From the NCBI RefSeq assembly GCF_018138715.1, contig NZ_JAGSHX010000006.1, positions 7,316,001-7,380,000 of the forward strand: a DNA stretch of 64,000 nt. Reading direction: 5' to 3'. Made by a program: the position numbers and the translations under genes. The DNA comes from Streptomyces asiaticus (lineage in GTDB: Bacteria; Actinomycetota; Actinomycetes; Streptomycetales; Streptomycetaceae). The first letter of the stretch is position 1, and every line of letters begins with the position of its first letter. The notes beneath the pieces are model-generated. The model was not told the DNA's origin. It was given only the letters and a program-made list of their open reading frames with translations, and searched no databases. Positions 1 to 64,000 of the stretch are shown one piece after another.

Positions 1-488
1 GCGGCCGCACCTGGCCCGGCGCGCCCGAGCGGCGGCTGCGGCTGCTCGTGGCCGCACTGGCGCTGGGCTATCTGCCGCTGATGCTGGTGCCGGGCGTCGC
101 CGCGATGACCGTCCTCGCCGGGCTGGCGGGTGTGTTCCTCGCCCCGGCACTGGCCTGCGCCTTCGTCGTCGTGGACCGCCACGCGCCGTCCGGCACGGTC
201 ACCGAGGCGTTCTCCTGGCTGGTGACCACCTTCGTGGTGGGCAACGCGGTCGGCACCGCCGTGGCCGGGCCCGCCGTCCAGTTCGGCGGGGTGGCCCCCG
301 GATTCGCGGTGCCCGCGGCCGGTGGCGCGGCCGCGCTGGCGGTGCTGCTGGCCGCCCAGCGGTTCCTCCTGGACGGGCCGCGGCCCGTCGTTCGGCCGGC
401 CGCGTACCGGACACCGGATGAACCTCGCGCGGAAAATGATCGCAACCATGCCGCCGAACCCGGTTTCAGAGCACGCCATCAGGCGTAA
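1..488 (+). CDS. MFS transporter, C-terminal part (5' end outside window)
   Basis: The reading frame is already open at the window start (first full codon at base 3) and stops with TAA at 486–488, so only about 160 C-terminal residues are visible. They contain alternating hydrophobic helices rich in Ala, Val, Leu and Gly with short charged turns, as in the last four to five membrane helices of a major facilitator superfamily exporter. The soluble polar tail of about 35 residues is typical. In actinobacteria an MFS gene often sits just upstream of pafA, which fits. The substrate cannot be inferred. Family assignment is from hydropathy and position, not from a diagnostic motif, because the conserved loop 2–3 motif lies outside the window. 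Confidence 0.7.
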   Translation, partial: GRTWPGAPERRLRLLVAALALGYLPLMLVPGVAAMTVLAGLAGVFLAPALACAFVVVDRHAPSGTVTEAFSWLVTTFVVGNAVGTAVAGPAVQFGGVAPGFAVPAAGGAAALAVLLAAQRFLLDGPRPVVRPAAYRTPDEPRAENDRNHAAEPGFRARHQA

Positions 489-497
489 TGTTCAGGC

Positions 498-1859
498 ATG
501 GACCGCCGCATTTTCGGGCTGGAGAACGAGTACGGCGTCACGTGCACATTCAGGGGACAGCGCCGGTTGTCTCCTGACGAAGTGGCGCGGTACCTCTTCC
601 GCCGTGTCGTCTCCTGGGGCCGCAGCAGCAATGTCTTCCTGCGCAACGGCGCCCGCCTCTATCTCGACGTGGGCTCGCACCCGGAATACGCGACACCCGA
701 GTGTGACAACGTGACCGAGCTGGTCACCCACGACAAAGCGGGCGAGCGCATTCTCGAAGGTCTGCTCGTGGACGCGGAGCGTCGCCTGCACGAGGAGGGA
801 ATCGCGGGCGACGTCTATCTCTTCAAGAACAACACCGACTCCGCGGGCAACTCCTACGGCTGCCACGAGAACTATCTGGTGGCACGGCACGGGGAGTTCT
901 CCCGGCTCGCCGACATTCTCATCCCGTTCCTGGTGACGCGACAGCTCCTGTGCGGCGCGGGCAAGGTCCTCCAGACCCCCCGCGGCGCGGTCTACTGCGT
1001 CAGCCAGCGCGCCGAGCACATCTGGGAGGGCGTCAGCTCCGCCACGACCCGCTCCCGGCCGATCATCAACACCCGCGACGAACCCCACGCCGACGCCGAG
1101 CGCTACCGCCGGCTGCATGTCATCGTGGGCGACTCCAACATGTCCGAGACCACCATGCTGCTCAAGGTCGGCGCCACCGACCTGGTGCTCCGCATGATCG
1201 AGGCGGGCACGGTGATGCGCGACCTGACCCTGGAGAACCCCATCCGGGCGATCCGCGAGGTCAGCCACGACATCACCGGGCAGCGCAAGGTGCGGCTCGC
1301 CAGCGGGCGCGAGGCGTCCGCCCTGGAGGTGCAGCAGGAGTACTACGAGAAGGCCGTCGACTTCTGCGAGCGCCGGGGCATCCGCACCGGCATGGTCGAG
1401 CGCGTCCTCGAGCTGTGGGGCCGCACCCTCGACGCGATCCGCACCGAGGAGCTGGACCGGATCGGCACCGAAATCGACTGGGTGATGAAGTACCAGCTCA
1501 TCGAGCAGTACCGGGCGAAGAACAACATCACCATGTCGCATCCCCGCATCGCCCAGATAGACCTCGCCTACCACGACATCCACCGCCGCCGTGGCCTCTA
1601 CTACCTGCTGGAGAGGCGCGGCCAGGCGGCCCGGGTCTGCAACGACTTGAAAATCTTCGAGGGCAAGTCGGTGCCACCGCAGACCACCCGCGCCCGGCTG
1701 CGCGGCGACTTCATCCGCCGGGCCCAGGAGCAGCGCCGCGACTTCACCGTCGACTGGGTGCATCTGAAGCTCAACGACCAGGCGCAGCGCACCGTGCTGT
1801 GCAAGGACCCCTTCCGCTCGGTCGACGACCGGGTGGAGAAGCTGATCGCCGGTATGTGA
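498..1859 (+). CDS. pafA: Pup--protein ligase PafA
   Basis: This enzyme joins the C-terminal Glu of Pup (prokaryotic ubiquitin-like protein) to target lysines using ATP, marking proteins for the actinobacterial proteasome. The 453-residue product has the full family length. The N-terminus reads [18 protein letters not shown], placing the metal-binding Glu at residue 9. Asp57 in ARLYLDVGS is the catalytic base known from the family. The C-terminal region ([14 protein letters not shown]) matches the usual PafA end. ATG at 498 is nine bases after the upstream stop. The downstream order (FKBPs, pafB, pafC, tatA, tatC, helicase) is the conserved actinobacterial pup neighbourhood. pup and prcBA themselves are not in the window and would be expected upstream. 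Confidence 0.97.
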
Positions 1860-1881
1860 CCGGCGTACGGCTTACCTTCCC

Positions 1882-1916
1882 CTCGGGCCCCGTGCGTTCT
1901 CCGGACGGGGCCCGAG
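1882..1916 (+). terminator. Perfect 12-bp hairpin after pafA
   Basis: Bases 1882–1893 and 1905–1916 form a perfect 12-bp GC-rich inverted repeat with an 11-base loop, 23 bases after the pafA stop. There is no T-tract, as is common for Streptomyces terminators. It probably ends the pafA transcript, so the FKBP gene downstream needs its own promoter. Confidence 0.7.
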
Positions 1917-1972
1917 TCACGTCGTAGAGTGGCGCGCACTGGCCATCTCAAGATCTACCTAACGAGGACTCC

Positions 1973-2968
1973 GTGCGTCGACGCTCCGTACTCCTTGCCG
2001 TGCCCGCGGGCCTGCTGACACTCGCGGGCTGCGGTGACGAAAAGTCAGGGTCCGACAAGACCAAGCCGTCCCAGGAGCCGACGAACCAGAGTCCCTCACC
2101 GGCCCCCAGCGGCAAGATCGTCTCCGGCCCGGTGCCGGCCATTACCGCGGGTAAGAAGTTCGGTGAGAAGCCGAAGGTCGCCAAGGGCTCGGGGAAGCCC
2201 CCGCAGAGTCTCGCGGTCAAGACGATCAGCCAGGGCGACGGCAAGAAGACGGTCAAGGGCGACTGGCTCCAGATCAACTACCTGGCGCAGATCTGGGACA
2301 CCGGGAAGGTCATCGACAACACCTTCGACAAGAAGAAGACCGCCGCGTTCCCGATCGGCAAGGGCCAGGTCCTCCCGGGCTGGGACCAGGGACTGCTGGG
2401 CCGGAACCTCGGCAGCCGGCTGGAGCTGGCCGTCCCGCCCGCGTACGCCTACGGCAAGCAGGGCCAGCCGCAGGCCGGTATCAAGGGCACCGACACGCTG
2501 GTCTTCGTCATCGACCTCGTCGGCGCCTACAACGCCAAGAGCTCGGCCAAGGGCAGCAAGGTGGAGCAGAAGAACGCCGACCTGCCCAAGGTGTCCGCCA
2601 ACACCGACGGCAAGGCGCCCAGCATCACCGTCCCCAAGAAGTCCCCGCCGAAGAAGCTGGTCTCCGAGTACGTCATCGAGGGTGACGGCAAGGAGGTCAA
2701 GAAGACCGACGCGCTGCTCGTCCAGTACCGGGGCGTGCTGTGGGACGGCGGCAAGGAGTTCGACTCCACCTACAAGCGCGGCGAGCTCGCCCAGTTCTCG
2801 CTCCAGCAGGTCGTCAAGGGCTGGTCGCAGGGGCTGACGGGGAAGAAGGTGGGCAGCCGGGTGCTGATCGTCGTGCCCCCGGACCTGGGCTACGGCAAGG
2901 CGGCGCAGAAGGGCATCCCCGCCAACTCCACGCTGGTGTTCTCCGTGGACATCCTGGCGGTTCTGTAG
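1973..2968 (+). CDS. Lipoprotein with two FKBP-type peptidyl-prolyl isomerase domains
   Basis: The product is 331 residues. It starts at GTG with a short Arg-rich N-region, a hydrophobic stretch and a lipobox LAGC (Cys20), so it should be lipid-anchored on the outer face of the membrane. A Ser/Thr/Pro/Lys linker leads to two FKBP domains at roughly residues 85–190 and 225–331, each with the family pattern (VxYxG/A-like strand, GWxQGL, VPPxxxYG). FKBPs catalyse proline cis-trans isomerisation and assist folding. The first domain has more substitutions (INYLAQ for VxYxG), so its activity is less certain. The next gene, 39 bases on, is a cytosolic single-domain FKBP. A gene of this type between pafA and pafB is usual in Streptomyces. 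Confidence 0.92.
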   Translation: MRRRSVLLAVPAGLLTLAGCGDEKSGSDKTKPSQEPTNQSPSPAPSGKIVSGPVPAITAGKKFGEKPKVAKGSGKPPQSLAVKTISQGDGKKTVKGDWLQINYLAQIWDTGKVIDNTFDKKKTAAFPIGKGQVLPGWDQGLLGRNLGSRLELAVPPAYAYGKQGQPQAGIKGTDTLVFVIDLVGAYNAKSSAKGSKVEQKNADLPKVSANTDGKAPSITVPKKSPPKKLVSEYVIEGDGKEVKKTDALLVQYRGVLWDGGKEFDSTYKRGELAQFSLQQVVKGWSQGLTGKKVGSRVLIVVPPDLGYGKAAQKGIPANSTLVFSVDILAVL

Positions 2969-3007
2969 CCTGTGCGGGTTGCCCACCACGTCACAAGGAG
3001 CAATTTC

Positions 3008-3382
3008 GTGAGCATCGAGAAGCCCGAGGTCGACTTCCCGGGCGGCGAGCCGCCGGCCGAGCTGGAGATCAAGGAGATCTGGGAGGGCGACGGGCCCGTG
3101 GCCAAGGCCGGCGACAACATCGCCGTGCACTATGTGGGCGTCTCCTTCAGCACGGGTGAGGAGTTCGACGCGAGCTACAACCGCGGCACTCCGCTGCGGA
3201 TCCAGCTCGGCGTGGGCCAGGTCATCTCCGGCTGGGACCAGGGCCTCCAGGGGATGAAGGTCGGCGGCCGCCGTCAGCTCATCGTCCCGCCGCACCTCGG
3301 CTACGGCGACCGGGGCGCCGGCGGTGGCCGGATCAAGCCGGGCGAGACGCTGATCTTCGTCTGCGACCTGATCTCGGTCTGA
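3008..3382 (+). CDS. Cytosolic FKBP-type peptidyl-prolyl cis-trans isomerase
   Basis: A compact single-domain FKBP of 124 residues with VHYVGVSF, SGWDQGLQGM, VPPHLGYGDRG and TLIFVCDLI, all at standard positions. No signal sequence is present, so it is probably cytosolic. GTG at 3008 was chosen because AAGGAG lies seven bases upstream and the protein then begins MSIEKPEVDFPGG, the usual start of Streptomyces orthologues. An in-frame start at 2972 would add 12 unconserved residues. It is downstream of the two-domain lipoprotein and followed by a strong terminator. Confidence 0.94.
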   Translation: MSIEKPEVDFPGGEPPAELEIKEIWEGDGPVAKAGDNIAVHYVGVSFSTGEEFDASYNRGTPLRIQLGVGQVISGWDQGLQGMKVGGRRQLIVPPHLGYGDRGAGGGRIKPGETLIFVCDLISV

Positions 3383-3398
3383 GACGGCCGTCCGTCGC

Positions 3399-3438
3399 GC
3401 CGAGGGCTCCTGCCGGTGAGCGGGGGCCCTCGGCTTTT
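3399..3438 (+). terminator. Rho-independent terminator after FKBP
   Basis: A perfect 9-bp stem (3399–3407 with 3426–3434) with an 18-base loop is followed by TTTT at 3435–3438. It lies 17 bases after the FKBP stop and separates that gene from pafB. Confidence 0.85.
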
Positions 3439-3496
3439 GCCGCGCGTGCCGGTAGCGGTACGGTCACGTGCGTAAGGTCACGAAGAAGGGGCGTCG

Positions 3497-4462
3497 ATGG
3501 CGATTGCCAAGGCCGAGCGGTTGATGAACCTGGCCCTGTGCCTGCTGGGAACGCGGCGTCCGCTGACCAAACGGGAGTTGCGGGGCTCCATAGAGGCGTA
3601 CCTCCAGACCGACACGGCCAATGACGAAGCGTTCAACCGCATGTTCGAACGCGACAAGGACGATCTGCGTGAACTCGGCCTGATCATCGAGACGGTGGAG
3701 GGCCTCGACGGCGAGACCGGCTATCTCGCCCGCCGGGACAGCAACCGCCTCCCGCCGATCACCCTCGACGCCGAGGAGGCCGCCGCCCTCGGCCTCGCCG
3801 CCAAGGTCTGGCAGCAGGCCCGGCTCGCGGGCGCCGCCAGCGGCGCGCTACAGAAGCTGCGCGCCGCCGGGATGCCGGTCGCCGAGGATCCGTACGACAC
3901 GCCCGGGCACAGCGCGCTGGAGCCGCGTATCCCGGTCCATGAGAGCGCCTTCGAACCGCTGATGCTCGCCTGCCGCGACCGCCGCCCCGTCGTCTTCGAC
4001 TACCGCAAGGCGAACGCCGCGCGCCCCGAGCAGCGGCAGGTCGAGCCCTGGACCCTGGAGTGCTGGCGCGGCCACTGGTATCTCGCCGGATGGGACCGTG
4101 ACCGCGCCGCCGAGCGGGTCTTCCGGCTCTCCCGGATCACCGGCCGGGTCCGGCTGCGGTCCGGCGCGTTCACCGCCGAGGTGCCCGACCACGTCACCGT
4201 CCGGGAGACCGTGGAGAGCTGGGCGGGCGAGACGGCCAACGGCACCGCCCGGATCCGGCTGCGCTCGGGCCACGGCTATCCGCTGCGGGCCAAGGCGCTG
4301 TCCACCCGGGAGGCCGGCGACGGCTGGGACGAGCTGGAGATTCCGTACGGGCACGGCCTGGACGCCTGGCTCGTGGAGTTCGGCCCGGACGTGGTCGTAC
4401 TGGCGCCCGAGGAGCTGCGGGCGGATGTCGTGGACCGGCTGCGCGCGGTCGCCAAGGGCTGA
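3497..4462 (+). CDS. pafB: WYL-domain transcriptional regulator PafB
   Basis: This 321-residue protein has an N-terminal winged helix (KAERLMNLALCLLGTRRPLT…) and a WYL domain whose signature WTLECWRGHWYLAGWD lies near residues 182–197, with a C-terminal WCX-type extension. PafB forms a heterodimer with PafC that activates DNA-damage genes independently of LexA/RecA in mycobacteria, the WYL domain sensing damage-derived nucleic acid. The name comes from the pup neighbourhood; it is not needed for pupylation. ATG at 3497 follows GAAGGGG. pafC begins 20 bases after its stop, so the two are likely co-transcribed. Confidence 0.95.
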   Translation: MAIAKAERLMNLALCLLGTRRPLTKRELRGSIEAYLQTDTANDEAFNRMFERDKDDLRELGLIIETVEGLDGETGYLARRDSNRLPPITLDAEEAAALGLAAKVWQQARLAGAASGALQKLRAAGMPVAEDPYDTPGHSALEPRIPVHESAFEPLMLACRDRRPVVFDYRKANAARPEQRQVEPWTLECWRGHWYLAGWDRDRAAERVFRLSRITGRVRLRSGAFTAEVPDHVTVRETVESWAGETANGTARIRLRSGHGYPLRAKALSTREAGDGWDELEIPYGHGLDAWLVEFGPDVVVLAPEELRADVVDRLRAVAKG

Positions 4463-4482
4463 GGGGACGGATCTACTTCATC

Positions 4483-5442
4483 ATGGCCGGAAACGCCATT
4501 GACCAGACCCGGCGGATGCTCTCCCTGGTGACGTATCTGCGCGAGCGCCCCGGCGCCCGCGTCGCCGACGTCGCCCGGGCCTTCGGCATCAGCGAGGACG
4601 AGCTGATCGCCGACCTGGATGTGCTGCCGCTGTGCGGCACCAGCTTCCGCGGCGGCGATCTGATGGACATCGACACCGACGGCGAGCGGATCTGGTGGCA
4701 CAACCCCGATGACGTGGCCGAGCCGCTGCGGCTGGCCGCCGACGAGGCCACCGCGCTGCTGGTCGCCGCCCGCGCCGTCGCCACCCTCCCCGGGCTGCGC
4801 GAGGGCGACCGGGACGCGCTGCTGCGGGCCACCGCCAAGCTGGAGGCCGCGGCGGGCGAGGCGGCGGGCGCCAGCTCCCGGCTCTCGGTGATCTTCGAGT
4901 CGGAGGGCGGGGTCTTCGCCGACGTCGACCGCGCCATCTCCGAGCGCCGCAGGCTGTGGCTGCGCTACTACTCACCCGCGCGCGACGAGGTCACCGAGCG
5001 CGAGGTCGACCCGATCCGGCTCTTCGCCGTCGGCCGCACCTACATGGAGGCGTGGTGCCGCCTCTCCGAGGCGCGGCGGACCTTCCGGCTGGACCGGGTC
5101 GTCGAGATCAAGCTGCTGGACGACGCCTCCGATCCGCCGCCGATCGAGCTGCGCGACCTGTCGGAGCTGTCCTCCGCGCTGGTGCAGACCGGTGCCGAGG
5201 ACCCCGAGGTGGTCGTCGAGGTCGGCCCCGGCGGGCGCTGGGTCGCCGAGTACTACCCGCACGACAGCGCCGATGAGCTGCCCGACGGCGGCCTCCGGAT
5301 CACGCTGCGCGCGCCCGACCCCGGCTCGCTGCGGCGCCTGGCGCTGCGGCTGGGCAGGGACGGCAGGATCGTCTCGCCGCAGGAGCTGGCGGACAGTGCT
5401 CGGGACGCGGCGCGGCAGGCGCTCGCGGCGTACGGTGAGTGA
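4483..5442 (+). CDS. pafC: WYL-domain transcriptional regulator PafC
   Basis: This is the partner of PafB and has the same architecture: N-terminal helix-turn-helix (ARVADVARAFGISEDELIADL) and a WYL-type ligand domain around residues 150–225, then a WCX extension ending RDAARQALAAYGE. At 319 residues it is nearly the same length as PafB, as expected for paralogues from a duplication. It starts 20 bases after pafB and the next ORF begins within a few bases of its stop, so pafB, pafC and the zinc-ribbon gene probably form one transcript. Confidence 0.95.
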   Translation: MAGNAIDQTRRMLSLVTYLRERPGARVADVARAFGISEDELIADLDVLPLCGTSFRGGDLMDIDTDGERIWWHNPDDVAEPLRLAADEATALLVAARAVATLPGLREGDRDALLRATAKLEAAAGEAAGASSRLSVIFESEGGVFADVDRAISERRRLWLRYYSPARDEVTEREVDPIRLFAVGRTYMEAWCRLSEARRTFRLDRVVEIKLLDDASDPPPIELRDLSELSSALVQTGAEDPEVVVEVGPGGRWVAEYYPHDSADELPDGGLRITLRAPDPGSLRRLALRLGRDGRIVSPQELADSARDAARQALAAYGE

Positions 5443-5455
5443 AGGGACGCACACA

Positions 5456-5698
5456 GTGACCGCACGGGGGAGTGCCACGTCGGTGATCTTCAAGGCGGCG
5501 TGCCCGCAGTGCCGCGGCCGGTTCGAGCTGGCCGCGGGCGCCCTGCGGCTGGCCATCGGGGCCAGCCACCGCACCACCTTCTACTCCTTCACCTGCCCCG
5601 ACTGCGGAACCGCGGTGCGCAAACCGGCGGGGGAGCGGATCGTGGAGCTGCTCACCGGCGGTGGGGTGCGTACACTGCGGCTCCACTCCACCGTCTAG
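5456..5698 (+). CDS. Small zinc-ribbon protein
   Basis: An 80-residue protein with two CxxC knuckles (ACPQCRGRFEL and TCPDCGTAVRK) about 30 residues apart, the pattern of a structural zinc ribbon. The C-terminal part (ERIVELLTGGGVRTLRLHST) is short. GTG at 5456 is preceded by GAAGGGA at a suitable distance. An in-frame GTG at 5435 would overlap pafC by 8 bases and add seven residues, but has no clear ribosome-binding site. The function is unknown. Its conserved place between pafC and tatA in Streptomyces argues that it is real. Confidence 0.85.
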   Translation: MTARGSATSVIFKAACPQCRGRFELAAGALRLAIGASHRTTFYSFTCPDCGTAVRKPAGERIVELLTGGGVRTLRLHSTV

Positions 5699-5708
5699 GC
5701 TCTGCCGC

Positions 5709-5912
5709 ATGCTCTGGCCGATGCTCGCCCTCGCCCTCGCCTTCTGCGGAATCGCCGTTCTCGCCGTGCTCTCGGTGCGGGTCTACACGGAGGTCCGCAG
5801 GCTGGCCCGGCAGGTGTCGGCCAGCTCGGAGCGGATCACCCGGGCCGCGGAGGACCTGGAGCGGGCCTCGGCTCCGCTGGGGTCGACCGTCGACGCTCTG
5901 CGCCGGCAGTGA
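5709..5912 (+). CDS. Small single-pass membrane protein with coiled tail
   Basis: A 67-residue protein starting MLWPMLALALAFCGIAVLAV, one membrane helix, followed by an amphipathic stretch (RLARQVSASSERITRAAEDL) with heptad-like spacing. ATG at 5709 was preferred to an upstream in-frame start at 5661 because the latter lies inside the zinc-ribbon gene and adds non-hydrophobic residues. Short membrane proteins of this kind beside tatA occur in streptomycetes without known function. A link to Tat translocation is only a guess from position. Confidence 0.75.
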   Translation: MLWPMLALALAFCGIAVLAVLSVRVYTEVRRLARQVSASSERITRAAEDLERASAPLGSTVDALRRQ

Positions 5913-6160
5913 GGGGCCGCTCCGCGTCGGCGGTGACCGCCGCCGCTGATGGGCACTCTGCTGCCGCACAGCCAAGCGGGGTACGCTGACAATTCGTGGC
6001 CCCGGAAACGAGGCGGAGGGCCGCAACCCGGAGTCCGCACGGGGATTGCTTACGGTTTACCCCCGCGCGCTACGATCGCTGACAGCACGGCTGCCGGACA
6101 CCTGTCCGACCGGTCGGGCAGCCCCACCCCCCAGCCGCCTCGGTGAGAAGGTAGACGCTT

Positions 6161-6451
6161 ATGCTGTTCGGAAAGATCGGCGTTCCCGAGATTCTCCTCA
6201 TCCTTGTCGTCGTGCTGCTGCTGTTCGGTGCCAAGAAGCTTCCGGACATGGCGCGCTCGCTGGGCAAGTCGGCCCGGATCCTCAAGAGCGAGGCGAAGGC
6301 CATGAAGTCGGATGGCCAGCAGCAGAGCGCGCCGGCCGACCCGCCCCACCCCGGTCAGGACGACGCCACTCACCGCACCATCCAGGCCGCGCCCGGAGAC
6401 GTGACCAGCTCGCGCCCGGTGTCGGAGCCGAGCGACACCACCAAGCGCTGA
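6161..6451 (+). CDS. tatA: Sec-independent protein translocase subunit TatA
   Basis: TatA oligomerises around TatC to form the pore that exports folded proteins with twin-arginine signals. The 96-residue product has the short N-terminal membrane helix ([20 protein letters not shown]), the FG hinge, the amphipathic helix [20 protein letters not shown] and a charged, disordered tail. GAGAAGG precedes ATG 6161. tatC follows 62 bases later. About 250 bases without a gene lie upstream (5913–6160) and presumably carry the promoter; I see no recognisable operator there. Confidence 0.96.
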
Positions 6452-6513
6452 CCCAGGGCCACTTGAAGGCGGCGCGAAGGGCCGCCACCGGACGCACGAG
6501 ATGAGGACGTGGG

Positions 6514-7485
6514 TTGCTCAAGTCTGCCCGCAAAAAGGAGAAGGACCCCGAGGGGCGGATGCCCCTCTCCGAGCACCTGCGTGAGCTGCGCAACCGGCTG
6601 CTCAAATCGGTCCTGGCGATCTGTGTGATCACGATCATCGCGATGTTCTACTACATGGACATCGCGAAGTTCCTGATGCGGCCGGTGCTGGACGCCGTCG
6701 GCTGTGGCGGAGTCTCGTTCTCCGACCTCACCGGCAAGGGAGGCGCGGGGGGCAAGGGTCACGACTGCGCCTACTTCACCGTGAACGGTCTGCTGTCGCC
6801 GTTCACGATCATGCTGAAGGTCTCCTTCACGACCGGTCTGGTGGTGGCCACTCCGGTCTGGCTCTACCAGCTGTGGGCCTTCCTCGCGCCCGGGCTGCAC
6901 CGCAACGAGAAGAAGTACGGCCTGTTCTTCGTCGGGCTCGGCGTCCCGCTCTTCGTCGGCGGCGCGTACTTCGCGTACCTGATCCTGCCGACCAGCGCCA
7001 AGGTCCTCATCGGCTTCACCCCGGAGGGGGCCAACAACCTCCTCCCGCTGGACGACTTCCTCGATCTGCTGGCCCGGATGGTCGTCGTCTTCGGGCTCGC
7101 CTTCGAGCTTCCGCTGCTGCTGATCCTGCTGAACTTCACCGGCATCCTCAGCGGACGCCGGATGCTCGGCTGGTGGCGCGCCATGATCATGGGGATCACG
7201 GTCTTCGGCGCCATCGCCACTCCCAGCACCGACCCGATCGGCATGTTCGCCCTGGCGGGGCCGGTCGTCGTGCTCTACTTCGGCGCCGTCGGCGTCTCTC
7301 TGCTCAACGACCGGCGCAAGGCGCGCCGCCGGGAAGCCGACCCGGACTTCGGCCTGAGCGACGACGAGGCGTCCCAGCTGGATCTGACCCCCGAGGCCGT
7401 GGCCGCGCCCAGTGCCAGGCCGGAGCTCACCGACGGGGACGACTCCGGTCCCACCCGGCGCAACGGCTACGACGACGTCACATAG
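6514..7485 (+). CDS. tatC: Sec-independent protein translocase subunit TatC
   Basis: TatC is the Tat signal receptor in the cytoplasmic membrane. The 323-residue product starts at TTG 6514 (MLKSARKKEKDPEGRM) with the conserved cytosolic entry MPLSEHLRELRNRL, followed by six membrane helices. Family motifs include FLAPGLHRNEKK in the first cytosolic loop and the stretch VFGLAFELPLLLILLNFTGI. A polar tail of about 60 residues after helix 6 is typical of actinobacterial TatC. Several gene products in this window carry or lack Tat signals; the amidohydrolase at 22–25.5 kb is a clear client. Confidence 0.96.
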   Translation: MLKSARKKEKDPEGRMPLSEHLRELRNRLLKSVLAICVITIIAMFYYMDIAKFLMRPVLDAVGCGGVSFSDLTGKGGAGGKGHDCAYFTVNGLLSPFTIMLKVSFTTGLVVATPVWLYQLWAFLAPGLHRNEKKYGLFFVGLGVPLFVGGAYFAYLILPTSAKVLIGFTPEGANNLLPLDDFLDLLARMVVVFGLAFELPLLLILLNFTGILSGRRMLGWWRAMIMGITVFGAIATPSTDPIGMFALAGPVVVLYFGAVGVSLLNDRRKARRREADPDFGLSDDEASQLDLTPEAVAAPSARPELTDGDDSGPTRRNGYDDVT

Positions 7486-7671
7486 CCGCATCCGGCCGTC
7501 CGCCGCAGTGTCCGGCATATCCGGCCGTACCCGGTCCCACCCGCCCGCCTGTGGCCGCCCATCGGGCGGCCCGGCGGGCGGCTCGCCGAGCGGCCCGGTC
7601 CGGCGGGCCGAACAAAGCCCCGATAAAGATCGCGTGCGCTGTCGGAGGTGGCCGGTAGGCTCGTAGATACG

Positions 7672-10494
7672 ATGACCGACGAGCTATCTCCCGCCGAGCG
7701 CTATGCGGCGTCCCGCGCCCGGGCCGCCGAGCAGGCCACCGCGCTGGCCCCCTTCCGCCAGATGTACGACTTCGAGCTGGACCCGTTCCAGATCGAGGCG
7801 TGCAAGGCCCTGGAGAGCGGCAAGGGTGTGCTGGTCGCCGCTCCCACCGGCTCGGGCAAGACCATCGTGGGCGAGTTCGCCGTCCACCTGGCGCTGACCC
7901 AGGGCCGCAAGTGTTTCTACACCACGCCCATCAAGGCGCTGTCGAACCAGAAGTACACCGACCTGGTGAAGCGCTACGGCGCCGACCAGGTCGGCCTGCT
8001 CACCGGGGACAACAGCGTCAATTCCGAGGCCCCGGTGGTCGTGATGACCACCGAGGTGCTGCGGAACATGCTCTATGCCGGCTCCCAGTCGCTGCTCGGA
8101 CTCGGCTATGTGGTGATGGACGAGGTCCACTACCTCTCCGACCGGTTCCGCGGCGCGGTGTGGGAGGAGGTCATCATCCACCTCCCCGCGTCGGTGACGC
8201 TGGTGTCACTCTCCGCGACCGTCTCCAACGCCGAGGAGTTCGGCGACTGGCTGGACACCGTCCGCGGCGACACCGAGGTCATCGTCTCCGAGCACCGTCC
8301 GGTGCCACTGTGGCAGCACGTGCTGGCCGGGCGCCGGATGTACGACCTGTTCGAGGAGAAGCACGGCCAGGACGGCGACCAGGGCGGGCGCCGCGAGGTC
8401 AACCCCGATCTGGTCCGGCTGGCCCGGATGGAGAACAGCCGCCCCTCCTTCGGCCGCGACAAGCGCCGCGGCCGCAATATGCGCGAGGCCGACCGGGAGC
8501 GCGAGCGCCGTCAGCGCAGCCGGATCTGGACCCCCGGCCGCCCCGAGGTGATCGACCGGCTCGATGCCGAGGGGCTGCTTCCGGCCATCACCTTCATCTT
8601 CAGCCGGGCCGGCTGCGAGGCCGCGGTCCAGCAGTGCCTCCACGCGGGGCTGCGGCTCAACGACGAATCGGCGCGCTCCCGGGTGCGGGCCATCGTCGAG
8701 GAGCGCACCGCCGGGATCCCCGACGAAGACCTCCATGTGCTGGGGTACTTCGAATGGCTCGAGGGCCTGGAGCGGGGCATCGCGGCCCACCACGCCGGAA
8801 TGCTCCCCACCTTCAAGGAAGTTGTCGAGGAGCTCTTCGTCCGCGGCCTGGTCAAGGCGGTCTTCGCCACCGAGACCCTCGCCCTCGGCATCAACATGCC
8901 CGCCCGCTCGGTGGTGCTGGAGAAGCTCGTCAAGTGGAACGGCGAGCAGCACGTCGACATCACCCCCGGTGAGTACACCCAGCTGACCGGCCGCGCCGGG
9001 CGGCGCGGTATCGACGTCGAGGGCCATGCGGTGGTGCTGTGGCAGCGCACCATGGACCCCGCGGCGCTCGCCGGGCTGGCCGGCACCCGCACGTATCCGC
9101 TGCGCTCCTCCTTCAAGCCGTCGTACAACATGGCGGTCAACCTGGTCTCCCAGTTCGGGCGGCACCGCTCGCGCGAGCTGCTGGAGACCTCCTTCGCGCA
9201 GTTCCAGGCCGACAAGGCGGTCGTCGGGATCTCCCGTCAGGTGCAGCGCAACGAGGAGGGCCTCGAGGGCTACCGCGCCTCCATGACCTGTCACCTCGGC
9301 GACTTCGACGAGTACGCGCGGCTGCGCCGCGAGCTGAAGGACCGCGAGACCGAGCTGGCCCGGCAGGGCGCGGCCCAGCGGCGCGCGGCCGCCGCGGTCG
9401 CCCTGGAGAAGCTGCGCCCCGGCGATGTCATCCACGTGCCCACCGGCAAGTTCGCCGGGCTCGCCCTGGTGCTGGACCCCGGGCTGCCCGCCGGGCGGGT
9501 GGGCGGCCACCGGGGCATGGAGTACCACGACGGGCCGCGGCCCCTGGTGCTCACCGCCGAGCGGCAGGTCAAGCGGCTGGCGTCGATCGACTTCCCGGTC
9601 CCGGTCGAGCCGCTGGACCGGATGCGGATCCCCAAGTCGTTCAATCCGCGCAGCCCCCAGTCGCGCCGCGATCTGGCCTCCGCGCTGCGCACCAAGGCGG
9701 GCCACCACGATATGCGGCGCCACCGCAAGGAGCGCTCGCCCGCCGCCGACGACACCGAGATCAGCAGGCTGCGCGCGGCCATCCGGGCCCACCCCTGCCA
9801 CGGCTGTAGCGACCGCGAGGACCACGCCCGCTGGGGCGAGCGCTACCACCGGCTGCTGCGCGACACCCGGCAGCTGGAGCGGCGCATCGAGGGCCGTACG
9901 AACACCATCGCCCGCACCTTCGACCGGATCTGCTCCCTGCTGAGCGAGCTCGGCTATCTGCGCGGTGACGAGGTCACGGACGAGGGCAGACGGCTGGCGC
10001 GGCTGTACGGCGAGCTGGACCTGCTGGCCAGCGAGTGCCTGCGCGAGGGCGTCTGGGAGGGGCTGCCCCCGGCCGAGCTCGCGGCCTGTGCCTCCGCGCT
10101 CGTGTACGAGGCGCGGACGGCCGATGACGCGCTGCCGCCCAAGCTGCCCACGGGCCGCGCCAAGGACGCGCTCGGCGAGATGGTGCGCATATGGGGGCGG
10201 CTGGACGCCCTGGAGGAGGAGCACAAGATCAACCAGGCGGAGGGCGTCGGCCAGCGCGAGCCGGACCTGGGCTTCGCCTGGGCCGCCTACCGCTGGGCCT
10301 CCGGCCACGGGCTCGACGAGCTGCTGCGCGAAATCGACATGCCCGCGGGTGACTTCGTGCGCTGGACCAAGCAACTGATCGATGTGCTCGGCCAGATCGC
10401 CGCCGCGGCCCCCGAGGGCACGGTGGCGCGCAGCGCCCGCCGCGCGGTCGACGGGCTGCTGCGCGGAGTCGTGGCGTATTCCTCGGTCGGCTGA
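7672..10494 (+). CDS. helY: Ski2-like DEAD/DEAH-box helicase (HelY family)
   Basis: A superfamily 2 ATP-dependent helicase of 940 residues. Motif I is APTGSGKT, motif II is MDEVHYLSD, motif III is SLSAT and motif VI is QLTGRAGRRGID. The middle region carries an inserted basic segment (KRRGRNMREADRERERRQRS), and the C-terminal half contains a DSHCT-like domain (PAELAACASALVYEAR…). This layout matches the Ski2/Mtr4 RNA-helicase group, to which mycobacterial HelY belongs. ATG 7672 was taken; an in-frame GTG 24 bases earlier has no obvious ribosome-binding site. The helicase directly follows tatC here, and no diacylglycerol-kinase gene intervenes. Confidence 0.93.
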   Translation: MTDELSPAERYAASRARAAEQATALAPFRQMYDFELDPFQIEACKALESGKGVLVAAPTGSGKTIVGEFAVHLALTQGRKCFYTTPIKALSNQKYTDLVKRYGADQVGLLTGDNSVNSEAPVVVMTTEVLRNMLYAGSQSLLGLGYVVMDEVHYLSDRFRGAVWEEVIIHLPASVTLVSLSATVSNAEEFGDWLDTVRGDTEVIVSEHRPVPLWQHVLAGRRMYDLFEEKHGQDGDQGGRREVNPDLVRLARMENSRPSFGRDKRRGRNMREADRERERRQRSRIWTPGRPEVIDRLDAEGLLPAITFIFSRAGCEAAVQQCLHAGLRLNDESARSRVRAIVEERTAGIPDEDLHVLGYFEWLEGLERGIAAHHAGMLPTFKEVVEELFVRGLVKAVFATETLALGINMPARSVVLEKLVKWNGEQHVDITPGEYTQLTGRAGRRGIDVEGHAVVLWQRTMDPAALAGLAGTRTYPLRSSFKPSYNMAVNLVSQFGRHRSRELLETSFAQFQADKAVVGISRQVQRNEEGLEGYRASMTCHLGDFDEYARLRRELKDRETELARQGAAQRRAAAAVALEKLRPGDVIHVPTGKFAGLALVLDPGLPAGRVGGHRGMEYHDGPRPLVLTAERQVKRLASIDFPVPVEPLDRMRIPKSFNPRSPQSRRDLASALRTKAGHHDMRRHRKERSPAADDTEISRLRAAIRAHPCHGCSDREDHARWGERYHRLLRDTRQLERRIEGRTNTIARTFDRICSLLSELGYLRGDEVTDEGRRLARLYGELDLLASECLREGVWEGLPPAELAACASALVYEARTADDALPPKLPTGRAKDALGEMVRIWGRLDALEEEHKINQAEGVGQREPDLGFAWAAYRWASGHGLDELLREIDMPAGDFVRWTKQLIDVLGQIAAAAPEGTVARSARRAVDGLLRGVVAYSSVG

Positions 10495-10550
10495 GCCCGT
10501 CGCCACGGCCCGCCGGGCCCGTCGCCACGGCCCGCCGGGCCCGTCGCCAC
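10495..10550. repeat. 22-bp tandem repeat, about 2.5 copies, between convergent genes
   Basis: The 22-base unit beginning GCCCGTCGCCACGG starts at 10495, 10517 and 10539; the third copy is partial. It fills the gap between the helY stop and the convergent TIG gene stop at 10561. It may act as a bidirectional terminator or simply be slippage-derived; the sequence shows only the repeat. Confidence 0.85.
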
Positions 10551-10560
10551 CGCGGTGGGC

Positions 10561-11823
10561 TCAGACCGGATCGTAGGTGAAGGGGAGGGTGTTGCTGTTG
10601 CCCGCGGGGGTGTGGAGCTGAACATTGACGGTTCCGGCCGCATGCGCCGGAGCCGTCGCCACGGCCAGGTTGTCCGAGAGGACGCTGAAGGAGGCCGGGA
10701 CTCCGCCGAAGGTCACGGAGTCGGTGTACGTGAGGTTGGAGCCGTTGATCGTGACGGAGTCGCCGCCCAACGACGAACCCTCGTCCGGGATCAGCGAATT
10801 GATCACCGGGGCGCCGAGGTACGTGTAGTACGGGTTCCCCGGGCCCAGGGTGCTGGTGCCGCCCGGTGTGGTCACGGTGACCACGACCGTCCCGGTTCCG
10901 GGAGGAGCGGTCGCCGTCAGCTGGCTGTCGGAGATCACGGTGAAGCCGGTGGCGAGGCTGGGGCCGAAGTGGACGGCGCTCGCCAGGGCCAGGCCGCTGC
11001 CGGTGATGGTGACGGAGTTGCCGCCGGTGTCCGGACCGAACTGCGGGCTCACACCGGTGACGACCGGGGCGGCGACATAGATGTACGACAGCGGATTGCT
11101 GATGCCCCCCGGCGTGGTGACGGTCACATTCACCACCGACGCCGGTCCCGCGGGTGCGGTGACGGTGATGTGGGTGGCGGTGTTGGTGAGGATGGTGGCG
11201 GGGGTGGTGCCGAAGAGGACTTGGGTGGTGCCGGTGAGGTTGGTGCCGGTGATGGTGACGGTGTTTCCGCCGGAGGTGGGGCCGGAGGTGGGGCTGAGGT
11301 TGGTGAGGGTGGGGGCGGAGACCGTGGAGTAGGTGTAGGGGAGTGAGTTGCTGGTGCCGCCGGGCGTGGTGGCGGTGACGTTGACGGTGCCGGTGCCCGC
11401 GGGTGCGGTGACGGTGATCTGGGTGGGGGTATTGGTGAGGATGGTGGCGGGGGTGGTGCCGAAGAGGACTTGGGTGGTGCCGGTGAGGTTGGTGCCGGTG
11501 ATGGTGACGGTGTTTCCGCCGGAGGTGGGGCCGGAGGTGGGGCTGAGCGCGGTGAGCACCGGAGCCGCGACCGTCGCATAGGTGAAGAACACGTTCTGGG
11601 TGCTGGTCCCCGTCGGCCCCGTGACCGTGACCTTGGCCGTGCCGCTCCCCGGCGGAGTCCTTGCCGTGATCTGTGTGTTGCTCACGACGACCACATTGGT
11701 GGCGAGATTCGCGCCGAACCTGACCACGGTGGCGCCGATGAAGCCGGAACCATTGATGGTGACAGGGGTGCCCCCGGCCGGATTGCCTTGGGTGGGGCTG
11801 ACGCTGGTCACTACGGGGGCCAT
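10561..11823 (-). CDS. IPT/TIG-repeat protein, about five domains
   Basis: A 420-residue protein made almost entirely of immunoglobulin-like IPT/TIG domains of about 83 residues. Each begins like PVVTSVSPTQGNPAGGTPVT and contains an ITGTNL-type strand. About five units are visible, and two adjacent ones are nearly identical. ATG at 11823 was chosen because GAAGGAG lies just upstream, and the protein then opens directly with the first TIG strand (MAPVVTSVSPTQG). There is no signal peptide, so if it is secreted the route is not Sec or Tat. TIG domains serve as binding or structural modules in surface proteins; the role here is unknown. A second TIG gene lies 151 bases upstream on the same strand. 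Confidence 0.88.
   Translation of the reverse strand: MAPVVTSVSPTQGNPAGGTPVTINGSGFIGATVVRFGANLATNVVVVSNTQITARTPPGSGTAKVTVTGPTGTSTQNVFFTYATVAAPVLTALSPTSGPTSGGNTVTITGTNLTGTTQVLFGTTPATILTNTPTQITVTAPAGTGTVNVTATTPGGTSNSLPYTYSTVSAPTLTNLSPTSGPTSGGNTVTITGTNLTGTTQVLFGTTPATILTNTATHITVTAPAGPASVVNVTVTTPGGISNPLSYIYVAAPVVTGVSPQFGPDTGGNSVTITGSGLALASAVHFGPSLATGFTVISDSQLTATAPPGTGTVVVTVTTPGGTSTLGPGNPYYTYLGAPVINSLIPDEGSSLGGDSVTINGSNLTYTDSVTFGGVPASFSVLSDNLAVATAPAHAAGTVNVQLHTPAGNSNTLPFTYDPV
11183..11547 (-). repeat. Perfect 116-bp direct repeat inside the TIG gene
   Basis: Bases 11183–11298 and 11432–11547 are identical over 116 nt and offset by 249 nt (83 codons, one TIG domain). This is a recent in-frame domain duplication or gene conversion. 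The repeated segment encodes the stretch around SPTSGPTSGGNTVTITGTNL. Confidence 0.95.
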
Positions 11824-11974
11824 GATGCCCTCTCCTTCTTGAGCCGTGCGGACGGCCGTGCCCTGACCGGCGGGACGTCGGCCAGGGCACGGGGGATCGG
11901 AAATCACCGTGTGCCATGCGGGGCGCTGACCCGGGGGACGACCATGCGGGGCTCGCCCGCCCCCGGTCGGTGGA

Positions 11975-12757
11975 TCAGGTGACGGTGAAGGCGCCGGGGC
12001 CGGATGTGCCGCCACAGGTGGTGATCGTGAAGGCCCCGGCGCCCGCGGCCGCCGCGGCGGGCACCGCGGTGACGATGGACGTGGCGTCGATGGGCGTGAA
12101 GGGCAGGCCCGTGAAGGCGGTGGCGGCCGAGTCGGTGAACGTGACGTCGGTGATGCCGATGAGGCAGGTGGCGCCGGAGATGGTGGTCTGGGTCCCCGCC
12201 GCGCCCGTGGCAGGGGTCAGCGTGGCGGCGGTCAGAGTCGGCGCGTTGTAGTAGTCGATCAGGGTGGCGCCCGCGCTGCCCGTGCCGCCGGCCGTGGTGA
12301 CGGTGACCTGCTGGGTGTCGAAGCAGCCGGCCGGGGTGTGCGCCGGGGCCGTGACGGTGACCTGGGTATTGCTGCCGCCGGCGGCGAAGGCGACCGGGGT
12401 GAGCGCGCCCACGTTGACGGTGCCCCCGGCCGCGAAGCCGGTGCCGAAGACCGTGATCGAACCACCGGCGGCGGGCAGGCAGGTCCCGTTCAGTCCCGTG
12501 GTCGTCGGCTTCACGATGACGAAGAACGGCACCGAGTTGGTCCTGGTGCCGTTCGACAGGTTGGTGCTGACCGAGACCTGGCCGGAGCACGGCGCGGAGG
12601 AGGGAACCACGAAGGTGACCACGGTGTTGGAGACCGCCGTCGGGGTGACGACGGCGCCGCCGAAGTTCACCGAGACGGTCGTGCCCAGCGAGGTGCCGTT
12701 GATGTTGACGGTGGTGCCGACCGTGCCCTGGCTGGGGGTGAGGGAGGTGATGGGCAT
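11975..12757 (-). CDS. IPT/TIG-repeat protein, about three domains
   Basis: A 260-residue protein of three TIG-like domains, starting MPITSLTPSQGTVGTTVNIN. ATG 12757 is preceded by AGGAGAA and begins directly at a TIG strand; the longer reading frame to 13048 adds about 97 poorly conserved residues. Four cysteines (for example APCSGQ, NGTCLP, TPAGCFDTQ, GATCLIG) could form disulphides, which would suggest an extracytoplasmic location although no signal peptide is present. The neighbouring larger TIG protein has no such cysteines. The shared domain and adjacency suggest that the two act together or arose by duplication. Confidence 0.85.
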   Translation of the reverse strand: MPITSLTPSQGTVGTTVNINGTSLGTTVSVNFGGAVVTPTAVSNTVVTFVVPSSAPCSGQVSVSTNLSNGTRTNSVPFFVIVKPTTTGLNGTCLPAAGGSITVFGTGFAAGGTVNVGALTPVAFAAGGSNTQVTVTAPAHTPAGCFDTQQVTVTTAGGTGSAGATLIDYYNAPTLTAATLTPATGAAGTQTTISGATCLIGITDVTFTDSAATAFTGLPFTPIDATSIVTAVPAAAAAGAGAFTITTCGGTSGPGAFTVT

Positions 12758-13513
12758 GAGTTTTCTCCTGTTCGATCGTCTTGCTGTGGTCGGGTGTGCC
12801 GGGAGAGGCGGGATGGGCACGTGGCCGTTGCCCGCACCGGCTTCCGTCGCGCAGAGGGGTGGAAGGGGAGACGGACCCTCGGGGCCTGGGACGCCATGGC
12901 CTTCAGCGGGGACCGCATGACCGGTGATGGCGACTTGAGAGGGGACGTGACTCGTGCCCGGGTGCCGGCCGTAAGAGGGCGAGTCATGCATGGAGTGGGT
13001 CGGCGCCGAGGTCACCGTGGTGCCGAACTCTCGCTCGATGTGAGTCAACCAAAAGAGGGATAGGTGCGGAAGGTGCGAAAAAGGCTCGAACGGAGCTCAT
13101 ATGACGATATGTCAAGCCTTTGCGGTGAACTCCCGCGAGCCGGAGTGCGCCCTCCGAGCCGCCGGATCGACGCCGGTCGCTCGGCCGCACTTGCTCAGGC
13201 GGCACATGCGGCGGCCCCGGATGTCGGCACACGCAGCGGCCCCGGCCGGATGCTCCCGGCCGGGGCCTGATGGTCGTACGCGCCGCGTCCCCTGCGCGGC
13301 GCCCTGCTGCGCGCCGCGTCGCCTGCGCGTTACACCTCTCCGCACCGTGTCCCCTGCGCGCCGGGTCAGCTACGCGCCGCATTCCCTGCGGGCCCTGTCC
13401 CCTGCGGCGGCGTCGATGCGGTGCCCTGCGCGACGCCTTCCTGCGCGCCGCGCCCCCCGCACGGCGCCGGTGCGGTGCCCTTACGTGACGACTTCCTGCG
13501 CGGCGACAGTCGC
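12758..13513. other. Gene-free region with GC-rich low-complexity tract
   Basis: About 750 bases lie between the TIG gene start and the end of the siderophore-reductase gene. Bases 12758–13090 should hold the TIG promoter. Bases 13270–13500 are low-complexity, built from scrambled copies of CCCTGCGCGGCG-like words, and the ORFs seen there are artefacts of that composition. No confident gene, tRNA or operator was recognised. Confidence 0.6.
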
Positions 13514-14395
13514 CTACGCGGCGGCCTCCCCGGGCCCCGCGCCCTCCTGCTCGGCCTCGACCTGCTGGTTCCACTCCCGCTTCGACGCCTGCCAGCCGTC
13601 CTCGTCATGGCCGCGCCGCCAGTAGCCGGAGATGGACAGCCGCTCGCGCGGGATCTGGCGCTCCAGGCGCAGATGGCGGCGGATCTCCTTCACGAAGCCC
13701 GCCTCGCCGTGGACGAAGGCGTGGATCTGCCCGGGTGGGAACTCCAGCCCCCGCACGGCCGCCACCAGCGTCTCGCCGACCGGCGCCGCGCCCCGGTGCA
13801 GCCAGTTCACCTGGACCCCCTCGGGCACGGTGACCTTGAGCTCCTCCGTTTCGTCCGCCACCTCGATGAACACGTGCACCGGCACCTCGGGCGCACCATC
13901 CGCCCGGCTGTCGGTGAGCCGCTCCAGCGCCGTGGCGATCGCGGGCAGCGCGCTCTCGTCGCCCGCGAGCAGATGCCAGTCGGCCTCGGCGCTGGGGGCG
14001 TACGCGCCGCCCGGCCCCATGAAGTGGATCTCCTCGCCCGGCTGGACCCGGGCGGCCCACGGCCCGGCCAGCCCTTCGTCGCCATGGGTCACGAAGTCCA
14101 CCGTCAGCTCCCGGGCGGCCGGGTCCCACGCCCGTACCGTGTACGTCCGTGTGACCGGCCACTGCTCGCGCGGGAACTCGGCACGGATCCGCTCCAGGTC
14201 GAACGGCTCGGGGTAGACGGCGCCCCCGGTCGGGAAGAGCAGCTTGATGTAGTGATCGGTCCACTCGCCCGCATGGAAATCCGCGAGGCCGTCGCCGCCC
14301 AGGACGACCCGCACCATGTGCGGGGTCAGCCGGTCGGTGCGCACCACCTGTGCGCGATGCGGCGTGCGCGTCTTACGGGCCGGACGGTCCGCCAT
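13514..14395 (-). CDS. Siderophore-interacting protein (ferric-siderophore reductase)
   Basis: A 293-residue flavoprotein of the ViuB/SIP family. The N-terminal FAD-binding beta-barrel contains VRVVLGGDGLADF and the flavin-contact stretch RTYTVRAWD; the C-terminal NAD(P)H-binding domain contains LLAGDESALPAIATALERL and ends around ISGYWRRGHDEDGW. These enzymes release iron from imported ferric siderophores by reduction in the cytosol. ATG 14395 follows GGGAGG; an in-frame start at 14416 would fall closer to the operator. The iron box at 14420–14438, right upstream, means that the gene should be repressed by a DtxR/IdeR-type regulator when iron is plentiful. Confidence 0.94.
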   Translation of the reverse strand: MADRPARKTRTPHRAQVVRTDRLTPHMVRVVLGGDGLADFHAGEWTDHYIKLLFPTGGAVYPEPFDLERIRAEFPREQWPVTRTYTVRAWDPAARELTVDFVTHGDEGLAGPWAARVQPGEEIHFMGPGGAYAPSAEADWHLLAGDESALPAIATALERLTDSRADGAPEVPVHVFIEVADETEELKVTVPEGVQVNWLHRGAAPVGETLVAAVRGLEFPPGQIHAFVHGEAGFVKEIRRHLRLERQIPRERLSISGYWRRGHDEDGWQASKREWNQQVEAEQEGAGPGEAAA

Positions 14396-14419
14396 GGCGA
14401 CCTCCCTGATCAACAAGAG

Positions 14420-14438
14420 TTAGGTTTACCTAACCTAA
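14420..14438 (-). promoter_or_regulatory. Iron box (DtxR/IdeR/DmdR operator)
   Basis: The 19-mer TTAGGTTTACCTAACCTAA matches the actinobacterial iron-box consensus TTAGGTTAGGCTAACCTAA at 16 of 19 positions, with both outer arms intact. It is 25 bases upstream of the siderophore-reductase start and 5 bases after the exonuclease stop. Confidence 0.9.
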
Positions 14439-14442
14439 CAGC

Positions 14443-15369
14443 TCATTCCTCAAGAGTGGACAGCAGCCTGCGCAAAGATCCGCCCAATCCCCAGCGCTCC
14501 GCCAGCGCCGCCACGGCTCCAGGGTCGCGCGGTGACCGCGGCAGTGTCGGGTCGAAGGCGGGAAGCGCCACGTCAGAGGCGACCCGGACCACTTTCGGGG
14601 CGACCTCGACATACGCCCGCGCCTCGGCCAGCCGCTTGCGCTGGGTGGGGGTCAGCTTGGCGGCGGGGTCGTCGACGGCGGCCATGATCCCGGCCAGGTC
14701 GCCATGGGCGGCCAGCAGTTTGGCCGCGGTCTTCTCGCCGACGCCGGGCACCCCCGGCAGCCCGTCGCTGGGGTCGCCGCGCAGCAGCGCCAGCTCCGCG
14801 TACCCCCGGCCGGTCACTCCGTACTTCTCGCGGACATAGGACTCGTCGACGACCTGGAGGGTGCCCACGCCCTTGACGGGGTACAGCACCCGCACCCCGC
14901 GCTCGTCGTCCACCAGCTGGAACAGATCGCGGTCGCCGGTGACGATGTCGACCGGGCCGGCCGCCCGGCCGGTGAGCGTGCCGATCACATCGTCGGCCTC
15001 GTAGTCCGCGGCGCCGACCCGGGCGATGCCGATCGCGTCCAGTACCTCGTCGATCACCGGGACCTGCGGGGAGAGGGTGTCCGGCACCTCCTCCTGGTCC
15101 ACCCCGGCCCCCTCCGGGGCCTCCTCGGCCACCCGGTGGGCCTTGTACGTGGGGATCAGGGCGACCCGCCAGGCGGGGCGCCAGTCGAAGTCCATGCAGG
15201 CCACCAGGTCGTCCGGGCGGTGGTCCTGGACGAGCCGGGCGATGAAGTCCAGGAGGCCGCGCACGGCGTTCACCGGCGTGCCGTCGGGGGCCCGGACCGA
15301 GTCCGGGACCCCGAAATAGGCTCGGAAGTAGAGGGAGGCGGTGTCGAGGAGCATCAGGCGTCGCGTCAC
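14443..15369 (-). CDS. 5'-3' exonuclease (PolI N-terminal-domain family)
   Basis: A 308-residue stand-alone flap-type nuclease. It opens MTRRLMLLDTASLYFRAYFG, with a metal-binding Asp in LLDT and the DNA-arch entry. It continues with VACMDFDWRPAWR, the acidic cluster ADYEADDVIGTLT and DIVTGDRDLFQL, and the helix-hairpin-helix motif DGLPGVPGVGEKTAAKLL. These are the expected two-metal active-site and DNA-binding elements. It removes 5' flaps or RNA primers, complementing or backing up DNA polymerase I. The gene runs toward the siderophore-reductase gene but is separated from it by the iron box, so the two are probably controlled separately. Confidence 0.94.
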   Translation of the reverse strand: MTRRLMLLDTASLYFRAYFGVPDSVRAPDGTPVNAVRGLLDFIARLVQDHRPDDLVACMDFDWRPAWRVALIPTYKAHRVAEEAPEGAGVDQEEVPDTLSPQVPVIDEVLDAIGIARVGAADYEADDVIGTLTGRAAGPVDIVTGDRDLFQLVDDERGVRVLYPVKGVGTLQVVDESYVREKYGVTGRGYAELALLRGDPSDGLPGVPGVGEKTAAKLLAAHGDLAGIMAAVDDPAAKLTPTQRKRLAEARAYVEVAPKVVRVASDVALPAFDPTLPRSPRDPGAVAALAERWGLGGSLRRLLSTLEE

Positions 15370-15533
15370 GATCCCGACTATGCACTACCCCACTGACACC
15401 GATCCCGAGGATAATGTGAACTGGATCACCGTTTGGTTTACGCCAAATCGATCGGGGCAGGCGCGCCCCCGGAGCGAACCCGTTCAGTGATTCAACTTTT
15501 GCGGCGGTCAGCGGTCCGATGCCGTACCGCTCC

Positions 15534-15567
15534 ACGACCCGCCGGCGGGGGTGGCGGGTCGTTTTTT
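15534..15567 (+). terminator. Intrinsic terminator in the leader of the betaine transporter operon
   Basis: A perfect 10-bp stem (15534–15543 with 15553–15562) with a 9-base loop is followed at once by six T residues (15562–15567). It ends only 21 bases before the ATPase start codon. The gene upstream points the other way, so this hairpin is in the 5' leader of the transporter, where it could act as an attenuator. It could instead stop read-through from an unseen small transcript. Confidence 0.75.
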
Positions 15568-15588
15568 GGTGCGATCTGAGAGGTACAT

Positions 15589-16737
15589 GTGGCCAAATTG
15601 CGAGCCGAACACCTGTACAAGGTGTTCGGCAGACGACCCGATGAGGCGGTGGCGCGGCTGGAAGGCGGCGCGGACCGCGAGGAGCTCCGGGCGAACGGTA
15701 CGACCGCGGCGGTCGTCGATGCCTCCTTCGCCGTCGAGGCGGGCCAGATTTTCGTCGTCATGGGTCTGTCCGGGTCCGGCAAGTCCACCCTGTTGCGGAT
15801 GTTGAACGGGCTGCTGGAGCCGACCGCCGGGCGTGTGCTCTTCGACGACGACGATCTGACCGCGCTCTCCCCCAAGGGTCTGCGCGAGGTCCGGTCCCGC
15901 AAGATCAGTATGGTCTTCCAGCACTTCGCCCTCTTCCCGCACCGCAGCGTCCTGGAGAACGCCGCCTACGGCCTCGAGGTGCAGGCCGTGCCGCGCGAGG
16001 AGCGCGTCCGGCGCGCCACCGAGGCGCTGGAGCTGGTGGGCCTGGCCGGCTGGGAGAAGTCCTGGCCCGATGAGCTCTCCGGCGGTATGCAGCAGCGCGT
16101 CGGCCTCGCCCGGGCCCTGGCCACCAACGCCGACATGCTGCTGATGGACGAGTCCTTCAGCGCGCTGGACCCGCTGATCCGCCGCGATATGCAGGATCAG
16201 CTGCTCCAGCTCCAGAAGCGGCTCAAGAAGACCATCGTCTTCATCACCCACGACCTGAACGAGGCCATGCGGCTCGGCGACCGTATCGCCGTGATGCGCG
16301 ACGGCCAGATCGTCCAGATCGGCACCGCCGAGGACATCCTGGTCACCCCCGCCAACGACTACGTCGCCTCCTTCACCCAGGACGTGGACCGCAGCCGGGT
16401 GCTGACCGCCGGCGCGATCATGGCCGAGCCGGAGGAGGTGCTGGGCACCAAGACCGACGACGGCACCACGCTGCGCACCGCGCAGGACGTGCTGGCCGCT
16501 GCCCCCGCCACCGTCACCGAGGGCACCCCGATCATCGAGCTGTTCCAGCCCTGCTCGCGCAGCGGAGTCGCGGTCGCCGTCACCGGCGACGACGGCGCGC
16601 TCACCGGCGTCGTCACCCGCGCCCGGCTGCTCGCCGCCCTCGGCGAGCCGGACGGCGGGCCCGACCGGGCCCAGTCGCCGTCCGGTGGCGCTCCGGACGC
16701 GCCCGAGACCACCAAGAAGGTGATCACCGGTGCCTAG
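15589..16737 (+). CDS. Glycine betaine/proline ABC importer, ATP-binding protein
   Basis: A 382-residue ATPase of the OpuAA/ProV family, which energises uptake of compatible solutes under osmotic stress. Walker A is GLSGSGKST (59–67), the ABC signature LSGGMQQR (163–170), Walker [13 protein letters not shown], and the switch His lies in [10 protein letters not shown]. The region after about residue 270 holds paired CBS-like segments, which sense ionic strength in this family. Start GTG 15589 follows GAGAGG. Its stop overlaps the start of the permease fusion gene by 8 bases, so translation is coupled. The T-tailed hairpin just upstream may attenuate the operon. Confidence 0.95.
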
Positions 16738-19351
16738 GCTTCAGCTCGGCGACTGGATCAACTCCGGCGTCAACTGGCTCCGAGACAATCTGAGCTGGCT
16801 CTTCGACTTCATCTCCAGCGTCGTCCAGGGCATGTACGACGGGGTGAACACGGTGCTCAGCGGCCCCGAGCCGCTGCTGCTCGCGGGCATCCTGGCGCTG
16901 CTCGCCTGGTGGCTGCGCGGGCTGCTGCCCGCCGTGCTCGCCTTCCTGGGATTCGCCCTCATCGACTCGATCGAGTTGTGGGGCGAGGCGATGAACACCC
17001 TCGCACTGGTGCTGGTCGCCGGTGTGATCACCATCGTGTTCGCGGTGCCGCTCGGCATCTGGGCCTCGCGCAACCGCGCGGTGAGCGCCGTGATCCGTCC
17101 GGTGCTGGACTTCATGCAGACGATGCCCGCCTTCGTCTACCTGATCCCCGGCATCTTCTTCTTCGGCCTCGGGGTGGTCCCCGGTGTCGTCGCCACCGTC
17201 ATCTTCTCGATGCCCCCGGGCGTCCGCATGACGGAACTGGGCATCCGGCAGGTGGACGCGGAGCTGGTCGAGGCGGCCGACGCCTTCGGCACCCATCCGC
17301 GCCGCACCCTGCTGCGCGTCCAGCTCCCGCTGGCCCTGCCCACCATCATGGCGGGCGTCAACCAGGTGATCATGCTGGCGCTGTCCATGGTCGTCATCGC
17401 CGGTATGGTCGGCGCCGAGGGCCTGGGCTCCACCGTCTTCCAGGCGATCAGCTCCGTGGATGTGGCCATGGGCTTCGAGGGCGGTATCGCGGTCGTCATC
17501 CTGGCCATGTACCTGGACCGGATGACCAGCGCGCTCAATCAGCGCGTCTCCCCGCTGGCCCGCCGCGCGCTGGCCAAGGAGAAGGCCAAGGCGCTCAGCG
17601 GCCTGAAGGTGCTGCACTGGCGCCCCGCGACCTCCGTCGCCATGGTCGGTGTGGTCGTCCTGGCGCTGGTCGCCGGCGGTATGAGCATGTTCGGCGGCGA
17701 TAACGAGGGCCCCAAGGTCTCCGCCAACGTCGGCAAGGGCCAGTCGGTCAACATCGGCTACATCAACTGGGACGAGGGCGTCGCCTCCACCTTCCTGTGG
17801 AAGGAGCTCCTGGAGCAGCGCGGCTTCAAGCCCAAGGTGCAGTCGTACGACGTCGGCGCGCTGTACACCGGTATGGCCGCGGGCAACATCGACTTCGAGA
17901 CGGACTCCTGGCTGCCCACCACCCACGCCTCGTACTGGTCGAAGTACAAGAGCAAGCTGGAGAACCTGGGCTCCTGGTACGGCCCCACCTCCCTGGAGGT
18001 CGCGGTCCCCTCGTACGTCAAGGGCGTCAAGACCCTGGAGGACCTCGAGAAGAAGTCCAGCACCTTTAAGAAGAAGATCGTCGGCATCGAGCCCGGTGCC
18101 GGTGAGATGAAGCTGATGCAGGACAAGGTCATGCCGGGCTATGGGCTGAACAAGAACTTCAGCCTGGTCAAGGGCTCCACCGCGGCCATGCTCTCGCAGC
18201 TGGACCGCTCCTACGCCAAGAAGGAGCCGATCGCGGTCACCCTGTGGTCCCCGCACTGGGCGTACGACAAGTACAAGCTCACCAAGCTGAAGGACCCCAA
18301 GGGCGCCTTCGGCAAGGGCGACCACATCGACTCCCTCGCGCGCAAGGGCTTCTCCAAGGAGAACCCGCAGGTCGCCAAGTGGATCAAGAACTTCAAGCTG
18401 GACGAGAAGCAGCTCACCAGCCTGGAGTCGGCCATCCAGGACGCCGGTAAGGGCAAGGAGCAGCAGGGCGTGCGCGCCTGGCTGAAGCAGAACCCGGGCA
18501 TGGCCAACAAGCTCGCCCCGGTGCCCGGCGGCGTCGACCAGAAGGGCAAGGACGCGGGCGCCGCGCCGATGATCGGCTACTTCCCGTGGGACGAGGACAT
18601 CGCCACCACCTACCTGTGGAAGAACGTCCTCGAGCGGCGCGGCTACAAGCCGGAGATCAAGCAGTACGACGTCGGCTCCATGTTCACCGGCATGAGCACC
18701 GGACAGGTCGACGTCGAGTTCGACGGCTGGCTACCGGTCGCCCAGAAGCAGTACTGGGACAGATACAAGAAGAACCTGGTCGACGTCGGGTCGTGGTACG
18801 ACAAGACCTCCCTGGAGATCGCGGTGCCGTCCTACGTCAAGGACGTGAAGTCGCTCGCCGACCTCAAGGGGAAGGGCGGCACCTTCGACGGCAAGATCGT
18901 CGGCATCGAGCCCGGGACCGGCGAGATGAAGCTCCTGAAGGGCAAGGTGCTCAAGGAGTACGGCCTGGACAAGGAGTACAAGGTCAGCGACGGCTCCTCG
19001 CCGGCGATGCTGGCCGAGCTGGAGCGGTCGTACGCCAAGAAGGAGCCGGTGGCCGTGGTCCTGTGGACCCCGCACTGGGCCTACACCAAGTACAAGCTGA
19101 CCAAGCTCGCCGACCCGAAGAAGGCGTTCGGGGCCAGCAACCAGCTCCACACCCTCGCCAACAAGTCCTTCCCGAAGAAGTTCCCCGAGTTCAACGGGTG
19201 GCTGAAGAAGTGGCACATGACCGAGAAGGAGCTGGCGACCCTGGAGCAGGCCATCCAGGACGCCGGTAAGGGCAACGAGGAGAAGGGCGTCCAGAAGTGG
19301 ATGGACGCCCACCCCGGCATCGTCGACAAGATGGCGCCGGTGACTTCCTGA
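16730..19351 (+). CDS. Glycine betaine ABC importer: permease fused to two substrate-binding domains
   Basis: An 873-residue fusion. Residues about 1–300 form a multi-helix permease of the OpuAB/ProW type, with an EAA-like loop (ELGIRQVDAELVEAADAFG). A membrane helix near 305–325 (ATSVAMVGVVVLALVAGGMS) then leads outside. Two tandem OpuAC/ProX-type domains follow, about 335–595 and 605–873. They share motifs (IGYINWDEGVASTFLW versus IGYFPWDEDIATTYLW; VGIEPGAGEMKL versus VGIEPGTGEMKL), showing an internal duplication. Aromatic residues for the quaternary ammonium cage are conserved in both (SWYGPTSLEV and SWYDKTSLEI). Permease–receptor fusions are known in OpuA; a double receptor is less usual and would give four receptors per dimeric transporter. 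It is translationally coupled to the ATPase. Confidence 0.93.
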   Translation: MPRLQLGDWINSGVNWLRDNLSWLFDFISSVVQGMYDGVNTVLSGPEPLLLAGILALLAWWLRGLLPAVLAFLGFALIDSIELWGEAMNTLALVLVAGVITIVFAVPLGIWASRNRAVSAVIRPVLDFMQTMPAFVYLIPGIFFFGLGVVPGVVATVIFSMPPGVRMTELGIRQVDAELVEAADAFGTHPRRTLLRVQLPLALPTIMAGVNQVIMLALSMVVIAGMVGAEGLGSTVFQAISSVDVAMGFEGGIAVVILAMYLDRMTSALNQRVSPLARRALAKEKAKALSGLKVLHWRPATSVAMVGVVVLALVAGGMSMFGGDNEGPKVSANVGKGQSVNIGYINWDEGVASTFLWKELLEQRGFKPKVQSYDVGALYTGMAAGNIDFETDSWLPTTHASYWSKYKSKLENLGSWYGPTSLEVAVPSYVKGVKTLEDLEKKSSTFKKKIVGIEPGAGEMKLMQDKVMPGYGLNKNFSLVKGSTAAMLSQLDRSYAKKEPIAVTLWSPHWAYDKYKLTKLKDPKGAFGKGDHIDSLARKGFSKENPQVAKWIKNFKLDEKQLTSLESAIQDAGKGKEQQGVRAWLKQNPGMANKLAPVPGGVDQKGKDAGAAPMIGYFPWDEDIATTYLWKNVLERRGYKPEIKQYDVGSMFTGMSTGQVDVEFDGWLPVAQKQYWDRYKKNLVDVGSWYDKTSLEIAVPSYVKDVKSLADLKGKGGTFDGKIVGIEPGTGEMKLLKGKVLKEYGLDKEYKVSDGSSPAMLAELERSYAKKEPVAVVLWTPHWAYTKYKLTKLADPKKAFGASNQLHTLANKSFPKKFPEFNGWLKKWHMTEKELATLEQAIQDAGKGNEEKGVQKWMDAHPGIVDKMAPVTS

Positions 19352-19373
19352 CCCACCGTCCGCACCACGCACA

Positions 19374-19405
19374 CCGCGGCCCGGAGCGCATGCTCCGGGC
19401 CGCGG
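19374..19405 (+). terminator. Perfect 14-bp hairpin ending the betaine operon
   Basis: Bases 19374–19387 and 19392–19405 are perfectly complementary around a 4-base GCAT loop, 22 bases after the permease-fusion stop. No T-tract follows immediately. It is a strong GC-rich terminator of the Streptomyces type. Confidence 0.8.
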
Positions 19406-19518
19406 TGCTGTGTTGCCCCGTCCTGCGGGCGATGTGCCGTGCCGGGCGCCGTGCCGTGCTGGAGCGGTCGGACGCCGCCGACGCGCTGGTAGGGCCCGTC
19501 GCCCCGTACGGTGGAGCG

Positions 19519-20256
19519 ATGAGCTCTCGCACTCCCGTACGGCGCGTGGTGTCCCTCGTGCCCTCGCTCACCGAGGCCGTCGCCGCCACCGCGCCGGAGC
19601 TGCTCTCCGGGGCGACCGACTGGTGCACCCATCCGCCCGGCCTCACCGCGGAGCGGATCGGTGGCACCAAGAACCCCGACACCGCCCGGATCGCCGCCCT
19701 CGCCCCCGATCTGGTGATCGCCAACGAGGAGGAGAACCGCCCCTCCGACCTCGCCGCGCTGCGCGCCGCGGGTCTCGAGGTCCTGGTGACCGAAGTGCGC
19801 ACCCTGGAGCAGGCGTTCACCGAGCTGGAGCGGGTCCTGGTGCGCGGCTGCGGGCTGGCCCGGCCCGGCTGGCTGGACGCGGCCGAGGCCGCCTGGGCGG
19901 ACGTACGGGCCGGGGGCCCGGTGCGGCACGCCGTCGTACCGGTGTGGCGGCGTCCGTGGATGGTGCTGGGCCGGGACACCTTCGCCGGCGACGTCCTGGC
20001 CCGGCTGGGCGTACGGCACCTCTACAGCGGGCATCCCGAGCGCTACCCCCGGATCCCGATCCAGGAGCTGACGGCGCGGGGGGCGGATCTGGTGGTGCTG
20101 CCCGACGAGCCGTACCGCTTCACGGCCGACGACGGCCCCGAGGCGTTCCCCGGTCTCCCGGCGGCCCTGGTCAGCGGCCGTCACCTCACCTGGTACGGCC
20201 CCTCGCTCGCGGAGGCGCCCGCCGCCCTCACGGCCGCGCTGTCGGCGGCGCGCTGA
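19519..20256 (+). CDS. Helical-backbone metal receptor (BtuF-like periplasmic-binding fold)
   Basis: A 245-residue protein of the TroA/BtuF-like fold, with opening strand RRVVSLVPSLTEAVAATAPE, the WCTHPPGL loop, NPDTARIAALAPDLVIANEEEN and RHLTWYGPSLAEAPAAL near the end. ATG 19519 follows GGAG; longer frames reach into the terminator. No signal peptide or lipobox is visible and no permease or ATPase gene is adjacent. It may therefore be cytosolic rather than a true transport receptor, as is described for several Streptomyces proteins annotated as cobalamin-binding. The ligand (cobalamin, haem or metal chelate) cannot be told. Confidence 0.8.
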   Translation: MSSRTPVRRVVSLVPSLTEAVAATAPELLSGATDWCTHPPGLTAERIGGTKNPDTARIAALAPDLVIANEEENRPSDLAALRAAGLEVLVTEVRTLEQAFTELERVLVRGCGLARPGWLDAAEAAWADVRAGGPVRHAVVPVWRRPWMVLGRDTFAGDVLARLGVRHLYSGHPERYPRIPIQELTARGADLVVLPDEPYRFTADDGPEAFPGLPAALVSGRHLTWYGPSLAEAPAALTAALSAAR

Positions 20257-20385
20257 CTGTACGAGGGCCGGGCGCGGCCTGGGGGAGACGATCCGGCTCA
20301 CCCACCCACCCTCGCCGGCCCGGACCGACCTCACCGAACACCTTTACCGGAACACCTTCACCGGGACACTTTCAACGGAGGACCG

Positions 20386-22053
20386 TTGCTGAACGTCATC
20401 GCCGTACCCATGGCGCCCGAGGCGGCCCGAGCGGTCCGCGACCGCCCCGACGCGCTGATCGCCGCCCCGCTCCCGGACGACGCCGAGGTGCGGGGCGACT
20501 GGATCAGCGCGCCCGGCGCACACGGCGGCGCGGTGATCTATGTGCACGGCGGCGGGTTCGCCCACACGATGCCCGAGGCCGAGCGGGTGATGGCCTATCG
20601 GCTGTCGAAGGCGACCGGACGCCCGGCCCTGCGGGTGGACTACCGGCTGGCGCCCGAACACCCGTATCCCGCGGCGCTCGAGGACGTGCTGGCCGCCTGG
20701 CGCGCTGTGCTGGACGAGGGCGTCCCGGCCGCCGAGGTCGTTCTTGCCGGGGAGTCGGCCGGCGCCACGCTGGTGCTCTCCGCCCTGCTGGAGATCGAGC
20801 GGACCGGCGGTCCGCGGCCCGGTGCCGCGATCGCGGTCTCACCCATCACCGACTTCGCCCTTACGGGCGCGTCGATCGCAGCCAACGACGGTAAGGACGT
20901 ACTGAGCCGGGCCGCGCTCGGTTCCATAAGCGCCCAGTACCTGGCCGACGCGTCCGCCGACCATGCCCCGCAGTCACCGCTGTACGGGGACCCGCGCGGG
21001 CTGCCGCCCCTGCTGATCGCCGTGGGCACGGACGAGGTGCTCCTGGACGACGCCCGCCGCTTCGCCGAGGCGGCCGACACCGCAGGGGTGAGCGTGCGCC
21101 TGGAGGAGTACGAGGGCATGCCGCACGCCTTCCACCTGTCCGAGCCGGGCGAGGTGCTGCTGGACCGGATCGGCCGGTGGCTCGCCGACCCGGTCCGCGT
21201 CTTCACCGTCAGCGCCCCGGACGCGGGCCCCTACGCGCTCACCGGCGGCCCCGACGGCGCCCTGTGGTTCACCTTGGTCCACCAGGGGGCTATCGGCCGC
21301 AGGGACGCCGACGGCCGGATCACCGTCCACTCCGTCGGAGCCAAGCCGACGGTGATCGCCCAAGGGCCCGATGGCGCCTTGTGGTTCAGCGAGTACGGCA
21401 CCCATCGCATCGGCCGGATCGCGGTGGACGGCACGGTCTTCTCCTTCGCCCCGCCGACCGCCGACGGCGGCCCGTACGGGATCGCCGCGGGCCCGGACGG
21501 GGCCATATGGTTCACGCTGTCGGCCGCCGACCGCATCGGGCGGATCACCATGGACGGCGACATCACCGAGTACCCCGCGCCCGGAGCCTTCCCGTCCGCC
21601 ATGGCGGCGGGGGCCGACGGCGCGATGTGGTTCACCCTCAACCAGGGCAACGCCATCGGCCGGATCACGATGGACGGCCGGACGACCGCCCACCCCCTGC
21701 CGACCGAGGCCGCCGCGCCGGTGGGCCTCGCCCAAGGGCCGGACGGCGCCCTGTGGTTCACCGAGATCGGCGCGGGGCAGATCGGCCGCATCACGGTGGA
21801 CGGGACCGTCACCGAGTACCCGCTGCCCGACCGCCAGGCCCGGCCGCATGCGGTCACCGGCGGTCCCGACGGGGCGCTGTGGTTCACCGAATGGGGCCGC
21901 GGCGGGGTCGGGCGCATCACCACGGACGGCCGGATCACGGCGTACGACCTGCCCCGGGCCGACTGCGAACCGCACGGCATCGCCGCGCACGACGGCGCGC
22001 TGTGGTGCGCCCTGGAGACGGGAGCCCTGGCCAGGATCGACGTCCCCCGTTGA
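20386..22053 (+). CDS. Alpha/beta hydrolase fused to virginiamycin B lyase-like propeller
   Basis: A 555-residue two-domain protein starting at TTG 20386 after GGAGGA. Residues 1–268 form a hormone-sensitive-lipase-type hydrolase: oxyanion HGGGF (54–58), nucleophile Ser124 in GESAG, Asp216 in VGTDE and His247 in GMPHAFH. Residues about 272–555 form a Vgb-type beta-propeller of six to seven repeats of the GPDGALWFT type. Streptogramin B lyases use a His and a Glu 14 residues later; here EPHG (His530) and ALE (Glu544) have that exact spacing. The protein could thus deacylate and also linearise a depsipeptide, but activity of the lyase half is inferred. No signal peptide is present. The join at 268–272 is seamless in frame, arguing against a sequencing artefact. 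Confidence 0.85.
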   Translation: MLNVIAVPMAPEAARAVRDRPDALIAAPLPDDAEVRGDWISAPGAHGGAVIYVHGGGFAHTMPEAERVMAYRLSKATGRPALRVDYRLAPEHPYPAALEDVLAAWRAVLDEGVPAAEVVLAGESAGATLVLSALLEIERTGGPRPGAAIAVSPITDFALTGASIAANDGKDVLSRAALGSISAQYLADASADHAPQSPLYGDPRGLPPLLIAVGTDEVLLDDARRFAEAADTAGVSVRLEEYEGMPHAFHLSEPGEVLLDRIGRWLADPVRVFTVSAPDAGPYALTGGPDGALWFTLVHQGAIGRRDADGRITVHSVGAKPTVIAQGPDGALWFSEYGTHRIGRIAVDGTVFSFAPPTADGGPYGIAAGPDGAIWFTLSAADRIGRITMDGDITEYPAPGAFPSAMAAGADGAMWFTLNQGNAIGRITMDGRTTAHPLPTEAAAPVGLAQGPDGALWFTEIGAGQIGRITVDGTVTEYPLPDRQARPHAVTGGPDGALWFTEWGRGGVGRITTDGRITAYDLPRADCEPHGIAAHDGALWCALETGALARIDVPR

Positions 22054-22110
22054 CCTGCCGAGAGGGAGGCGGGCCGGGGGCCGAAGCCCCCGCCCCACCC
22101 CCCGTCACCC

Positions 22111-25100
22111 TCAGCCGTCCACCGAGCAGCAGGAGTCGCGCCGCAGCAGCCGTCCCACCTCCAGCCACTCATCCGCCGACTTCCCGTGCGGCGCGGCCGC
22201 GGCACCGGCCCCCGGGAAGGACTCGACCAGCTCGCGCTGCTCGTACGGCACCCCGCCCCGCAGCACCGACACCGTCCGTACCAGCGTGTCGAAGTCCGTG
22301 AAGGGATCGCCGTCCACGACGGTCAGGTCCGCCAGCTTGCCGACCTCCAGGGTGCCCAGGTCGCGGTCGGCGCCGAAGGCCCGCGCCGGGAGGACGGTCG
22401 CCGTGCGCAGCGCCTCCTCCGGCGACAGCCCGAACCGGTGCAGGGCGCGCAGCGCCATGTGCAGATGGAGGCCCACCGGCACCAGCGGCTGGTCCGTCCC
22501 CAGGGCCACCACCCCGCCCCCGGCGAGGATCCGCTGGTAGACCCCGATCTCTCTGCGCAGCGTGTTCAGCTGGTCCGCGGTCGGTGGCGCCCCGGCGAGC
22601 TGCCGTACGAGCGCGGTGTCCCACGGCGGCATCAGCCGGGTGACCCGCTCGTCCTCGGCCAGCGAGGGGTCCGCCCCGACCAGGGGCGAGGCCGTGAACG
22701 GCGTCGCGATGAGCCGGAAGTCGGAGGTCGCGGTGTAGATCTCCGTCAGGTCCTGCTGGGAGTGCCCGGACGCCGTCGTGGCGTGGCCGTACTCCAGCCG
22801 CTGGGTGGCCTGTAGATGCGTCGTCAGGTCCTGTCCGAGCTGTATGCCGGGTGAGCACAGATGGCTGCCGGTGCGCACGCCGAGCCGCTCATGCGCGAAC
22901 CGGGCCGCCTCCTCCATGATCCAACCCGGTGCGCGCACATAGGTCTTGACGAAGTCCCAGTCGAGCGCGGCGCCGCGCGCCAGGGAACGCCGCAGACCGT
23001 CGCGGGTGCGATGCGCCCGGCCCATGCTGTACGCGACGCGCGGACCGTCCAGCAGCTCACCGGTGGCCAGCAGCCGCGGCCCGGCCAGGGCGCCCGCCGC
23101 GACGGCCTCCCTGAGGCGCGCCTGCTCATAGGCGAACCCGCCGAGGGAGACCGCGGTGGTGATGCCGTACGCGAGCTGGAGGGCGGTCTGACGGCCGCCA
23201 TAGGTGTACTGCCAGGGGTGGGTATGGGCGTCCCACAGCCCGGGGATGACGGTGCGGCCGGAGGCGTCGACGCGCCGCTTCGCGGGCCGCCCGGACCGGT
23301 GCGCCTCCACGGCCGCGATGCGTCCGCCGCGCACCACGATGTCCACGTCCTCGCGTACCGTGCCGCCCTTACGGCCGTCACGACCGGTGCCGCCGCCCTC
23401 CCCGCCGGTGCCGTCCCAGAACCGCCCGGCGTGGACGACGGTGTCCGCGGGGCGCGGCCGCCGGTGGTCCAGCGGGATACGGACCGTCCGGGCGGTGCCG
23501 CTCTTGACGTCCAGCAGCCGCAGCCGGCCCGCCGACAGATACAGGACGCTGCGGGAGTCCCCGGACCAGGAGGGGTGATCGGCGGCCTCGTCGGTCAGCC
23601 GGCGCGGCGCGCCGTCGGGGGTGCCGTCCGCCCTTACCGGCAGCAGCCACAGGGCGGACTCGACGATGAGCGCCATATGGCGGCCATCGGGAGACCAGAC
23701 CGGTCCGGAGTCATAGCGGTCGGAGAGGGAGGTGTGCGGGGCGACGGCGTGCTGCCTGGCCGCACCCGTGCTGACGTCGATCACCCGGATCAGGTTGTAG
23801 CCCTCGCGGAACCGCTGGTTCAGCCGATTGCGATCGCACAGGGCGACATAGCGCCCGTCGGGCGACCAGCTCGGCCGGCCGGGCAGCCCTCCGGCGCCCA
23901 TCGGCGCGGCGAGCACCCGTTCCGTACCGGCGTCGAGATCGCGCAGGACCAGGTTTCCCGACATGTCGACACTGACGAGCCGCTTGCCGTCGGGGGAGAG
24001 CGCGGGATGCACCCGGCCCCCGGAGGCCAGCACGGCCTCATTGCCCGAGGCGAGGTCCCGGCGGCGCACGGCCAGCAGCCCGTCGCGGTCGTCCGCGTAC
24101 ACCAGGGCGCGTCCGTCGGGCGTCCAGGTGGGAGCCAGCAGATACCGGGTGGGGGCCGCCCGCACGACCCGGCGCGGGGCCCGGCCGCCGGAGACGTCGG
24201 CGACCCAGAGGGAGTTGAGGGCGGCGAAGGCCACCTTGCGGCCGTCGGGGGAGAGCGCGGGCAGATGCAGCCCGCGCACCGGCCGCACCCCGCCACCGTC
24301 GAAGTCGTACCGCTTGACGCGATACCGGGGCCGGTTGACGGGGAGGGTGACGGAGAAGGGGATCTCCTCGTACGCAAGCGCCTTACGGTCGGCATCTGCC
24401 GCAAGTGTCTTACGGTCGGATTCCGCCGCAAGCGCCTTATGGTCGGTACCCTCACCGGCGCGCCCGGCCCCGGCAGGGCTCTCACCCCCGGCATCTCCGC
24501 CGACGCCGGACCGCGTCGCCGAGGGCACCCGGAACACCCGGAAGCGCCCGTCCACGGTGAGCAGCAGCTCGTCCCGCGACACCCAACGGGGCGGCACGGG
24601 CTGCACATCGCCCGTGACCACCACCGTCTCCCCGTTCACGACCAGCGTGCAGGAGGCGGCGGGAGCGGCCGTGGTGCGCAGATAGGCGAGATGGCCGCCC
24701 GCCGACACGGACGGCGTCATCACCTGGGCGCCGGCGGTGGGATCGGTGCGCTCGGCCGTGACCGGTCCGGTGCCGTCGGCCCGTACGGAGGCGACGGTGC
24801 GGGCGTTCAGCGTCGTCCCGGCGGGCGCGCCGCGTACGAACAGCACCCGTTCGCCGTCCGCGGACCAGGTGGGGTCGAAGTCCTCCCAGGCCCCGCCCTG
24901 GAGCGGCCCGTCCTGGCCGTCCACCCCCGTGAGCCGGGTGAGCTCACCGCTGGCGACCTCCAGCACCCAGATCCGGTACGGGCTGCCCGCCACGGGATCG
25001 CCGCCGCGCTCGGAGGCGAAGGCGATCCGGGTGCCGTCGGGCGACCAGGCCGGACCGCGGTCGTCCCACGGACCGTCCGTTCGCTGTCGCAAACCGGAGC

Positions 25101-25575
25101 CGTCGGGGCGCAGTGTCCAGATATGGAATCCGCCGCCCCGGTAGGCGCAGACGGCCAGCAGCTTTCCGTCGGGGGAGTACACCGGCCGGGTGGGCTCCAG
25201 ATCGGCCGGTGTGAGCGCGACGGCCTCGCCGCCCTTGCGGGCGACCGACCACAGGACGTTCTGGACCTCGGCGATCAGGCGGTCGCCGGACGGGGAGAGG
25301 GTCGCCGCGCCGTTGGTGGCGGCGGTGAAGGAGAGCGAGCCCACCCGGGCCGGCGCGGCGGCGGCCGTCTCGAGGGGCAGGGTGGCCGCGGTGGCGGCGG
25401 CGGTCCCCACGGCGGCGGCCTGGAGAAAACGCCGCCGCGACAGGGCGAAGACGTCCGCTGTGGCGGGTGAACCGGAAGAGTCCGCCGAATCAAGGGAGTT
25501 GGGCGAGCCGGAAGCGTCTTCCGAACCGGGGGAGTTGGCCGAGCTGGCGGAGAGCGAAGCGTCGTGCGAGTCCAA
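22111..25575 (-). CDS. Tat-exported TolB-like propeller plus amidohydrolase
   Basis: An 1154-residue protein. TTG at 25575 is preceded by AGGAGG. After a Ser/Asp-rich leader of about 45 residues comes a Tat signal (SRRRFLQAAAVGTAAATAA) ending in an Ala-rich cleavage region, so it should be exported folded. Residues about 80–730 hold WD40/TolB-like blades (repeated YSPDGKLLAV and WSPDGTRIAF motifs). The C-terminal 400 residues form an amidohydrolase barrel with metal ligands in DAHTH near residue 780, a later LCSPG/HATT segment, GTDQPL and the closing GTLEVGKLADLTVVDGDPF. Propeller–amidohydrolase fusions are known; substrates are generally undefined. The Ser/Asp-rich stretch before the signal is unusual and may mean that the true start lies nearer the twin arginines. 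Confidence 0.9.
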   Translation of the reverse strand: MDSHDASLSASSANSPGSEDASGSPNSLDSADSSGSPATADVFALSRRRFLQAAAVGTAAATAATLPLETAAAAPARVGSLSFTAATNGAATLSPSGDRLIAEVQNVLWSVARKGGEAVALTPADLEPTRPVYSPDGKLLAVCAYRGGGFHIWTLRPDGSGLRQRTDGPWDDRGPAWSPDGTRIAFASERGGDPVAGSPYRIWVLEVASGELTRLTGVDGQDGPLQGGAWEDFDPTWSADGERVLFVRGAPAGTTLNARTVASVRADGTGPVTAERTDPTAGAQVMTPSVSAGGHLAYLRTTAAPAASCTLVVNGETVVVTGDVQPVPPRWVSRDELLLTVDGRFRVFRVPSATRSGVGGDAGGESPAGAGRAGEGTDHKALAAESDRKTLAADADRKALAYEEIPFSVTLPVNRPRYRVKRYDFDGGGVRPVRGLHLPALSPDGRKVAFAALNSLWVADVSGGRAPRRVVRAAPTRYLLAPTWTPDGRALVYADDRDGLLAVRRRDLASGNEAVLASGGRVHPALSPDGKRLVSVDMSGNLVLRDLDAGTERVLAAPMGAGGLPGRPSWSPDGRYVALCDRNRLNQRFREGYNLIRVIDVSTGAARQHAVAPHTSLSDRYDSGPVWSPDGRHMALIVESALWLLPVRADGTPDGAPRRLTDEAADHPSWSGDSRSVLYLSAGRLRLLDVKSGTARTVRIPLDHRRPRPADTVVHAGRFWDGTGGEGGGTGRDGRKGGTVREDVDIVVRGGRIAAVEAHRSGRPAKRRVDASGRTVIPGLWDAHTHPWQYTYGGRQTALQLAYGITTAVSLGGFAYEQARLREAVAAGALAGPRLLATGELLDGPRVAYSMGRAHRTRDGLRRSLARGAALDWDFVKTYVRAPGWIMEEAARFAHERLGVRTGSHLCSPGIQLGQDLTTHLQATQRLEYGHATTASGHSQQDLTEIYTATSDFRLIATPFTASPLVGADPSLAEDERVTRLMPPWDTALVRQLAGAPPTADQLNTLRREIGVYQRILAGGGVVALGTDQPLVPVGLHLHMALRALHRFGLSPEEALRTATVLPARAFGADRDLGTLEVGKLADLTVVDGDPFTDFDTLVRTVSVLRGGVPYEQRELVESFPGAGAAAAPHGKSADEWLEVGRLLRRDSCCSVDG

Positions 25576-25731
25576 CGGTCCTCCTGGGGCAAGGGAGTTG
25601 TATGGATCGGCAGTCGATACGCGGTACCAAGCGCTTGATCGTTACACACCCCGCGCCCCGGAGGACAGGACCGCGTCGATGCCCTTGGCTTGCGGGCCCG
25701 GCAAAGGGAGAGTGGGCTTCCGTTCGCACCA

Positions 25732-25829
25732 GATCGATTCGACCGGATCGATTCACGCCGGATCGATTCGCACTGGATCGATTCGCACTGGATCGATTCG
25801 CACTGGATCGATTCGCGCCGGATCCATTC
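25732..25829. repeat. Seven tandem 15-bp repeats with GATCGATTC core
   Basis: The core GATCGATTC starts at 25732, 25746, 25761, 25776, 25791 and 25806, with a variant GATCCATTC at 25821. Spacing is 15 bases (first interval 14). Each core contains the palindrome ATCGAT. The array ends 20 bases before the ATG of the hydrolase at 25850 and lies between divergent genes, so it occupies promoter space. Confidence 0.95.
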
Positions 25830-25849
25830 GAGCAAGGAGATGAGACGGC

Positions 25850-26800
25850 ATGCCCGACGGCGGTATCACCCACCGCACCGACCATCTGCCCATGCCCGAC
25901 GGCGTGCGGGTCGTGACCTACAGCTGGCTGCCGGAGAACGGCGCCGTGCGCGCGATCGTCCAGATCGCCCACGGCGCCGCGGAGCACGCCCGGCGCTACG
26001 ACCGGTTCGCCCGCTTCCTCGCCGCCCACGGTTATGCGGTGGTCGCTTCGGACCACCGCGGCCACGGAGCCACCGCCGATTCGACGGGCGGCTTCGGCGT
26101 CGTGGGCGAGGAGCGCGACGGCTGGCGGGCGATCGTCTCGGACCTGCGCACCATCGGCGACCGCGCGCGGGCCGCGCACCCCCGTGCGCCCCTGGTCCTG
26201 CTCGGCCACAGCATGGGCTCGATGCTGGCCCGCGACTGCGCCCAGGAGTACGGCGAGGAGCTGGCCGGGCTGATCCTCTCCGGCACCTTCCGCTCACTCC
26301 CGGGGACCGAGACCGAGGAGGCGCTGGCGGGCATCGCGCAGGAGATCGCGGAACGGGGCCGGAACGGACAGTCCACCTTCACCCCGACCCTCTTCGCCTC
26401 GTTCAACGACCCGTACGAGCACCTCCAGGACCGGACGGGCTTCGAGTGGCTCTCGCGCGACGCGGCGGAGGTGGCCATGTACGCGGCGGACGAGCGGTGC
26501 GGCTTCGCGTTCAGCGCCGGGCTGTCCCAGGACTGGGTCCGTGGCGTCCGTAAGATCAACGACCCGCGCCACCAGGCTCGTATCCCGGCCGCGCTGCCGG
26601 TGCATGTGGTGGTGGGCACCGAGGACCCGTGCAACCAGGGAATGACGCTCGTCTACGAACTCCTGGAGGACTTCCGCTACGGCGGCACGCGGGAGCTGAC
26701 CTGGAAGGGATACCAGGGGGCCCGGCACGAGATCCTGAACGAGACCAACCGGGACGAGGTCCAGCAGGACCTGCTGGCATGGCTGGAAAAGCACATCTGA
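25850..26800 (+). CDS. Alpha/beta hydrolase, monoacylglycerol lipase-like (serine aminopeptidase S33)
   Basis: A 316-residue cytosolic hydrolase with no signal sequence. Motifs are QIAHGAAEHARRY (oxyanion loop), SDHRGHGAT, nucleophile Ser121 in GHSMGS, and a late His in GARHEILNE that completes the triad, with Asp probably in GTEDPCN. This set is typical of the monoglyceride lipase/lysophospholipase group. AAGGAG precedes ATG 25850 by a few bases. The seven 15-bp repeats immediately upstream would be transcribed in its leader or would flank its promoter. The true substrate is unknown. Confidence 0.9.
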   Translation: MPDGGITHRTDHLPMPDGVRVVTYSWLPENGAVRAIVQIAHGAAEHARRYDRFARFLAAHGYAVVASDHRGHGATADSTGGFGVVGEERDGWRAIVSDLRTIGDRARAAHPRAPLVLLGHSMGSMLARDCAQEYGEELAGLILSGTFRSLPGTETEEALAGIAQEIAERGRNGQSTFTPTLFASFNDPYEHLQDRTGFEWLSRDAAEVAMYAADERCGFAFSAGLSQDWVRGVRKINDPRHQARIPAALPVHVVVGTEDPCNQGMTLVYELLEDFRYGGTRELTWKGYQGARHEILNETNRDEVQQDLLAWLEKHI

Positions 26801-26822
26801 ACCACCAGCCTGGTACGGGCCC

Positions 26823-27725
26823 TCACCGCAGGAAGGCGGAGATCCGCTCGCGCAACGCCCCCGGATCCAGCCCCTGCCCCGCGAGATGCTCGTCGATCGT
26901 GCCGTAGCGGCGCAGCTCGCGCCGGGGAATGCCCAGGCCGAACACCCGATGCGGGCGATCGGCGAGCGCGTCGTTGACGGCGGTGGCCGAGGTACCCGCG
27001 AGATACGGCTCGACCAGCACGACATCGACGCCGCCGACCGCCGCCTCAGTGGTGGCACGCACCGCCCGCGCATCGAAGGGCCGAACAGTCGTGGCGTAGA
27101 GCACGGTGACGTCCAGCCCCTCGACGGCCGTAAGGACGCCATCGAGCATCGGCCCGACCGCGATGACCACACCGCGTCGCCCTTCCCGTACGGTCAGGAA
27201 GTGGCCGGGGACGATGTCCCGCGGGGTGGAGTTGGAGTGCGCCGACAACCGTACGTACACCGAGTCGTCACCGGCGGCGGCCGCGTCCCGCAGCAGGGTC
27301 TCGGCCTCGTCCGGATGGCCGGGCACATGGACGGTCCAGCCGTCGAGCGTGTCCAGCAGGGCCACATCGCCGGGCGCCATATGGGTGTAGCCGCCCGCCG
27401 GCCAGTCGTACGAACCGGCCGCGCTCACCAGCACCCCGCCCACGCCCTGATGCCCGAAGTCCAGCTTGACCTGCTCAAAGGGCCGCTCGACCAGAAAGCT
27501 GGCGAACGTGTGCAGAATCGGCCGCATCCCGGTCAGGGCCAGTCCTCCGCCGACGCCGACCAGCAGCTGCTCGCGGATGCCGACATTGATCACCCGGTCG
27601 GGATGCGCCCGGGCCGCGTCCGTGAAGCCGTCCTTACCGATCTCAGCAAGCACGACGGCCAGCCGGGGATCGTCGTCCAGAAGACGGGAGACGACGGAGG
27701 CGAAACGCTCACGCATGGTGTCCAT
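26823..27725 (-). CDS. Transketolase-like, C-terminal (pyrimidine-binding) subunit
   Basis: A 300-residue subunit corresponding to the Pyr and C-terminal domains of transketolase/DXP-synthase enzymes: RVINVGIREQLLVGVGGGLAL (with the Glu that activates thiamine diphosphate), TFASFLVERPFEQVKLD, and a C-terminal fold with RGVVIAVGPMLDGVL. With the gene just upstream it makes a split two-subunit transketolase. ATG 27725 follows GAGGGG. An in-frame ATG at 27776 overlaps the upstream stop as TGATG and would give 17 extra residues by coupled translation, but they look unlike the family. Such split enzymes often serve secondary or carbohydrate metabolism; the substrate is unknown. Confidence 0.9.
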   Translation of the reverse strand: MDTMRERFASVVSRLLDDDPRLAVVLAEIGKDGFTDAARAHPDRVINVGIREQLLVGVGGGLALTGMRPILHTFASFLVERPFEQVKLDFGHQGVGGVLVSAAGSYDWPAGGYTHMAPGDVALLDTLDGWTVHVPGHPDEAETLLRDAAAAGDDSVYVRLSAHSNSTPRDIVPGHFLTVREGRRGVVIAVGPMLDGVLTAVEGLDVTVLYATTVRPFDARAVRATTEAAVGGVDVVLVEPYLAGTSATAVNDALADRPHRVFGLGIPRRELRRYGTIDEHLAGQGLDPGALRERISAFLR

Positions 27726-27775
27726 AAGAACAGCCCCTCTCACACTGGAATCCACGGGAATCCACTGGAATCGCA

Positions 27776-28477
27776 TCAGACCTTGCCCTGGACCCGGGCC
27801 ACCACGACATGCGGCCGCCCCGGGTGCGGCGCGGTGTACGCCTCGTACAGCGCCTGGTGATCACGCCCGTCCACGGTCGCCGTGGACCACCCCGCGGCCT
27901 CGAAGCGCGCGGCGATGCCCCCGGGCCGCCCATGGCTGGCGGAGGCGTTGTCGACAACGACCGCATGCAGCCGCTCCAGCCCCACGGCCCCGGCGTACGC
28001 GATCGCCTCGTGATTGCTGCCCTCGTCCAGCTCGGCGTCCCCGATGAGCACCCACACCGCAGCCCCGGAGAGCCCCTGCGCCCGCAACCCGAGCGCACTC
28101 CCCACGGCCAACGGCAACCCATGCCCGAGCGACCCACTGCTGATCTCGACCCCCGGCACCAGTACCCGATCCGGATGGTGCCCCAGCGGCGAGTCATACG
28201 CCCCGAACCCCGCCAGCAGCGACTCGGGGAAGAACCCCTTGGCGGCAAGCACGGCGTAGTACGCCATCGGCCCATGCCCCTTGGACAGCAAAAACCGATC
28301 CCGCTCCGGCGCCTCCGCGCCCTCCGCCGAAACCCGCAGCACACGGTCGTAAAGCACCCAGACCACGTCCAGCGTCGAGGTGGCAGCCGGCCCGTGCTTC
28401 TCGTCCCCGGTCATCAGACTCATCAGCCGAGGAAGATCGTCGTACCCGTACCCGGTGTGAACGTCGGTGAAGGTCAT
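27776..28477 (-). CDS. Transketolase-like, N-terminal (thiamine diphosphate-binding) subunit
   Basis: This 233-residue subunit holds the diphosphate-binding domain: FLLSKGHGPMAYYAVLAAKG and the Mg/ThDP motif GDAELDEGSNHEAIAYAG with the closing ASHGRPGG. ATG 28477 gives MTFTDVHTGYGYDD; an in-frame TTG at 28492 adds only five residues. Its stop is adjacent to the C-terminal subunit, so the pair is one operon on the minus strand. The intergenic stretch 28478–28703 holds its promoter and is noticeably less GC-rich near the start. Confidence 0.9.
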   Translation of the reverse strand: MTFTDVHTGYGYDDLPRLMSLMTGDEKHGPAATSTLDVVWVLYDRVLRVSAEGAEAPERDRFLLSKGHGPMAYYAVLAAKGFFPESLLAGFGAYDSPLGHHPDRVLVPGVEISSGSLGHGLPLAVGSALGLRAQGLSGAAVWVLIGDAELDEGSNHEAIAYAGAVGLERLHAVVVDNASASHGRPGGIAARFEAAGWSTATVDGRDHQALYEAYTAPHPGRPHVVVARVQGKV

Positions 28478-28703
28478 GCTGCGAGCGTGCAACTTAAACC
28501 AAACTTCAAGTCAAGCCCCGCCCGCACCACCCCGCCCACCCCTCCTGGTAACAATGTGCGATGACCCGAACCCGCAAGGTAAACACCCCAGCTGGTCCCG
28601 CCGGACTCCCGATCTTCACCCGGGGTGGCAGCGACCACCCCCTGAAGTGCGGTATTGTTCTTCATGCGCGGTCGGCGAGGGAAAGCCCAAGCCGAACGAG
28701 CAC

Positions 28704-28777
<74 letters not shown>

Positions 28778-28784
28778 CGGTGCA

Positions 28785-28824
28785 GAGGGCCTTCGCAGGT
28801 CAACACCTGTGAGGGCCCTCTTTT
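28785..28824 (+). terminator. Rho-independent terminator of the tRNA gene
   Basis: Arms GAGGGCC (28785–28791) and GGCCCTC (28814–28820), with an inner GCAGGT/ACCTGT pairing, are followed by TTTT at 28821–28824, eight bases after the tRNA. The hairpin is intact, so any integration occurred beyond it or restored it. Confidence 0.85.
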
Positions 28825-28895
28825 CGCGCTCCCGTTTCCGGCGTCGAGGTCGAGCACGCCGCTCACCGACACCTTGACTCGGAGGGTTTCTCTCC

Positions 28896-29858
28896 ATGCC
28901 CCTTCTGGACCTGGACAAGATCACCGCAGGGCTCCCCAAGACCTGGGAGGGCTTCCTGCGCGACTGGGACCGCTCCCTGCGCGCGGGCAACTACCCGGAG
29001 ACCACCCGCTACAACTACCTCCTCGCCGCCGTCCAGCTCGCCCGCTACCTGAACCAGCACGCGACGCCCGGCCTCGAGGCGCAGGACGCGGCCGAGGACC
29101 CCACCGAGGTCACCCGCGCGCACGTCGAAGCCTTCCAGGGCTGGATGATCGAGACGCGGTCGGCGTCGACCGCGCTGAACAAGCACAAGGGACTCCAGCA
29201 GTTCTTCAAGTGGCTGATGCTGGACGAGGAGGAGATCGACCGCTCCCCGATGGAACGCGTCCGCCAGCCCAAGACCGTGAAGAAGCTGATCCCGGTCATG
29301 CGGGATGACGACACCAGGAAGGTGCTGGCGGTCTGCAAGGGCAAGGCGTTCCTCCAGCTGCGGGACGAGGCCATCATCCGGCTCTACTACAACACCGGCG
29401 CCCGCCTGTCCGAGGTCGGCAACCTCACCCTCGACGACATTGACCTGGTCACTGACTCGGTGCACTACCACGGCAAGGGCAGCCGCGACCGCCGGGTGCG
29501 GTTCGGCCCGAAGACGGCGCGGGCGGTGAGCCGGTATCTGCGGGCCCGCGCCAAGCGCAAGGGCGCCGAGCTGCCGGATCTGTGGCTGGCCGAGCGCGGC
29601 GGGCGACGGCTGGCGCCCAACGGCATCAAGATCATGATTAAGCGACGCGGCCTGTCCGCCGGGATGAAGGGCGTGCACGCGCACCGGTGGCGCCACAACT
29701 TCGCCCATGAATGGAAGCGGGCCGGCGGTGACTCGGGTGATCTGATGCTGCTGATGGGCTGGGTCTCCGAGGACATGCCCCGCCACTACGGCGCCAGTGC
29801 GGCCGCCGAGCGTGCCCAGGAGACCCACCAGCGGATGGGGATCGGCGAGAATGTCTGA
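28896..29858 (+). CDS. Tyrosine recombinase (XerC/D-like integrase)
   Basis: A 320-residue site-specific recombinase. Residues 1–120 form the SAM-like core-binding domain; the catalytic domain follows with Arg170 (TGARLSEV), Lys194 (HGKGSRDR), His263 and Arg266 (HAHRWRH), Trp289 (GW in place of His) and nucleophile Tyr298 (RHYGAS). All catalytic residues are present, so it should be active. It starts soon after tRNA-Pro and overlaps the next gene by 8 bases (ATGTCTGA), so the two are co-translated. Its neighbour is a membrane protein with a C-terminal DNA-binding-like domain, suggesting a small integrated element. A second attachment copy was not seen in the window. Confidence 0.93.
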   Translation: MPLLDLDKITAGLPKTWEGFLRDWDRSLRAGNYPETTRYNYLLAAVQLARYLNQHATPGLEAQDAAEDPTEVTRAHVEAFQGWMIETRSASTALNKHKGLQQFFKWLMLDEEEIDRSPMERVRQPKTVKKLIPVMRDDDTRKVLAVCKGKAFLQLRDEAIIRLYYNTGARLSEVGNLTLDDIDLVTDSVHYHGKGSRDRRVRFGPKTARAVSRYLRARAKRKGAELPDLWLAERGGRRLAPNGIKIMIKRRGLSAGMKGVHAHRWRHNFAHEWKRAGGDSGDLMLLMGWVSEDMPRHYGASAAAERAQETHQRMGIGENV

Positions 29859-30633
29859 ACCCCTCCCGGAGCTTGACGGTACGTCGGACGGCACGGGCAC
29901 GGTGAGGGCGGTGACCGGCATGATGGCGGCCGTCGTCAGCCTGACCTTCCTCTTCGGCTTCGGCAACGTATGGAACCTGGCGCTGCGGCTGGGTGTCCCG
30001 GCATGGGTGGCCCCGCTGGTCGCCCCGGCGGTCGACCTGTCCATCCTCGGTCTGCTGCTCGGTATCCGGTACCTCGCTCTGCACGGTGCACCGGTGGAAC
30101 AGTTGCGTCCGGCCCGGCGGCTGCTGGTGCTCTCCAGCGGCATGACCCTGGCCTTGAACACAGCCGACCCATTGATCGCGGGAGACCTGGGCAAGGCCGC
30201 CTTCGACGCGGTCGGCCCCGTCCTCCTGATCGGCTGGGCCGAGGTCGGACCCGGACTCCTCCACGCACTCGCCACCACCAGCCAACCCTGCCCGGCACCA
30301 CACCCATCCGCGGCGCCGCAGTACGAACAAGCCTCCGCTCAGGCAGCGGCGCCCCCGAACGATGACCGAGCCACCAGCGCCTCTTCCCCGCTTACGGCAG
30401 GGGCGGAACGACATTGTGATGGTGATGAGTTGCTGGAGCGCGCCCGGCAGGAAGACGCCCGACACTGGGAGACCTACCAACGGCCGATCTCCGCGGAAAC
30501 ACTCCGCAAGCGGCTCCACGTCGGCGCGGCACGCTCACGCATGCTGGTGACGATGATCCGCTCCGACACCTCATCCAGGCGCGCCGATCAGACGCATGGC
30601 CTCGAGGAAGCACCCGGGTGGCGGGAAGCGTGA
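29851..30633 (+). CDS. Membrane protein with C-terminal HTH-like domain (DUF2637/Spd-like), copy 1
   Basis: A 260-residue protein. Residues about 15–140 hold three to four hydrophobic segments (MMAAVVSLTFLFGFGNVW, WVAPLVAPAVDLSILGLLLG, GPVLLIGWAEVGPGLL), reminiscent of DUF2637 and of the spread (Spd) proteins of actinomycete conjugative elements. A Pro/Ala linker leads to ARHWETYQRPISAETLRKRL, a probable small helix-turn-helix domain. It overlaps the integrase stop by 8 bases. A close paralogue lies at 31334–32185. Family assignment is by resemblance, not a diagnostic motif. The most likely role is in transfer or maintenance of the element. Confidence 0.7.
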   Translation: MSEPLPELDGTSDGTGTVRAVTGMMAAVVSLTFLFGFGNVWNLALRLGVPAWVAPLVAPAVDLSILGLLLGIRYLALHGAPVEQLRPARRLLVLSSGMTLALNTADPLIAGDLGKAAFDAVGPVLLIGWAEVGPGLLHALATTSQPCPAPHPSAAPQYEQASAQAAAPPNDDRATSASSPLTAGAERHCDGDELLERARQEDARHWETYQRPISAETLRKRLHVGAARSRMLVTMIRSDTSSRRADQTHGLEEAPGWREA

Positions 30634-30651
30634 ACGCCAGTGGGCGGCCTT

Positions 30652-30906
30652 TCACATCTCGGCTCGCCTGGCTGACAAGTGGAGGAGGACGTCGCGGAGG
30701 ACAGCTGTCTGAACCTTCGCGATCTCCTCGCCAAGCTGACCGGAAGCCAGCTCGACCTTGAACTCCATCCTGAGAGGATCGCTGCGCCCCTCGCCTGTGA
30801 CCATGCACGTGGTGAGGGGCGCGCCGTCCGCGGCCCCCTCGGGGCGCGAACCGTGCTCGCGAGTGCGTTCGTTTCTGTGGTGCTGATCCGTTTCTGCCAT
30901 ACCCAC
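30652..30906 (-). CDS. Small hypothetical protein between the two paralogues
   Basis: An 84-residue reading frame on the opposite strand with a charged N-terminus and a coherent C-terminal half (MEFKVELASGQLGEEIAKVQ, then an amphipathic helix to LHLSARRAEM). The second half looks like a folded strand–helix unit rather than a shadow frame, and the paralogue genes on both sides do not overlap it. ATG could be 30906 or 30900. The function is unknown, and the gene itself is only moderately certain. Confidence 0.5.
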   Translation of the reverse strand: MGMAETDQHHRNERTREHGSRPEGAADGAPLTTCMVTGEGRSDPLRMEFKVELASGQLGEEIAKVQTAVLRDVLLHLSARRAEM

Positions 30907-31333
30907 CGCTTACCGGGCGGCTGAACACCGCGCACGGCAACCGGGACAAACGCCAGTCGATGTAGTGAACAATTCGATAGGGCTGACACTCCCGATCCAG
31001 CCGAGCCGCGCTGACGGGGCGATGGACAGACGTCGGGCATTGCCGGCGCCGTGCTGGGTGCCTTATGCCAGAAGGTAGACGCATGTCTGTAAGAAATAGT
31101 GTGCCAAGCAACTCTATGCAGCCGAGGTGAAGCCGCATCGACACGTCTCAGTAGCGAGTGCGATCCAGCCCCATGTCATCGGCTTCGTCGACGACCTCGT
31201 TGAAGGCGGTCGGATGTTAGTGCCCCCGGCAGGGCGCCACACAGAAGGATGGCCATCCTAACCTGCGGAATTTCGTCGGCAGGCTGGTGATCAAGGGAAC
31301 TTTTGAGCCCTCAGCGCAGGAGGAGACACGCTG
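30907..31333. other. Gene-free stretch upstream of the second paralogue
   Basis: No reading frame with protein-like composition was found in either strand. The GC content is visibly lower than in the core region, and 31080–31130 is A/T-rich. It presumably holds the promoter of the gene at 31334. Confidence 0.5.
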
Positions 31334-32185
31334 ATGGCCGACGAGAGTTTGACACGTGACAGCAGCGGTCCGAGTGCTTCCTTCGAGCGGGTGGTCACTC
31401 TTCGCGCGGTGACCCTGATCATGGCCGCGGTGGTGGGGCTGACGTTCTTGTTCGGCTTCGGCAATGTGTGGACCCTCGCGCTGCGGTTGGGTGTGCCGCC
31501 GTGGGTGGCGCCCTTGGTGGCCCCGGCGGTCGATCTTTCTGTGCTGGGCTTGCTGCTGGGTACCCGGTATCTGGCGTTGCAGGGCGCGAGTCGGGAGCAG
31601 CTCCGGCCGGCCCGTCGGTTGCTGGTCTTCTCCAGTCTGATGACGTTGGCGCTGAACGTGACGGACCCGCTGCTGGCTGGTGAGAACGGCAAAGCCGCCT
31701 TCGATGCGGTGGGACCGTTGCTGCTGATCGGTTGGGCAGAGGTGGGTCCGGGGCTTTTGCAGGCCATTAGCGGTGCCGGGAGCGGAAAGTCGTCCGAGTC
31801 CGAGAAGGGAGACGTCCCGGAGTGTTCCGTGGAACACGCGGCGGTGATGATCGAGCAGAAGAGCGTCGATATTGACCAGCCGCATGTCCTGGCCTCGCCG
31901 GAAGGTGATCAGCGTAGTCAGCTCGGGGCTGATGGGGATGGCCTTCTGGAGCGTGCCTTGGTGGAAGATGCGTGGCATTGGGAGACGTATCAGCGGCCGA
32001 TTTCGGCTGAGACGCTACGGAAGCGACTGCATGTTGGCGCGGCCAGGTCCCGGACGTTGGTGTCCATGGTGCGCTCGGCAAGGGCCGGGAACGTGACGAT
32101 GGAGGCATCGTCTGGAGAGGGCGGTCCTTCAGCTTCTCTGCCTTGTGATCAGGTCCGCGGCGCGGGCGAGGAGGGTCCGAGGTAG
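31334..32185 (+). CDS. Membrane protein with C-terminal HTH-like domain (DUF2637/Spd-like), copy 2
   Basis: A 283-residue paralogue of the product of 29851–30633. The hydrophobic half is almost the same (VVGLTFLFGFGNVWTLALRL; WVAPLVAPAVDLSVLGLLLG), and the C-terminal block WHWETYQRPISAETLRKRLH is nearly identical. The linker between them is unrelated in sequence and longer. Codon usage differs: copy 2 uses more T- and G-ending codons than copy 1, so it was not produced by a very recent duplication and probably arrived with a different element. GGAGGAG precedes ATG 31334. It ends 250 bases before the first CRISPR repeat. Confidence 0.7.
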   Translation: MADESLTRDSSGPSASFERVVTLRAVTLIMAAVVGLTFLFGFGNVWTLALRLGVPPWVAPLVAPAVDLSVLGLLLGTRYLALQGASREQLRPARRLLVFSSLMTLALNVTDPLLAGENGKAAFDAVGPLLLIGWAEVGPGLLQAISGAGSGKSSESEKGDVPECSVEHAAVMIEQKSVDIDQPHVLASPEGDQRSQLGADGDGLLERALVEDAWHWETYQRPISAETLRKRLHVGAARSRTLVSMVRSARAGNVTMEASSGEGGPSASLPCDQVRGAGEEGPR

Positions 32186-32370
32186 CGTCCCTCTGTGGTA
32201 CCCCTCGATGCGGCGGCCTGCATAAGGGTTGAGGGACCCTACTTCCTGTCGTTTGAAGCTATGGCGAGGAAGCGGTACGACGCGGTGCTGACGACCGTCC
32301 CTGTGCTGAGGAATGGTATGGATGGCCTGGGAGCATTCGTCGTGAGATCACACAACCCATATACCTGGAA

Positions 32371-32435
32371 TGCCGGACTTCGTGAAAGTGTTTCATGGTG
32401 AACCTGCTGCCAGGCAGACATACAGGTCAGGGAGT
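32371..32435 (+). promoter_or_regulatory. Putative CRISPR leader of array 1
   Basis: Bases 32371–32390 (TGCCGGACTTCGTGAAAGTG) resemble 45783–45802 in front of array 3 at 15 of 20 positions. In both cases the last base of this motif is 46 bases before the first repeat. The shared element at a fixed distance marks it as leader sequence needed for transcription or spacer acquisition. Confidence 0.7.
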
Positions 32436-32887
32436 CTGCTCCCCGCACCGCGGGGATGGCCCCTGGTCGATGACGACGCGGGCGCGTGCCGCGTCCTGCT
32501 CCCCGCACCCGCGGGGATGGCCCCGTCCTTGAAGCCGCCTACGCCAGGAGGAAGGACTGCTCCCTGCACCCGCGGGGATGGCCCCAGCCTGGTGAACGTG
32601 TCGATCACCTTGGGGGTCTGCTCCCCGCACCCCGGGGATGGCCCCACGGTGGAGCACGCACTGTACGGACGTATGCGCTACTCCCCGCGCCCGCGGGGAT
32701 GGTCCCAGCCTCGCCGCCGCGGCGGTCGGCCGCGAAGCCTGCTCCCCGCACCTGCGGGGATGGCCCCACCCAGGACCAGATCGCAGCCACCCGGGTGCGC
32801 TGCTCCCCGCGCCCGCGAATGGCCCCACAAGATCCTCAGCCGCTCCATGTGCGGCTCGCTGCTCCCCGCGCCAGACGGGATGGGAGC
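32436..32887 (+). CRISPR. Type I-E CRISPR array 1: 8 repeats, 7 spacers, degenerate
   Basis: Repeats of 27–29 nt start at 32436, 32496, 32557, 32618, 32678, 32739, 32800 and 32859. They share CTGCTCCCCGC at the 5' end and GGGGATGG toward the 3' end. All seven spacers are exactly 32 nt. Several repeats carry point changes or 1–2 base deletions within the stem (32436, 32618, 32800), and the last is heavily decayed, which marks the distal end on the right. The constant spacer length despite repeat damage shows that the array was built by a working I-E adaptation system and then drifted. Confidence 0.95.
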
Positions 32888-33024
32888 TGTGGGGTGCGTG
32901 GTGGGTTGAGCTGAGTGTCGGGCCAGGAACCTAATGTCCCGGGCAGAATTGGCAGGCGACCAGGATCGGCACCTTGCTATAGGACGTCGTAAATGAGCAA
33001 CATCTGTCGCTTCACTGTGCAATC

Positions 33025-34080
33025 ATGCCCACTATGCCTCTTATTGCAAGTGCCGACTGCGCGAATCGAAAGCACCATGAGGAGTGGGAACTCACTCTGA
33101 GTTCCGGCGGCGTACTGAAATGTAGGTTCTCCTTCGGGAATGTCGAGATGTCATGGGACCCCGGAGAAAGTCCCGACGTCCCCGCATACGAACTAACCCA
33201 GGAAGCTTCCGTTTTACTCGGGAAAAAGGCGATCCTAAGTAACTGGAAAGAAGGTGAAGTGCCCGAAGTTGCTGTCTACTCCAAGGAATCAAATACGGAC
33301 GTATACATGATGGTCGTTTTTCATCAAGCCGCAGAGAAAGATGCGCTAACCCACGCCGCCGAGCATCTTCGTCGAAACGGCCTAATGATGGTTAAGGCGG
33401 ATGCGAATATTGATGGAGCTGGGACATGCGAGCTCGCGTGCAGGCCAATCGAGGGAGCAACGGCCCAAATGTCCGAGCTTCTTGAGATCGCAACATATCT
33501 ACATCGAAGCACGTTGAGAATCCCTGAATTGCAACCCGCCTCAGCTGCGTCTGCGCTAGCCACCCTACAGGAAGGAGACGTGTGGAAGTTCATTGGTCTT
33601 AAAGAGAATGAATGGCTAGAAGTTAAAGCTCAACTGCCAGACATCAGCAAAGCGTCCGGAAAATTCACGCTCGCGAAGGACGTTACCCAATTCGCTAACT
33701 CGCGAGTCGGCGGGGTGTTGATTTACGGATTCTACACCAAGAACTCTGGCCAGGGTGACGTGATTCGGAAAGTGTCGCCAATCTCGTTTTCCCGCCGAAC
33801 AGAGGAAGCAATACAGGCAATTCTGCAAAGCCACACATACCCTTCCGTTACGGGTCTACTCGTCCACGCTACTCCTATTGATTCTGGCCATGTTGTGTGC
33901 GTCTATGTTCCGCCCCAGAGCGACTCAGCAAAGCCTTTCATCGTTGAAGGGTCGGGACTTTCCGAACTCGGAAAGGGTAATGTTTTTTCGGTACCAGTCA
34001 GAAGTGGTGACCGAGTTGCTCAAATCACGGGCAAGGCTCTTCATGTGCTGCTCGCTGGAAAAATACCACTGTCGGGCTGA
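33025..34080 (+). CDS. AlbA_2/Schlafen-type putative nucleic-acid-binding protein
   Basis: A 351-residue protein with no membrane segments. The first 170 residues match no family I recognise. The C-terminal part (about 195–345) is an AlbA_2-like domain: NEWLEVKAQLPDI, LAKDVTQFANSRVGGVLIYG, and later VVCVYVPPQSDSAKPFIVEG. This domain binds nucleic acid and occurs in Schlafen-like regulators and in several phage-defence proteins. The gene is visibly AT-richer than its neighbours and uses many A- and T-ending codons, a sign of recent transfer. It stands alone between CRISPR arrays 1 and 2. ATG 33025 was taken; ATG 33034 is also possible. A defence role is an inference from domain and place. Confidence 0.75.
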   Translation: MPTMPLIASADCANRKHHEEWELTLSSGGVLKCRFSFGNVEMSWDPGESPDVPAYELTQEASVLLGKKAILSNWKEGEVPEVAVYSKESNTDVYMMVVFHQAAEKDALTHAAEHLRRNGLMMVKADANIDGAGTCELACRPIEGATAQMSELLEIATYLHRSTLRIPELQPASAASALATLQEGDVWKFIGLKENEWLEVKAQLPDISKASGKFTLAKDVTQFANSRVGGVLIYGFYTKNSGQGDVIRKVSPISFSRRTEEAIQAILQSHTYPSVTGLLVHATPIDSGHVVCVYVPPQSDSAKPFIVEGSGLSELGKGNVFSVPVRSGDRVAQITGKALHVLLAGKIPLSG

Positions 34081-34299
34081 GGTCGATTCCACGCCGTCGT
34101 GGCCGTACGCGTGACGCGCGATCGACGTCCCGAGTAGCCCCCGCTAGGCTTCGGTTGTACGGCAGAGAGGCGCAGTAACCACAGCAGCCGAACACATCCA
34201 GCGGCGTATGTCCCAGGCCGTCGCACGACCTATATGCCTGCTGGCACCCGCACCGCATAGAGATACGTATCAAAAGACTTCTGACATCCAGGACTGACA

Positions 34300-34638
34300 T
34301 CAACGACGCCGGACAGGGGCGTCCACCAGCGTCCCTCTCAGACCGCCGCACCCGTCACCAACCGCAGCCGAGCCGGGCTCGGATCGAACTTCTAGTGCGG
34401 GGCTCATCTGGGTATGACGGAAACGGAGCCAGTCCGCGAGCGTGGAGAAGTCGGTGTCCACGAGGCCCTTGGCTGGGTCGACGCGATGAAGCAACGACGG
34501 TTCAGGGTGATTGACGTCGACCCACAGGCGGTCCATGGCGCTGATCTCGTCGTCGATCCAGATGAACGGCCGACCGTCGGCCCACTCGACGAGGTGGCGA
34601 GTCTTCCAAAGCAGGCCCGCGCGGGCCTGTGTCGGCAC
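34300..34638 (-). pseudogene. Remnant of a HAD-superfamily hydrolase (C-terminal part only)
   Basis: The reading frame encodes KTRHLVEWADGRPFIWIDDE followed by ISAMDRLWV, LLHRVDPAKGLVDTDF and STLADWLR, which is the C-terminal half of a HAD-like family common in Streptomyces (motif with paired Asp, DDE). The N-terminal half with the nucleophile Asp is missing, and upstream codons in this frame are unrelated. The last 30 residues of the frame also look non-native. It is therefore a truncated relic, probably left by the rearrangements that formed the accessory block. Bases 34081–34299 and 34639–34822 hold nothing I can support. Confidence 0.6.
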
Positions 34639-34822
34639 ACAGGGCTGGCCACTTCACCACGGGCAACCTCGGCAGTTCGACGCGTGGGGAGACGGCCTCG
34701 TTTTGCCGCCTCCGTCCTTCTCTGAACTAACAAGTCGAGAGCTCATGCTGACGGTATGTAAAGTTCTGTCAACTAATGTCCACTGTCGTCGTGCAGCTCC
34801 CCGCGGCGCCAAGACTGGATCC

Positions 34823-34972
34823 ATGGACATCGACGAGAGTCGCAACTCGGAAATTGACCCCGAGGGCGGGAGGCAGTGGAGCGATTGGCCCATCCGGGTG
34901 TTGATTGCTCTCCTATCGGCCGTCGTCGGCGGGGTAGCACAAGCTGTCGCAGAAAATCTGATGGGACCCTGA
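34823..34972 (+). CDS. Small membrane protein
   Basis: A 49-residue frame: an acidic N-terminus (MDIDESRNSEIDPEGG) followed by one hydrophobic helix (WPIRVLIALLSAVVGGVAQA) and a short tail. ATG 34823 is preceded only weakly (GGATCC). It ends 24 bases before the HTH-protein gene, so the two could be co-transcribed. Small single-pass proteins beside regulators are common in defence and toxin modules, but nothing identifies this one. Confidence 0.5.
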   Translation: MDIDESRNSEIDPEGGRQWSDWPIRVLIALLSAVVGGVAQAVAENLMGP

Positions 34973-34996
34973 TTAATAGCCTTGGAAGGAGTAATT

Positions 34997-35857
34997 GTGA
35001 CGGGGGGAAGGGTTAGGCGCATTGCAATGCCGTCGGAAGCACAGTTGGGGCGTGGGCCCCATCGGGTGATGCTGACGGAATTACATGCACTGTATCGGAA
35101 CGCCGGATGTCCGAGCACTCGCAGAATCAGCTCGACAGTAGACAAGATGGATTCCGCGAAAGATGTTATTTCGCATCAGGCGGTTGCAAACATCCTGAAT
35201 GGAAAGAATTTCCCTGCTTGGCCAAAGGTGGAGGTTCTGGTTGCCGCTTTGCTCTTCCTGGCGGGTTCGGTGGCTGATCGGCCCCAAATGGACAGGATTC
35301 GCGACCTTTGGCTAGCTGCGCACTACGAGGAAGAAGGGGCCGCTCCATCGGTCGGATTCATCAGTAGTTCGTCTATCGATGCGCCGTCACGGCCGGACCA
35401 GTCGGACCGTTCCGCCGAGCGTGATCCCTCGCCCGAGACAGACCCTTCCACCACTTTCTCGCCCGAGGAGCTGCGCGGGGAAGACTCCGAATATGAGAAC
35501 GTGACGGATGAGGACGTGTCCGATACCCCAACGGGGGGCGGAGGGTCCGACGCAGCCTATGAGGAGATGCGCGTCCGATTCATCTCAGGCGCTTCGTCCG
35601 GTCCGGCAATGTTCTCACTTGATTTCTTGGCCGGGGTGTTGCAGGTGACCGTAAACAGCCAGCATCCTCTGGGGTCGTCGATAGCTCGGGTAATGGAGCG
35701 CGGCGACGATGAGGCTTCCCGGCTCGTGAAACTCATGCTCATTTCGTGGGCACGCATGGAAGATGAAATCCCTAACGCGCGGATGCGGGCCCGAGTAGCG
35801 GATATCCGAAATGACTGGGGCCGCTATGCGCGGTGGCTGGAAGAGCCCGAAGGGTAG
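34997..35857 (+). CDS. HTH-containing protein with unknown C-terminal domain
   Basis: A 286-residue protein. GTG 34997 was chosen for the strong upstream GGAAGGAG; the frame is open from TTG 34982. The N-terminal about 90 residues (RGPHRVMLTELHALYRNAGC … SHQAVANILNGKNFPAWPKV) are the HTH module seen at the front of many streptomycete NTPase and signalling proteins. A disordered Ser/Asp/Glu-rich linker of about 80 residues follows, then a compact C-terminal domain (FSLDFLAGVLQVTVNSQHPL … ISWARMEDEIPNARMRARVA) without a family I can name. It ends 45 bases before CRISPR array 2. The composition is less GC-rich than the core. The role may be regulatory or scaffolding; this is not established. Confidence 0.75.
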   Translation: MTGGRVRRIAMPSEAQLGRGPHRVMLTELHALYRNAGCPSTRRISSTVDKMDSAKDVISHQAVANILNGKNFPAWPKVEVLVAALLFLAGSVADRPQMDRIRDLWLAAHYEEEGAAPSVGFISSSSIDAPSRPDQSDRSAERDPSPETDPSTTFSPEELRGEDSEYENVTDEDVSDTPTGGGGSDAAYEEMRVRFISGASSGPAMFSLDFLAGVLQVTVNSQHPLGSSIARVMERGDDEASRLVKLMLISWARMEDEIPNARMRARVADIRNDWGRYARWLEEPEG

Positions 35858-35902
35858 CACGATTGCCGGATTCCCCTCTCTCTCAAGGAGGCGAGCACGG
35901 AG

Positions 35903-36114
35903 CTGCTCCCCGCACCCGCGGGGATGGTCCCAAGGGCGCCGCCGAGTTCGCCACGCGCGCACGCGGCTCCCCGCACCCGCAGGGATGGTCCCGATATGGC
36001 TCCGTCCTCCGCGTTCTCTGGTGCCTGCTCCCCGCACCCGCGGGGATGGTCCCGAGGTGGAGATGGGGCACGCCGTGGTGAGCCTCTGCTCCCCGCACCC
36101 GCGGGGCCTTGCCT
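35903..36114 (+). CRISPR. Type I-E CRISPR array 2: 4 repeats, 3 spacers
   Basis: Repeats start at 35903, 35964, 36025 and 36086. The first three are 29 nt and nearly consensus (second with CGG for CTG at the start and one stem change); the fourth keeps its first 20 bases and then diverges. The three spacers are each 32 nt. The array begins only 45 bases after the HTH gene and lacks the TGCCGGA…GAAAGTG leader element at the spacing seen in front of arrays 1 and 3, so it is probably a fragment unable to acquire spacers. cas3 starts 258 bases downstream. Confidence 0.95.
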
Positions 36115-36371
36115 TGTTTGGGCAGGTATAAGGCATCTTGTAGTTCCCCATGTGCTCCGCAAGCTGCGCTGATCTCCGGGACGAGCGCACGTGATGGAGG
36201 GGTGAATCATGGCTCGAGCGCAAGCTGAACTTGACCGCAGTGGGGCTCGCAGGAGGTAGGGGCTTTCAAGGGGCAGTGTGGTGGTGCCCTCTGGTGTGCA
36301 CCGCCGGTCGATAGTGCGGTTTCTGTCCGAAAGCGAATGCTTCGTCGGAACCCTTCCTGTACTTATCAGAC

Positions 36372-39281
36372 ATGGCATTTGGGGGCGAGTTGAGTCCGGG
36401 ATTGAACGATCGGCTCAGTGGGCCAGCGCGGACGGTGTGGGCCAAGCATGACCGGGACGGTCACGGCTGGCTCCCGTTGTGGCGGCACATGGAGGACAGT
36501 GCCGCGGTGGCGGGGCGGTTGTGGGATGAGTGGCTGCCGGGCAACGTACGGGCCCTGATTTCGAGGGCGCTGCCGGGTGGGCTTGATGATGGGCGCCGTC
36601 TGGCGGTCTGGCTGGCGGGGGTACACGACATCGGAAAAGCGACGCCCGCGTTTGCTTGCCAGGTCGAACAGCTCGCGTATGCGATGCACGATCAGGGCCT
36701 GGAGATGAAGACTCTGCGGCAGTGGGGAACCGATCGTCGGATGGCTCCGCACGGGCTGGCCGGGCAACTGCTGCTTGCCGAGTGGTTGGAGGAGCGGCAT
36801 GGGTTCACGGTGCGGCAGTCGGGGCAGTTCGCAGTCGTGGTCGGCGGGCATCACGGGGTGCCACCGGATCACGGGCAGGTCAAGGGGCTTGATGACCGTG
36901 AGGATTTGCTGCGTACGCCGGGGGAGAGTCGGGCACAGTGGCTGCGGGTGCAACAGGAGTTGCTGGGGGCGTGTGCCGAGGAGTTCGGGGTCGCTGGGCG
37001 GTTGGGTGACTGGCGGTCGGTGAAGCTGCCGCAGCCGGTGCAGGTGCTGTTGTCGGCGCTGGTGATCGTCGCCGACTGGATCGCCAGTAACCCCGACCTG
37101 TTCCCGTACTTTCCGCAGGCGGCGCACCAGAGGGGCGAGGAGCGGGTGGCGGCCGCCTGGCGGGGTCTTCAACTTCCGCCGCGTTGGCGGGCCCCGGAGC
37201 CGGTCGAGGGCATACCGGAGTTGTTCGCGTCGCGGTTCGACTTGCCTTCCGGGGCCGAGGTGCGGCCGGTGCAGGAGGCGGCGGTGGGGCTGGCACGCAC
37301 GATGCCGGAGCCGGGGCTGCTGGTGATCGAGGCGCCGATGGGCGAGGGCAAGACGGAAGCGGCGCTGGCCGCAGCGGAGATTTTGGCAGCCCGTTCGGGG
37401 GCGGGCGGTGTCTTCTTCGCTCTGCCGACGATGGCAACGGGCAACGCGATGTTTCCACGGCTGCTGGACTGGCTGAAGCGGTTGCCGACCGAGGACGGTG
37501 CGCGGTTGTCGGTGCTCCTGGCGCACTCCAAGGCCGCGTTGAACGAGGACTTCGCGGATCTGCTGCGTGCGGGTACGCAGCAGATCGCGGCCGTGGGGCT
37601 CGATGAGGAGGACCGGCCGGTGCGGCCGGGTGGTGAGGGGAGCGCGGCGTCGGCGGAGCTGGTGGCGCACTCCTGGCTGCGTGGCCGAAAGAAGGCGATG
37701 CTTTCGTCGTTCGTCGCGGGCACGGTGGATCAGCTGCTGTTCGCGGGCCTGAAGAGTCGGCACTTGGCGCTGCGGCATCTGGCGGTCGCGGGCAAGGTCG
37801 TGATCATCGATGAGGTACACGCCTACGACACGTATATGAGTACGTATCTGGACCGGGTGCTGTCGTGGCTGGGCGCCTATGGGGTGCCGGTGGTGGTGCT
37901 GTCGGCGACGCTGCCCGCGTCGCGGCGGCGGCAGCTGGCCGAGGCGTATGCGGGTGAGAGCGCGGATGGCTGCGCCGAGGGGTTCGACGCGGTGGAGGCG
38001 GCGGAGGCGTATCCGCTGCTGACCGCCGTGGCTCCGGGGTCGGCGCCCATGTTGGAAGCGCCTCCTGCGTCCGGTCGCAGTAGCGGCGTCCATCTCGAAC
38101 GCCTGGAGGACGACCTGGGCGTGCTCGCGGACCGGCTGGAGGCCGAGCTGGTGGACGGCGGATGCGCGCTGGTGGTGCGCAACACCGTCCAGCGGGTGCT
38201 GGAGACGGCTCGCGTGCTGCGCGAACGGTTCGGTGAGGGCGCGGTCACGGTAGCCCACTCGTGCTTCATTGACGTGGACCGGGCGGCCAAGGACGCGGCG
38301 TTGCTGTCACGGTTCGGTCCGCCGGGCAAGGCGAAGGATCGGCCGACGCAACGGCACATTGTGGTGGCCAGCCAGGTTGCCGAGCAGTCCCTGGATGTCG
38401 ATTTCGACCTGCTGGTCAGCGATCTGTGCCCGGTGGATTTGCTGTTGCAGCGGATGGGGCGGCTGCACCGGCACCAGCGCGGCGATGGCCAAGCGGAGCG
38501 CCCCTCGCGGCTGCGCACGGCACGCTGCCTGCTCACCGGGGTGGACTGGGCAGGAGAGGTTCCGGCTCCGGTGCGCGGCTCGGTCGCCGTCTACGGGGAG
38601 TACCCGCTGTTGCGCTCGGCCGCCGTCCTGCTGGACCACCTGGGCGGCGAGGCGCCGCCGGTGCGGCTGCCGCAGGACATCAGTCTGCTCGTCCAGGGCG
38701 CGTACGCGCGTGATTCTTCTGCGCCCGCAGGTTGGGCGGAGGCCATAGCTCGGGCACGGCAGCGGTACGAGGACTTCCGCGGGGATCAGGCCGAGCGGGC
38801 GGCGGTGTTCCGGCTGGATCCGGTGGGACGGCCCGGTCGACCGCTGATCGGCTGGGTCAGCGCGGGGGTGGGCGACGCAGATGACACCCGCGCCGGGCGC
38901 GCCCAGGTCCGCGACGGCCGGGAGAGTCTGGAGGTTGTCGTGGTGCAGCGGCGTGCCGATGGCGTGCTGACGACCGTCGACTGGATCGACCCCGGCAAGG
39001 CCGGACTGGAGCTCCCCGAGGATCGTGCGCCCGATGCGCGGGCGGCGATGGCCGCGGCGGCCTGTGGGCTGCGCCTGCCGTACCAGTTCTCCTTCCCTGA
39101 GGTGCTGGACCGGGCCATCGCGGAGCTGGAGCAGTTCTGCCCGCAAGCCTGGCAGGGCAAGGAGAGCCACTGGCTGGCGGGCGAGCTGATTCTCGTCCTC
39201 AACGCCGATTGTCAGACCCGTCTGGCAGGGTTCCAACTCCGCTACAGCGACGTGGACGGACTCGAGGTGACGCGTGACTGA
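36372..39281 (+). CDS. cas3: CRISPR-associated helicase/nuclease Cas3 (HD–DExH)
   Basis: Cas3 is recruited by Cascade after R-loop formation and degrades the target DNA. The 969-residue product has an N-terminal HD nuclease (WRHMEDSA with His39, VHDIGKATPAF with His85–Asp86, and GGHHGVPPDHG). The SF2 helicase follows, with Walker A MGEGKT near residue 325, IIDEVHAYDTY near 480, and LSATLPASRR. The C-terminal helicase lobe contains ASQVAEQSLDVDFDLLVSDL and LLQRMGRLHRHQR. All key residues are present, so it looks functional. ATG 36372 is taken. cse1 begins inside its stop region (8-base overlap). Bases 36115–36371 upstream hold no gene and should carry the operon promoter. Confidence 0.96.
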   Translation: MAFGGELSPGLNDRLSGPARTVWAKHDRDGHGWLPLWRHMEDSAAVAGRLWDEWLPGNVRALISRALPGGLDDGRRLAVWLAGVHDIGKATPAFACQVEQLAYAMHDQGLEMKTLRQWGTDRRMAPHGLAGQLLLAEWLEERHGFTVRQSGQFAVVVGGHHGVPPDHGQVKGLDDREDLLRTPGESRAQWLRVQQELLGACAEEFGVAGRLGDWRSVKLPQPVQVLLSALVIVADWIASNPDLFPYFPQAAHQRGEERVAAAWRGLQLPPRWRAPEPVEGIPELFASRFDLPSGAEVRPVQEAAVGLARTMPEPGLLVIEAPMGEGKTEAALAAAEILAARSGAGGVFFALPTMATGNAMFPRLLDWLKRLPTEDGARLSVLLAHSKAALNEDFADLLRAGTQQIAAVGLDEEDRPVRPGGEGSAASAELVAHSWLRGRKKAMLSSFVAGTVDQLLFAGLKSRHLALRHLAVAGKVVIIDEVHAYDTYMSTYLDRVLSWLGAYGVPVVVLSATLPASRRRQLAEAYAGESADGCAEGFDAVEAAEAYPLLTAVAPGSAPMLEAPPASGRSSGVHLERLEDDLGVLADRLEAELVDGGCALVVRNTVQRVLETARVLRERFGEGAVTVAHSCFIDVDRAAKDAALLSRFGPPGKAKDRPTQRHIVVASQVAEQSLDVDFDLLVSDLCPVDLLLQRMGRLHRHQRGDGQAERPSRLRTARCLLTGVDWAGEVPAPVRGSVAVYGEYPLLRSAAVLLDHLGGEAPPVRLPQDISLLVQGAYARDSSAPAGWAEAIARARQRYEDFRGDQAERAAVFRLDPVGRPGRPLIGWVSAGVGDADDTRAGRAQVRDGRESLEVVVVQRRADGVLTTVDWIDPGKAGLELPEDRAPDARAAMAAAACGLRLPYQFSFPEVLDRAIAELEQFCPQAWQGKESHWLAGELILVLNADCQTRLAGFQLRYSDVDGLEVTRD

Positions 39282-41004
39282 CTTAGCAAGCACCGGCGGC
39301 GGCCCGCCATCGTTCGACCTGACCTCCCAGCCGTGGATCCCGGTGCTGTACCGGGATGGTCGGCAGGACGAGCTCTCGCTGTGCGAGGTCGTCGCTCAGG
39401 CGTCGGACCTGGCGCGGATCGTAGGGGATGTTCCCACGCAGGAGTTCGCGTTGCTGCGACTGATGCTGGCGGTCGCGCACGACGCCCTGGACGGGCCGCG
39501 GGATGCCGATCAGTGGGCCGACTGGTGGGAGGACGAGGATTGCTTCGCCTCGGTGCCCTCCTATCTGGATGCTCACCGGGAGCGGTTCGATCTGCTCCAC
39601 CCGGTCGCGCCGTTTTTCCAGGTGGCCGGTCTGCGCACTTCCCGCGACGAGGTGTTCTCGTTGAACCGGATCGTTGCCGATGTCCCCAACGGAGAGCCGT
39701 TTTTCACCGCTCGCATGCCGTCGGTGGAGCGGCTCGGTTTCGCCGAGGCCGCACGCTGGGTGGTGCATGCCCACGCCTATGACACCTCCGGTATCAAGAC
39801 GGGCGTGGTGGGCGACAGCCGGGCCAAGAACGGCAAGGTGTATCCGCTGGGTGTGGGCTGGGCGGGCAATCTGGGCGGGGTGTTCGCCGAGGGGGACACG
39901 CTGCGCGAGACGCTGCTGCTGAATATGGTCGCCCACCACACCAACAGGCACCGTTCCGACCCGGATGACCGGCCGGCCTGGCGGCGCGAACCCTGTGGCC
40001 CAGGCGCTGCCCCTGGGCGGCGGCCGACGGGGGTTCGGGACCTGTACACCTGGCAGGGGCGCAGGCTGCGGCTGCACTTCGACAGCGACGGCGTCTATGG
40101 AGTGGTGCTCTCCTACGGTGATCCGTTGCCCCTGCACAATCTGCACGAGCGTGAGCCGATGACCGTGTGGCGGCGCAGTGTGACCCAGGAGAAGAAGCTT
40201 GGCGAGCCCCAGGTCTATATGCCGAAGGGGCACAATCCCGAGCGTGTGGTGTGGCGTGGCCTGTCCTCGCTGCTCGCCGAGCGTGCGACGGCATCGCAGA
40301 CCACCGAGGCCGCCCCTGAGCTCGGCGCCGGAGTCCTGGAGTGGATCGCCCAGCTCGCGACAGCGGAGGGGTATCTGCCGCGCGGGACCCGTTTCCGGGC
40401 CCGGATCGTGGGCGCGGTCTATGGCACTCAGCAGTCCGTGATCGACGAGATCGTCGACGACCGCCTGTCCATGGCCGTGATTCTGTTGAACCGTCAGGAC
40501 CGCAGGTATGCGCAGCAGGCGGTCAGCGCGGTGGCCGATGCTGACGAGGCGGTGGCCGCCCTGGGCGATCTGGCCGTCGACCTCGCTCGCGCCAGTGGAG
40601 CGGCCACCGAGGGGCCCCGTAGCCGGGCCCGCGAGCAGGGGCACGACGCGCTGGACGCCCCATACCGGTCCTGGCTCCAGAACCTGGGTGGTGCTGCCGA
40701 CCCCGAGGAACACCGCACGCGGTGGCGGACCGAGACCCACCGCATCATCCGCCGCATCGGCGAGCAACTGATCGCGGGCGCGGGCGACGCCGCGTGGCAG
40801 GGCCGCACCATCACCACTGGCAAGGGCGACTTGTGGCTCAACTCCGCCTACGCCGAACGGTCGTTCCGATATCGGCTTGCCAGGGTTCTCGGCGATCCAG
40901 AAGGCCTCAAGGCCGACACCGCCGCGCCGGAATCCCCGGGCGATGGTCCTGCGGACCTGGGTCCTGAAACCCCCGCAGCAGAAGCAGAAAGGGTCACAGC
41001 ATGA
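39274..41004 (+). CDS. casA: Cascade large subunit Cse1/CasA (Cas8e)
   Basis: The large subunit of the type I-E surveillance complex, which reads the PAM and recruits Cas3. The 576-residue product opens FDLTSQPWIPVLYRDGRQDE and continues with the family's FALLRLMLAVAHDAL and FDLLHPVAPFFQVAGL segments, all typical of Cse1. GTG 39274 overlaps the cas3 stop, and its own stop overlaps the start of casB as ATGA, so the genes are translationally coupled. Confidence 0.95.
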   Translation: MTDLASTGGGPPSFDLTSQPWIPVLYRDGRQDELSLCEVVAQASDLARIVGDVPTQEFALLRLMLAVAHDALDGPRDADQWADWWEDEDCFASVPSYLDAHRERFDLLHPVAPFFQVAGLRTSRDEVFSLNRIVADVPNGEPFFTARMPSVERLGFAEAARWVVHAHAYDTSGIKTGVVGDSRAKNGKVYPLGVGWAGNLGGVFAEGDTLRETLLLNMVAHHTNRHRSDPDDRPAWRREPCGPGAAPGRRPTGVRDLYTWQGRRLRLHFDSDGVYGVVLSYGDPLPLHNLHEREPMTVWRRSVTQEKKLGEPQVYMPKGHNPERVVWRGLSSLLAERATASQTTEAAPELGAGVLEWIAQLATAEGYLPRGTRFRARIVGAVYGTQQSVIDEIVDDRLSMAVILLNRQDRRYAQQAVSAVADADEAVAALGDLAVDLARASGAATEGPRSRAREQGHDALDAPYRSWLQNLGGAADPEEHRTRWRTETHRIIRRIGEQLIAGAGDAAWQGRTITTGKGDLWLNSAYAERSFRYRLARVLGDPEGLKADTAAPESPGDGPADLGPETPAAEAERVTA

Positions 41005-41696
41005 CCACCGCCACCCATGCGAAGCCCATGGCCGACCGCGTCAGGGATCTCGTCGCCGACACGATCGGTCCGTTACAGCACGAGCTTCTGCGTGACGGCC
41101 CCAAGGCCGTGGCGACGCTCGCCAGACTCCGCCGAGGAGCGGGCAAGCAGCCGCACCAGGTTCCCGACCTGCTCGGACTGATCGACACCGAACCGCTGTA
41201 CGACACAACTGCGGACGGGCGGCTGCCGGGGGAGCAGCCGCTGACCCGCGCCGAGGATGCCGTGCACGTCGCGATGACCCTGTGGGCAGTGCACCAGCAG
41301 TCCCGCAGCACCGAGATGCACCGGCCCCACCGTACGGACGCACCGGGCGGGCTGGGAGCCGCCGTACGCCGACTGATGATCGAAAGAGACGCCGGCGATG
41401 CCGTCCTGAAGCGGTTCGTCCGCATCGGCACCGCACCGGATCTTCCGACCCTTGCCCAGCGCCTCCGGGAAATCATCGTTCTGCTGCGCGAGGAGGACAT
41501 ACCGCTCGACTATGCGCTCCTGGCCCGGCAGCTCTACCAGTGGCAGTGGCCACAAGGCCCCGAGACCGTCCGCCGGGCCTGGGGCCGCTCCTTCCACGCC
41601 TACCGCGCTCCCAAGGGCGATCGCTCCACAGGTACCGGTGCGCCCGGCACAGACGCCCCGTCCGACTCCGACACGACATCCAAGGACGACTCGTGA
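41001..41696 (+). CDS. casB: Cascade small subunit Cse2/CasB
   Basis: The product of 231 residues is an alpha-helical protein of the small-subunit family that stabilises the displaced strand in the R-loop. Recognisable elements are LARLRRGAGKQPHQVPDLLG near the N-terminus and LDYALLARQLYQWQWPQGPE. A low-complexity Ser/Thr/Asp tail (SDSDTTSKDDS) is typical of actinobacterial versions. It overlaps casA by 4 bases (ATGA) and cas7 by 4 bases (GTGA). Confidence 0.93.
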   Translation: MTTATHAKPMADRVRDLVADTIGPLQHELLRDGPKAVATLARLRRGAGKQPHQVPDLLGLIDTEPLYDTTADGRLPGEQPLTRAEDAVHVAMTLWAVHQQSRSTEMHRPHRTDAPGGLGAAVRRLMIERDAGDAVLKRFVRIGTAPDLPTLAQRLREIIVLLREEDIPLDYALLARQLYQWQWPQGPETVRRAWGRSFHAYRAPKGDRSTGTGAPGTDAPSDSDTTSKDDS

Positions 41697-42910
41697 ACCG
41701 CATCTTCCTCGACGTACATGCCCTACAGACCGTGCCGCCCAGCAACCTCAACCGGGACGACACCGGCGCGCCGAAATCGGCGGTGTACGGCGGGGTTCCG
41801 CGGGCGCGGGTCTCCAGCCAGGCGTGGAAGCGCGCCACCCGCGGCTACTTCAAGGACGCACAGCTGCTCGACCCGGCGGAGCTGGGTGTTCGAACGAAGA
41901 AGGTCGCCGAACTCCTCGCCACCCGCATCATCGAGCTCGACACCTCGATCGGCGAGGCCGACGCGCTGCACATGGCCGCCGCCGTCATCGAAGCTGCCAC
42001 CGGAATGAAGCTGGCGGCCCCCGAGCGCAAGACACGCGGCGCGAAGGCGAAGGCTGCGGCGGGCGAGGAACCAGTCGACGAGACCCCCCGGTCGAAGTAC
42101 CTGATGTTCCTCAGCGCCCGGCAGCTCAATGGCCTGGCCGCCCTGGCCATCGACGGCGCCGCTGACATCACCGCGTACCTGAAGGACAAGGACAACAAAG
42201 CGCGCGCCAAGCAGATCGCCGACACCGGCCACTCCGTCGACATCGCTCTGTTCGGCCGCATGGTTGCCGACTCCACCGACTTCAACGTCGACGCGGCCTG
42301 TCAGGTCGCCCACGCGATCAGCGTGCACCGGGTGGACAACGAGACCGACTACTTCACCGCCGTGGACGATGAGAACACCGAGGCCGAGAGCGGCGCTGGC
42401 ATGATCGGCACCGTCGACTTCAACTCCGCCACCCTCTACCGCTACGCCTCGGTCAGCATCCACCAGCTCGCCGCCAACCTCGGCGAAGGACTGCGCGAGG
42501 ACGAGCCGGTCACCACCCCCGTGCGGCGTGCCGTGGAGGCGTTCGTGCACGCCTTCATCGCCTCACTGCCCACGGGAAAGATCAACACCTTCGGAAACCA
42601 CACGCTGCCCGACGCGGTTGTCGTCACGCTGCGCACCACCCGACCGATCAGCTTCGTGGCCGCCTTCGAGGAGCCCGTCACCGCTGAGGCCGACACCGGG
42701 CACCTGCGTGAGGCCTCCGCCCGACTCGCCGCCTACATCCCCGAGATCGAACGGGCGTACGGCGACGAGGAGTCCACCCGCACCTGGGTCCTGCGCGTCG
42801 GCTCCGCCACCGACAAGCTGGCCGAAGTCGGCGAGAAAGTGCCCGCCTTGTCCGCGCTCGTCGAGGCCGTCGGCACCAGCGTCGCCGAGCGCATGGAGAA
42901 GCCCGCATGA
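41693..42910 (+). CDS. casC: Cascade backbone subunit Cas7e/CasC
   Basis: Six copies of this RAMP-fold subunit form the crRNA-binding backbone. The start is GTG 41693, overlapping the casB stop as GTGA, giving MNRIFLDVHALQTVPPSNLN, the classic Cas7e opening. It also has GGVPRARVSSQAWKRATRGY and, near the end, the glycine- and Asn-containing stretch GKINTFGNHTLPDAVVVTLR. Length is 405 residues. The longer open frame extending upstream to 41282 lies inside casB and is not used. Confidence 0.95.
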   Translation: MNRIFLDVHALQTVPPSNLNRDDTGAPKSAVYGGVPRARVSSQAWKRATRGYFKDAQLLDPAELGVRTKKVAELLATRIIELDTSIGEADALHMAAAVIEAATGMKLAAPERKTRGAKAKAAAGEEPVDETPRSKYLMFLSARQLNGLAALAIDGAADITAYLKDKDNKARAKQIADTGHSVDIALFGRMVADSTDFNVDAACQVAHAISVHRVDNETDYFTAVDDENTEAESGAGMIGTVDFNSATLYRYASVSIHQLAANLGEGLREDEPVTTPVRRAVEAFVHAFIASLPTGKINTFGNHTLPDAVVVTLRTTRPISFVAAFEEPVTAEADTGHLREASARLAAYIPEIERAYGDEESTRTWVLRVGSATDKLAEVGEKVPALSALVEAVGTSVAERMEKPA

Positions 42911-43644
42911 GCGTGCTCACCCTCCGGCTCGACGGCCCCTTGCAGGCGTGGGGGGCCTCGGCCCGATTCGCCCGGCGCACCACCGAGTCCGCCCCCACCA
43001 AGAGCGGCATCATCGGCATGCTCGCCGCCGCCCGGGGCATGGACCGCGGCGACGACACCGAACTGGCCCGCCTGGCCGCGCTCCGCTTCGCCGTCCGCAT
43101 CGACCAGCCCGGCGCCCGAGTGCGCGATTACCAGACCGCGCGGCACCAGATCACAAAGGTCTCCATGCCCGTCTCGGAACGCTACTACCTGGCCGACGCC
43201 GTGTTCGTCGCAGCAGTCGAAGGCGAGGACGAACTCGTCGACCTCCTCGACGCCGCACTGCGCGCCCCCATCCACGCTCCCTTCCTCGGACGGCGCTCCT
43301 GCCCGCCGGCACGCCCCGTGCGGCTCGGCGTGCACCACGAAACGGACCTCCCCCAGGCTTTGCGGGACGAGCCGTGGCAGGCAGCACCCTGGTACCGCAA
43401 AAAACACGACCGACAGCCCACCGTCCCACTGACTGTGCTGCGTGAGGCCCGCCTCGGCGAGAACGGCGCGGATTTCCTGCGTGACCAGCCCCTCAGCTAC
43501 GCGGCCGAGCACCGCCGCCATGCCCTGCGCCCCGTGGTCACCGAGACCGTGGAAGTACCCCACCCCGACGTCCAGGCCGCCGCGATGACCACGATGCGCG
43601 TGCCCGAGCACGACCCTCTCGCCGCCCTGGAGGAGAGCAACTGA
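42907..43644 (+). CDS. casD: Cascade subunit Cas5e/CasD
   Basis: This 245-residue RAMP protein binds the 5' handle of the crRNA. The opening MSVLTLRLDGPLQAWGASAR and the block RRTTESAPTKSGIIGMLAAA are diagnostic for Cas5e, as is the following RVRDYQTARHQ. The internal segment APFLGRRSCPPARPV is also conserved. ATG overlaps the cas7 stop (ATGA), and its own stop overlaps the cas6e start (TGATG). Confidence 0.95.
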   Translation: MSVLTLRLDGPLQAWGASARFARRTTESAPTKSGIIGMLAAARGMDRGDDTELARLAALRFAVRIDQPGARVRDYQTARHQITKVSMPVSERYYLADAVFVAAVEGEDELVDLLDAALRAPIHAPFLGRRSCPPARPVRLGVHHETDLPQALRDEPWQAAPWYRKKHDRQPTVPLTVLREARLGENGADFLRDQPLSYAAEHRRHALRPVVTETVEVPHPDVQAAAMTTMRVPEHDPLAALEESN

Positions 43645-44429
43645 TGTACCTGTCCCGCTTCCGGTTCAACACCGCGCGCCCAGGGGCCCGGCGTCTGCTC
43701 TCCTCCCCGCAATCGCTGCACGCGGCCGTGATGTCGTCCTTCCCCCACCTGCTGCCCACCGGCAGCGGTAGCGGCGCGGCCGACGGAGCACGGGTGCTGT
43801 GGAGGCTGGACCGCAACGCGGCCGCCGAGGTCCTGCTGTATGTCGTCAGCCCCGACCGGCCCGACATGACCCACCTCGTGGAACAGGCCGGCTGGCCAGC
43901 AGCGGCCACTACGGAGGCCCCCGGCTGGCAGAGCCGCCCCTACATCCCGTTCCTCGACCGGTTGACGGAGGGGAGCGTGTGGGCGTTCCGCCTCACGGCC
44001 AACCCCGTCCACCAGATCCGCAGGAAGGAAGGCGAACCGACCAAGCGGACCGCGCACCTGACCCCCATCCACCAGATGGACTGGCTGCTGAACCCGCAAC
44101 GCCAGGAGCGCGGCGGATTCCTCATCTGCGAGAAACCTGCGGACAAACGCCTCCTGCCCAGTGGCACCACCCACCACAACAGGCCGCACCACGGCGACAG
44201 GTACGAGCTGATGGTCCGTGACCAGCGCAACCTGTCCTTCCCGAAGCAGGGACCGGACAACACCTCAAAACGTCACCAGGTCACCCTGGTCACCGTCACC
44301 TACGATGGCCTGCTCACCGTCACCGACGCCGACCGGCTCCGCGCCACCCTTACCCAGGGCCTCGGCAAGGCCAAGGCATACGGCTGCGGCCTGATGACCC
44401 TCGTACCGCTTCCCGCGAAGGCCGGGTGA
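43644..44429 (+). CDS. casE: crRNA-processing endoribonuclease Cas6e/CasE
   Basis: This 261-residue RAMP nuclease cleaves the repeat hairpin in pre-crRNA and stays bound to its 3' end. The start MYLSRFRFNTARPGARRLLS and the strand-rich pattern are typical. His32 is in the SLHAAVMSSFPH segment, where the catalytic His of Cas6e lies. The glycine-rich loop is GLGKAKAYGCGLMTLVPL close to the C-terminus. Its substrate would be the GC-rich hairpin in the repeats of the five arrays in this window. Confidence 0.94.
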   Translation: MYLSRFRFNTARPGARRLLSSPQSLHAAVMSSFPHLLPTGSGSGAADGARVLWRLDRNAAAEVLLYVVSPDRPDMTHLVEQAGWPAAATTEAPGWQSRPYIPFLDRLTEGSVWAFRLTANPVHQIRRKEGEPTKRTAHLTPIHQMDWLLNPQRQERGGFLICEKPADKRLLPSGTTHHNRPHHGDRYELMVRDQRNLSFPKQGPDNTSKRHQVTLVTVTYDGLLTVTDADRLRATLTQGLGKAKAYGCGLMTLVPLPAKAG

Positions 44430-44430
44430 G

Positions 44431-45411
44431 ATGGTGACCACCGTCGGCCGACGCCCCGCGCTCACCCCCAGGCACCTGACCCGCACCGGCGAGCGCCTCT
44501 CCTTCGTCTACCTGGAACGGTGCCTGGTCCACCGCGACGCCAACGCCATCACCGCCGAAGACGCGGACGGCACGACTCACATCCCCTCCGCCACCATCGG
44601 CACCCTCCTCCTCGGCCCCGGCACCCGCATCACCCACCAGGCGATGAGCGTCCTCGGCGAGACAGGAGCAGCCGTCGCCTGGGTCGGCGAGCACGGCGTG
44701 CGCTACTACGCTGGCGGCCGCGCCCTGACCCGCTCCGCCGCCCTCGCCGAAGCCCAGGCCGCCAAGTGGGCCAACCCCCGCACCCGACTCGCTGTCGCAC
44801 GCGCCATGTACCGGCTGCGCTTCCCCGACGAGGACCCCGCCGGCCTCACCCGGCAGGAACTCCTCGGCCGCGAGGGACGCCGAGTGAAGGACTGCTACCG
44901 CGAGCACGCCGCCCGCACCGGGGTCCCCTGGCGCGGACGCCGATACACCCCGGGCGACTTCACCAGCGGTGATGCCGTCAACCAGGCCGTCACGGCAGCC
45001 GCACAGTGCATGTACGGCATCGCCCACGCCGTCGTGGCCTCCCTCGCCTGCATCCCGGCGCTGGGCTTCGTCCACTCCGGACACGAACTGTCCTTCGTCC
45101 TCGACATCGCCGACCTGTACAAGACCGAGATCGGTATCCCCGTCGCCTTCGACGTCGCCGCAGAAGACGACCAGGACGTTGGAGCCCGTACGCGCCGCGC
45201 ACTACGGGACCGGATCAATCAGACGTCCCTGCTGGACCGATGCGTCGACGACATCAAAGCCCTGCTTCTGCCGAACGCCGCGGAAGGGACTACGGCCGTC
45301 GATCCCGACGCGGACCGCGTCGTCCTCCACAGCGACGGCGGACGCCAGGTGCAGGCTGGCCGCAACTATGCCGAAAGCGACGGCCCGCACAGCGACGAGG
45401 TCTTCTGGTGA
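44431..45411 (+). CDS. cas1: CRISPR adaptation integrase Cas1e
   Basis: Cas1 with Cas2 integrates new spacers next to the leader. The 326-residue product has the metal ligands of the family: Glu in LLGREGRRVK (about 150), His in GFVHSGHELSF (about 213) and Asp in VLDIADLYK (about 226). It starts one base after the cas6e stop, and its stop overlaps the GTG of cas2. The C-terminal about 45 residues (VDPDADRVVLHSDGG and on) are a polar extension seen in many actinobacterial Cas1e proteins. Presence of an intact Cas1 argues that array 3 could still grow. Confidence 0.96.
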   Translation: MVTTVGRRPALTPRHLTRTGERLSFVYLERCLVHRDANAITAEDADGTTHIPSATIGTLLLGPGTRITHQAMSVLGETGAAVAWVGEHGVRYYAGGRALTRSAALAEAQAAKWANPRTRLAVARAMYRLRFPDEDPAGLTRQELLGREGRRVKDCYREHAARTGVPWRGRRYTPGDFTSGDAVNQAVTAAAQCMYGIAHAVVASLACIPALGFVHSGHELSFVLDIADLYKTEIGIPVAFDVAAEDDQDVGARTRRALRDRINQTSLLDRCVDDIKALLLPNAAEGTTAVDPDADRVVLHSDGGRQVQAGRNYAESDGPHSDEVFW

Positions 45412-45764
45412 CCGTCATCGTCTTGACCAACTGCCCGTCCGGCCTTCGCGGCTTCCTTACCCGCTGGCTCCTGGAAATCTCCGCCGGGGTCTTCATTGGC
45501 AACCCCTCGGCCCGCGTCCGCGACGCCCTGTGGGATGAAGTTCGCCAATACGCGGGCCAAGGCCGCTCCCTGCTCGCCCACACCACCAACAACGAGCAAG
45601 GCTTCACCTTCCGCACTCACGACCACGCTTGGCACCCCATCGATCATGAGGGTCTGACGCTCATCCGACGCCCCCACTCCAAAGCACAGCAGACCACCGG
45701 CGTGCCGAAGCCAGGCTGGAGCAAGGCATCCAAGCACCGCCGCTTCGGTAGGCGGGCCCGATAA
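45408..45764 (+). CDS. cas2: CRISPR adaptation protein Cas2e
   Basis: A 118-residue Cas2e starting at GTG 45408 (overlapping the cas1 stop as GTGA): MTVIVLTNCPSGLRGFLTRW, then EISAGVFIGNPSARVRDALW and the tail KPGWSKASKHRRFGRR. These are hallmark stretches of type I-E Cas2, which bridges two Cas1 dimers. It is the last gene of the cas operon. The leader and first repeat of array 3 follow within 90 bases, the standard arrangement for an active adaptation module. Confidence 0.96.
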   Translation: MTVIVLTNCPSGLRGFLTRWLLEISAGVFIGNPSARVRDALWDEVRQYAGQGRSLLAHTTNNEQGFTFRTHDHAWHPIDHEGLTLIRRPHSKAQQTTGVPKPGWSKASKHRRFGRRAR

Positions 45765-45782
45765 TGAGCCAAATCACCGAAT

Positions 45783-45847
45783 TGCCGGAACCGGCGAAAG
45801 TGTGGGAAACGGGCCTCTGCCCACGCTGAACCCGCAGGTCACGCAGT
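45783..45847 (+). promoter_or_regulatory. CRISPR leader of array 3
   Basis: The gap between cas2 and the first repeat contains TGCCGGAACCGGCGAAAGTG at 45783–45802, ending 46 bases before the first repeat. This is the same motif and spacing as in front of array 1. The inner CCGG…CCGG is a small palindrome. Confidence 0.75.
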
Positions 45848-46480
45848 CTGCTCCCCGCACCCGCGGGGATGGTCCGTCAGCGCAAGCTATCCGGACAACT
45901 GCGGAGCGCTGCTCCCCGCACCCGCGGGGATGGTCCCGCCCGTGGCGAAACCATCGCCACCGTCGTGATCTGCTCCCCGCACCCGCGGGGATGGTCCCGG
46001 TCGAGGCCATCCGCGTGGGGGTCCGCTGGGCTGCTCCCCGCACTCGCGGGGATGGTCCCTCCCGGGGCGGCCGGATCGCCTGCCAGCACACCTGCTCCCC
46101 GCACTCGCGGGGATGGTCCCTCACCGAACCGCAGCGCCTTGCCGCCCTCCTGCTGCTCCCCGCACCCGCGGGGATGGTCCCCACCTGGGATCGTTCCACA
46201 CCGCGCAGGCGGTCTGCTCCCCGCACCCGCGGGGATGGTCCCGCGGCCGTGGCGCTGGCCCACAACTACGGGCTCTGCTCCCCGCGCCCGCGGGGATGGT
46301 CCCGGTCTGACGACGGCGCTGGACACCGAAACCACCTGCTCCCCGCGCCCGCAGGATGGTCCCTGGGTGGAGTGGGTGGTTGCGTGGTCCAGGCATTCTC
46401 CCCGCACTTGTGGGGATGGCCCCCGGCGGTCGTGAGCGAGGCGTCGTCGGGAAGCTGTTCCCCGCGCAAGGGATGGTTCC
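45848..46480 (+). CRISPR. Type I-E CRISPR array 3: 11 repeats, 10 spacers
   Basis: Repeats start at 45848, 45909, 45970, 46031, 46092, 46153, 46214, 46275, 46336, 46396 and 46457. Consensus is 29 nt, CTGCTCCCCGCACCCGC plus GGGGATGGTCCC. All ten spacers are 32 nt. Repeats 1–8 are nearly perfect, whereas 9–11 are increasingly damaged, as expected for the old end away from the leader. The first repeat ends in G rather than C. A further decayed repeat may exist at 46509–46537 (CGCACACACGGGGATG). Directly downstream of cas2 with a leader, this is the most likely active array. Confidence 0.97.
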
Positions 46481-46652
46481 AGCTTTAAGGCGCAATAACT
46501 GGGGGCGGTCAGTCGCCGCACACACGGGGATGAGCGCTGCCGTTCGGCAGAAAGCAAGAAGTGGGGCGATCAGCCTGTCTGTAGCTCAGGAGGAGAGCTC
46601 ACGTCCGTCGTTCAGTGACTAGAATACGGATGCTTTGGGAACGGGCTTGGTT

Positions 46653-47222
46653 ATGACTTCGCAACTCGCAGAGTGGGCCTGGAAGACAGCGAAGGCAGAA
46701 CTGGCGTCAACTTTGCCACGCCGCTGGGCGCACTCGCTAGGCGTAGCCGCAAGGGCCGTGGAACTGGCTCCTTTGCTTGGCGACTCGGCAGAGTTCCTGC
46801 GCGCGGCGGCTGTTCTGCATGACATTGGGTATTCGCCTGGGCTCGTGGCAACCGGGTTTCATCCGCTTGACGGTGCCCGGTTTCTCCGTGACGTGCATGG
46901 TGCTGATGGGCGGCTGGTGCGGTTGGTGGCGAATCACTCGTTTGCGTTGTTGGAGGCCGAAGAGCGTGGCTTGAGGGAAGCACTGGAGGAGGAGTTTCCG
47001 TTGCTTGACGATCCGCTGCTGGTGGACGCTCTCGTGTGGTGTGACATGACGACGACCCCCGACGGGGAGCGGACGACTGCTGAGCGGCGAGTTACGGAAA
47101 TTGTGGGCCGCTATGGAGCTGACAGTGTGGTGGGCAGGTTTATTCGTCGGGCGTCGCCGGAAATCTTTGCGACCGTGGAGCGGGTGGAGGCGGCCTTGGC
47201 GGCTCAGCCGAGGTGGGGGTAG
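46653..47222 (+). CDS. HD-domain phosphohydrolase
   Basis: A 189-residue protein of the HD superfamily: His27 in RRWAHSLGVA, His56–Asp57 in LHDIGYSPGL, and a later Asp in ALVWCDMTT. This is the complete metal-binding set H…HD…D. Such proteins hydrolyse phosphoesters, often of nucleotides or cyclic nucleotides, with unknown specificity here. ATG 46653 gives MTSQLAEWAW; an in-frame start 18 bases upstream is possible. It follows CRISPR array 3 after about 170 bases and overlaps the convergent NUDIX gene by 19 bases at the 3' ends. Confidence 0.88.
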   Translation: MTSQLAEWAWKTAKAELASTLPRRWAHSLGVAARAVELAPLLGDSAEFLRAAAVLHDIGYSPGLVATGFHPLDGARFLRDVHGADGRLVRLVANHSFALLEAEERGLREALEEEFPLLDDPLLVDALVWCDMTTTPDGERTTAERRVTEIVGRYGADSVVGRFIRRASPEIFATVERVEAALAAQPRWG

Positions 47223-47671
47223 GTGCCGGCGAGGTAATCGCCGATCTGTTGGCGCATGCTGGCGTGGATGTCGTACTGGTCGAGGTCGGTGGGCTTGACG
47301 AAGCGGACACCGTCGGCCTCGTCGTTGATGGTCGGCTTGCCGCCGACTGGGTGCCCGATGTAGGTGTTCTCGTACTGCTGCCGGATCTCGCCGTCGGTGT
47401 AGGCAACGATGTGGTGGGGGTTGGTGTAGACCCCCAGGAAGCCGGTGATCTCGGCGATGATGCCGGTCTCCTCCCGGCATTCGCGGATCGCGCACTGCGC
47501 GGCGGTCTCGCCGATGTCCTGGGCACCGCCGGGCAGGGCCCACTGGCCGGTATCGCGGCGACGCTGGAGAAGGATCGCGCCGCTGTCATCGACGACGAGC
47601 AGGTTGCTGGCGGGGATGAGGGTGTTGGCCTTGGGGGCATTGGGGTCGTTGTAGTACTCAATCCTGCCCAT
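47204..47671 (-). CDS. NUDIX hydrolase
   Basis: A 155-residue NUDIX enzyme. The Nudix box is complete: Gly49, Glu55, Arg63–Glu64, Glu67–Glu68 and Gly70 in GGAQDIGETAAQCAIRECRE followed by ETGII. These enzymes cleave nucleoside diphosphates linked to another moiety. ATG 47671 (MGRIEYYNDP) overlaps the end of the upstream XRE regulator gene by 14 bases, so the two are translationally coupled on the minus strand. Coupling to a regulator suggests that the substrate or product is a signal, but this is an inference. Confidence 0.92.
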   Translation of the reverse strand: MGRIEYYNDPNAPKANTLIPASNLLVVDDSGAILLQRRRDTGQWALPGGAQDIGETAAQCAIRECREETGIIAEITGFLGVYTNPHHIVAYTDGEIRQQYENTYIGHPVGGKPTINDEADGVRFVKPTDLDQYDIHASMRQQIGDYLAGTYPHLG

Positions 47672-48431
47672 GTGTGGCGGTCTCCTCCTGATCGGGATTC
47701 CAGGGCCGTGCGTCGGCCCACACTGCGTCGAAACTTTGAGCGTAGTTGTCGAACCAGCCGTTGGCCTGCGCTCTCTTGAGGTGGAATAAGGGGTTGGCGC
47801 TGGCGGGCTGGCCCCAGATGTGTGGGTTGACCAGCAGGTTGTCGTCGTAGCGGAAGAGAGAGTTGTAGAGCGTGGTGTCGTGGAGCCGCACCTCACACCC
47901 AGCCTCCGGCAGCAAAGGGCGGTAGTAGGTGAGAGAGGCGCGGATCTTGGCGGCCAGGGTGTCGCCGATCCCTTCTTCGCGGCCCCGGATGGCGGCCGCC
48001 TGCCCTCGAGGGTCGCCGAAACACAGGCGCACTCGGACACCAGCAGCTGCGCGTTCGGTGAGCATCTTGGCGACATATGGATTGGACTGGGCAAAGAAGG
48101 TGCCTGAGAAGACGAGGACGTCGATCTGCTCCTGCGCTCCTTGCAGCAGGGAGAGCCAAACGTCCCGCGGAACACTGGCCCGGTTCTGATAAGTGCCTAC
48201 GAGCTCGATGCCTACCCCGACACCGGACTGGCCGGTGCGGGACTTCGCTACCGGCCAGAGGAATGTCTCCTCCACGCGTAGGTGCTGAGCGGCACGGAAG
48301 CGGTGCCGCGGGTGCGGTACGCGCCCGCTGAGCCAGCGGCTGACGGTCTTGGCGTCTACCTCGCAGACTTCGGCCAGCGATTCGGGCGAAACATCGCGCT
48401 GGGCGAGTACGGAGTGAAGTCGCTCGTTCAC
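47658..48431 (-). CDS. XRE-family regulator with PLD-like C-terminal domain
   Basis: A 257-residue protein starting at GTG 48431 (MNERLHSVLAQRDVSPESLA). Residues 1–60 form an XRE helix-turn-helix (SLAEVCEVDAKTVSRWLSG). Residues about 85–230 resemble the phospholipase-D-like nuclease fold often fused to streptomycete XRE proteins (QIDVLVFSGTFFAQSNPYVA, AAAGVRVRLCFGDPRGQAAA), but no canonical HxK motif is visible, so it probably senses rather than cuts. It is coupled to the NUDIX gene and is divergent from the HAD gene across a 97-base intergenic region, where its operator should lie. Confidence 0.85.
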   Translation of the reverse strand: MNERLHSVLAQRDVSPESLAEVCEVDAKTVSRWLSGRVPHPRHRFRAAQHLRVEETFLWPVAKSRTGQSGVGVGIELVGTYQNRASVPRDVWLSLLQGAQEQIDVLVFSGTFFAQSNPYVAKMLTERAAAGVRVRLCFGDPRGQAAAIRGREEGIGDTLAAKIRASLTYYRPLLPEAGCEVRLHDTTLYNSLFRYDDNLLVNPHIWGQPASANPLFHLKRAQANGWFDNYAQSFDAVWADARPWNPDQEETATHGQD

Positions 48432-48528
48432 ACAAGCTATACAAGCCCAGGTGGCCAGGAGCGGGCAAGCTCGGTATGGGGCCACTTCGATGGGCCTGAA
48501 CCGCAGCTGGGGTCTTTACGCTGGCGAT

Positions 48529-49221
48529 ATGCGGCTCATCGTCCTGTGGGACATCGACCACACGCTCATCGACAACGCAGGGGTGAGCAAGGAGACCTAC
48601 GCCGGCGCCTTCACGGCGCTGTCGGGATTCCCGCCGGCCGAGGCGGCGCGCACCGAAGGGCGTACGGATCGCCTGATCATGCGTGACATGTTCTGCCGGC
48701 ACCGACTGCCCGTCCCGGACTGGCCTGCCATTGAGGCTGCCCTCGCTCATGCCGGGGAGGAGCGCTTCGACGACCTTCGCGCACGGGGAACGGCGTTGCC
48801 CGGCGTGCGCGATGTCCTGAAGGCCGTCTCGGTGCAGGAGGGCTGGATCTCCTCCGTTCTGACCGGCAACATCGCGGCCAACGCCCGTGTGAAGCTGTCA
48901 GCTTTCGAACTCGACCCACTGCTGGACCTGTCCGTAGGCGCCTATGGGGAGGATGCCGTACAGCGCCCTGACCTTGTAGCTGTCGCCCGAAGCCGTGTCC
49001 ACCAACTCCGCGGTGTGCGGGGGGAGGTGCCTGTGGTGTTGGTTGGTGATACGCCGCGGGACGTCGAAGCAGCTCTCTCGACAGGCTCAGGGATCATCGC
49101 AGTCGCCTCCGGTATCCACAGCGAGGAAGAGCTGACGGCTGCCGAAGCACCCGTGGTCCTTCCGGACCTGTCGGACACGGCTGGTCTCCTTGAGATCCTG
49201 GCGAGCTTCGCCCGATGGTGA
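48529..49221 (+). CDS. HAD-superfamily hydrolase
   Basis: A 230-residue phosphatase-like protein of the phosphoglycolate phosphatase type. Motif I is LWDIDHTLID (nucleophile Asp8, Asp10), motif II SSVLTGNIAANA (Thr), Lys in VKLSAFELD, and motif IV VVLVGDTPRDVEAALSTGS. A helical cap lies between motifs I and II. ATG 48529 is taken. The gene is divergent from the XRE–NUDIX pair and upstream of the radical-SAM gene (99-base gap), so it may be the first gene of the following cluster. The substrate is unknown. Confidence 0.92.
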   Translation: MRLIVLWDIDHTLIDNAGVSKETYAGAFTALSGFPPAEAARTEGRTDRLIMRDMFCRHRLPVPDWPAIEAALAHAGEERFDDLRARGTALPGVRDVLKAVSVQEGWISSVLTGNIAANARVKLSAFELDPLLDLSVGAYGEDAVQRPDLVAVARSRVHQLRGVRGEVPVVLVGDTPRDVEAALSTGSGIIAVASGIHSEEELTAAEAPVVLPDLSDTAGLLEILASFARW

Positions 49222-49320
49222 AAACGTCCCCGGACGTCTTGGGGCGTCCGCGTATGCGGTAACGAGGTCCTGGCCGGCTGCGCCACGATCGGGTCTCCAA
49301 CCAGCCCAGGGGGCCCCATC

Positions 49321-50223
49321 GTGATCGGCGAAGTCACCGGCATCCGCAGAATCCGCATGCTGTACCTGCAACTGCTGTACCGCTGCAACTTCCAGTGTCT
49401 GCACTGTTTCCACGGCGAGCGGCTCAAACACGCCGACGCCTTCACCGCTGACGAGGCGGTTAACCTCATCCGGCTGATGCGCAACCAGTACAGCACCGAG
49501 GCTGTCACGTTGCTTGGCGGCGAGCCGTTCCTCCATAAGGATCTCGCCCAGGTCGTCCACTACGCCAAGGAGGAAATGGGCCTGCAAGTCGAGATCTGCA
49601 CGAACGGCTACCGGATCGAGCGCCGGCTTACCGAGATCGCGCAGTACCTTGACCTGCTGCGGTTTTCGCTGGAGGGCATCGGCGCGACCAACGACCACAT
49701 CCGCAAGGCCGGCAGCTACCGGAGCGCGTTGAGCGCACTCAAACTCGCCCGGGAGCTCGGAGTCAGGACGGGGGCGACGATGACGGTCACCTCCCGGAAC
49801 ATCGACGAAGTGCTGCCTCTGGCCCGCACCTTGCAGGAACTCGGTGCGTATCAGATGAAGCTGCACTGCCTGCGGCCCGTGGGCAACGCTGCTGCACACC
49901 CTGAGCTCTTGGTCACCGAAACAACGCGGTACACCCGCCTACGCGAGCAGCTCCAGGCGGCCGGGCTGTCCATCGAGGTGATCATTGACGAGGATCTGTC
50001 GGAGGAGGGTGCCCCGGAGGCCTGTGGGCCGGGGAGTGTGCTTCAAGCGATTGAGCGGATCGAATCCGACCCGCGCGGCGCGCTCACGATGTCCTGCAAG
50101 GCCGTGGGCAAGGATTCACACGCCTTCTGGTACGAAAAGGGCGCTAACCGTATCGTCCACCGTCCTTCGGCTTACGACGAGCTCACCCTCCCGGTGCCGG
50201 ACGTGGTCTATGCCCGTGCCTGA
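49321..50223 (+). CDS. Radical SAM protein
   Basis: A 300-residue radical S-adenosylmethionine enzyme. The cluster-binding motif is CNFQCLHC (Cys22, Cys26, Cys29), and LLGGEPFLHKDL gives the GGEP S-adenosylmethionine contact. There is no full SPASM domain, but Cys residues in EACGPG and MSCKAV near the C-terminus might bind a second cluster. Its length and late cysteines are like small peptide- or nucleotide-modifying members. The kinase gene begins inside its last codons (14-base overlap from ATG 50210), so the genes are coupled. Neither a precursor peptide gene nor a characterised relative is evident in the window, so the substrate is unknown. Confidence 0.9.
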   Translation: MIGEVTGIRRIRMLYLQLLYRCNFQCLHCFHGERLKHADAFTADEAVNLIRLMRNQYSTEAVTLLGGEPFLHKDLAQVVHYAKEEMGLQVEICTNGYRIERRLTEIAQYLDLLRFSLEGIGATNDHIRKAGSYRSALSALKLARELGVRTGATMTVTSRNIDEVLPLARTLQELGAYQMKLHCLRPVGNAAAHPELLVTETTRYTRLREQLQAAGLSIEVIIDEDLSEEGAPEACGPGSVLQAIERIESDPRGALTMSCKAVGKDSHAFWYEKGANRIVHRPSAYDELTLPVPDVVYARA

Positions 50224-50854
50224 CCTGCCGCTGTTTGAGAGCCTCGAAGGTCTACGTGGTACAGGAAAGTCGACCGTCGCACCGCTGCTGGCGGCAGCCC
50301 GGGGCGCCGTCCATGTCCCAACCGTGCCGCTCTGCTACCAGTCGCTGCGACGGCAGGTCGACATGCAGGGAAGCGTCGAGGCGCGCATGTGTTTCTACCT
50401 CTCCGCGCTGTTCACAGCTGCCGATGAGATCCAGAACTATCTGGCAGACGGCGTCCCGGTCGTCGTGGAGAGCTACTTCGCCCGCTGCTTGGCCACTCAC
50501 CGCGCCTTCGGAACCCGGCTTGGCGTTACCCTGCCGCGCTGCCTGCCGCAACCCGTCACATACCAGTTGGTTTGTAGTGAGGGCGAACGCCAGCGCCGCC
50601 TCGCTCAACGGTCCAAATCTCTCTCCCGTTGGGATGAGCTCGGTGAGAAGGTCGCAGACGCGATTACCGATGCCTATGCCCAGTTCTCGATGCAACAGGT
50701 GGACACCACGGGCCTCAGACCTGACCAGGTCGTGCAAACCATCCTCGCCACTGAGAACGAAGGAGCCAGTTGTGGAGACCCGGAGCCTATGGGAACACAC
50801 CCTCACGTTCTTCCCGCAGTTCCTCGCCGCGTTGAAGGATCGCGCCTCCGCTGA
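50210..50854 (+). CDS. P-loop kinase, thymidylate-kinase-like
   Basis: A 214-residue protein whose N-terminus has GLRGTGKST (residues 14–22), a P-loop of the dTMP/deoxynucleoside-kinase group. YLADGVPVVVESYFARCLAT then supplies the DRY-like strand in altered form (ESY), and SEGERQRRLAQRSKSLSRWD resembles the lid. The substrate may be a nucleotide or another phosphoacceptor. ATG 50210 overlaps the radical-SAM gene; GTG 50216 is an alternative. The frame runs 83 bases into the methyltransferase gene, a long overlap in which the kinase tail (GASCGDPEPMGTHPH and on) looks non-native, hinting that the stop was lost by a frameshift. Confidence 0.8.
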   Translation: MPVPDLPLFESLEGLRGTGKSTVAPLLAAARGAVHVPTVPLCYQSLRRQVDMQGSVEARMCFYLSALFTAADEIQNYLADGVPVVVESYFARCLATHRAFGTRLGVTLPRCLPQPVTYQLVCSEGERQRRLAQRSKSLSRWDELGEKVADAITDAYAQFSMQQVDTTGLRPDQVVQTILATENEGASCGDPEPMGTHPHVLPAVPRRVEGSRLR

Positions 50855-51419
50855 CGCCACGGTCGCAGTCGTCGGCGCGAGTGACGGCAAGTTCGTGCTC
50901 CCCCTCGCTGCCGCTGGCTACCGTGTCGTAGCCATCGAACGCGATCCAGTCGCCCTCTACGGAGGCGAGGTCATACTTCCGGGTGATACCCACGCTCATG
51001 CGGTGGGGCTGATCGACCGACTGAAACTCGAAGGGTTCAACGACCGGGTACAGGTCGTGGCGGAGGACTTCCTCCAGGCCGAACTCTTGGGGTCGCAGTG
51101 CGATGCCGTGTGGACGAGTTGCTCATGGCATTACAGTGCAAATCACAACCGCCCACTCCTCGATTTTGTAGCCCGCATGCAGTCCCTTGTCCGTGTCGGC
51201 GGCCTGTTCGGCGCAGAATTCATGATGCCTGTCGAACAACGCCATTACCTCATCGAGCACTACACATCACCCGAGGCGCTCAGCAGCCACTTCACCACCG
51301 ACTGGCAAGTCCTGCTCATGCTGCGCACGGACGAGTTCACCGAGCAAGCCCACGTCGGCCAACTCCATTCCCACACACACCGCATGGGCCTTGTCCTGGC
51401 AGCACGCACCGCTGAGTAG
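50772..51419 (+). CDS. SAM-dependent methyltransferase-like protein
   Basis: A 215-residue class I methyltransferase-fold protein. Motif I is VAVVGASDGKFVLPLAAAGY, the acidic end of strand 2 is AIERD, and DAVWTSCSWHYSANHNRPL covers motif IV, with LVRVGGLFGAEFMM as the next strand. GTG 50772 follows GAAGGAG, a strong ribosome-binding site located inside the kinase frame. The gene is directly followed by the CYTH gene (27-base gap). Target and product are unknown. It probably acts on the same metabolite as the kinase and radical-SAM enzymes. Confidence 0.85.
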   Translation: METRSLWEHTLTFFPQFLAALKDRASADATVAVVGASDGKFVLPLAAAGYRVVAIERDPVALYGGEVILPGDTHAHAVGLIDRLKLEGFNDRVQVVAEDFLQAELLGSQCDAVWTSCSWHYSANHNRPLLDFVARMQSLVRVGGLFGAEFMMPVEQRHYLIEHYTSPEALSSHFTTDWQVLLMLRTDEFTEQAHVGQLHSHTHRMGLVLAARTAE

Positions 51420-51446
51420 CCGAAACCGAAACCGAAGAAGAGGATT

Positions 51447-52004
51447 ATGAACCACGAGTACGAGGCCAAGTTCTTGTCCGTCGACGTCACCGACCTCCAG
51501 TCCAAGCTGACCGCCCTGGGCGCCACCCGCGCGTTCCCCCGGACTCTCCTCACCCGCAAGATCTTCGAGAACGATGCTCTCGACAATGGTCAGTGGGTCC
51601 GCCTCCGTGATGAAGGCACCCGCTCGACCCTCACCCTCAAGCAGGTCACCGACTCCACAACGATCGACGGTACTACCGAGATCGAGACGGAGGTCACCGA
51701 TCTGTATGCCATGGCCGATATTCTGCGTCACATCGGGCTGCGGGAAGTCCGTTACCAGGAGAACTACCGTGAGGAGTGGCGTCTGGGTGAGGTCGTCTTC
51801 GACTTCGACACCTGGCCCGACCTTCCCACCTTCCTCGAGATCGAAGGACCCGACGAGGCATCGGTCCACGAGGCAGCTGCCTTGCTCGATCTCGATTACA
51901 CCGAAGCCCGGTTCGGAAGCGTCGATGAGATCTACAAGAGTGAGGCCGGCCGCGACATCCTGGTCGAGCCGACCCTCCTTTTCCCTGATGCTGAGAAGCC
52001 GTAG
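51447..52004 (+). CDS. CYTH-domain protein (class IV adenylate cyclase/triphosphatase family)
   Basis: A 185-residue CYTH protein. The diagnostic ExExK is at the N-terminus (HEYEAKFL, Glu4, Glu6, Lys8), followed by TRKIFEN, WVRLRDEG, STLTLKQVTD, TEIETEVTD, REEWRLGEVVFDFDTWPDLP and TFLEIEGP. These are the alternating acidic and basic tunnel residues that bind triphosphate and metal. Family members hydrolyse triphosphates (ThTP, PPPi) or make cAMP. GAAGAAGAGG precedes ATG 51447. With a kinase and a NUDIX enzyme nearby, turnover of a phosphorylated intermediate is plausible. Confidence 0.93.
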   Translation: MNHEYEAKFLSVDVTDLQSKLTALGATRAFPRTLLTRKIFENDALDNGQWVRLRDEGTRSTLTLKQVTDSTTIDGTTEIETEVTDLYAMADILRHIGLREVRYQENYREEWRLGEVVFDFDTWPDLPTFLEIEGPDEASVHEAAALLDLDYTEARFGSVDEIYKSEAGRDILVEPTLLFPDAEKP

Positions 52005-52126
52005 GTGCGGTCTATAGCAGGCGAAACTGCTGGCCCTCCCAGCACGTCCGAGGGCCTAGCCACCAGAACCGCTTCGCCCTGAGCAACCCAGTATTGCCGT
52101 TCCGGGCGGTGCACTCGCGTGGCCCG

Positions 52127-52179
52127 CCCTGGTCACGGATGCTCGGGTCTTGCCCGACGGCACGGACCTGTGACCAGGG
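52127..52179. terminator. Inverted repeat after the CYTH gene
   Basis: CCCTGGTCAC (52127–52136) and GTGACCAGGG (52170–52179) are perfectly complementary around a 33-base loop. The loop itself can fold (CGGGTCTTGCCCG). No T-tract follows. It could end the 49–52 kb operon or be an operator for the regulator at 52273. The 268 bases around it hold no gene. Confidence 0.5.
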
Positions 52180-52272
52180 CTCGGTCACCGAGAACCACAC
52201 ACACGTTGAGTGGATCTTGCAGCAGCCTACGCATGCTGAGGACTCACCTGATCACGTACTGGCGAGGTGGAG

Positions 52273-53826
52273 ATGGCTGGCCAGGCGGAGCGCCGGTGCT
52301 CGGTGTGCCGTGCGAAGCTCAGCCGGTTCAACGCGGGAACGCAGTGCGGGCCCTGTCAGAGGGGCATGACGCCCACGGTTGCGCCTGAGTTCTGGGCGGA
52401 CCCGGTCGTCGAATCCGCGATCAACGCCTGGGACCTCGGCGTGGTCGTGCAACTCTTTCGGAAGCACACTGGGCTGTCACAGACGGCAGTGGCCCGGCTG
52501 GTCAACATCGATCAGGCCGAAGTGAGCCGACTGGAGCGTGGTCGGAAGAAAATCCGCGACCGGCGCCAATTTGCTCAATGGAGCGAGGCCCTGGGAATAC
52601 CAGGGGAATTGGTGAGCCCGTTGCCCGCTGCGGACCGGCCGCCCTTGCCGAATATGGGCGGTATTGGTGGCCATCTGATGCTTCAGGACGGAGTGGGCCA
52701 GATGCTCATGCCTGCCGGCCGAAACCTTTCCCTGACGGTGATCCCCGCCCTCGCAGAACCTGCCGCGTCCTTTCATGACAACACCTTGTGGCTCGCGCCG
52801 AACAGGGACACTGAGGCATGGAGCCGGATGCCGCTCAGAGCTCTGCTCGCCGCACACCGCACCGTCGAGGGGAGACGGCGGTTTTTCGTCATGGACTCAC
52901 GTGAAGCAGCCCGCAGCTCAGCGAAGAGGCCTCCTCTGGCCATTCCGTCCGCATACGAACTCGACGAGCTGACCTATGGAATCCTGTGGGCCGTCGCGGG
53001 CTATGACTCCGCTGTCCTCGGCGACGACACAGAGCTCCAGGAAACACTGCTTCTCCCACCGCAGCGCGTGCTCGGGGGAGACGGCGGGCCTGTTGCTCCG
53101 GCCAGCCTGACCGACGGGTCCCAGATGCTCCTCGGGTCGCAGACGTGCGCCGAATTCATCCTCAACCAGCGAGACGAATTGGCTGGCGAACCAGTTTTCT
53201 GGACCCGCGAACAACGTGGGGAGGAAGCGGCCACGTGGCTGATCTTCAAGCACAAGCACCGTTATCTCCAGGAGACGGCTCCCCGCAGGGCCCACAACGG
53301 AGTCGGGCGCGCCTTCTGCATTCCCCGTCAGGAGGTCGCCGTGTCGCCCACCCACGAGCGTGTTCTGCTGTTTCTTGCGATCGCGCTGATGGAGTCCTAC
53401 AACGTGACGACCTGGCTGACCGATGAACTCGACCTCCAGCAGACAGAGGGCTTCGCACTCGTACCCGGTCACAGGGCAGCTATCGCGACCTGGGTACGCG
53501 CGGACTCCCATCCGCAGACTGCGCTGACGGCGGGGGCCCATACATTACGCACGTTCGCGGACGTTATCGGTCATGCCCAGGCCCACGCGATCAACGCCGG
53601 GGCAAGCCCGGGGCAACGTCTGGCAGCGACCGCGGACTACCTCGGCCTGGACCGCGCATGGTTAGCACGCCGCTGCGCACAGCTCGCGGCGGAGGGCGTC
53701 ACCGCTCTTGCCCGGCCCCGCAGCCGTCACCTCAGTCTTGACGCCTTGAACGTCGCCTGCACGTACGTGGCCACCGAGCTGCGGTCCGAAGCCGAGTCCG
53801 GTGCCCTCCACGAGGTGACCCGTTAG
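52273..53826 (+). CDS. XRE-family regulator with N-terminal zinc finger
   Basis: A 517-residue protein. Residues 1–35 carry two CxxC pairs (RCSVCRAKL and QCGPCQRG), a small zinc ribbon, followed at about 55–110 by an XRE helix-turn-helix (LFRKHTGLSQTAVARLVNID). The long C-terminal part (about 150–517) has no signature I recognise, though it resembles the regulatory half of streptomycete regulators that accompany metabolic or defence cassettes. A second, predicted DNA-binding-like helical segment lies near the end (QRLAATADYLGLDRAWLARR). ATG 52273 was used; GTG 52267 is also in frame. It lies between the CYTH gene and the asparaginase gene, all on the plus strand. Confidence 0.8.
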   Translation: MAGQAERRCSVCRAKLSRFNAGTQCGPCQRGMTPTVAPEFWADPVVESAINAWDLGVVVQLFRKHTGLSQTAVARLVNIDQAEVSRLERGRKKIRDRRQFAQWSEALGIPGELVSPLPAADRPPLPNMGGIGGHLMLQDGVGQMLMPAGRNLSLTVIPALAEPAASFHDNTLWLAPNRDTEAWSRMPLRALLAAHRTVEGRRRFFVMDSREAARSSAKRPPLAIPSAYELDELTYGILWAVAGYDSAVLGDDTELQETLLLPPQRVLGGDGGPVAPASLTDGSQMLLGSQTCAEFILNQRDELAGEPVFWTREQRGEEAATWLIFKHKHRYLQETAPRRAHNGVGRAFCIPRQEVAVSPTHERVLLFLAIALMESYNVTTWLTDELDLQQTEGFALVPGHRAAIATWVRADSHPQTALTAGAHTLRTFADVIGHAQAHAINAGASPGQRLAATADYLGLDRAWLARRCAQLAAEGVTALARPRSRHLSLDALNVACTYVATELRSEAESGALHEVTR

Positions 53827-53882
53827 CCTGCACGGGACGATCTCTGCGCGTAAGGCCCACTCGGACCGAACCGACATGGCAG

Positions 53883-54890
53883 ATGGGGACGATGGTGGAC
53901 GCGGTAAAGACAGTGGCGGTCTACTCCTTGGGCGGGACCATCGCCATGACCACGGATCCGGCCACCGGCGGTGTCGTACCGGCCCTTTCCGCCTTCGACC
54001 TCCTTGCCGCCATCCCCGGCCTGAGGGATCACGGCATCGACCTGCACGTGCACGACTTCCGGCGGTTGCCCGGTGCCTCACTCACCTTCGACGATCTAAC
54101 AGACCTTGGCGCGGCCATCGACAAGACCCTGTCCGGAGGCGACGTCGACGGGATCGTGATCACGCAAGGGACCGACACCATCGAGGAATCCGCGTTCTTC
54201 CTCGACATCCATCATGGTCACGAGCAGCCGGTCATCGTCACTGGCGCCATGCGCAATCCCATCATGGCCGGGCCCGATGGACCCGCCAACCTGTACGCGG
54301 CCGTCCTTGCTGCCGCCGACCCGCAGCTGCGCGGCGCTGGCGTGCTGGTCGTCCTGAACGACGAGATCCATACGGCACACCATGTCCGTAAGTCCCACAC
54401 CACCAGTCCCGCCGCCTTCACGTCGCCCGGCGCAGGCCCCGTCGGCCGGGTCGCCGAAAACCGCGTACGGCTGGCTGCCACGCTGCCCCGCCGATCCGAT
54501 CCCCTGGCACTGCCGAATCATGACGCGCGCGTAGGCCTGTACACGGTCAGCCTCGGCGACGACGGCACGCTCCTCAATGCGTGGGACGGCCGATGCGATG
54601 GGCTCGTCGTCGCCGCTTTCGGCGTTGGGCACGTCCCTCAGCGACTCGTTGAGAGCCTCGAACGGCTCGCCGCGCGAATCCCCGTGGTTCTCGCCTCGCG
54701 CATCGGCAACGGCCCCGTCCTGACCGGAACGTACGGCTTCCCTGGCTCGGAGAAGGACCTGATTAATCGGGGACTCATCCCCGCCGACCACCTCGGCCCC
54801 TACCAGGCACGCCTTCTGCTCCAGGCGCTGCTCGCCCAAGACGCGGACCGCGAGACGATCACCAAGAAGTTCACCGTCTTCGAGCGCTGA
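53883..54890 (+). CDS. Asparaginase-family amidohydrolase
   Basis: A 335-residue protein of the bacterial L-asparaginase fold. Both active-site signatures are present: SLGGTIAM (Thr19) and ITQGTDTIEES with its catalytic Thr–Asp, followed by VTGAMRNPIMAGPDGPANLY. No signal peptide is present, so it is cytosolic (type I-like); the residue set fits asparaginase, but other small amides are possible. Starts 53883 and 53892 are both ATG. It follows the XRE regulator (56-base gap) and precedes the PPC-domain gene (35-base gap), so these form one cluster. Its place in an otherwise nucleotide-flavoured gene set is unexpected. Confidence 0.92.
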   Translation: MGTMVDAVKTVAVYSLGGTIAMTTDPATGGVVPALSAFDLLAAIPGLRDHGIDLHVHDFRRLPGASLTFDDLTDLGAAIDKTLSGGDVDGIVITQGTDTIEESAFFLDIHHGHEQPVIVTGAMRNPIMAGPDGPANLYAAVLAAADPQLRGAGVLVVLNDEIHTAHHVRKSHTTSPAAFTSPGAGPVGRVAENRVRLAATLPRRSDPLALPNHDARVGLYTVSLGDDGTLLNAWDGRCDGLVVAAFGVGHVPQRLVESLERLAARIPVVLASRIGNGPVLTGTYGFPGSEKDLINRGLIPADHLGPYQARLLLQALLAQDADRETITKKFTVFER

Positions 54891-54925
54891 CCCACATACG
54901 TCAGCCCGGCCCCGAGAGGACTCAC

Positions 54926-55393
54926 ATGCGCGCCCACGAACTAACCACCGGCCGGACGTTTGGTGTCACCTTCGACCACGGCGAGGACTTCTTCGAGGCG
55001 CTCTCCACGTTCTGCCGTGACCACGGGGTTCGGCAGGGCTACATTCCCTCGTTCATCGGCGCGTTTGCCGAAGCCGAAATTGTCGGCGCCTGCGAGAAGC
55101 TTGAAGACCCGGACGCTCCGGTCTGGGCCCAGACCCATGTCACCAACGTCGAGGCATTTGGCGCTGGGACGATCGCCCACGATCTGGAGACGGGAAGCAT
55201 CCTGCCGCACATCCATGTTTCCGCTGGGCTGAAGGCGCAATCGGCCGACGGCCGCACCAGCCACCTCCTGAGCGCCAAGGTCCAGTTTCTCAGCGAGCTT
55301 CTCATCATCGAAGTCGTCTCCCCGAACATGACTCGGCCGCGGAACCACGCTCTGTACGACGTACCGCTGCTTACCTTCGGCGCGCCGGAGTAA
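54926..55393 (+). CDS. PPC/DUF296-domain protein
   Basis: This 155-residue protein consists of a single PPC (plant and prokaryote conserved)/AF0104 domain. It opens with TFGVTFDHGEDFFEALSTFC and has GYIPSFIGAFAEAEIVG and LPHIHVSAGL, with paired histidines that can bind a metal ion. Bacterial members are small trimeric proteins of unknown biochemical function. GAGAGGA precedes ATG 54926. The end of the cluster is marked by about 350 gene-poor bases. Confidence 0.9.
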   Translation: MRAHELTTGRTFGVTFDHGEDFFEALSTFCRDHGVRQGYIPSFIGAFAEAEIVGACEKLEDPDAPVWAQTHVTNVEAFGAGTIAHDLETGSILPHIHVSAGLKAQSADGRTSHLLSAKVQFLSELLIIEVVSPNMTRPRNHALYDVPLLTFGAPE

Positions 55394-55746
55394 GACCCTC
55401 GTGGGCGAACACGGGATGACGGTGCAGTTGCGGAGCCCACCACCCCCTAGATCTTGGACGGGGCCAGCCCGTTCCCATCGCGATGGTGATCTGCTTGCAG
55501 GTCATCGACGGCTGTCCGTGGTGGCAGGCATCGGCCAGCATCGACAGGATTTTGATAGTCGGCCGCCAGTGTCCCCGGGCGGCGGTCTCCACCGCGGGAC
55601 GATCATTCCGGGCCTGGCTGGCTCCACGGCCGACGTCGCCGCGGTGTTCTCGACTGGCGACGCCACAGCAACCGGCACAGCCTGCCGCTCGGACTCGGCA
55701 TCGTGCCGTCCGGCCAGGACCCGGCCCACCTAATGCTGGGCGATGA
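55394..55746. other. Gene-poor stretch after the PPC gene
   Basis: Reading frames here are short, mutually overlapping and rich in Arg, Pro and Ala, as expected from GC bias. A minus-strand segment near 55440–55600 faintly resembles transposase remnants but lacks any catalytic motif. No promoter, tRNA or CRISPR repeat was seen. Confidence 0.5.
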
Positions 55747-55971
55747 CTAACTCCTGCCAAGTTCGTCTCGCGCCTTGTTCAATTCGTCCAGCAGACGGCC
55801 GACCTGCTCGCGCAGCACCTCCACCTGCTGCCGGGCAGCGTGTTCCTCGGCTTCCAGCAACCCCATCACCGACGGCATCAGCCGCCCCTCCACGATGGCG
55901 ACGACACGACGCATCATCCCTGCCGCATCACCACGGAGTTCATACCTGACCTGCGGAAGCCAACCGATCAC
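55747..55971 (-). CDS. Small coiled-coil protein, possibly a truncated gene
   Basis: The 74-residue frame from GTG 55971 reads VIGWLPQVRYELRGDAAGMM, then RRVVAIVEGRLMPSVMGLLE, and ends with an amphipathic helix (ARQQVEVLREQVGRLLDELN, then KARDELGRS) with clear heptads. The composition is protein-like, unlike the upstream continuation of the same frame, which translates a CRISPR repeat. The 5' part may therefore have been lost when repeat DNA was joined here at about 55980–56170. No family was identified. Confidence 0.45.
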   Translation of the reverse strand: MIGWLPQVRYELRGDAAGMMRRVVAIVEGRLMPSVMGLLEAEEHAARQQVEVLREQVGRLLDELNKARDELGRS

Positions 55972-56092
55972 GCTCGAAGGAACAGTGGGTGAAGGAGCAC
56001 ATCTCGTCGATCGCTGCAAGCTTGGCGAGTGGGTTGCTAGCTCCTGCCTCTTGTGGGAGCTGCCGGGCCGCATCCCGCCCCCAGGTCGCGAC

Positions 56093-56170
56093 CTGCTCCC
56101 CGCACCCGCGGGGATGGTCCCCCACGAAGACGAAGAAGTACGAGTCCGCCAGCCTGCTCCCCGCACCCGC
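56093..56170 (+). CRISPR. Isolated I-E CRISPR repeat–spacer–repeat (cluster 4)
   Basis: A perfect consensus repeat lies at 56093–56121, a 32-nt spacer at 56122–56153, and a second repeat starts at 56154 whose first 17 bases match before it breaks off at 56170. The orientation is the same as in arrays 1–3. No leader motif lies upstream. It is a fragment of the same array family, about 10 kb from array 3. Confidence 0.9.
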
Positions 56171-56312
56171 TGTGACTGAGCACGCGAGTTGGCCAGTCTG
56201 AGCACCCCCTGGTCTATCCGTGCAGGGTGTCGGTTTCGATGCCGGTCAGGTCGGCCGGCATCCCACAGGCGCGACGGTGGTGTCGACGAGGTGATTCCGT
56301 ACCGCCTTTCCC

Positions 56313-57186
56313 TAAAGGGTGTTGCAGAAGGCCGTGATCAGGGCATATCCGTTGTATGGCTGGGGTGTTGAGGGCCGAGCGGGTGTGGGTGGAGACGTTC
56401 GCCGGGTTGCGGGTCGATCAGTTCGGCCGGCTGCTGAAAGCCGTCCGGGAACGTGGTGGCGAGGGCTGCGGCTGGGGCCGTCCGTGGCGGCTGCCGCTGG
56501 CCGAGCGGGTGCTGCTGGTGGCCGTGTACTACCGCACGAACCTCACCATGCGGCAGCTCGCCCCGCTGTTCGGCGTCTCACCGGCGACGGTGTGCCGGGT
56601 GATCCAGCGGCTCGGTCCGCTGCTCGCGCTGGAGCCGGCCCGGGCCTCCGCCGAGGCCGCCGACCGGCTGTGGATCGTGGACGGCACCCTTGTCCCGGTC
56701 CGTGACCGGAAGATCGGCGCGTCCTCGCGTAACTACCGGTTCTCGGCGAACGTGCAGGTCATCATCGATGCGGAGACCCGCCTGGTGGTGGCCGCGGCCC
56801 GGCCGGTGCCGGGCACGACAGCGGATGCGAAGGCTTGGCGGGACTCCGGCCTGACCGAGCACTGTAAGGGCGTGACGGTCCTCGGAGACGGCGCCTACAT
56901 CAACACCGGGCTGATCGTCCCGCACCGCAAACGCCCCGGACGGCCGCTACTGAGGGGCGAGGAAGAGGACAACGCGCAGCATCGCAAGGTCCGCGCCCGC
57001 ATCGAGCACACCTTCTCTCGCATGAAGAACTACAAGGTCCTCCGCGACTGCCGGCAGCGCGGCGACGGCCTTCACCACGCCGTCCAGGCCGTCGCCCGCA
57101 TGCACAACCTCGCCCTCGCCGCGTGATCACATACGCCCGAACACCACTCCGACCTGCGCGATCACGACCTTCTGCAACACTCTTTA
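56313..57186 (+). mobile_element. IS5-like insertion sequence with 27-bp terminal inverted repeats
   Basis: Left end TAAAGGGTGTTGCAGAAGG (from 56313) and the right end (57160–57186) are inverted repeats of 27 bases with two mismatches. The element of about 874 bases carries one transposase gene. Both ends and the gene are intact, so it may still move. It lies 140 bases after CRISPR cluster 4. A target-site duplication could not be assigned with certainty. Confidence 0.9.
56356..57126 (+). CDS. Transposase, DDE_Tnp_4 type (IS5-like family)
   Basis: A 256-residue transposase. The N-terminal region contains a helix-turn-helix (TMRQLAPLFGVSPATVCRVI). The catalytic acidic residues lie in WIVDGTLVPV (Asp), VLGDGAYI (Asp) and IEHTFSRMKNYKVLRD (Glu), with the closing HAVQAVARMHNLAL. 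All three are present. ATG 56356 lies 43 bases inside the left terminal repeat and the stop is 33 bases before the right one, as expected for a compact IS. Confidence 0.93.
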   Translation: MAGVLRAERVWVETFAGLRVDQFGRLLKAVRERGGEGCGWGRPWRLPLAERVLLVAVYYRTNLTMRQLAPLFGVSPATVCRVIQRLGPLLALEPARASAEAADRLWIVDGTLVPVRDRKIGASSRNYRFSANVQVIIDAETRLVVAAARPVPGTTADAKAWRDSGLTEHCKGVTVLGDGAYINTGLIVPHRKRPGRPLLRGEEEDNAQHRKVRARIEHTFSRMKNYKVLRDCRQRGDGLHHAVQAVARMHNLALAA

Positions 57187-57639
57187 GGCGTGCCGCGCAG
57201 GGCGAAGAAGCGTGGTCCCCACAGTTGTCTTCCGCGCACGGCAAGGTCGAGTACCGCTCGGACGGCGGTTCAGGCGCCGACGTGCCTGCCTTGGACAAGG
57301 AGGGCGCCGAGTGGTGCCGCGCGTAGCCGTGCGCCGACGGCTCGTAGACGGACGAGCGGCCGTGACGGGGTGAGGGAGTCCAGAGCGCCGCCGGGACAGA
57401 CCATCACCTCGCCGCCGTGCTGCCGAGAGTGCGCAGGCGGCGGCCGAGTTCGAGGCCGAAGTACATCTGTTCCAGTTGGACCGTCCGTGGGGTGCGCTTC
57501 GGTCGGTAGTCCCACCAGGACAGCAGGTCCTCCAGCGCTCCCTGCGGCCGTAGTTGGTGCGCGGGTCGACTACCGTACGGTAGTCGGCGTACCAGCACCC
57601 CGATGCTGCTCGCCGCCCGCCCCGCCGACAGCGTGATTT
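57187..57639. other. Gene-poor stretch between the IS and the STAND gene
   Basis: Several short Arg/Ala-rich frames overlap here and none has a recognisable motif. A minus-strand frame at 57404–57655 ends LLSWWDYRPKRTPRTVQLEQ and then MYFGLELGRRLRTLG, which could be the relic of a gene cut by the IS. I cannot support it as a gene. Confidence 0.5.
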
Positions 57640-60600
57640 TCAGCCGTCGTTCCACCCCGCGCTACGGGGATGGAACCCATAGAAGTACAAGCCGCGCTCA
57701 CCTCCCACTGCCAGGCCGGTAGGGGTCCAGGTGCAGGCATTGAGGTGACTGTCGGTCCTCATTATGGTGACAACCTTCCCCGAGGTTCTGTTCCAGATCC
57801 GAATGGTCCCATCCTCGCTGGCTGTGGCGAGCCAGGCTCCATCGGGGGCGATAGCCAGGGCACTGACAATGCCGACGTGTTTCAGGACTTTGATAGTGGC
57901 CCAGTTGAATGTATCCCAGATCCGCAACTCTGATTCTGTGGAATAGAAGTATTTCCGATTAGCGGTGGCGAGCCACGTTCCGTCCGGTGCGATTGCCACT
58001 GCACTAGTTCGAAAGGTGCGCTCGAGGGATTTCACAGCCTTCCCGGTTGATCGGTCCCAGATTTGGACACCGGCATTAGTGGCGGCGACAACCCACGCCC
58101 CCTCCGGCTCGATCACTACCGAAGTTACCGATCCTGTGTGCCGCAGGATCTTGGCTCCGCTACGCTCCCAGATTCGTAAAGCAGGGCCTTTTCCGCCGCT
58201 GGCGCCCCAGGTTGTGTCTGGCGCGATCGCCACTGACATTACCCCTCCGGTGTGATCAGCTGGCCCGCTAAATGGAGCGCCAATGCCATGGTGTGTGTTC
58301 AGGTCCAAGAACCGTCGGGAGTTGTCAAGGTCCAATACGACGTTCGGGTGCCAAATTCGCAGAATGCCATCGTCACCCCCGGAGAGGATCTCTCTACTAT
58401 TGGATGTGATGGCCAACGCTCTCACCGGTCCGGTGTGACCTGCGCAGGTGGTGGGCTCAGGCGTATCTGTCGGCCAGAGCCGAATATTTCGGTCATTATG
58501 TGCGGTGACCAGCCATCTGCCACGAGGTTCGATCGCTACGGCATTGACCCCACCGGCACTGTCGGTTGCGGTTGTGGGGCGGCCTGTGGTCAGGTCCCAG
58601 AGCCGGACCGTTTCTTCGTCGGCGGTAGCAAGCCACGTAAAGTCCGGAGAGATTGCCACGGCGGAAACCGGATCCTCGTGCCTGAAAGTGGCGTTGAGGT
58701 CGCCGGTAGATCGATCCCAGATTTGGACCGTGTGGTCGCCGCTGATTGTGGCGAGCCACGCTCCTTGTGGTGCGATTGCGAGAGTCTTTACCTGGTCAGG
58801 ATGTCTGGAAAGTGTCTCGGTGGTGCCAGAGGGTCGGTCGCAGATGTGCACGATCCCGTCCTCGCTGGCCGCGGCGAGCCAGGTTCCGTCCGGCGCGATG
58901 GCCATTGCGCGAATCCAGCCCGTCTGCCCCGGGAGTTTGATTGTGGTGTGCGTGTTGGTGCCTTTGTCCCACAGTTGCACCGCTTTACCAAGACCTGCGG
59001 CGGCCAGCCAGGTTCCGTCGGGCGCGATTGCCATGGCAGTAACCGCAGTCGTGCCTTTGAGCGTGGTCGTGAGAGCACCGGTGGCTCGATCCCAGATCCG
59101 CACCTTCCGACTATTTCCGGCAGTGGCGAGCCAGGCTCCATCCGGAGCGATAGCCATCGTTCGAACTATACCCGCGCCGTTGAGGGTGGCTGAGAGAGCG
59201 CCCGTAGCGCGATCCCAGATCCGCACCTTTCCGCGAAACCCCCCAGCGGTGGCAAGCCAGGTTCCGTCCGGCGCAAGCGCTAGCGCCCTTACCAAACCCG
59301 GTTGGAGGGTGGCAGTCATGGCGCCGGAAGATCGATCCCAAATATGCAACGCATTTCTTATGCGGCTGATGGTGACAAGCCAAGTGCCGTCAGGAGCGAC
59401 TTGAACGGAATTTACTGCGCCAACACCAGTGAGCGTCCGAAGGGGTGCAGGGTCTGGGATATCGGGGGGTGCCCAGCGATTAAGCAACGTTGGATAACTT
59501 GATTGGATCTGTCGGGCCTGAACCTGGTCCTGCCAGCCCACCAGGGGTTCGAGGCGGCTGTGCAGGATCGTGCTTAGTGCGTGTGCAGGCTCCGTCGGCC
59601 CCAGGAGGTGGGCAGCGCGAGCAAGGTCGTTGGCCCGTTCGTCAGTAATAGTGGCGCCAATCCTTCTCAAGTCCCTCCAGGGAGCGGCAGCCCCTCGGTG
59701 GTGCAACCGCGCTTCGACCCAGCGAAGGTCCATGGCAAGTGCTTTTGCCTCCGTCGCGCAGCCCGCTGCGAGCAAGTGGTCAATGAGATGATCGAGTAGA
59801 TAGCCAATGGTCACCTCCCACCATGCGACCTGCGGCCGGGGCGCCGACGGCGTGAGTGCGGTGGCAGGAGCAAGATTGGCCTTGACAGAGTTCACGAGAG
59901 CGGCGTTAAGCACAGTCAAGCGATGGGAGCCGAGCTCACTTCGCAAGTACTGCCGGATGACGTCGTGCAGGCTGATCTGACTCCCTCCTGCGGCGCTCAG
60001 GGTCAGCAAAGACAGACCATTCAATGTGCGACACAAGTCCCGCGATTGTGTTGCGGTGAGCCCGCCAGTGACTGCCCATAGCTGAGATACAAGGGGTACG
60101 GGGATCGCCTCATGCTCGGCGAAGACCCCGAGTTCGACGAATCGTTCACTACCCCCGGCTGGGAGGAGCCTGGTCGCGGCCTCCAGAGTCGCCCGTACCG
60201 CCTTCTTGCGCTGCTTTGGGTCGTCGAGGTCCAGCACCGCTGACGGGTCGTCTACCCCGACAGGTCCCTGCTCCTGCAGCCGCTGAAGAGTGTCAGCTGC
60301 GGCAGAAGCAGGGTCTGCTCCGGCATCCACCTCTGCCATGATCAGCCGGTTAGTCATGCGCAACAGCAAGGGCCAGAGCCCGGTTGCCCTGAGGAGATCT
60401 TGCGTCACCGCCTCGGGCACGGGCGGCAACTCCCACGTGAGCACCCGCCGTGCTTGGAGTGGGGACATCTCGTCGACGTGGACCCGTTTGGCTCCCGACG
60501 GGAGGAGTGCGGGGATGCGCGTAGTGACCAGACGCACACAGCGCGCGCCTCCGACGAGGAAAGGCTCAAGCTGCTCCTGCTCCCAGACGTCGTCAAGGAC

Positions 60601-61293
60601 TAGCAGGGTGCGGCGGCGCTGATTCAGCAGTCTCCCCAGGTGGGCCCCAGCAAGAGCCGGATCATCGAAAGTCGCAGTGTCTCCAGTTACAAACCGGGTG
60701 ACTTCGCCGATCTTTGCCGCGATCGCCGCGCGGCCGCGCACCTCCCGACCTACGGTGATGATGTACACCCTGCCCCGGAAACGTCGCTGCACACCGCGGT
60801 TGGCACACACCAACTCGGCCAACGTTGTCTTTCCGAAGCCACCGGCGCCTTCCAACGCCGTGGTAATGCCCACTGCGCGGCGCCGCCGCGAGATCACGGC
60901 GAAGACGACCCGGTAGGCCTCCGCTCGATCGATCACCCAGCCGGGCACGATCGGAGGGGACGGCGGTGGAGGATCATCGGCTCCTGCCCTGGCGCGCTCT
61001 TCCAGTCGCCCCAGAACCAGGGACAGCAGCAGGCCCAGCACGCTCAGCAAACCAAGCGAAGGCCAGGGATGCTGGCGCAGCACGTCTAGTGCACCGGGCC
61101 AACGACTCCTTGATGACGCCTCATTAGCGGCTAGGCCGCCCAGGACAGCCACGATGCTCGCTGTAGCCGCCAGGGTGACGACTGCTCCCCTGTGTAGTCT
61201 CCCTGCCCTCACACGGATCCTCGTTGCACTGGCGAGCCAACGACTGCGTCGGGGAGCTCGTCCGTCTGCTCCATAGCACCCTCTGCTTATCAC
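57640..61293 (-). CDS. Membrane-anchored STAND NTPase (NB-ARC) with 14 WD-type repeats
   Basis: A 1217-residue protein. Two hydrophobic helices lie near 38–56 and 78–95, so the rest may be tethered at the membrane. The NB-ARC NTPase follows: P-loop GAGGFGKTT (149–157), Walker B LVLDDVWE (231–238), RCVRLVTTR sensor and a GLWPLLLR helix. A helical linker leads to about 14 blades of the APDGTWLAT type from about 630 to the end, enough for two seven-bladed propellers. STAND proteins are held inactive until the repeat domain binds a trigger; bacterial NB-ARC/NACHT proteins include many anti-phage sensors. The effector is not obvious unless the membrane segments or N-terminus serve as one. It lies between CRISPR clusters 4 and 5. 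The start at 61293 is uncertain. Confidence 0.9.
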   Translation of the reverse strand: MISRGCYGADGRAPRRSRWLASATRIRVRAGRLHRGAVVTLAATASIVAVLGGLAANEASSRSRWPGALDVLRQHPWPSLGLLSVLGLLLSLVLGRLEERARAGADDPPPPSPPIVPGWVIDRAEAYRVVFAVISRRRRAVGITTALEGAGGFGKTTLAELVCANRGVQRRFRGRVYIITVGREVRGRAAIAAKIGEVTRFVTGDTATFDDPALAGAHLGRLLNQRRRTLLVLDDVWEQEQLEPFLVGGARCVRLVTTRIPALLPSGAKRVHVDEMSPLQARRVLTWELPPVPEAVTQDLLRATGLWPLLLRMTNRLIMAEVDAGADPASAAADTLQRLQEQGPVGVDDPSAVLDLDDPKQRKKAVRATLEAATRLLPAGGSERFVELGVFAEHEAIPVPLVSQLWAVTGGLTATQSRDLCRTLNGLSLLTLSAAGGSQISLHDVIRQYLRSELGSHRLTVLNAALVNSVKANLAPATALTPSAPRPQVAWWEVTIGYLLDHLIDHLLAAGCATEAKALAMDLRWVEARLHHRGAAAPWRDLRRIGATITDERANDLARAAHLLGPTEPAHALSTILHSRLEPLVGWQDQVQARQIQSSYPTLLNRWAPPDIPDPAPLRTLTGVGAVNSVQVAPDGTWLVTISRIRNALHIWDRSSGAMTATLQPGLVRALALAPDGTWLATAGGFRGKVRIWDRATGALSATLNGAGIVRTMAIAPDGAWLATAGNSRKVRIWDRATGALTTTLKGTTAVTAMAIAPDGTWLAAAGLGKAVQLWDKGTNTHTTIKLPGQTGWIRAMAIAPDGTWLAAASEDGIVHICDRPSGTTETLSRHPDQVKTLAIAPQGAWLATISGDHTVQIWDRSTGDLNATFRHEDPVSAVAISPDFTWLATADEETVRLWDLTTGRPTTATDSAGGVNAVAIEPRGRWLVTAHNDRNIRLWPTDTPEPTTCAGHTGPVRALAITSNSREILSGGDDGILRIWHPNVVLDLDNSRRFLDLNTHHGIGAPFSGPADHTGGVMSVAIAPDTTWGASGGKGPALRIWERSGAKILRHTGSVTSVVIEPEGAWVVAATNAGVQIWDRSTGKAVKSLERTFRTSAVAIAPDGTWLATANRKYFYSTESELRIWDTFNWATIKVLKHVGIVSALAIAPDGAWLATASEDGTIRIWNRTSGKVVTIMRTDSHLNACTWTPTGLAVGGERGLYFYGFHPRSAGWNDG

Positions 61294-61472
61294 TCACAGT
61301 GAAGCGTTCGTGACCGCGACACCGCAGGCGAGGCCGCATGTAGCTCGTGTGACGCATTGGTGCTGAGACCGCTCGGTCCGCTCTGCACCCAACGGGACAC
61401 CCTCGGGGAGAGGCTGAGCTGAGTACGGAGGTGGCCAGCTGGAGCGCTCAATGGCCAAGTGGAGCGCTCAGT

Positions 61473-61554
61473 CACACCCGCGGGGATGGTCCCGGAAGAC
61501 GTGCTGACAACCTCGAAGTCGAACTCTGCTCCCCGCACCCGCGGGGATGGTCCC
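61473..61554 (+). CRISPR. Isolated I-E CRISPR repeat–spacer–repeat (cluster 5)
   Basis: A left-truncated repeat ends at 61493 (CACCCGCGGGGATGGTCCC intact), a 32-nt spacer spans 61494–61525, and a perfect repeat spans 61526–61554. About 16 bases of further spacer-like sequence follow before the end of an IS at about 61571, so the IS seems to have landed in the next spacer. The orientation is the same as in the other arrays. The upstream tract carries a short duplication (GGAGCGCTCA at 61441 and 61461). Confidence 0.9.
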
Positions 61555-61586
61555 CAGCCGTTCGAAGCGGCGCTAAGGCGTGTCCG

Positions 61587-62045
61587 TTAAATGCGAATCC
61601 AGACCAGCACTGCGGCGAGGACTGCGGCCGAGCGGTAGACGATCGCGAGCTTGTCGAACCTCGTAGCCAGGCCCCGCCACTGCTTGAGCAGGGCGAAGGA
61701 CAGCTCGACCACGTTGCGGTTCTTGTAGGCCACCGGATCGAACTTCGACGGACGTCCGCCTGCTGAACCGCGGCGGTGACGGTGCTCCTGCTGGTCACGC
61801 CGTTCAGGAATGACCGCGGTGATCCCGCGAGCCTTGAGAACCGCTCGGATCGCGCGGGAGGAATAGGCCTTGTCCCCGAGCAGCATGGTCGGGGTCGTGC
61901 GCGGGTGGCCTGCTCCGGTCCTGGGGACTCGCAGGTCGCCCAGCAGCAACGGCAGGGACTGGCCGTCGTGCGCCTGCCCGGGCGTCACGACGACGGCCAG
62001 CGGTCGGCCCTGACCATCCACGGCGTGGTGGATCTTCGTGGTCAT
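61587..62045 (-). pseudogene. Transposase orfB (C-terminal, catalytic half)
   Basis: The frame gives TTKIHHAVDGQGRPLAVVVT, PTMLLGDKAYSSRAIRAVLK and NRNVVELSFALLKQWRGLAT, the catalytic DDE core of IS5-family transposases, with the Asp and Glu of the last two motifs present. The same frame remains protein-like for about 20 codons upstream (HQEPAGHAIGRSRGG), so translation normally enters by frameshift from orfA. Because orfA carries a nonsense codon, no full transposase can be made. Confidence 0.8.
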
Positions 62046-62094
62046 CCCGCCGCGGGAACGGCCGATAGCGTGCCCGGCGGGCTCTTGGTGGGCG

Positions 62095-62469
62095 TCAAGG
62101 CCCTGCCCTCGGGCTGCGGCCCGGCGCTTCTCGGGGCGGCGGGTGTTGGTGGGCCCGGGTGATGGTGAAGTCCACCACCACCCGCCAGCCGATCAGCCCG
62201 CCGTCGTCCGCGCGGGCGAGCATGACGCCGAGCACGCGGTCCCAAGTCCCGTCGGCGGCCCAGCGGCGGTGGCGGGCCCACACGGTCTTCCAGGAGCCGA
62301 ACCTGGCTGGTAGGTCTCGTCAAGGAATACCGGTGCGGTACCGAAAGACGATCGCCTCCACAATGCGGCGGTGATCGGCCCACGGCCTGCCACGGCGACC
62401 GGTACTGGAGGGCAGCAGAGGTTGGATGCGGTCCCACTGCCGGTCGGTAAGCCGGGCGTGACGGGGCAT
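62095..62469 (-). pseudogene. Transposase orfA with in-frame stop
   Basis: ATG 62469 opens MPRHARLTDRQWDRIQPLLP and continues RRIVEAIVFRYRTGIP, then TGA at 62322–62320, then RDLPARFGSWKTVWARHRRW in the same frame. Family members read GIPWRDLP, so TGG has become TGA. The frame then runs to a stop at 62095. A single base change thus inactivated the element. Confidence 0.85.
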
Positions 62470-62521
62470 CAGGATCAGACCGCCGAGGTGCTGCGCGCCC
62501 GGGCCAGCAGCCCGGCCGGGC

Positions 62522-63073
62522 TCAGTCGATGTTCTTGATCACCCGGGCGGGCACTCCCGCGACCACGGTGCCGGCAGGGACATCACGAGTGACCACCGCA
62601 CCGGCAGCGACCACCGCACCGGCACCGATGGTCACCCCCTGCGTGATCACGGCAGCCGTCCCGATCCAGACGTCGTCCTCGATGACGATCGGGGCGAAGG
62701 AGAGGTACTCGCGGCGCTCGGCCAGGGGCAGTGGATGGCCTCCGGTGATGAGGCTGACCTTCGGGGCGATCATGACGCCGTTCCCGATACGGATGCCTCC
62801 CTTGTCCATGAAGGTGCATCCCTGGTTGACGAAGACGTTCTCCCCGAACGTCGTGCTCAGCCCGTGCTCGGTAAAGAACGGCGGGTAGATCATCACCGAT
62901 TCCGGCAGCGGGCCACCGAACACAACAGAGAGTAGTTCCGCGCGGCCTTCGCTGTCGCTGAACGGAAGCACGTTCAGTCGAGACGTCGCATCGGTCACTT
63001 CCACGATCCGCTCCGCGTGACGCGTGAACTCAGGCGTATGGACATACATGACCTGCTCTGTGCGGGTAGACAT
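62522..63073 (-). CDS. Hexapeptide-repeat O-acetyltransferase (maltose/galactoside acetyltransferase type)
   Basis: A 183-residue acetyltransferase of the left-handed beta-helix family. The helix repeats run from [20 protein letters not shown] to [20 protein letters not shown]; the catalytic His lies in [15 protein letters not shown], the usual LacA/Maa position, and [10 protein letters not shown] closes the fold. It transfers acetyl from acetyl-CoA to a sugar or small alcohol; the natural acceptor is unknown. It is divergent from the LysR regulator gene across 90 bases that contain a palindrome, so it is probably that regulator's target. Confidence 0.93.
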
Positions 63074-63130
63074 GCGCTGATCTCACCACCACGCAGAACA
63101 GTCGATCAAACAACCCTGCACCACACCAGA

Positions 63131-63147
63131 CACAACCAATGGTTGTG
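63131..63147. promoter_or_regulatory. Palindrome in the divergent promoter, likely LysR operator
   Basis: CACAACCAATGGTTGTG is a perfect 7-bp inverted repeat with a 3-base centre. It lies 17 bases upstream of the LysR start and 58 bases upstream of the acetyltransferase start, the usual place for a LysR recognition site in a divergent pair. Confidence 0.75.
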
Positions 63148-63163
63148 AAAGTAGAGTGGACGC

Positions 63164-64000
63164 GTGGATGTTGAGGTGCTGCGGACGTTCGTGGCCGTCG
63201 CTGAGACCGGCCAGTTCCAGGCTGCGGCCGACGAGTTGGGGGTCAGCCAGCAGGCGGTCTCCAAGCGGATCGCGGCCCTGGAGCGGCACATCGAGGTCAC
63301 GCTGCTGGTGCGGACCTCCCGAGGCTCTCGGCTGAGCCTGGACGGGCAGGTCTTCCTGCCGCACGCCAAGAAGGTCCTGGTGGCCATCGCGCAGGCTGAG
63401 CAGGCCGTGCGCCCCGGAAGCCGTCCCTTGCGCGTCGATGTCCTCAATCGGCGCATCTCCCCGGCCCAGGCCGTCTACCGGTTTTACCGCTCCCACCCCG
63501 AGGTGGACCTCGACGCGATCACTCTGAGCACGGAGAACGCCGCCCAGGCTGCCCAGGCGGTGCTCGAAGGGACCGTCGACGCGTCCTTCCGTGCCCTGCC
63601 GGCAGATCAGGTCCCGGCCGGGATCAGCGCCGAACGACTCCTGGACGCACCCCTAGAGCTTCTGGTCGGTCCCGGCCACCCGCTGGCTGACGCGTCCTGG
63701 GTCAGTCCTGCGGACCTGGCCGTCCACCGCATCTGGATCCCCGGGATCAGGCCGAGCACGGAGTGGGCGGCGTTCTATCAGGCGCTGTCCGAGGCCTTCG
63801 GCCTGAGCATCGACGCGCTCGGCCCCAAGTTCGGTGACGAGGCCCTGATGGACGCGCTGGCCGACTCGGCCTCGCTGGCCACCCTGGTGGGCAGCGGGGA
63901 CCGGTACCTGTGGACACAGACCCACGACCTACGGCGTATCCCGTTGCATGACCCGACCCCGGTCTACCCGCACGTACTGCTGTTCCGCAGCGGAGACCAG
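63164..64000 (+). CDS. LysR-family transcriptional regulator (3' end outside window)
   Basis: GTG 63164 opens a frame that stays open to the window end (279 residues visible). Residues 1–60 are the LysR winged helix (VEVLRTFVAVAETGQFQAAA, VSQQAVSKRIAALERHI). The effector-binding domain then starts near residue 90 (RPLRVDVLNRRISPAQAVYR) and is nearly complete. It probably controls the divergent acetyltransferase gene. The LysR length suggests that only 10–25 residues are missing. Confidence 0.93.
   Translation, partial: MDVEVLRTFVAVAETGQFQAAADELGVSQQAVSKRIAALERHIEVTLLVRTSRGSRLSLDGQVFLPHAKKVLVAIAQAEQAVRPGSRPLRVDVLNRRISPAQAVYRFYRSHPEVDLDAITLSTENAAQAAQAVLEGTVDASFRALPADQVPAGISAERLLDAPLELLVGPGHPLADASWVSPADLAVHRIWIPGIRPSTEWAAFYQALSEAFGLSIDALGPKFGDEALMDALADSASLATLVGSGDRYLWTQTHDLRRIPLHDPTPVYPHVLLFRSGDQ

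Follow-up and report, generated by a model that had tools for sequence, protein, structure and literature searches.

Why should a single CRISPR-Cas locus be accompanied by so many separate repeat clusters? In the 64-kb stretch of Streptomyces asiaticus DNA that we analyzed (the window), five clusters, C1 to C5, alternate with gene modules. All five were found where the sequence-only reading had placed them, and all carry one type I-E repeat on the plus strand, a palindromic 29-nt sequence (CTGCTCCCCGCACCCGCGGGGATGGTCCC) with a period of 61 bp. A 24-nt core of this repeat, allowing up to three mismatches, had 35 matches in the 11.88-Mb genome, all on the plus strand and between positions 7348496 and 7419652 of the source contig; this is far above chance, as the backward control for the core gave 0 matches. 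Two clusters were thereby added beyond the window: C6, with two repeats, at window-equivalent position 64135, and C7, with 16 repeats and one decayed, at 102715. The earlier statement that every intact spacer measures 32 nt holds for most spacers and fails for two of about 31 nt, after 46336 and after 103569. In a phage comparison that covered C3 and C7, the spacers of C3 had no match and those of C7 had weak ones (two Streptomyces phages, 27/28 nt at E 0.03; a Gordonia phage, E 0.09).

Between C2 and C3, PADLOC profiles recovered a complete I-E Cas set:

36372..45764, plus strand: cas operon with cas3, cas8e, cas11e, cas7e, cas5e, cas6e, cas1e and cas2e (PADLOC profiles)

Judged by its gene and repeat content, the locus is probably an ordinary, complete type I-E system with array A upstream of cas3 and array B downstream of cas2, in the same orientation. 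We favor the explanation, with reasonable confidence, that DNA arriving in several steps interrupted the two arrays in this lineage.

Insertions of IS elements into a repeat or spacer split CRISPR arrays, and the pair C4 and C5 was divided in a comparable manner by an element of another kind:

56093..56170, plus strand: C4, a repeat, a spacer and the first 17 nt of a repeat
56166..56170, unstranded: target duplication CCCGC, left copy
56171..61476, unstranded: non-autonomous Tn7-like element of 5,306 bp, with ends TGTGACTGAGC...TTGGCCA
56311..57188, plus strand: nested IS with a DDE_Tnp_4 transposase at 56356-57126 (inverted self-match and Pfam)
57640..61293, minus strand: cargo gene for a 1,217-aa NB-ARC-type NTPase with WD40 repeats
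61477..61481, unstranded: target duplication CCCGC, right copy
61477..61576, plus strand: C5, the remainder of the cut repeat, a spacer, a repeat and about 22 nt of spacer

C4 and C5 are one array cut by this element, as demonstrated by its inverted ends, by the 5-bp target duplication and by the perfect 29-nt repeat and 32-nt spacer register regained when the element is removed in silico. A second end repeat is clear at the right (18/20 nt) and weak at the left (9/20). No match to TnsA, TnsB, TnsC or TniQ was found in the 110 kb around the locus (tblastn, E 1e-6). As far as sequence can tell, this copy is related to Tn7-like transposons by its ends alone, and we do not file it as a complete one. 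The nested IS is delimited by an inverted self-match (56311-56339 with 57160-57188); a target duplication was not identified for it. The WD40 repeats of the cargo protein were recognized by Pfam and its P-loop (GAGGFGKT) and Walker B motif by eye, and matches to AfsR/HaaT-type NTPases stayed below cut-off. Of 246 Streptomyces genomes, 22, our own among them, encode relatives of its first half (E<=1e-60); the same ends were present within the 1.5-kb flanks of none of 19 other such loci, so this cargo has not been seen moving elsewhere. The NB-ARC gene has a CRISPR-like hairpin at its 3' end (57640-57670), which differs from the repeat by more than 10 mismatches and was taken as chance.

For the remaining clusters, we turned to S. 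violaceusniger NBRC 13459, a relative with a draft assembly and 94-98% identity. The parts of array A are as follows:

31334..32185, plus strand: gene for 283 aa adjoining the array A leader, conserved at the corresponding position in S. violaceusniger (98.6% identity); no Pfam match
32356..32435, plus strand: leader of array A (profile and anchored test)
32436..32883, plus strand: C1, the leader-side piece, eight decaying repeats (repeat scan)
32884..35902, unstranded: insert of about 3.0 kb, which S. violaceusniger lacks between the corresponding parts of its array
33025-34080, plus strand: SLFN/AlbA_2 gene in the insert (Pfam AlbA_2, 1.7e-6)
near 34408-34717: HAD-like remnant in the insert, matching a HAD gene on a Streptomyces plasmid at 80.6%
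34982-35857, plus strand: further ORF in the insert
35903..36114, plus strand: C2, the old, trailer-side piece, without an intact leader

Array B and the DNA within it comprise, besides C4, C5 and the Tn7-like element:

45768..45847, plus strand: leader of array B (profile and anchored test)
45848..46540, plus strand: C3, the leader-side piece, about 12 repeats, the last four decaying (repeat scan)
46635..52004, unstranded: block E1, with HD, NUDIX, HAD, radical SAM, an unassigned protein and CYTH (Pfam)
52267..55393, plus strand: block E2, with HTH, asparaginase and a PCC domain (Pfam)
61577..62480, edges approximate, minus strand: IS fragment with DDE_Tnp_1, at which the C5 array ends
62522-63073, minus strand: hexapeptide acetyltransferase (Pfam)
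from about 63165 past the window end (64000), plus strand: LysR-like gene (read by eye)

In S. violaceusniger, the leader side of C1 is joined directly to the old end of C2 in an array of seven repeats, and the leader side of C3 directly to the old end of C6 in an array of six. Both cas-flanking arrays are therefore interrupted in our strain, by 3.0 and about 17.6 kb. The alignment runs through C1 up to 32525, where the cluster itself continues until its final repeat breaks off past ATGG, and through C3 to 46059. The array trailers are 97.7% (that of C2) and 98.3% identical. Array A shares two old spacers between the genomes, with C2 spacers 1 and 3 each matching at 30/32 nt; array B shares none. 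Separate, leader-bearing arrays of no common ancestry in a relative had been named as the outcome that would count against splitting, and for C1 and C2 the comparison gave the opposite. The sequence-only reading had proposed one array split by cargo: the splitting largely stands, for C4/C5 by footprint and for the two other pairs by contiguity in the relative, and the single ancestral array does not, because C1 with C2 and C3 with C6 are two different cas-flanking arrays and C7 is a third.

The course of events that we propose can be laid out accordingly by array. In array A, the leader would have remained in C1 and the oldest spacers in C2, on either side of the AlbA_2 insert. In array B, the leader would have remained in C3 and the old end in C6, with E1, E2, the small array piece C4+C5 and the IS fragment with its acetyltransferase/LysR-like pair lodged between them. 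A Tn7-like transposon lacking recognized transposition genes and carrying the NB-ARC-type/WD40 gene entered a repeat of C4+C5, and an IS inserted inside it afterwards. An autonomous relative presumably supplied the TnsABC/TniQ proteins that mobilized the transposon in trans. The AlbA_2, E1 and E2 segments would have entered as well, and the leaderless pieces would now be silent.

It is likely, in our view, that the present strain gained this DNA rather than that S. violaceusniger lost it. E1 occurs as one block of 5.1-5.4 kb in 29 of 392 Streptomyces genomes besides our own, where the nearest thing to a repeat within 1.5 kb is one repeat-like match with eight mismatches, and E2, in the two stretches that were inspected for it (L284 and L285), lies without E1 and apart from CRISPR. 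In S. violaceusniger, E1 and E2 are absent (three matches of 61-293 bp), and its region has distant matches to the HAD (41%) and HTH (50% over 120 aa) proteins. Plasmid records hold partial matches to the modules (64-83%), with nothing fuller among the matches listed. A close outgroup that would fix the direction was sought through the right flank and did not emerge: the flank was found at E<=1e-60 in four of the 392 genomes, our own included, and the stretches from the other three are without repeats. The converse history, in which the many-cluster state is ancestral and recombination between direct-repeat arrays in S. violaceusniger fused C1 to C2 and C3 to C6, fits the direct orientation of all clusters, as looping out requires. 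It would, however, need two independent deletions, and the presence of E1 elsewhere without recognizable repeats speaks against it; we regard it as unlikely.

Leaders bear on the same choice. We scored C1 to C4, C6 and C7 with a profile built on 35 leaders of other genomes against 1500 random 90-mers of our own 110 kb, arrays included, and again, more strictly, with the position anchored at the repeat and 20,000 controls. The leaders of C1 (49.3 bits; 0/1500 controls reaching the score, 1/20,000 anchored) and C3 (59.9 bits; 0/1500, 0/20,000) stand out in both. C2 (17.0 bits; 52/1500, 1013/20,000) and C4 (14.0 bits; 218/1500, 393/20,000) thus have remnants at most, and C6 (11.4 bits; 633/1500, 7790/20,000) has none. 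C7 (29.8 bits; 3/1500) probably has a leader that is displaced, failing the anchored test (9906/20,000). The expectation for the small clusters was borne out: none has a clear leader, and they break off within a repeat or at an IS. Since the leader-like stretch of C4 touches its repeat, C4 may start a separate array. The lack of a significant leader before C2 and C6 suits right-hand halves of broken arrays and speaks against loss in S. violaceusniger; on the other side, the decaying repeats at the ends of C1 and C3 resemble the true end of a complete array, and insertion into the middle of an array gives no reason to expect them.

Other I-E loci helped to weigh these observations. Exactly two arrays were counted in 38 of 80 loci, S. 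violaceusniger among the 80, by a crude period scan that in our own window missed C4/C5 and called one false cluster at 25742. In several same-orientation loci (e.g., S. sparsogenes, L135) a contiguous leader-bearing array adjoins cas3. The second array bears a leader in 15 of 27 usable same-orientation pairs, at least one of which (L173) merely flanks cas2, and this frequency of tandem leader-bearing arrays is a further point for loss. It also lends something to the view that the clusters are independent arrays, alike in orientation by chance and separated by ordinary gene order, as do the leader of C3 itself and the probable one of C7. That view is refuted for C4/C5, which are one array, and for C1/C2 and C3/C6 unless S. 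violaceusniger is derived; we hold it to be highly improbable.

In the other 12 usable pairs the second piece is leaderless, in some cases behind gene modules. This pattern suits a different history, in which array-bearing modules recombined with A and B at their repeats; C1 and C3 would then be followed by a foreign trailer, and C2, C4 and C6 preceded by a decayed leader. Such crossing predicts that the repeats decay towards the ends of C1 and C3 and that marginally leader-like sequence precedes C2 and C4, and S. violaceusniger has at another site a second copy (83%, 1,165 bp) of the array A-side gene, leader and two repeats whose homology stops in the array. Against it, homologous recombination would have little length to work with in a 29-bp repeat, E1 keeps no company with arrays elsewhere, no leader signal precedes C6, and nothing among the other fetched loci matched the DNA that follows C1 and C3 or precedes C2 and C6. 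We consider it a possible course, though a rather doubtful one. At the junctions, neither terminal inverted repeat nor target duplication was found for the AlbA_2 insert, no target duplication or inverted repeat for the E1/E2 insert, and no right inverted repeat for the C5-side IS fragment; beyond the CRISPR repeats, the ends of all three yielded only an inverted match of 12 bp, itself weak, and one match of 6 bp. The suggestion that repeats serve as active recombination points was not upheld, with no integration signature at the AlbA_2 or enzyme-block junctions.

We also asked whether the modules form a composite defence island selected around CRISPR-Cas, as had been suggested. NB-ARC-type/WD40 and AlbA_2 proteins are kinds sometimes tied to defence, and a PADLOC scan for single-protein matches hit five of ten non-Cas proteins: NUDIX (PDC-S07, 3.6e-9), radical SAM (pVip, 7e-26), the 50235-51419 protein (mad2, 3.4e-8), the NB-ARC/WD40 protein (HEAT-ARM_XIII, 1.6e-35) and the HTH protein (HTH_VI, 7.7e-6). 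These are, however, lone proteins from different candidate systems. The radical SAM protein was rejected as a prokaryotic viperin, scoring 65 bits against the NCBI equivalog cut-off of 180, with NirJ-type families higher, and the enzyme blocks lie apart from CRISPR elsewhere, as described above. Relatives of the inter-cluster proteins in the 80 I-E loci were limited to those of two IS transposases (tblastn, E 1e-15). An island of this kind is thus extremely improbable, and the scattered pieces appear to be broken arrays rather than anything purpose-built.

The ends of the element that cut C4/C5 proved to be widespread. Their pattern (up to three mismatches) occurs in at least 134 of 392 Streptomyces genomes, and its backward control gave one match among the matches listed. 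Paired ends with an exact 5-bp duplication were verified in 15 of 20 regions fetched and, with three more distinct copies elsewhere, in 18 copies besides our own, 12 of them under 2 kb; these carry from none to a few unrelated genes. One copy, L190, has the same ends as our element (each matching the consensus at 23/25 nt) together with TniQ (64.7 bits, cut-off 27), TniB/TnsC (29.5 bits, cut-off 22.4), a TnsB relative (PDB TnsB, 7e-8) and a TnsA-like protein slightly below cut-off (24.8 against 26.5 bits). The 17 other copies had no TnsB or TnsC match; among them were one TnsA piece, one TniQ scrap and one IS481-type integrase. None of the 80 I-E loci contained such an end, and in our genome one array was struck. 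A bolder and less likely extension is a genus-wide picture, in which rare TnsABC/TniQ sets would move cassettes of unrelated, often single, genes in trans, and I-E arrays would be habitual sites of module landing or exchange; time and again, arrays would be divided by genes into pieces with and without a leader.

Scattered leaderless clusters near cas genes are easily miscounted as separate arrays. Several of those described here are fragments, as judged from a transposon footprint exact to the base and from the arrays of a near relative, which matters for array counts, spacer chronology and defence-island claims. The mostly short cassettes further suggest a route of gene movement in Streptomyces that transposase-centered surveys would miss. 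Tn7-like elements bearing defence genes and other cargo, also in Actinobacteria, are described in a paper that reportedly takes transposase genes as its starting point and whose main text does not contain the words “nonautonomous”, “non-autonomous” or “Streptomyces” (PMC8649781). A literature search, a weak guide given its coverage of few subscription journals and preprints, gave, among the titles and abstracts listed, no account of non-autonomous Tn7-like cassettes in Streptomyces or of arrays split in this manner.

Compared with known systems, the locus resembles type I-E loci in Streptomyces and its relatives in its entire complement of Cas proteins, its repeat of 29 nt with a period of 61 bp and its conserved leader, and differs from them in that both cas-flanking arrays are broken and seven clusters are spread across 71 kb. 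Unlike in IS-interrupted CRISPR arrays, the intervening DNA here comprises gene modules and a cassette of the Tn7-like kind besides IS elements. The end family shares with Tn7-like transposons of the TnsABC-TniQ type its TGT...ACA ends, repeated 20-25-bp sites and 5-bp duplication, whereas our own copy differs from them in having no match to the transposition genes of L190.

The repeat core of the type I-E CRISPR system matched the S. asiaticus genome (11.88 Mb, 6 contigs) 35 times, always on the plus strand and inside 71 kb. Our repeat searches of the window recovered the five same-strand clusters claimed by the sequence-only reading (C1 to C5); two more, C6 and C7, lie downstream of it. C1 (leader side) and C2 probably form array A, before cas3, and C3 (leader side) and C6 array B, after cas2. 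The main features are as follows, in window-equivalent positions:

36372-45764, plus strand, cas operon with all I-E genes present
46635-52004, E1, a conserved Streptomyces block (HD, NUDIX, HAD, radical SAM, unknown, CYTH)
56171-61476, element between C4 and C5 with ends TGTGACTGAGCACGCGAGTTGGCCA and, inverted, TGTGACTGAGCGCTCCACTTGGCCA, and CCCGC at both flanks
64135, plus strand, cluster C6, two repeats, outside the window
102715-103710 (L035:10715-11710), plus strand, cluster C7, 16 repeats plus one decayed

C7 is the largest array, 39 kb downstream. One of its spacer regions matches the Streptomyces phages JustBecause and Kela (27/28 nt, E 0.03), and a second matches a Gordonia phage (E 0.09).

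C4 stops 17 nt into a repeat and C5 begins within one. Deleting the element between them together with one CCCGC yields a perfect consensus repeat with 32-nt spacers on either side: C4 and C5 are a single array. The element carries a gene for an NB-ARC-type/WD40 protein, with a DDE-type IS nested inside. At about 61577 an IS fragment cuts off the far end of this array piece, in agreement with the earlier claim that the small clusters end within a repeat or at an IS.

Among named genomes scanned for Cas8e, S. violaceusniger NBRC 13459 was the best match, at 98% protein identity, and the next reached 72% (the scan possibly omitted our strain or very near genomes). The two loci share five aligned blocks at 94-98%. 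The sequence-only reading had proposed looking in relatives for an uninterrupted array, and S. violaceusniger holds two: our positions 28735-32525 and 35903-46059 adjoin inside one seven-repeat array (from 1519026), and 35903-46059 and 64135-83283 inside one six-repeat array (from 1529152). Because our blocks meet within single arrays there, C1 and C2, and likewise C3 and C6, appear to be halves of arrays intact in that genome. The C2 and C6 trailers are 97.7% and 98.3% identical between the strains, and spacers 1 and 3 of C2 match S. violaceusniger spacers at 30/32 nt; all other spacer pairs compared stay under 21 matches. What follows C1 and C3, and what precedes C2 and C6, had no match among the other fetched loci; the stretch preceding C4 finds a single match, at 88%, in the unrelated locus L281.

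At another chromosomal site (L208, contig 1, 8687800-8691900), S. violaceusniger has the gene that adjoins array A a second time, along with an I-E leader and two repeats (83% over 1,165 bp); the homology ends inside the array. Another repeat pair, in L207, has no recognised leader.

Which state is older was weighed on leaders, repeat decay and other loci. A profile built from 35 intact leaders, leaving out both strains, gave clear leaders at C1 and C3, a probable one at C7 and no significant leader at C2, C4 or C6; in a repeat-anchored test C7 fails too, and C4 is suggestive. Where the arrays share one orientation, several loci, that of S. sparsogenes (L135) for one, carry an array with a leader immediately before cas3. 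These loci and the leaders at C1 and C3, with no significant one at C2 and C6, favour contiguous arrays like those of S. violaceusniger as ancestral. The last repeats of C1 and of C3 are decaying, which speaks against this order of events. A close outgroup was sought among 392 Streptomyces genomes and none was found. We still favour contiguous ancestral arrays, and consider insertion in the S. asiaticus lineage quite likely. Across 80 I-E loci including S. violaceusniger, a period scan gave two arrays in 38, one in 16, three in 16, four to seven in 9 and none in one, a crude count that missed C4 and C5 in our window and called one false cluster. At least four repeats lie on the strand opposite cas in 44 of the 80, by position mainly in the array upstream of cas3.

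The gene blocks between C3 and C6, E1 and the HTH/asparaginase/PCC block E2, are nowhere in the S. violaceusniger genome, which gave just three matches to them (61-293 bp, 69-77%). Of 392 genomes, 29 besides our own have E1 whole, in one block of 5.1-5.4 kb that is 75-79% identical, and 106 including ours match some part of the query (E<=1e-60, with no more than two candidates per genome scored). A repeat scan within 1.5 kb of the 29 copies gave one 8-mismatch match and nothing better, and E2 stands without E1 and without repeats in both stretches checked (L284, L285). As both are found apart from repeats elsewhere, the modules are not habitual CRISPR companions. Distant relatives of the inserted HTH and HAD genes lie at about 80800-83000, placed via the S. 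violaceusniger counterpart in L205.

Array pairs that share an orientation and have 0.25-8 kb between them number 31 in the 80 loci, 27 of them usable (four have N in the gap). The second array has a leader (>=35 bits) in 15 and lacks one (<=15.5) in 12. Ten proteins, encoded in the gaps of eight of these 12 pairs, were scanned against Pfam: seven matched (two OGG-like, one NACHT, two IS transposases, one group II intron maturase and one methyltransferase) and three had no match. Since leaderless gaps hold such genes, it seems nothing unusual in this group for IS, introns and genes to break up I-E arrays, with our locus an extreme case. The earlier idea of arrays split by inserted DNA was largely right, for C4/C5 by the element and for C1/C2 and C3/C6 by comparison with S. 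violaceusniger; its proposals of a defence island and of repeats as recombination points were not demonstrated.

Three Streptomyces carry an OGG-like 8-oxoguanine glycosylase (PF21790) between two array pieces before cas3 (L111:3711-4610, L113:5149-6054, L122:5088-5921), the second piece at L113 having its own leader; copies are confined to these three among the 80 loci, the S. violaceusniger region and our 110 kb (E 1e-10).

The surprising part of this study is a family of Tn7-like gene cassettes. The end pattern (<=3 mismatches) occurs in at least 134 of 392 genomes, often as inward-facing pairs, and its backward control gave one match among the matches listed. Ends of this family are absent from the 80 I-E loci (1.62 Mb, <=4 mismatches). 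Twenty regions were fetched, picked where paired or adjacent ends seemed likely; an exact 5-bp duplication flanks a pair in 15 and is missing from the other five. The 15 duplications differ in sequence, and the elements span 0.7-7.9 kb. Three further distinct copies with exact duplications (the short loci L089, L094 and L096) bring the total to 18, in which L184/L195 and L186/L197 are each the same element in two genomes (~91%). By a GC3-filtered ORF call on the 17 copies besides L190, two have no gene and eight exactly one, although one of these eight, L196, actually has more. Scanned cargo includes an EF-Tu-like GTPase, M20 peptidase, ABC ATPase, inositol monophosphatase, methyltransferase, TetR with SDR, patatin with a metallo-beta-lactamase fold and an IS481-type integrase, and AraC with PhyH and an AAA protein. 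At L077, L080, L081, L184 and L190, two ends stand back to back exactly 5 bp apart, which suggests tandem insertion at one target.

One copy carries transposition genes:

L190, G274:C18:546900-557500, Tn7-like element with TnsA-, TnsB-, TniB/TnsC- and TniQ-like genes

Its TniQ (64.7 bits, cut-off 27) and TniB/AAA (29.5, cut-off 22.4) proteins score above threshold, and its TnsA-like protein falls below (24.8, cut-off 26.5). A 686-aa protein matches PDB TnsB chains at 7e-8, with sub-threshold scores for Pfam rve (19.1 bits, cut-off 32.6) and NCBIfam IS481 (37.3, cut-off 224). Directly after this element, separated by a shared 5 bp, lies a second copy with TnsA remnants. The L190 proteins were used as tblastn queries (E 1e-6) on 110 kb of our contig and 50 fetched loci, a search that more distant transposases could escape. 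TnsB and TnsC matched nowhere but L190; L191 and the neighbour of L190 gave TnsA pieces, and L094 a TniQ scrap. Because TnsB and TnsC matches are confined to L190, the S. asiaticus element, which resembles the Tn7-like family in its ends and duplication, is taken to be non-autonomous.
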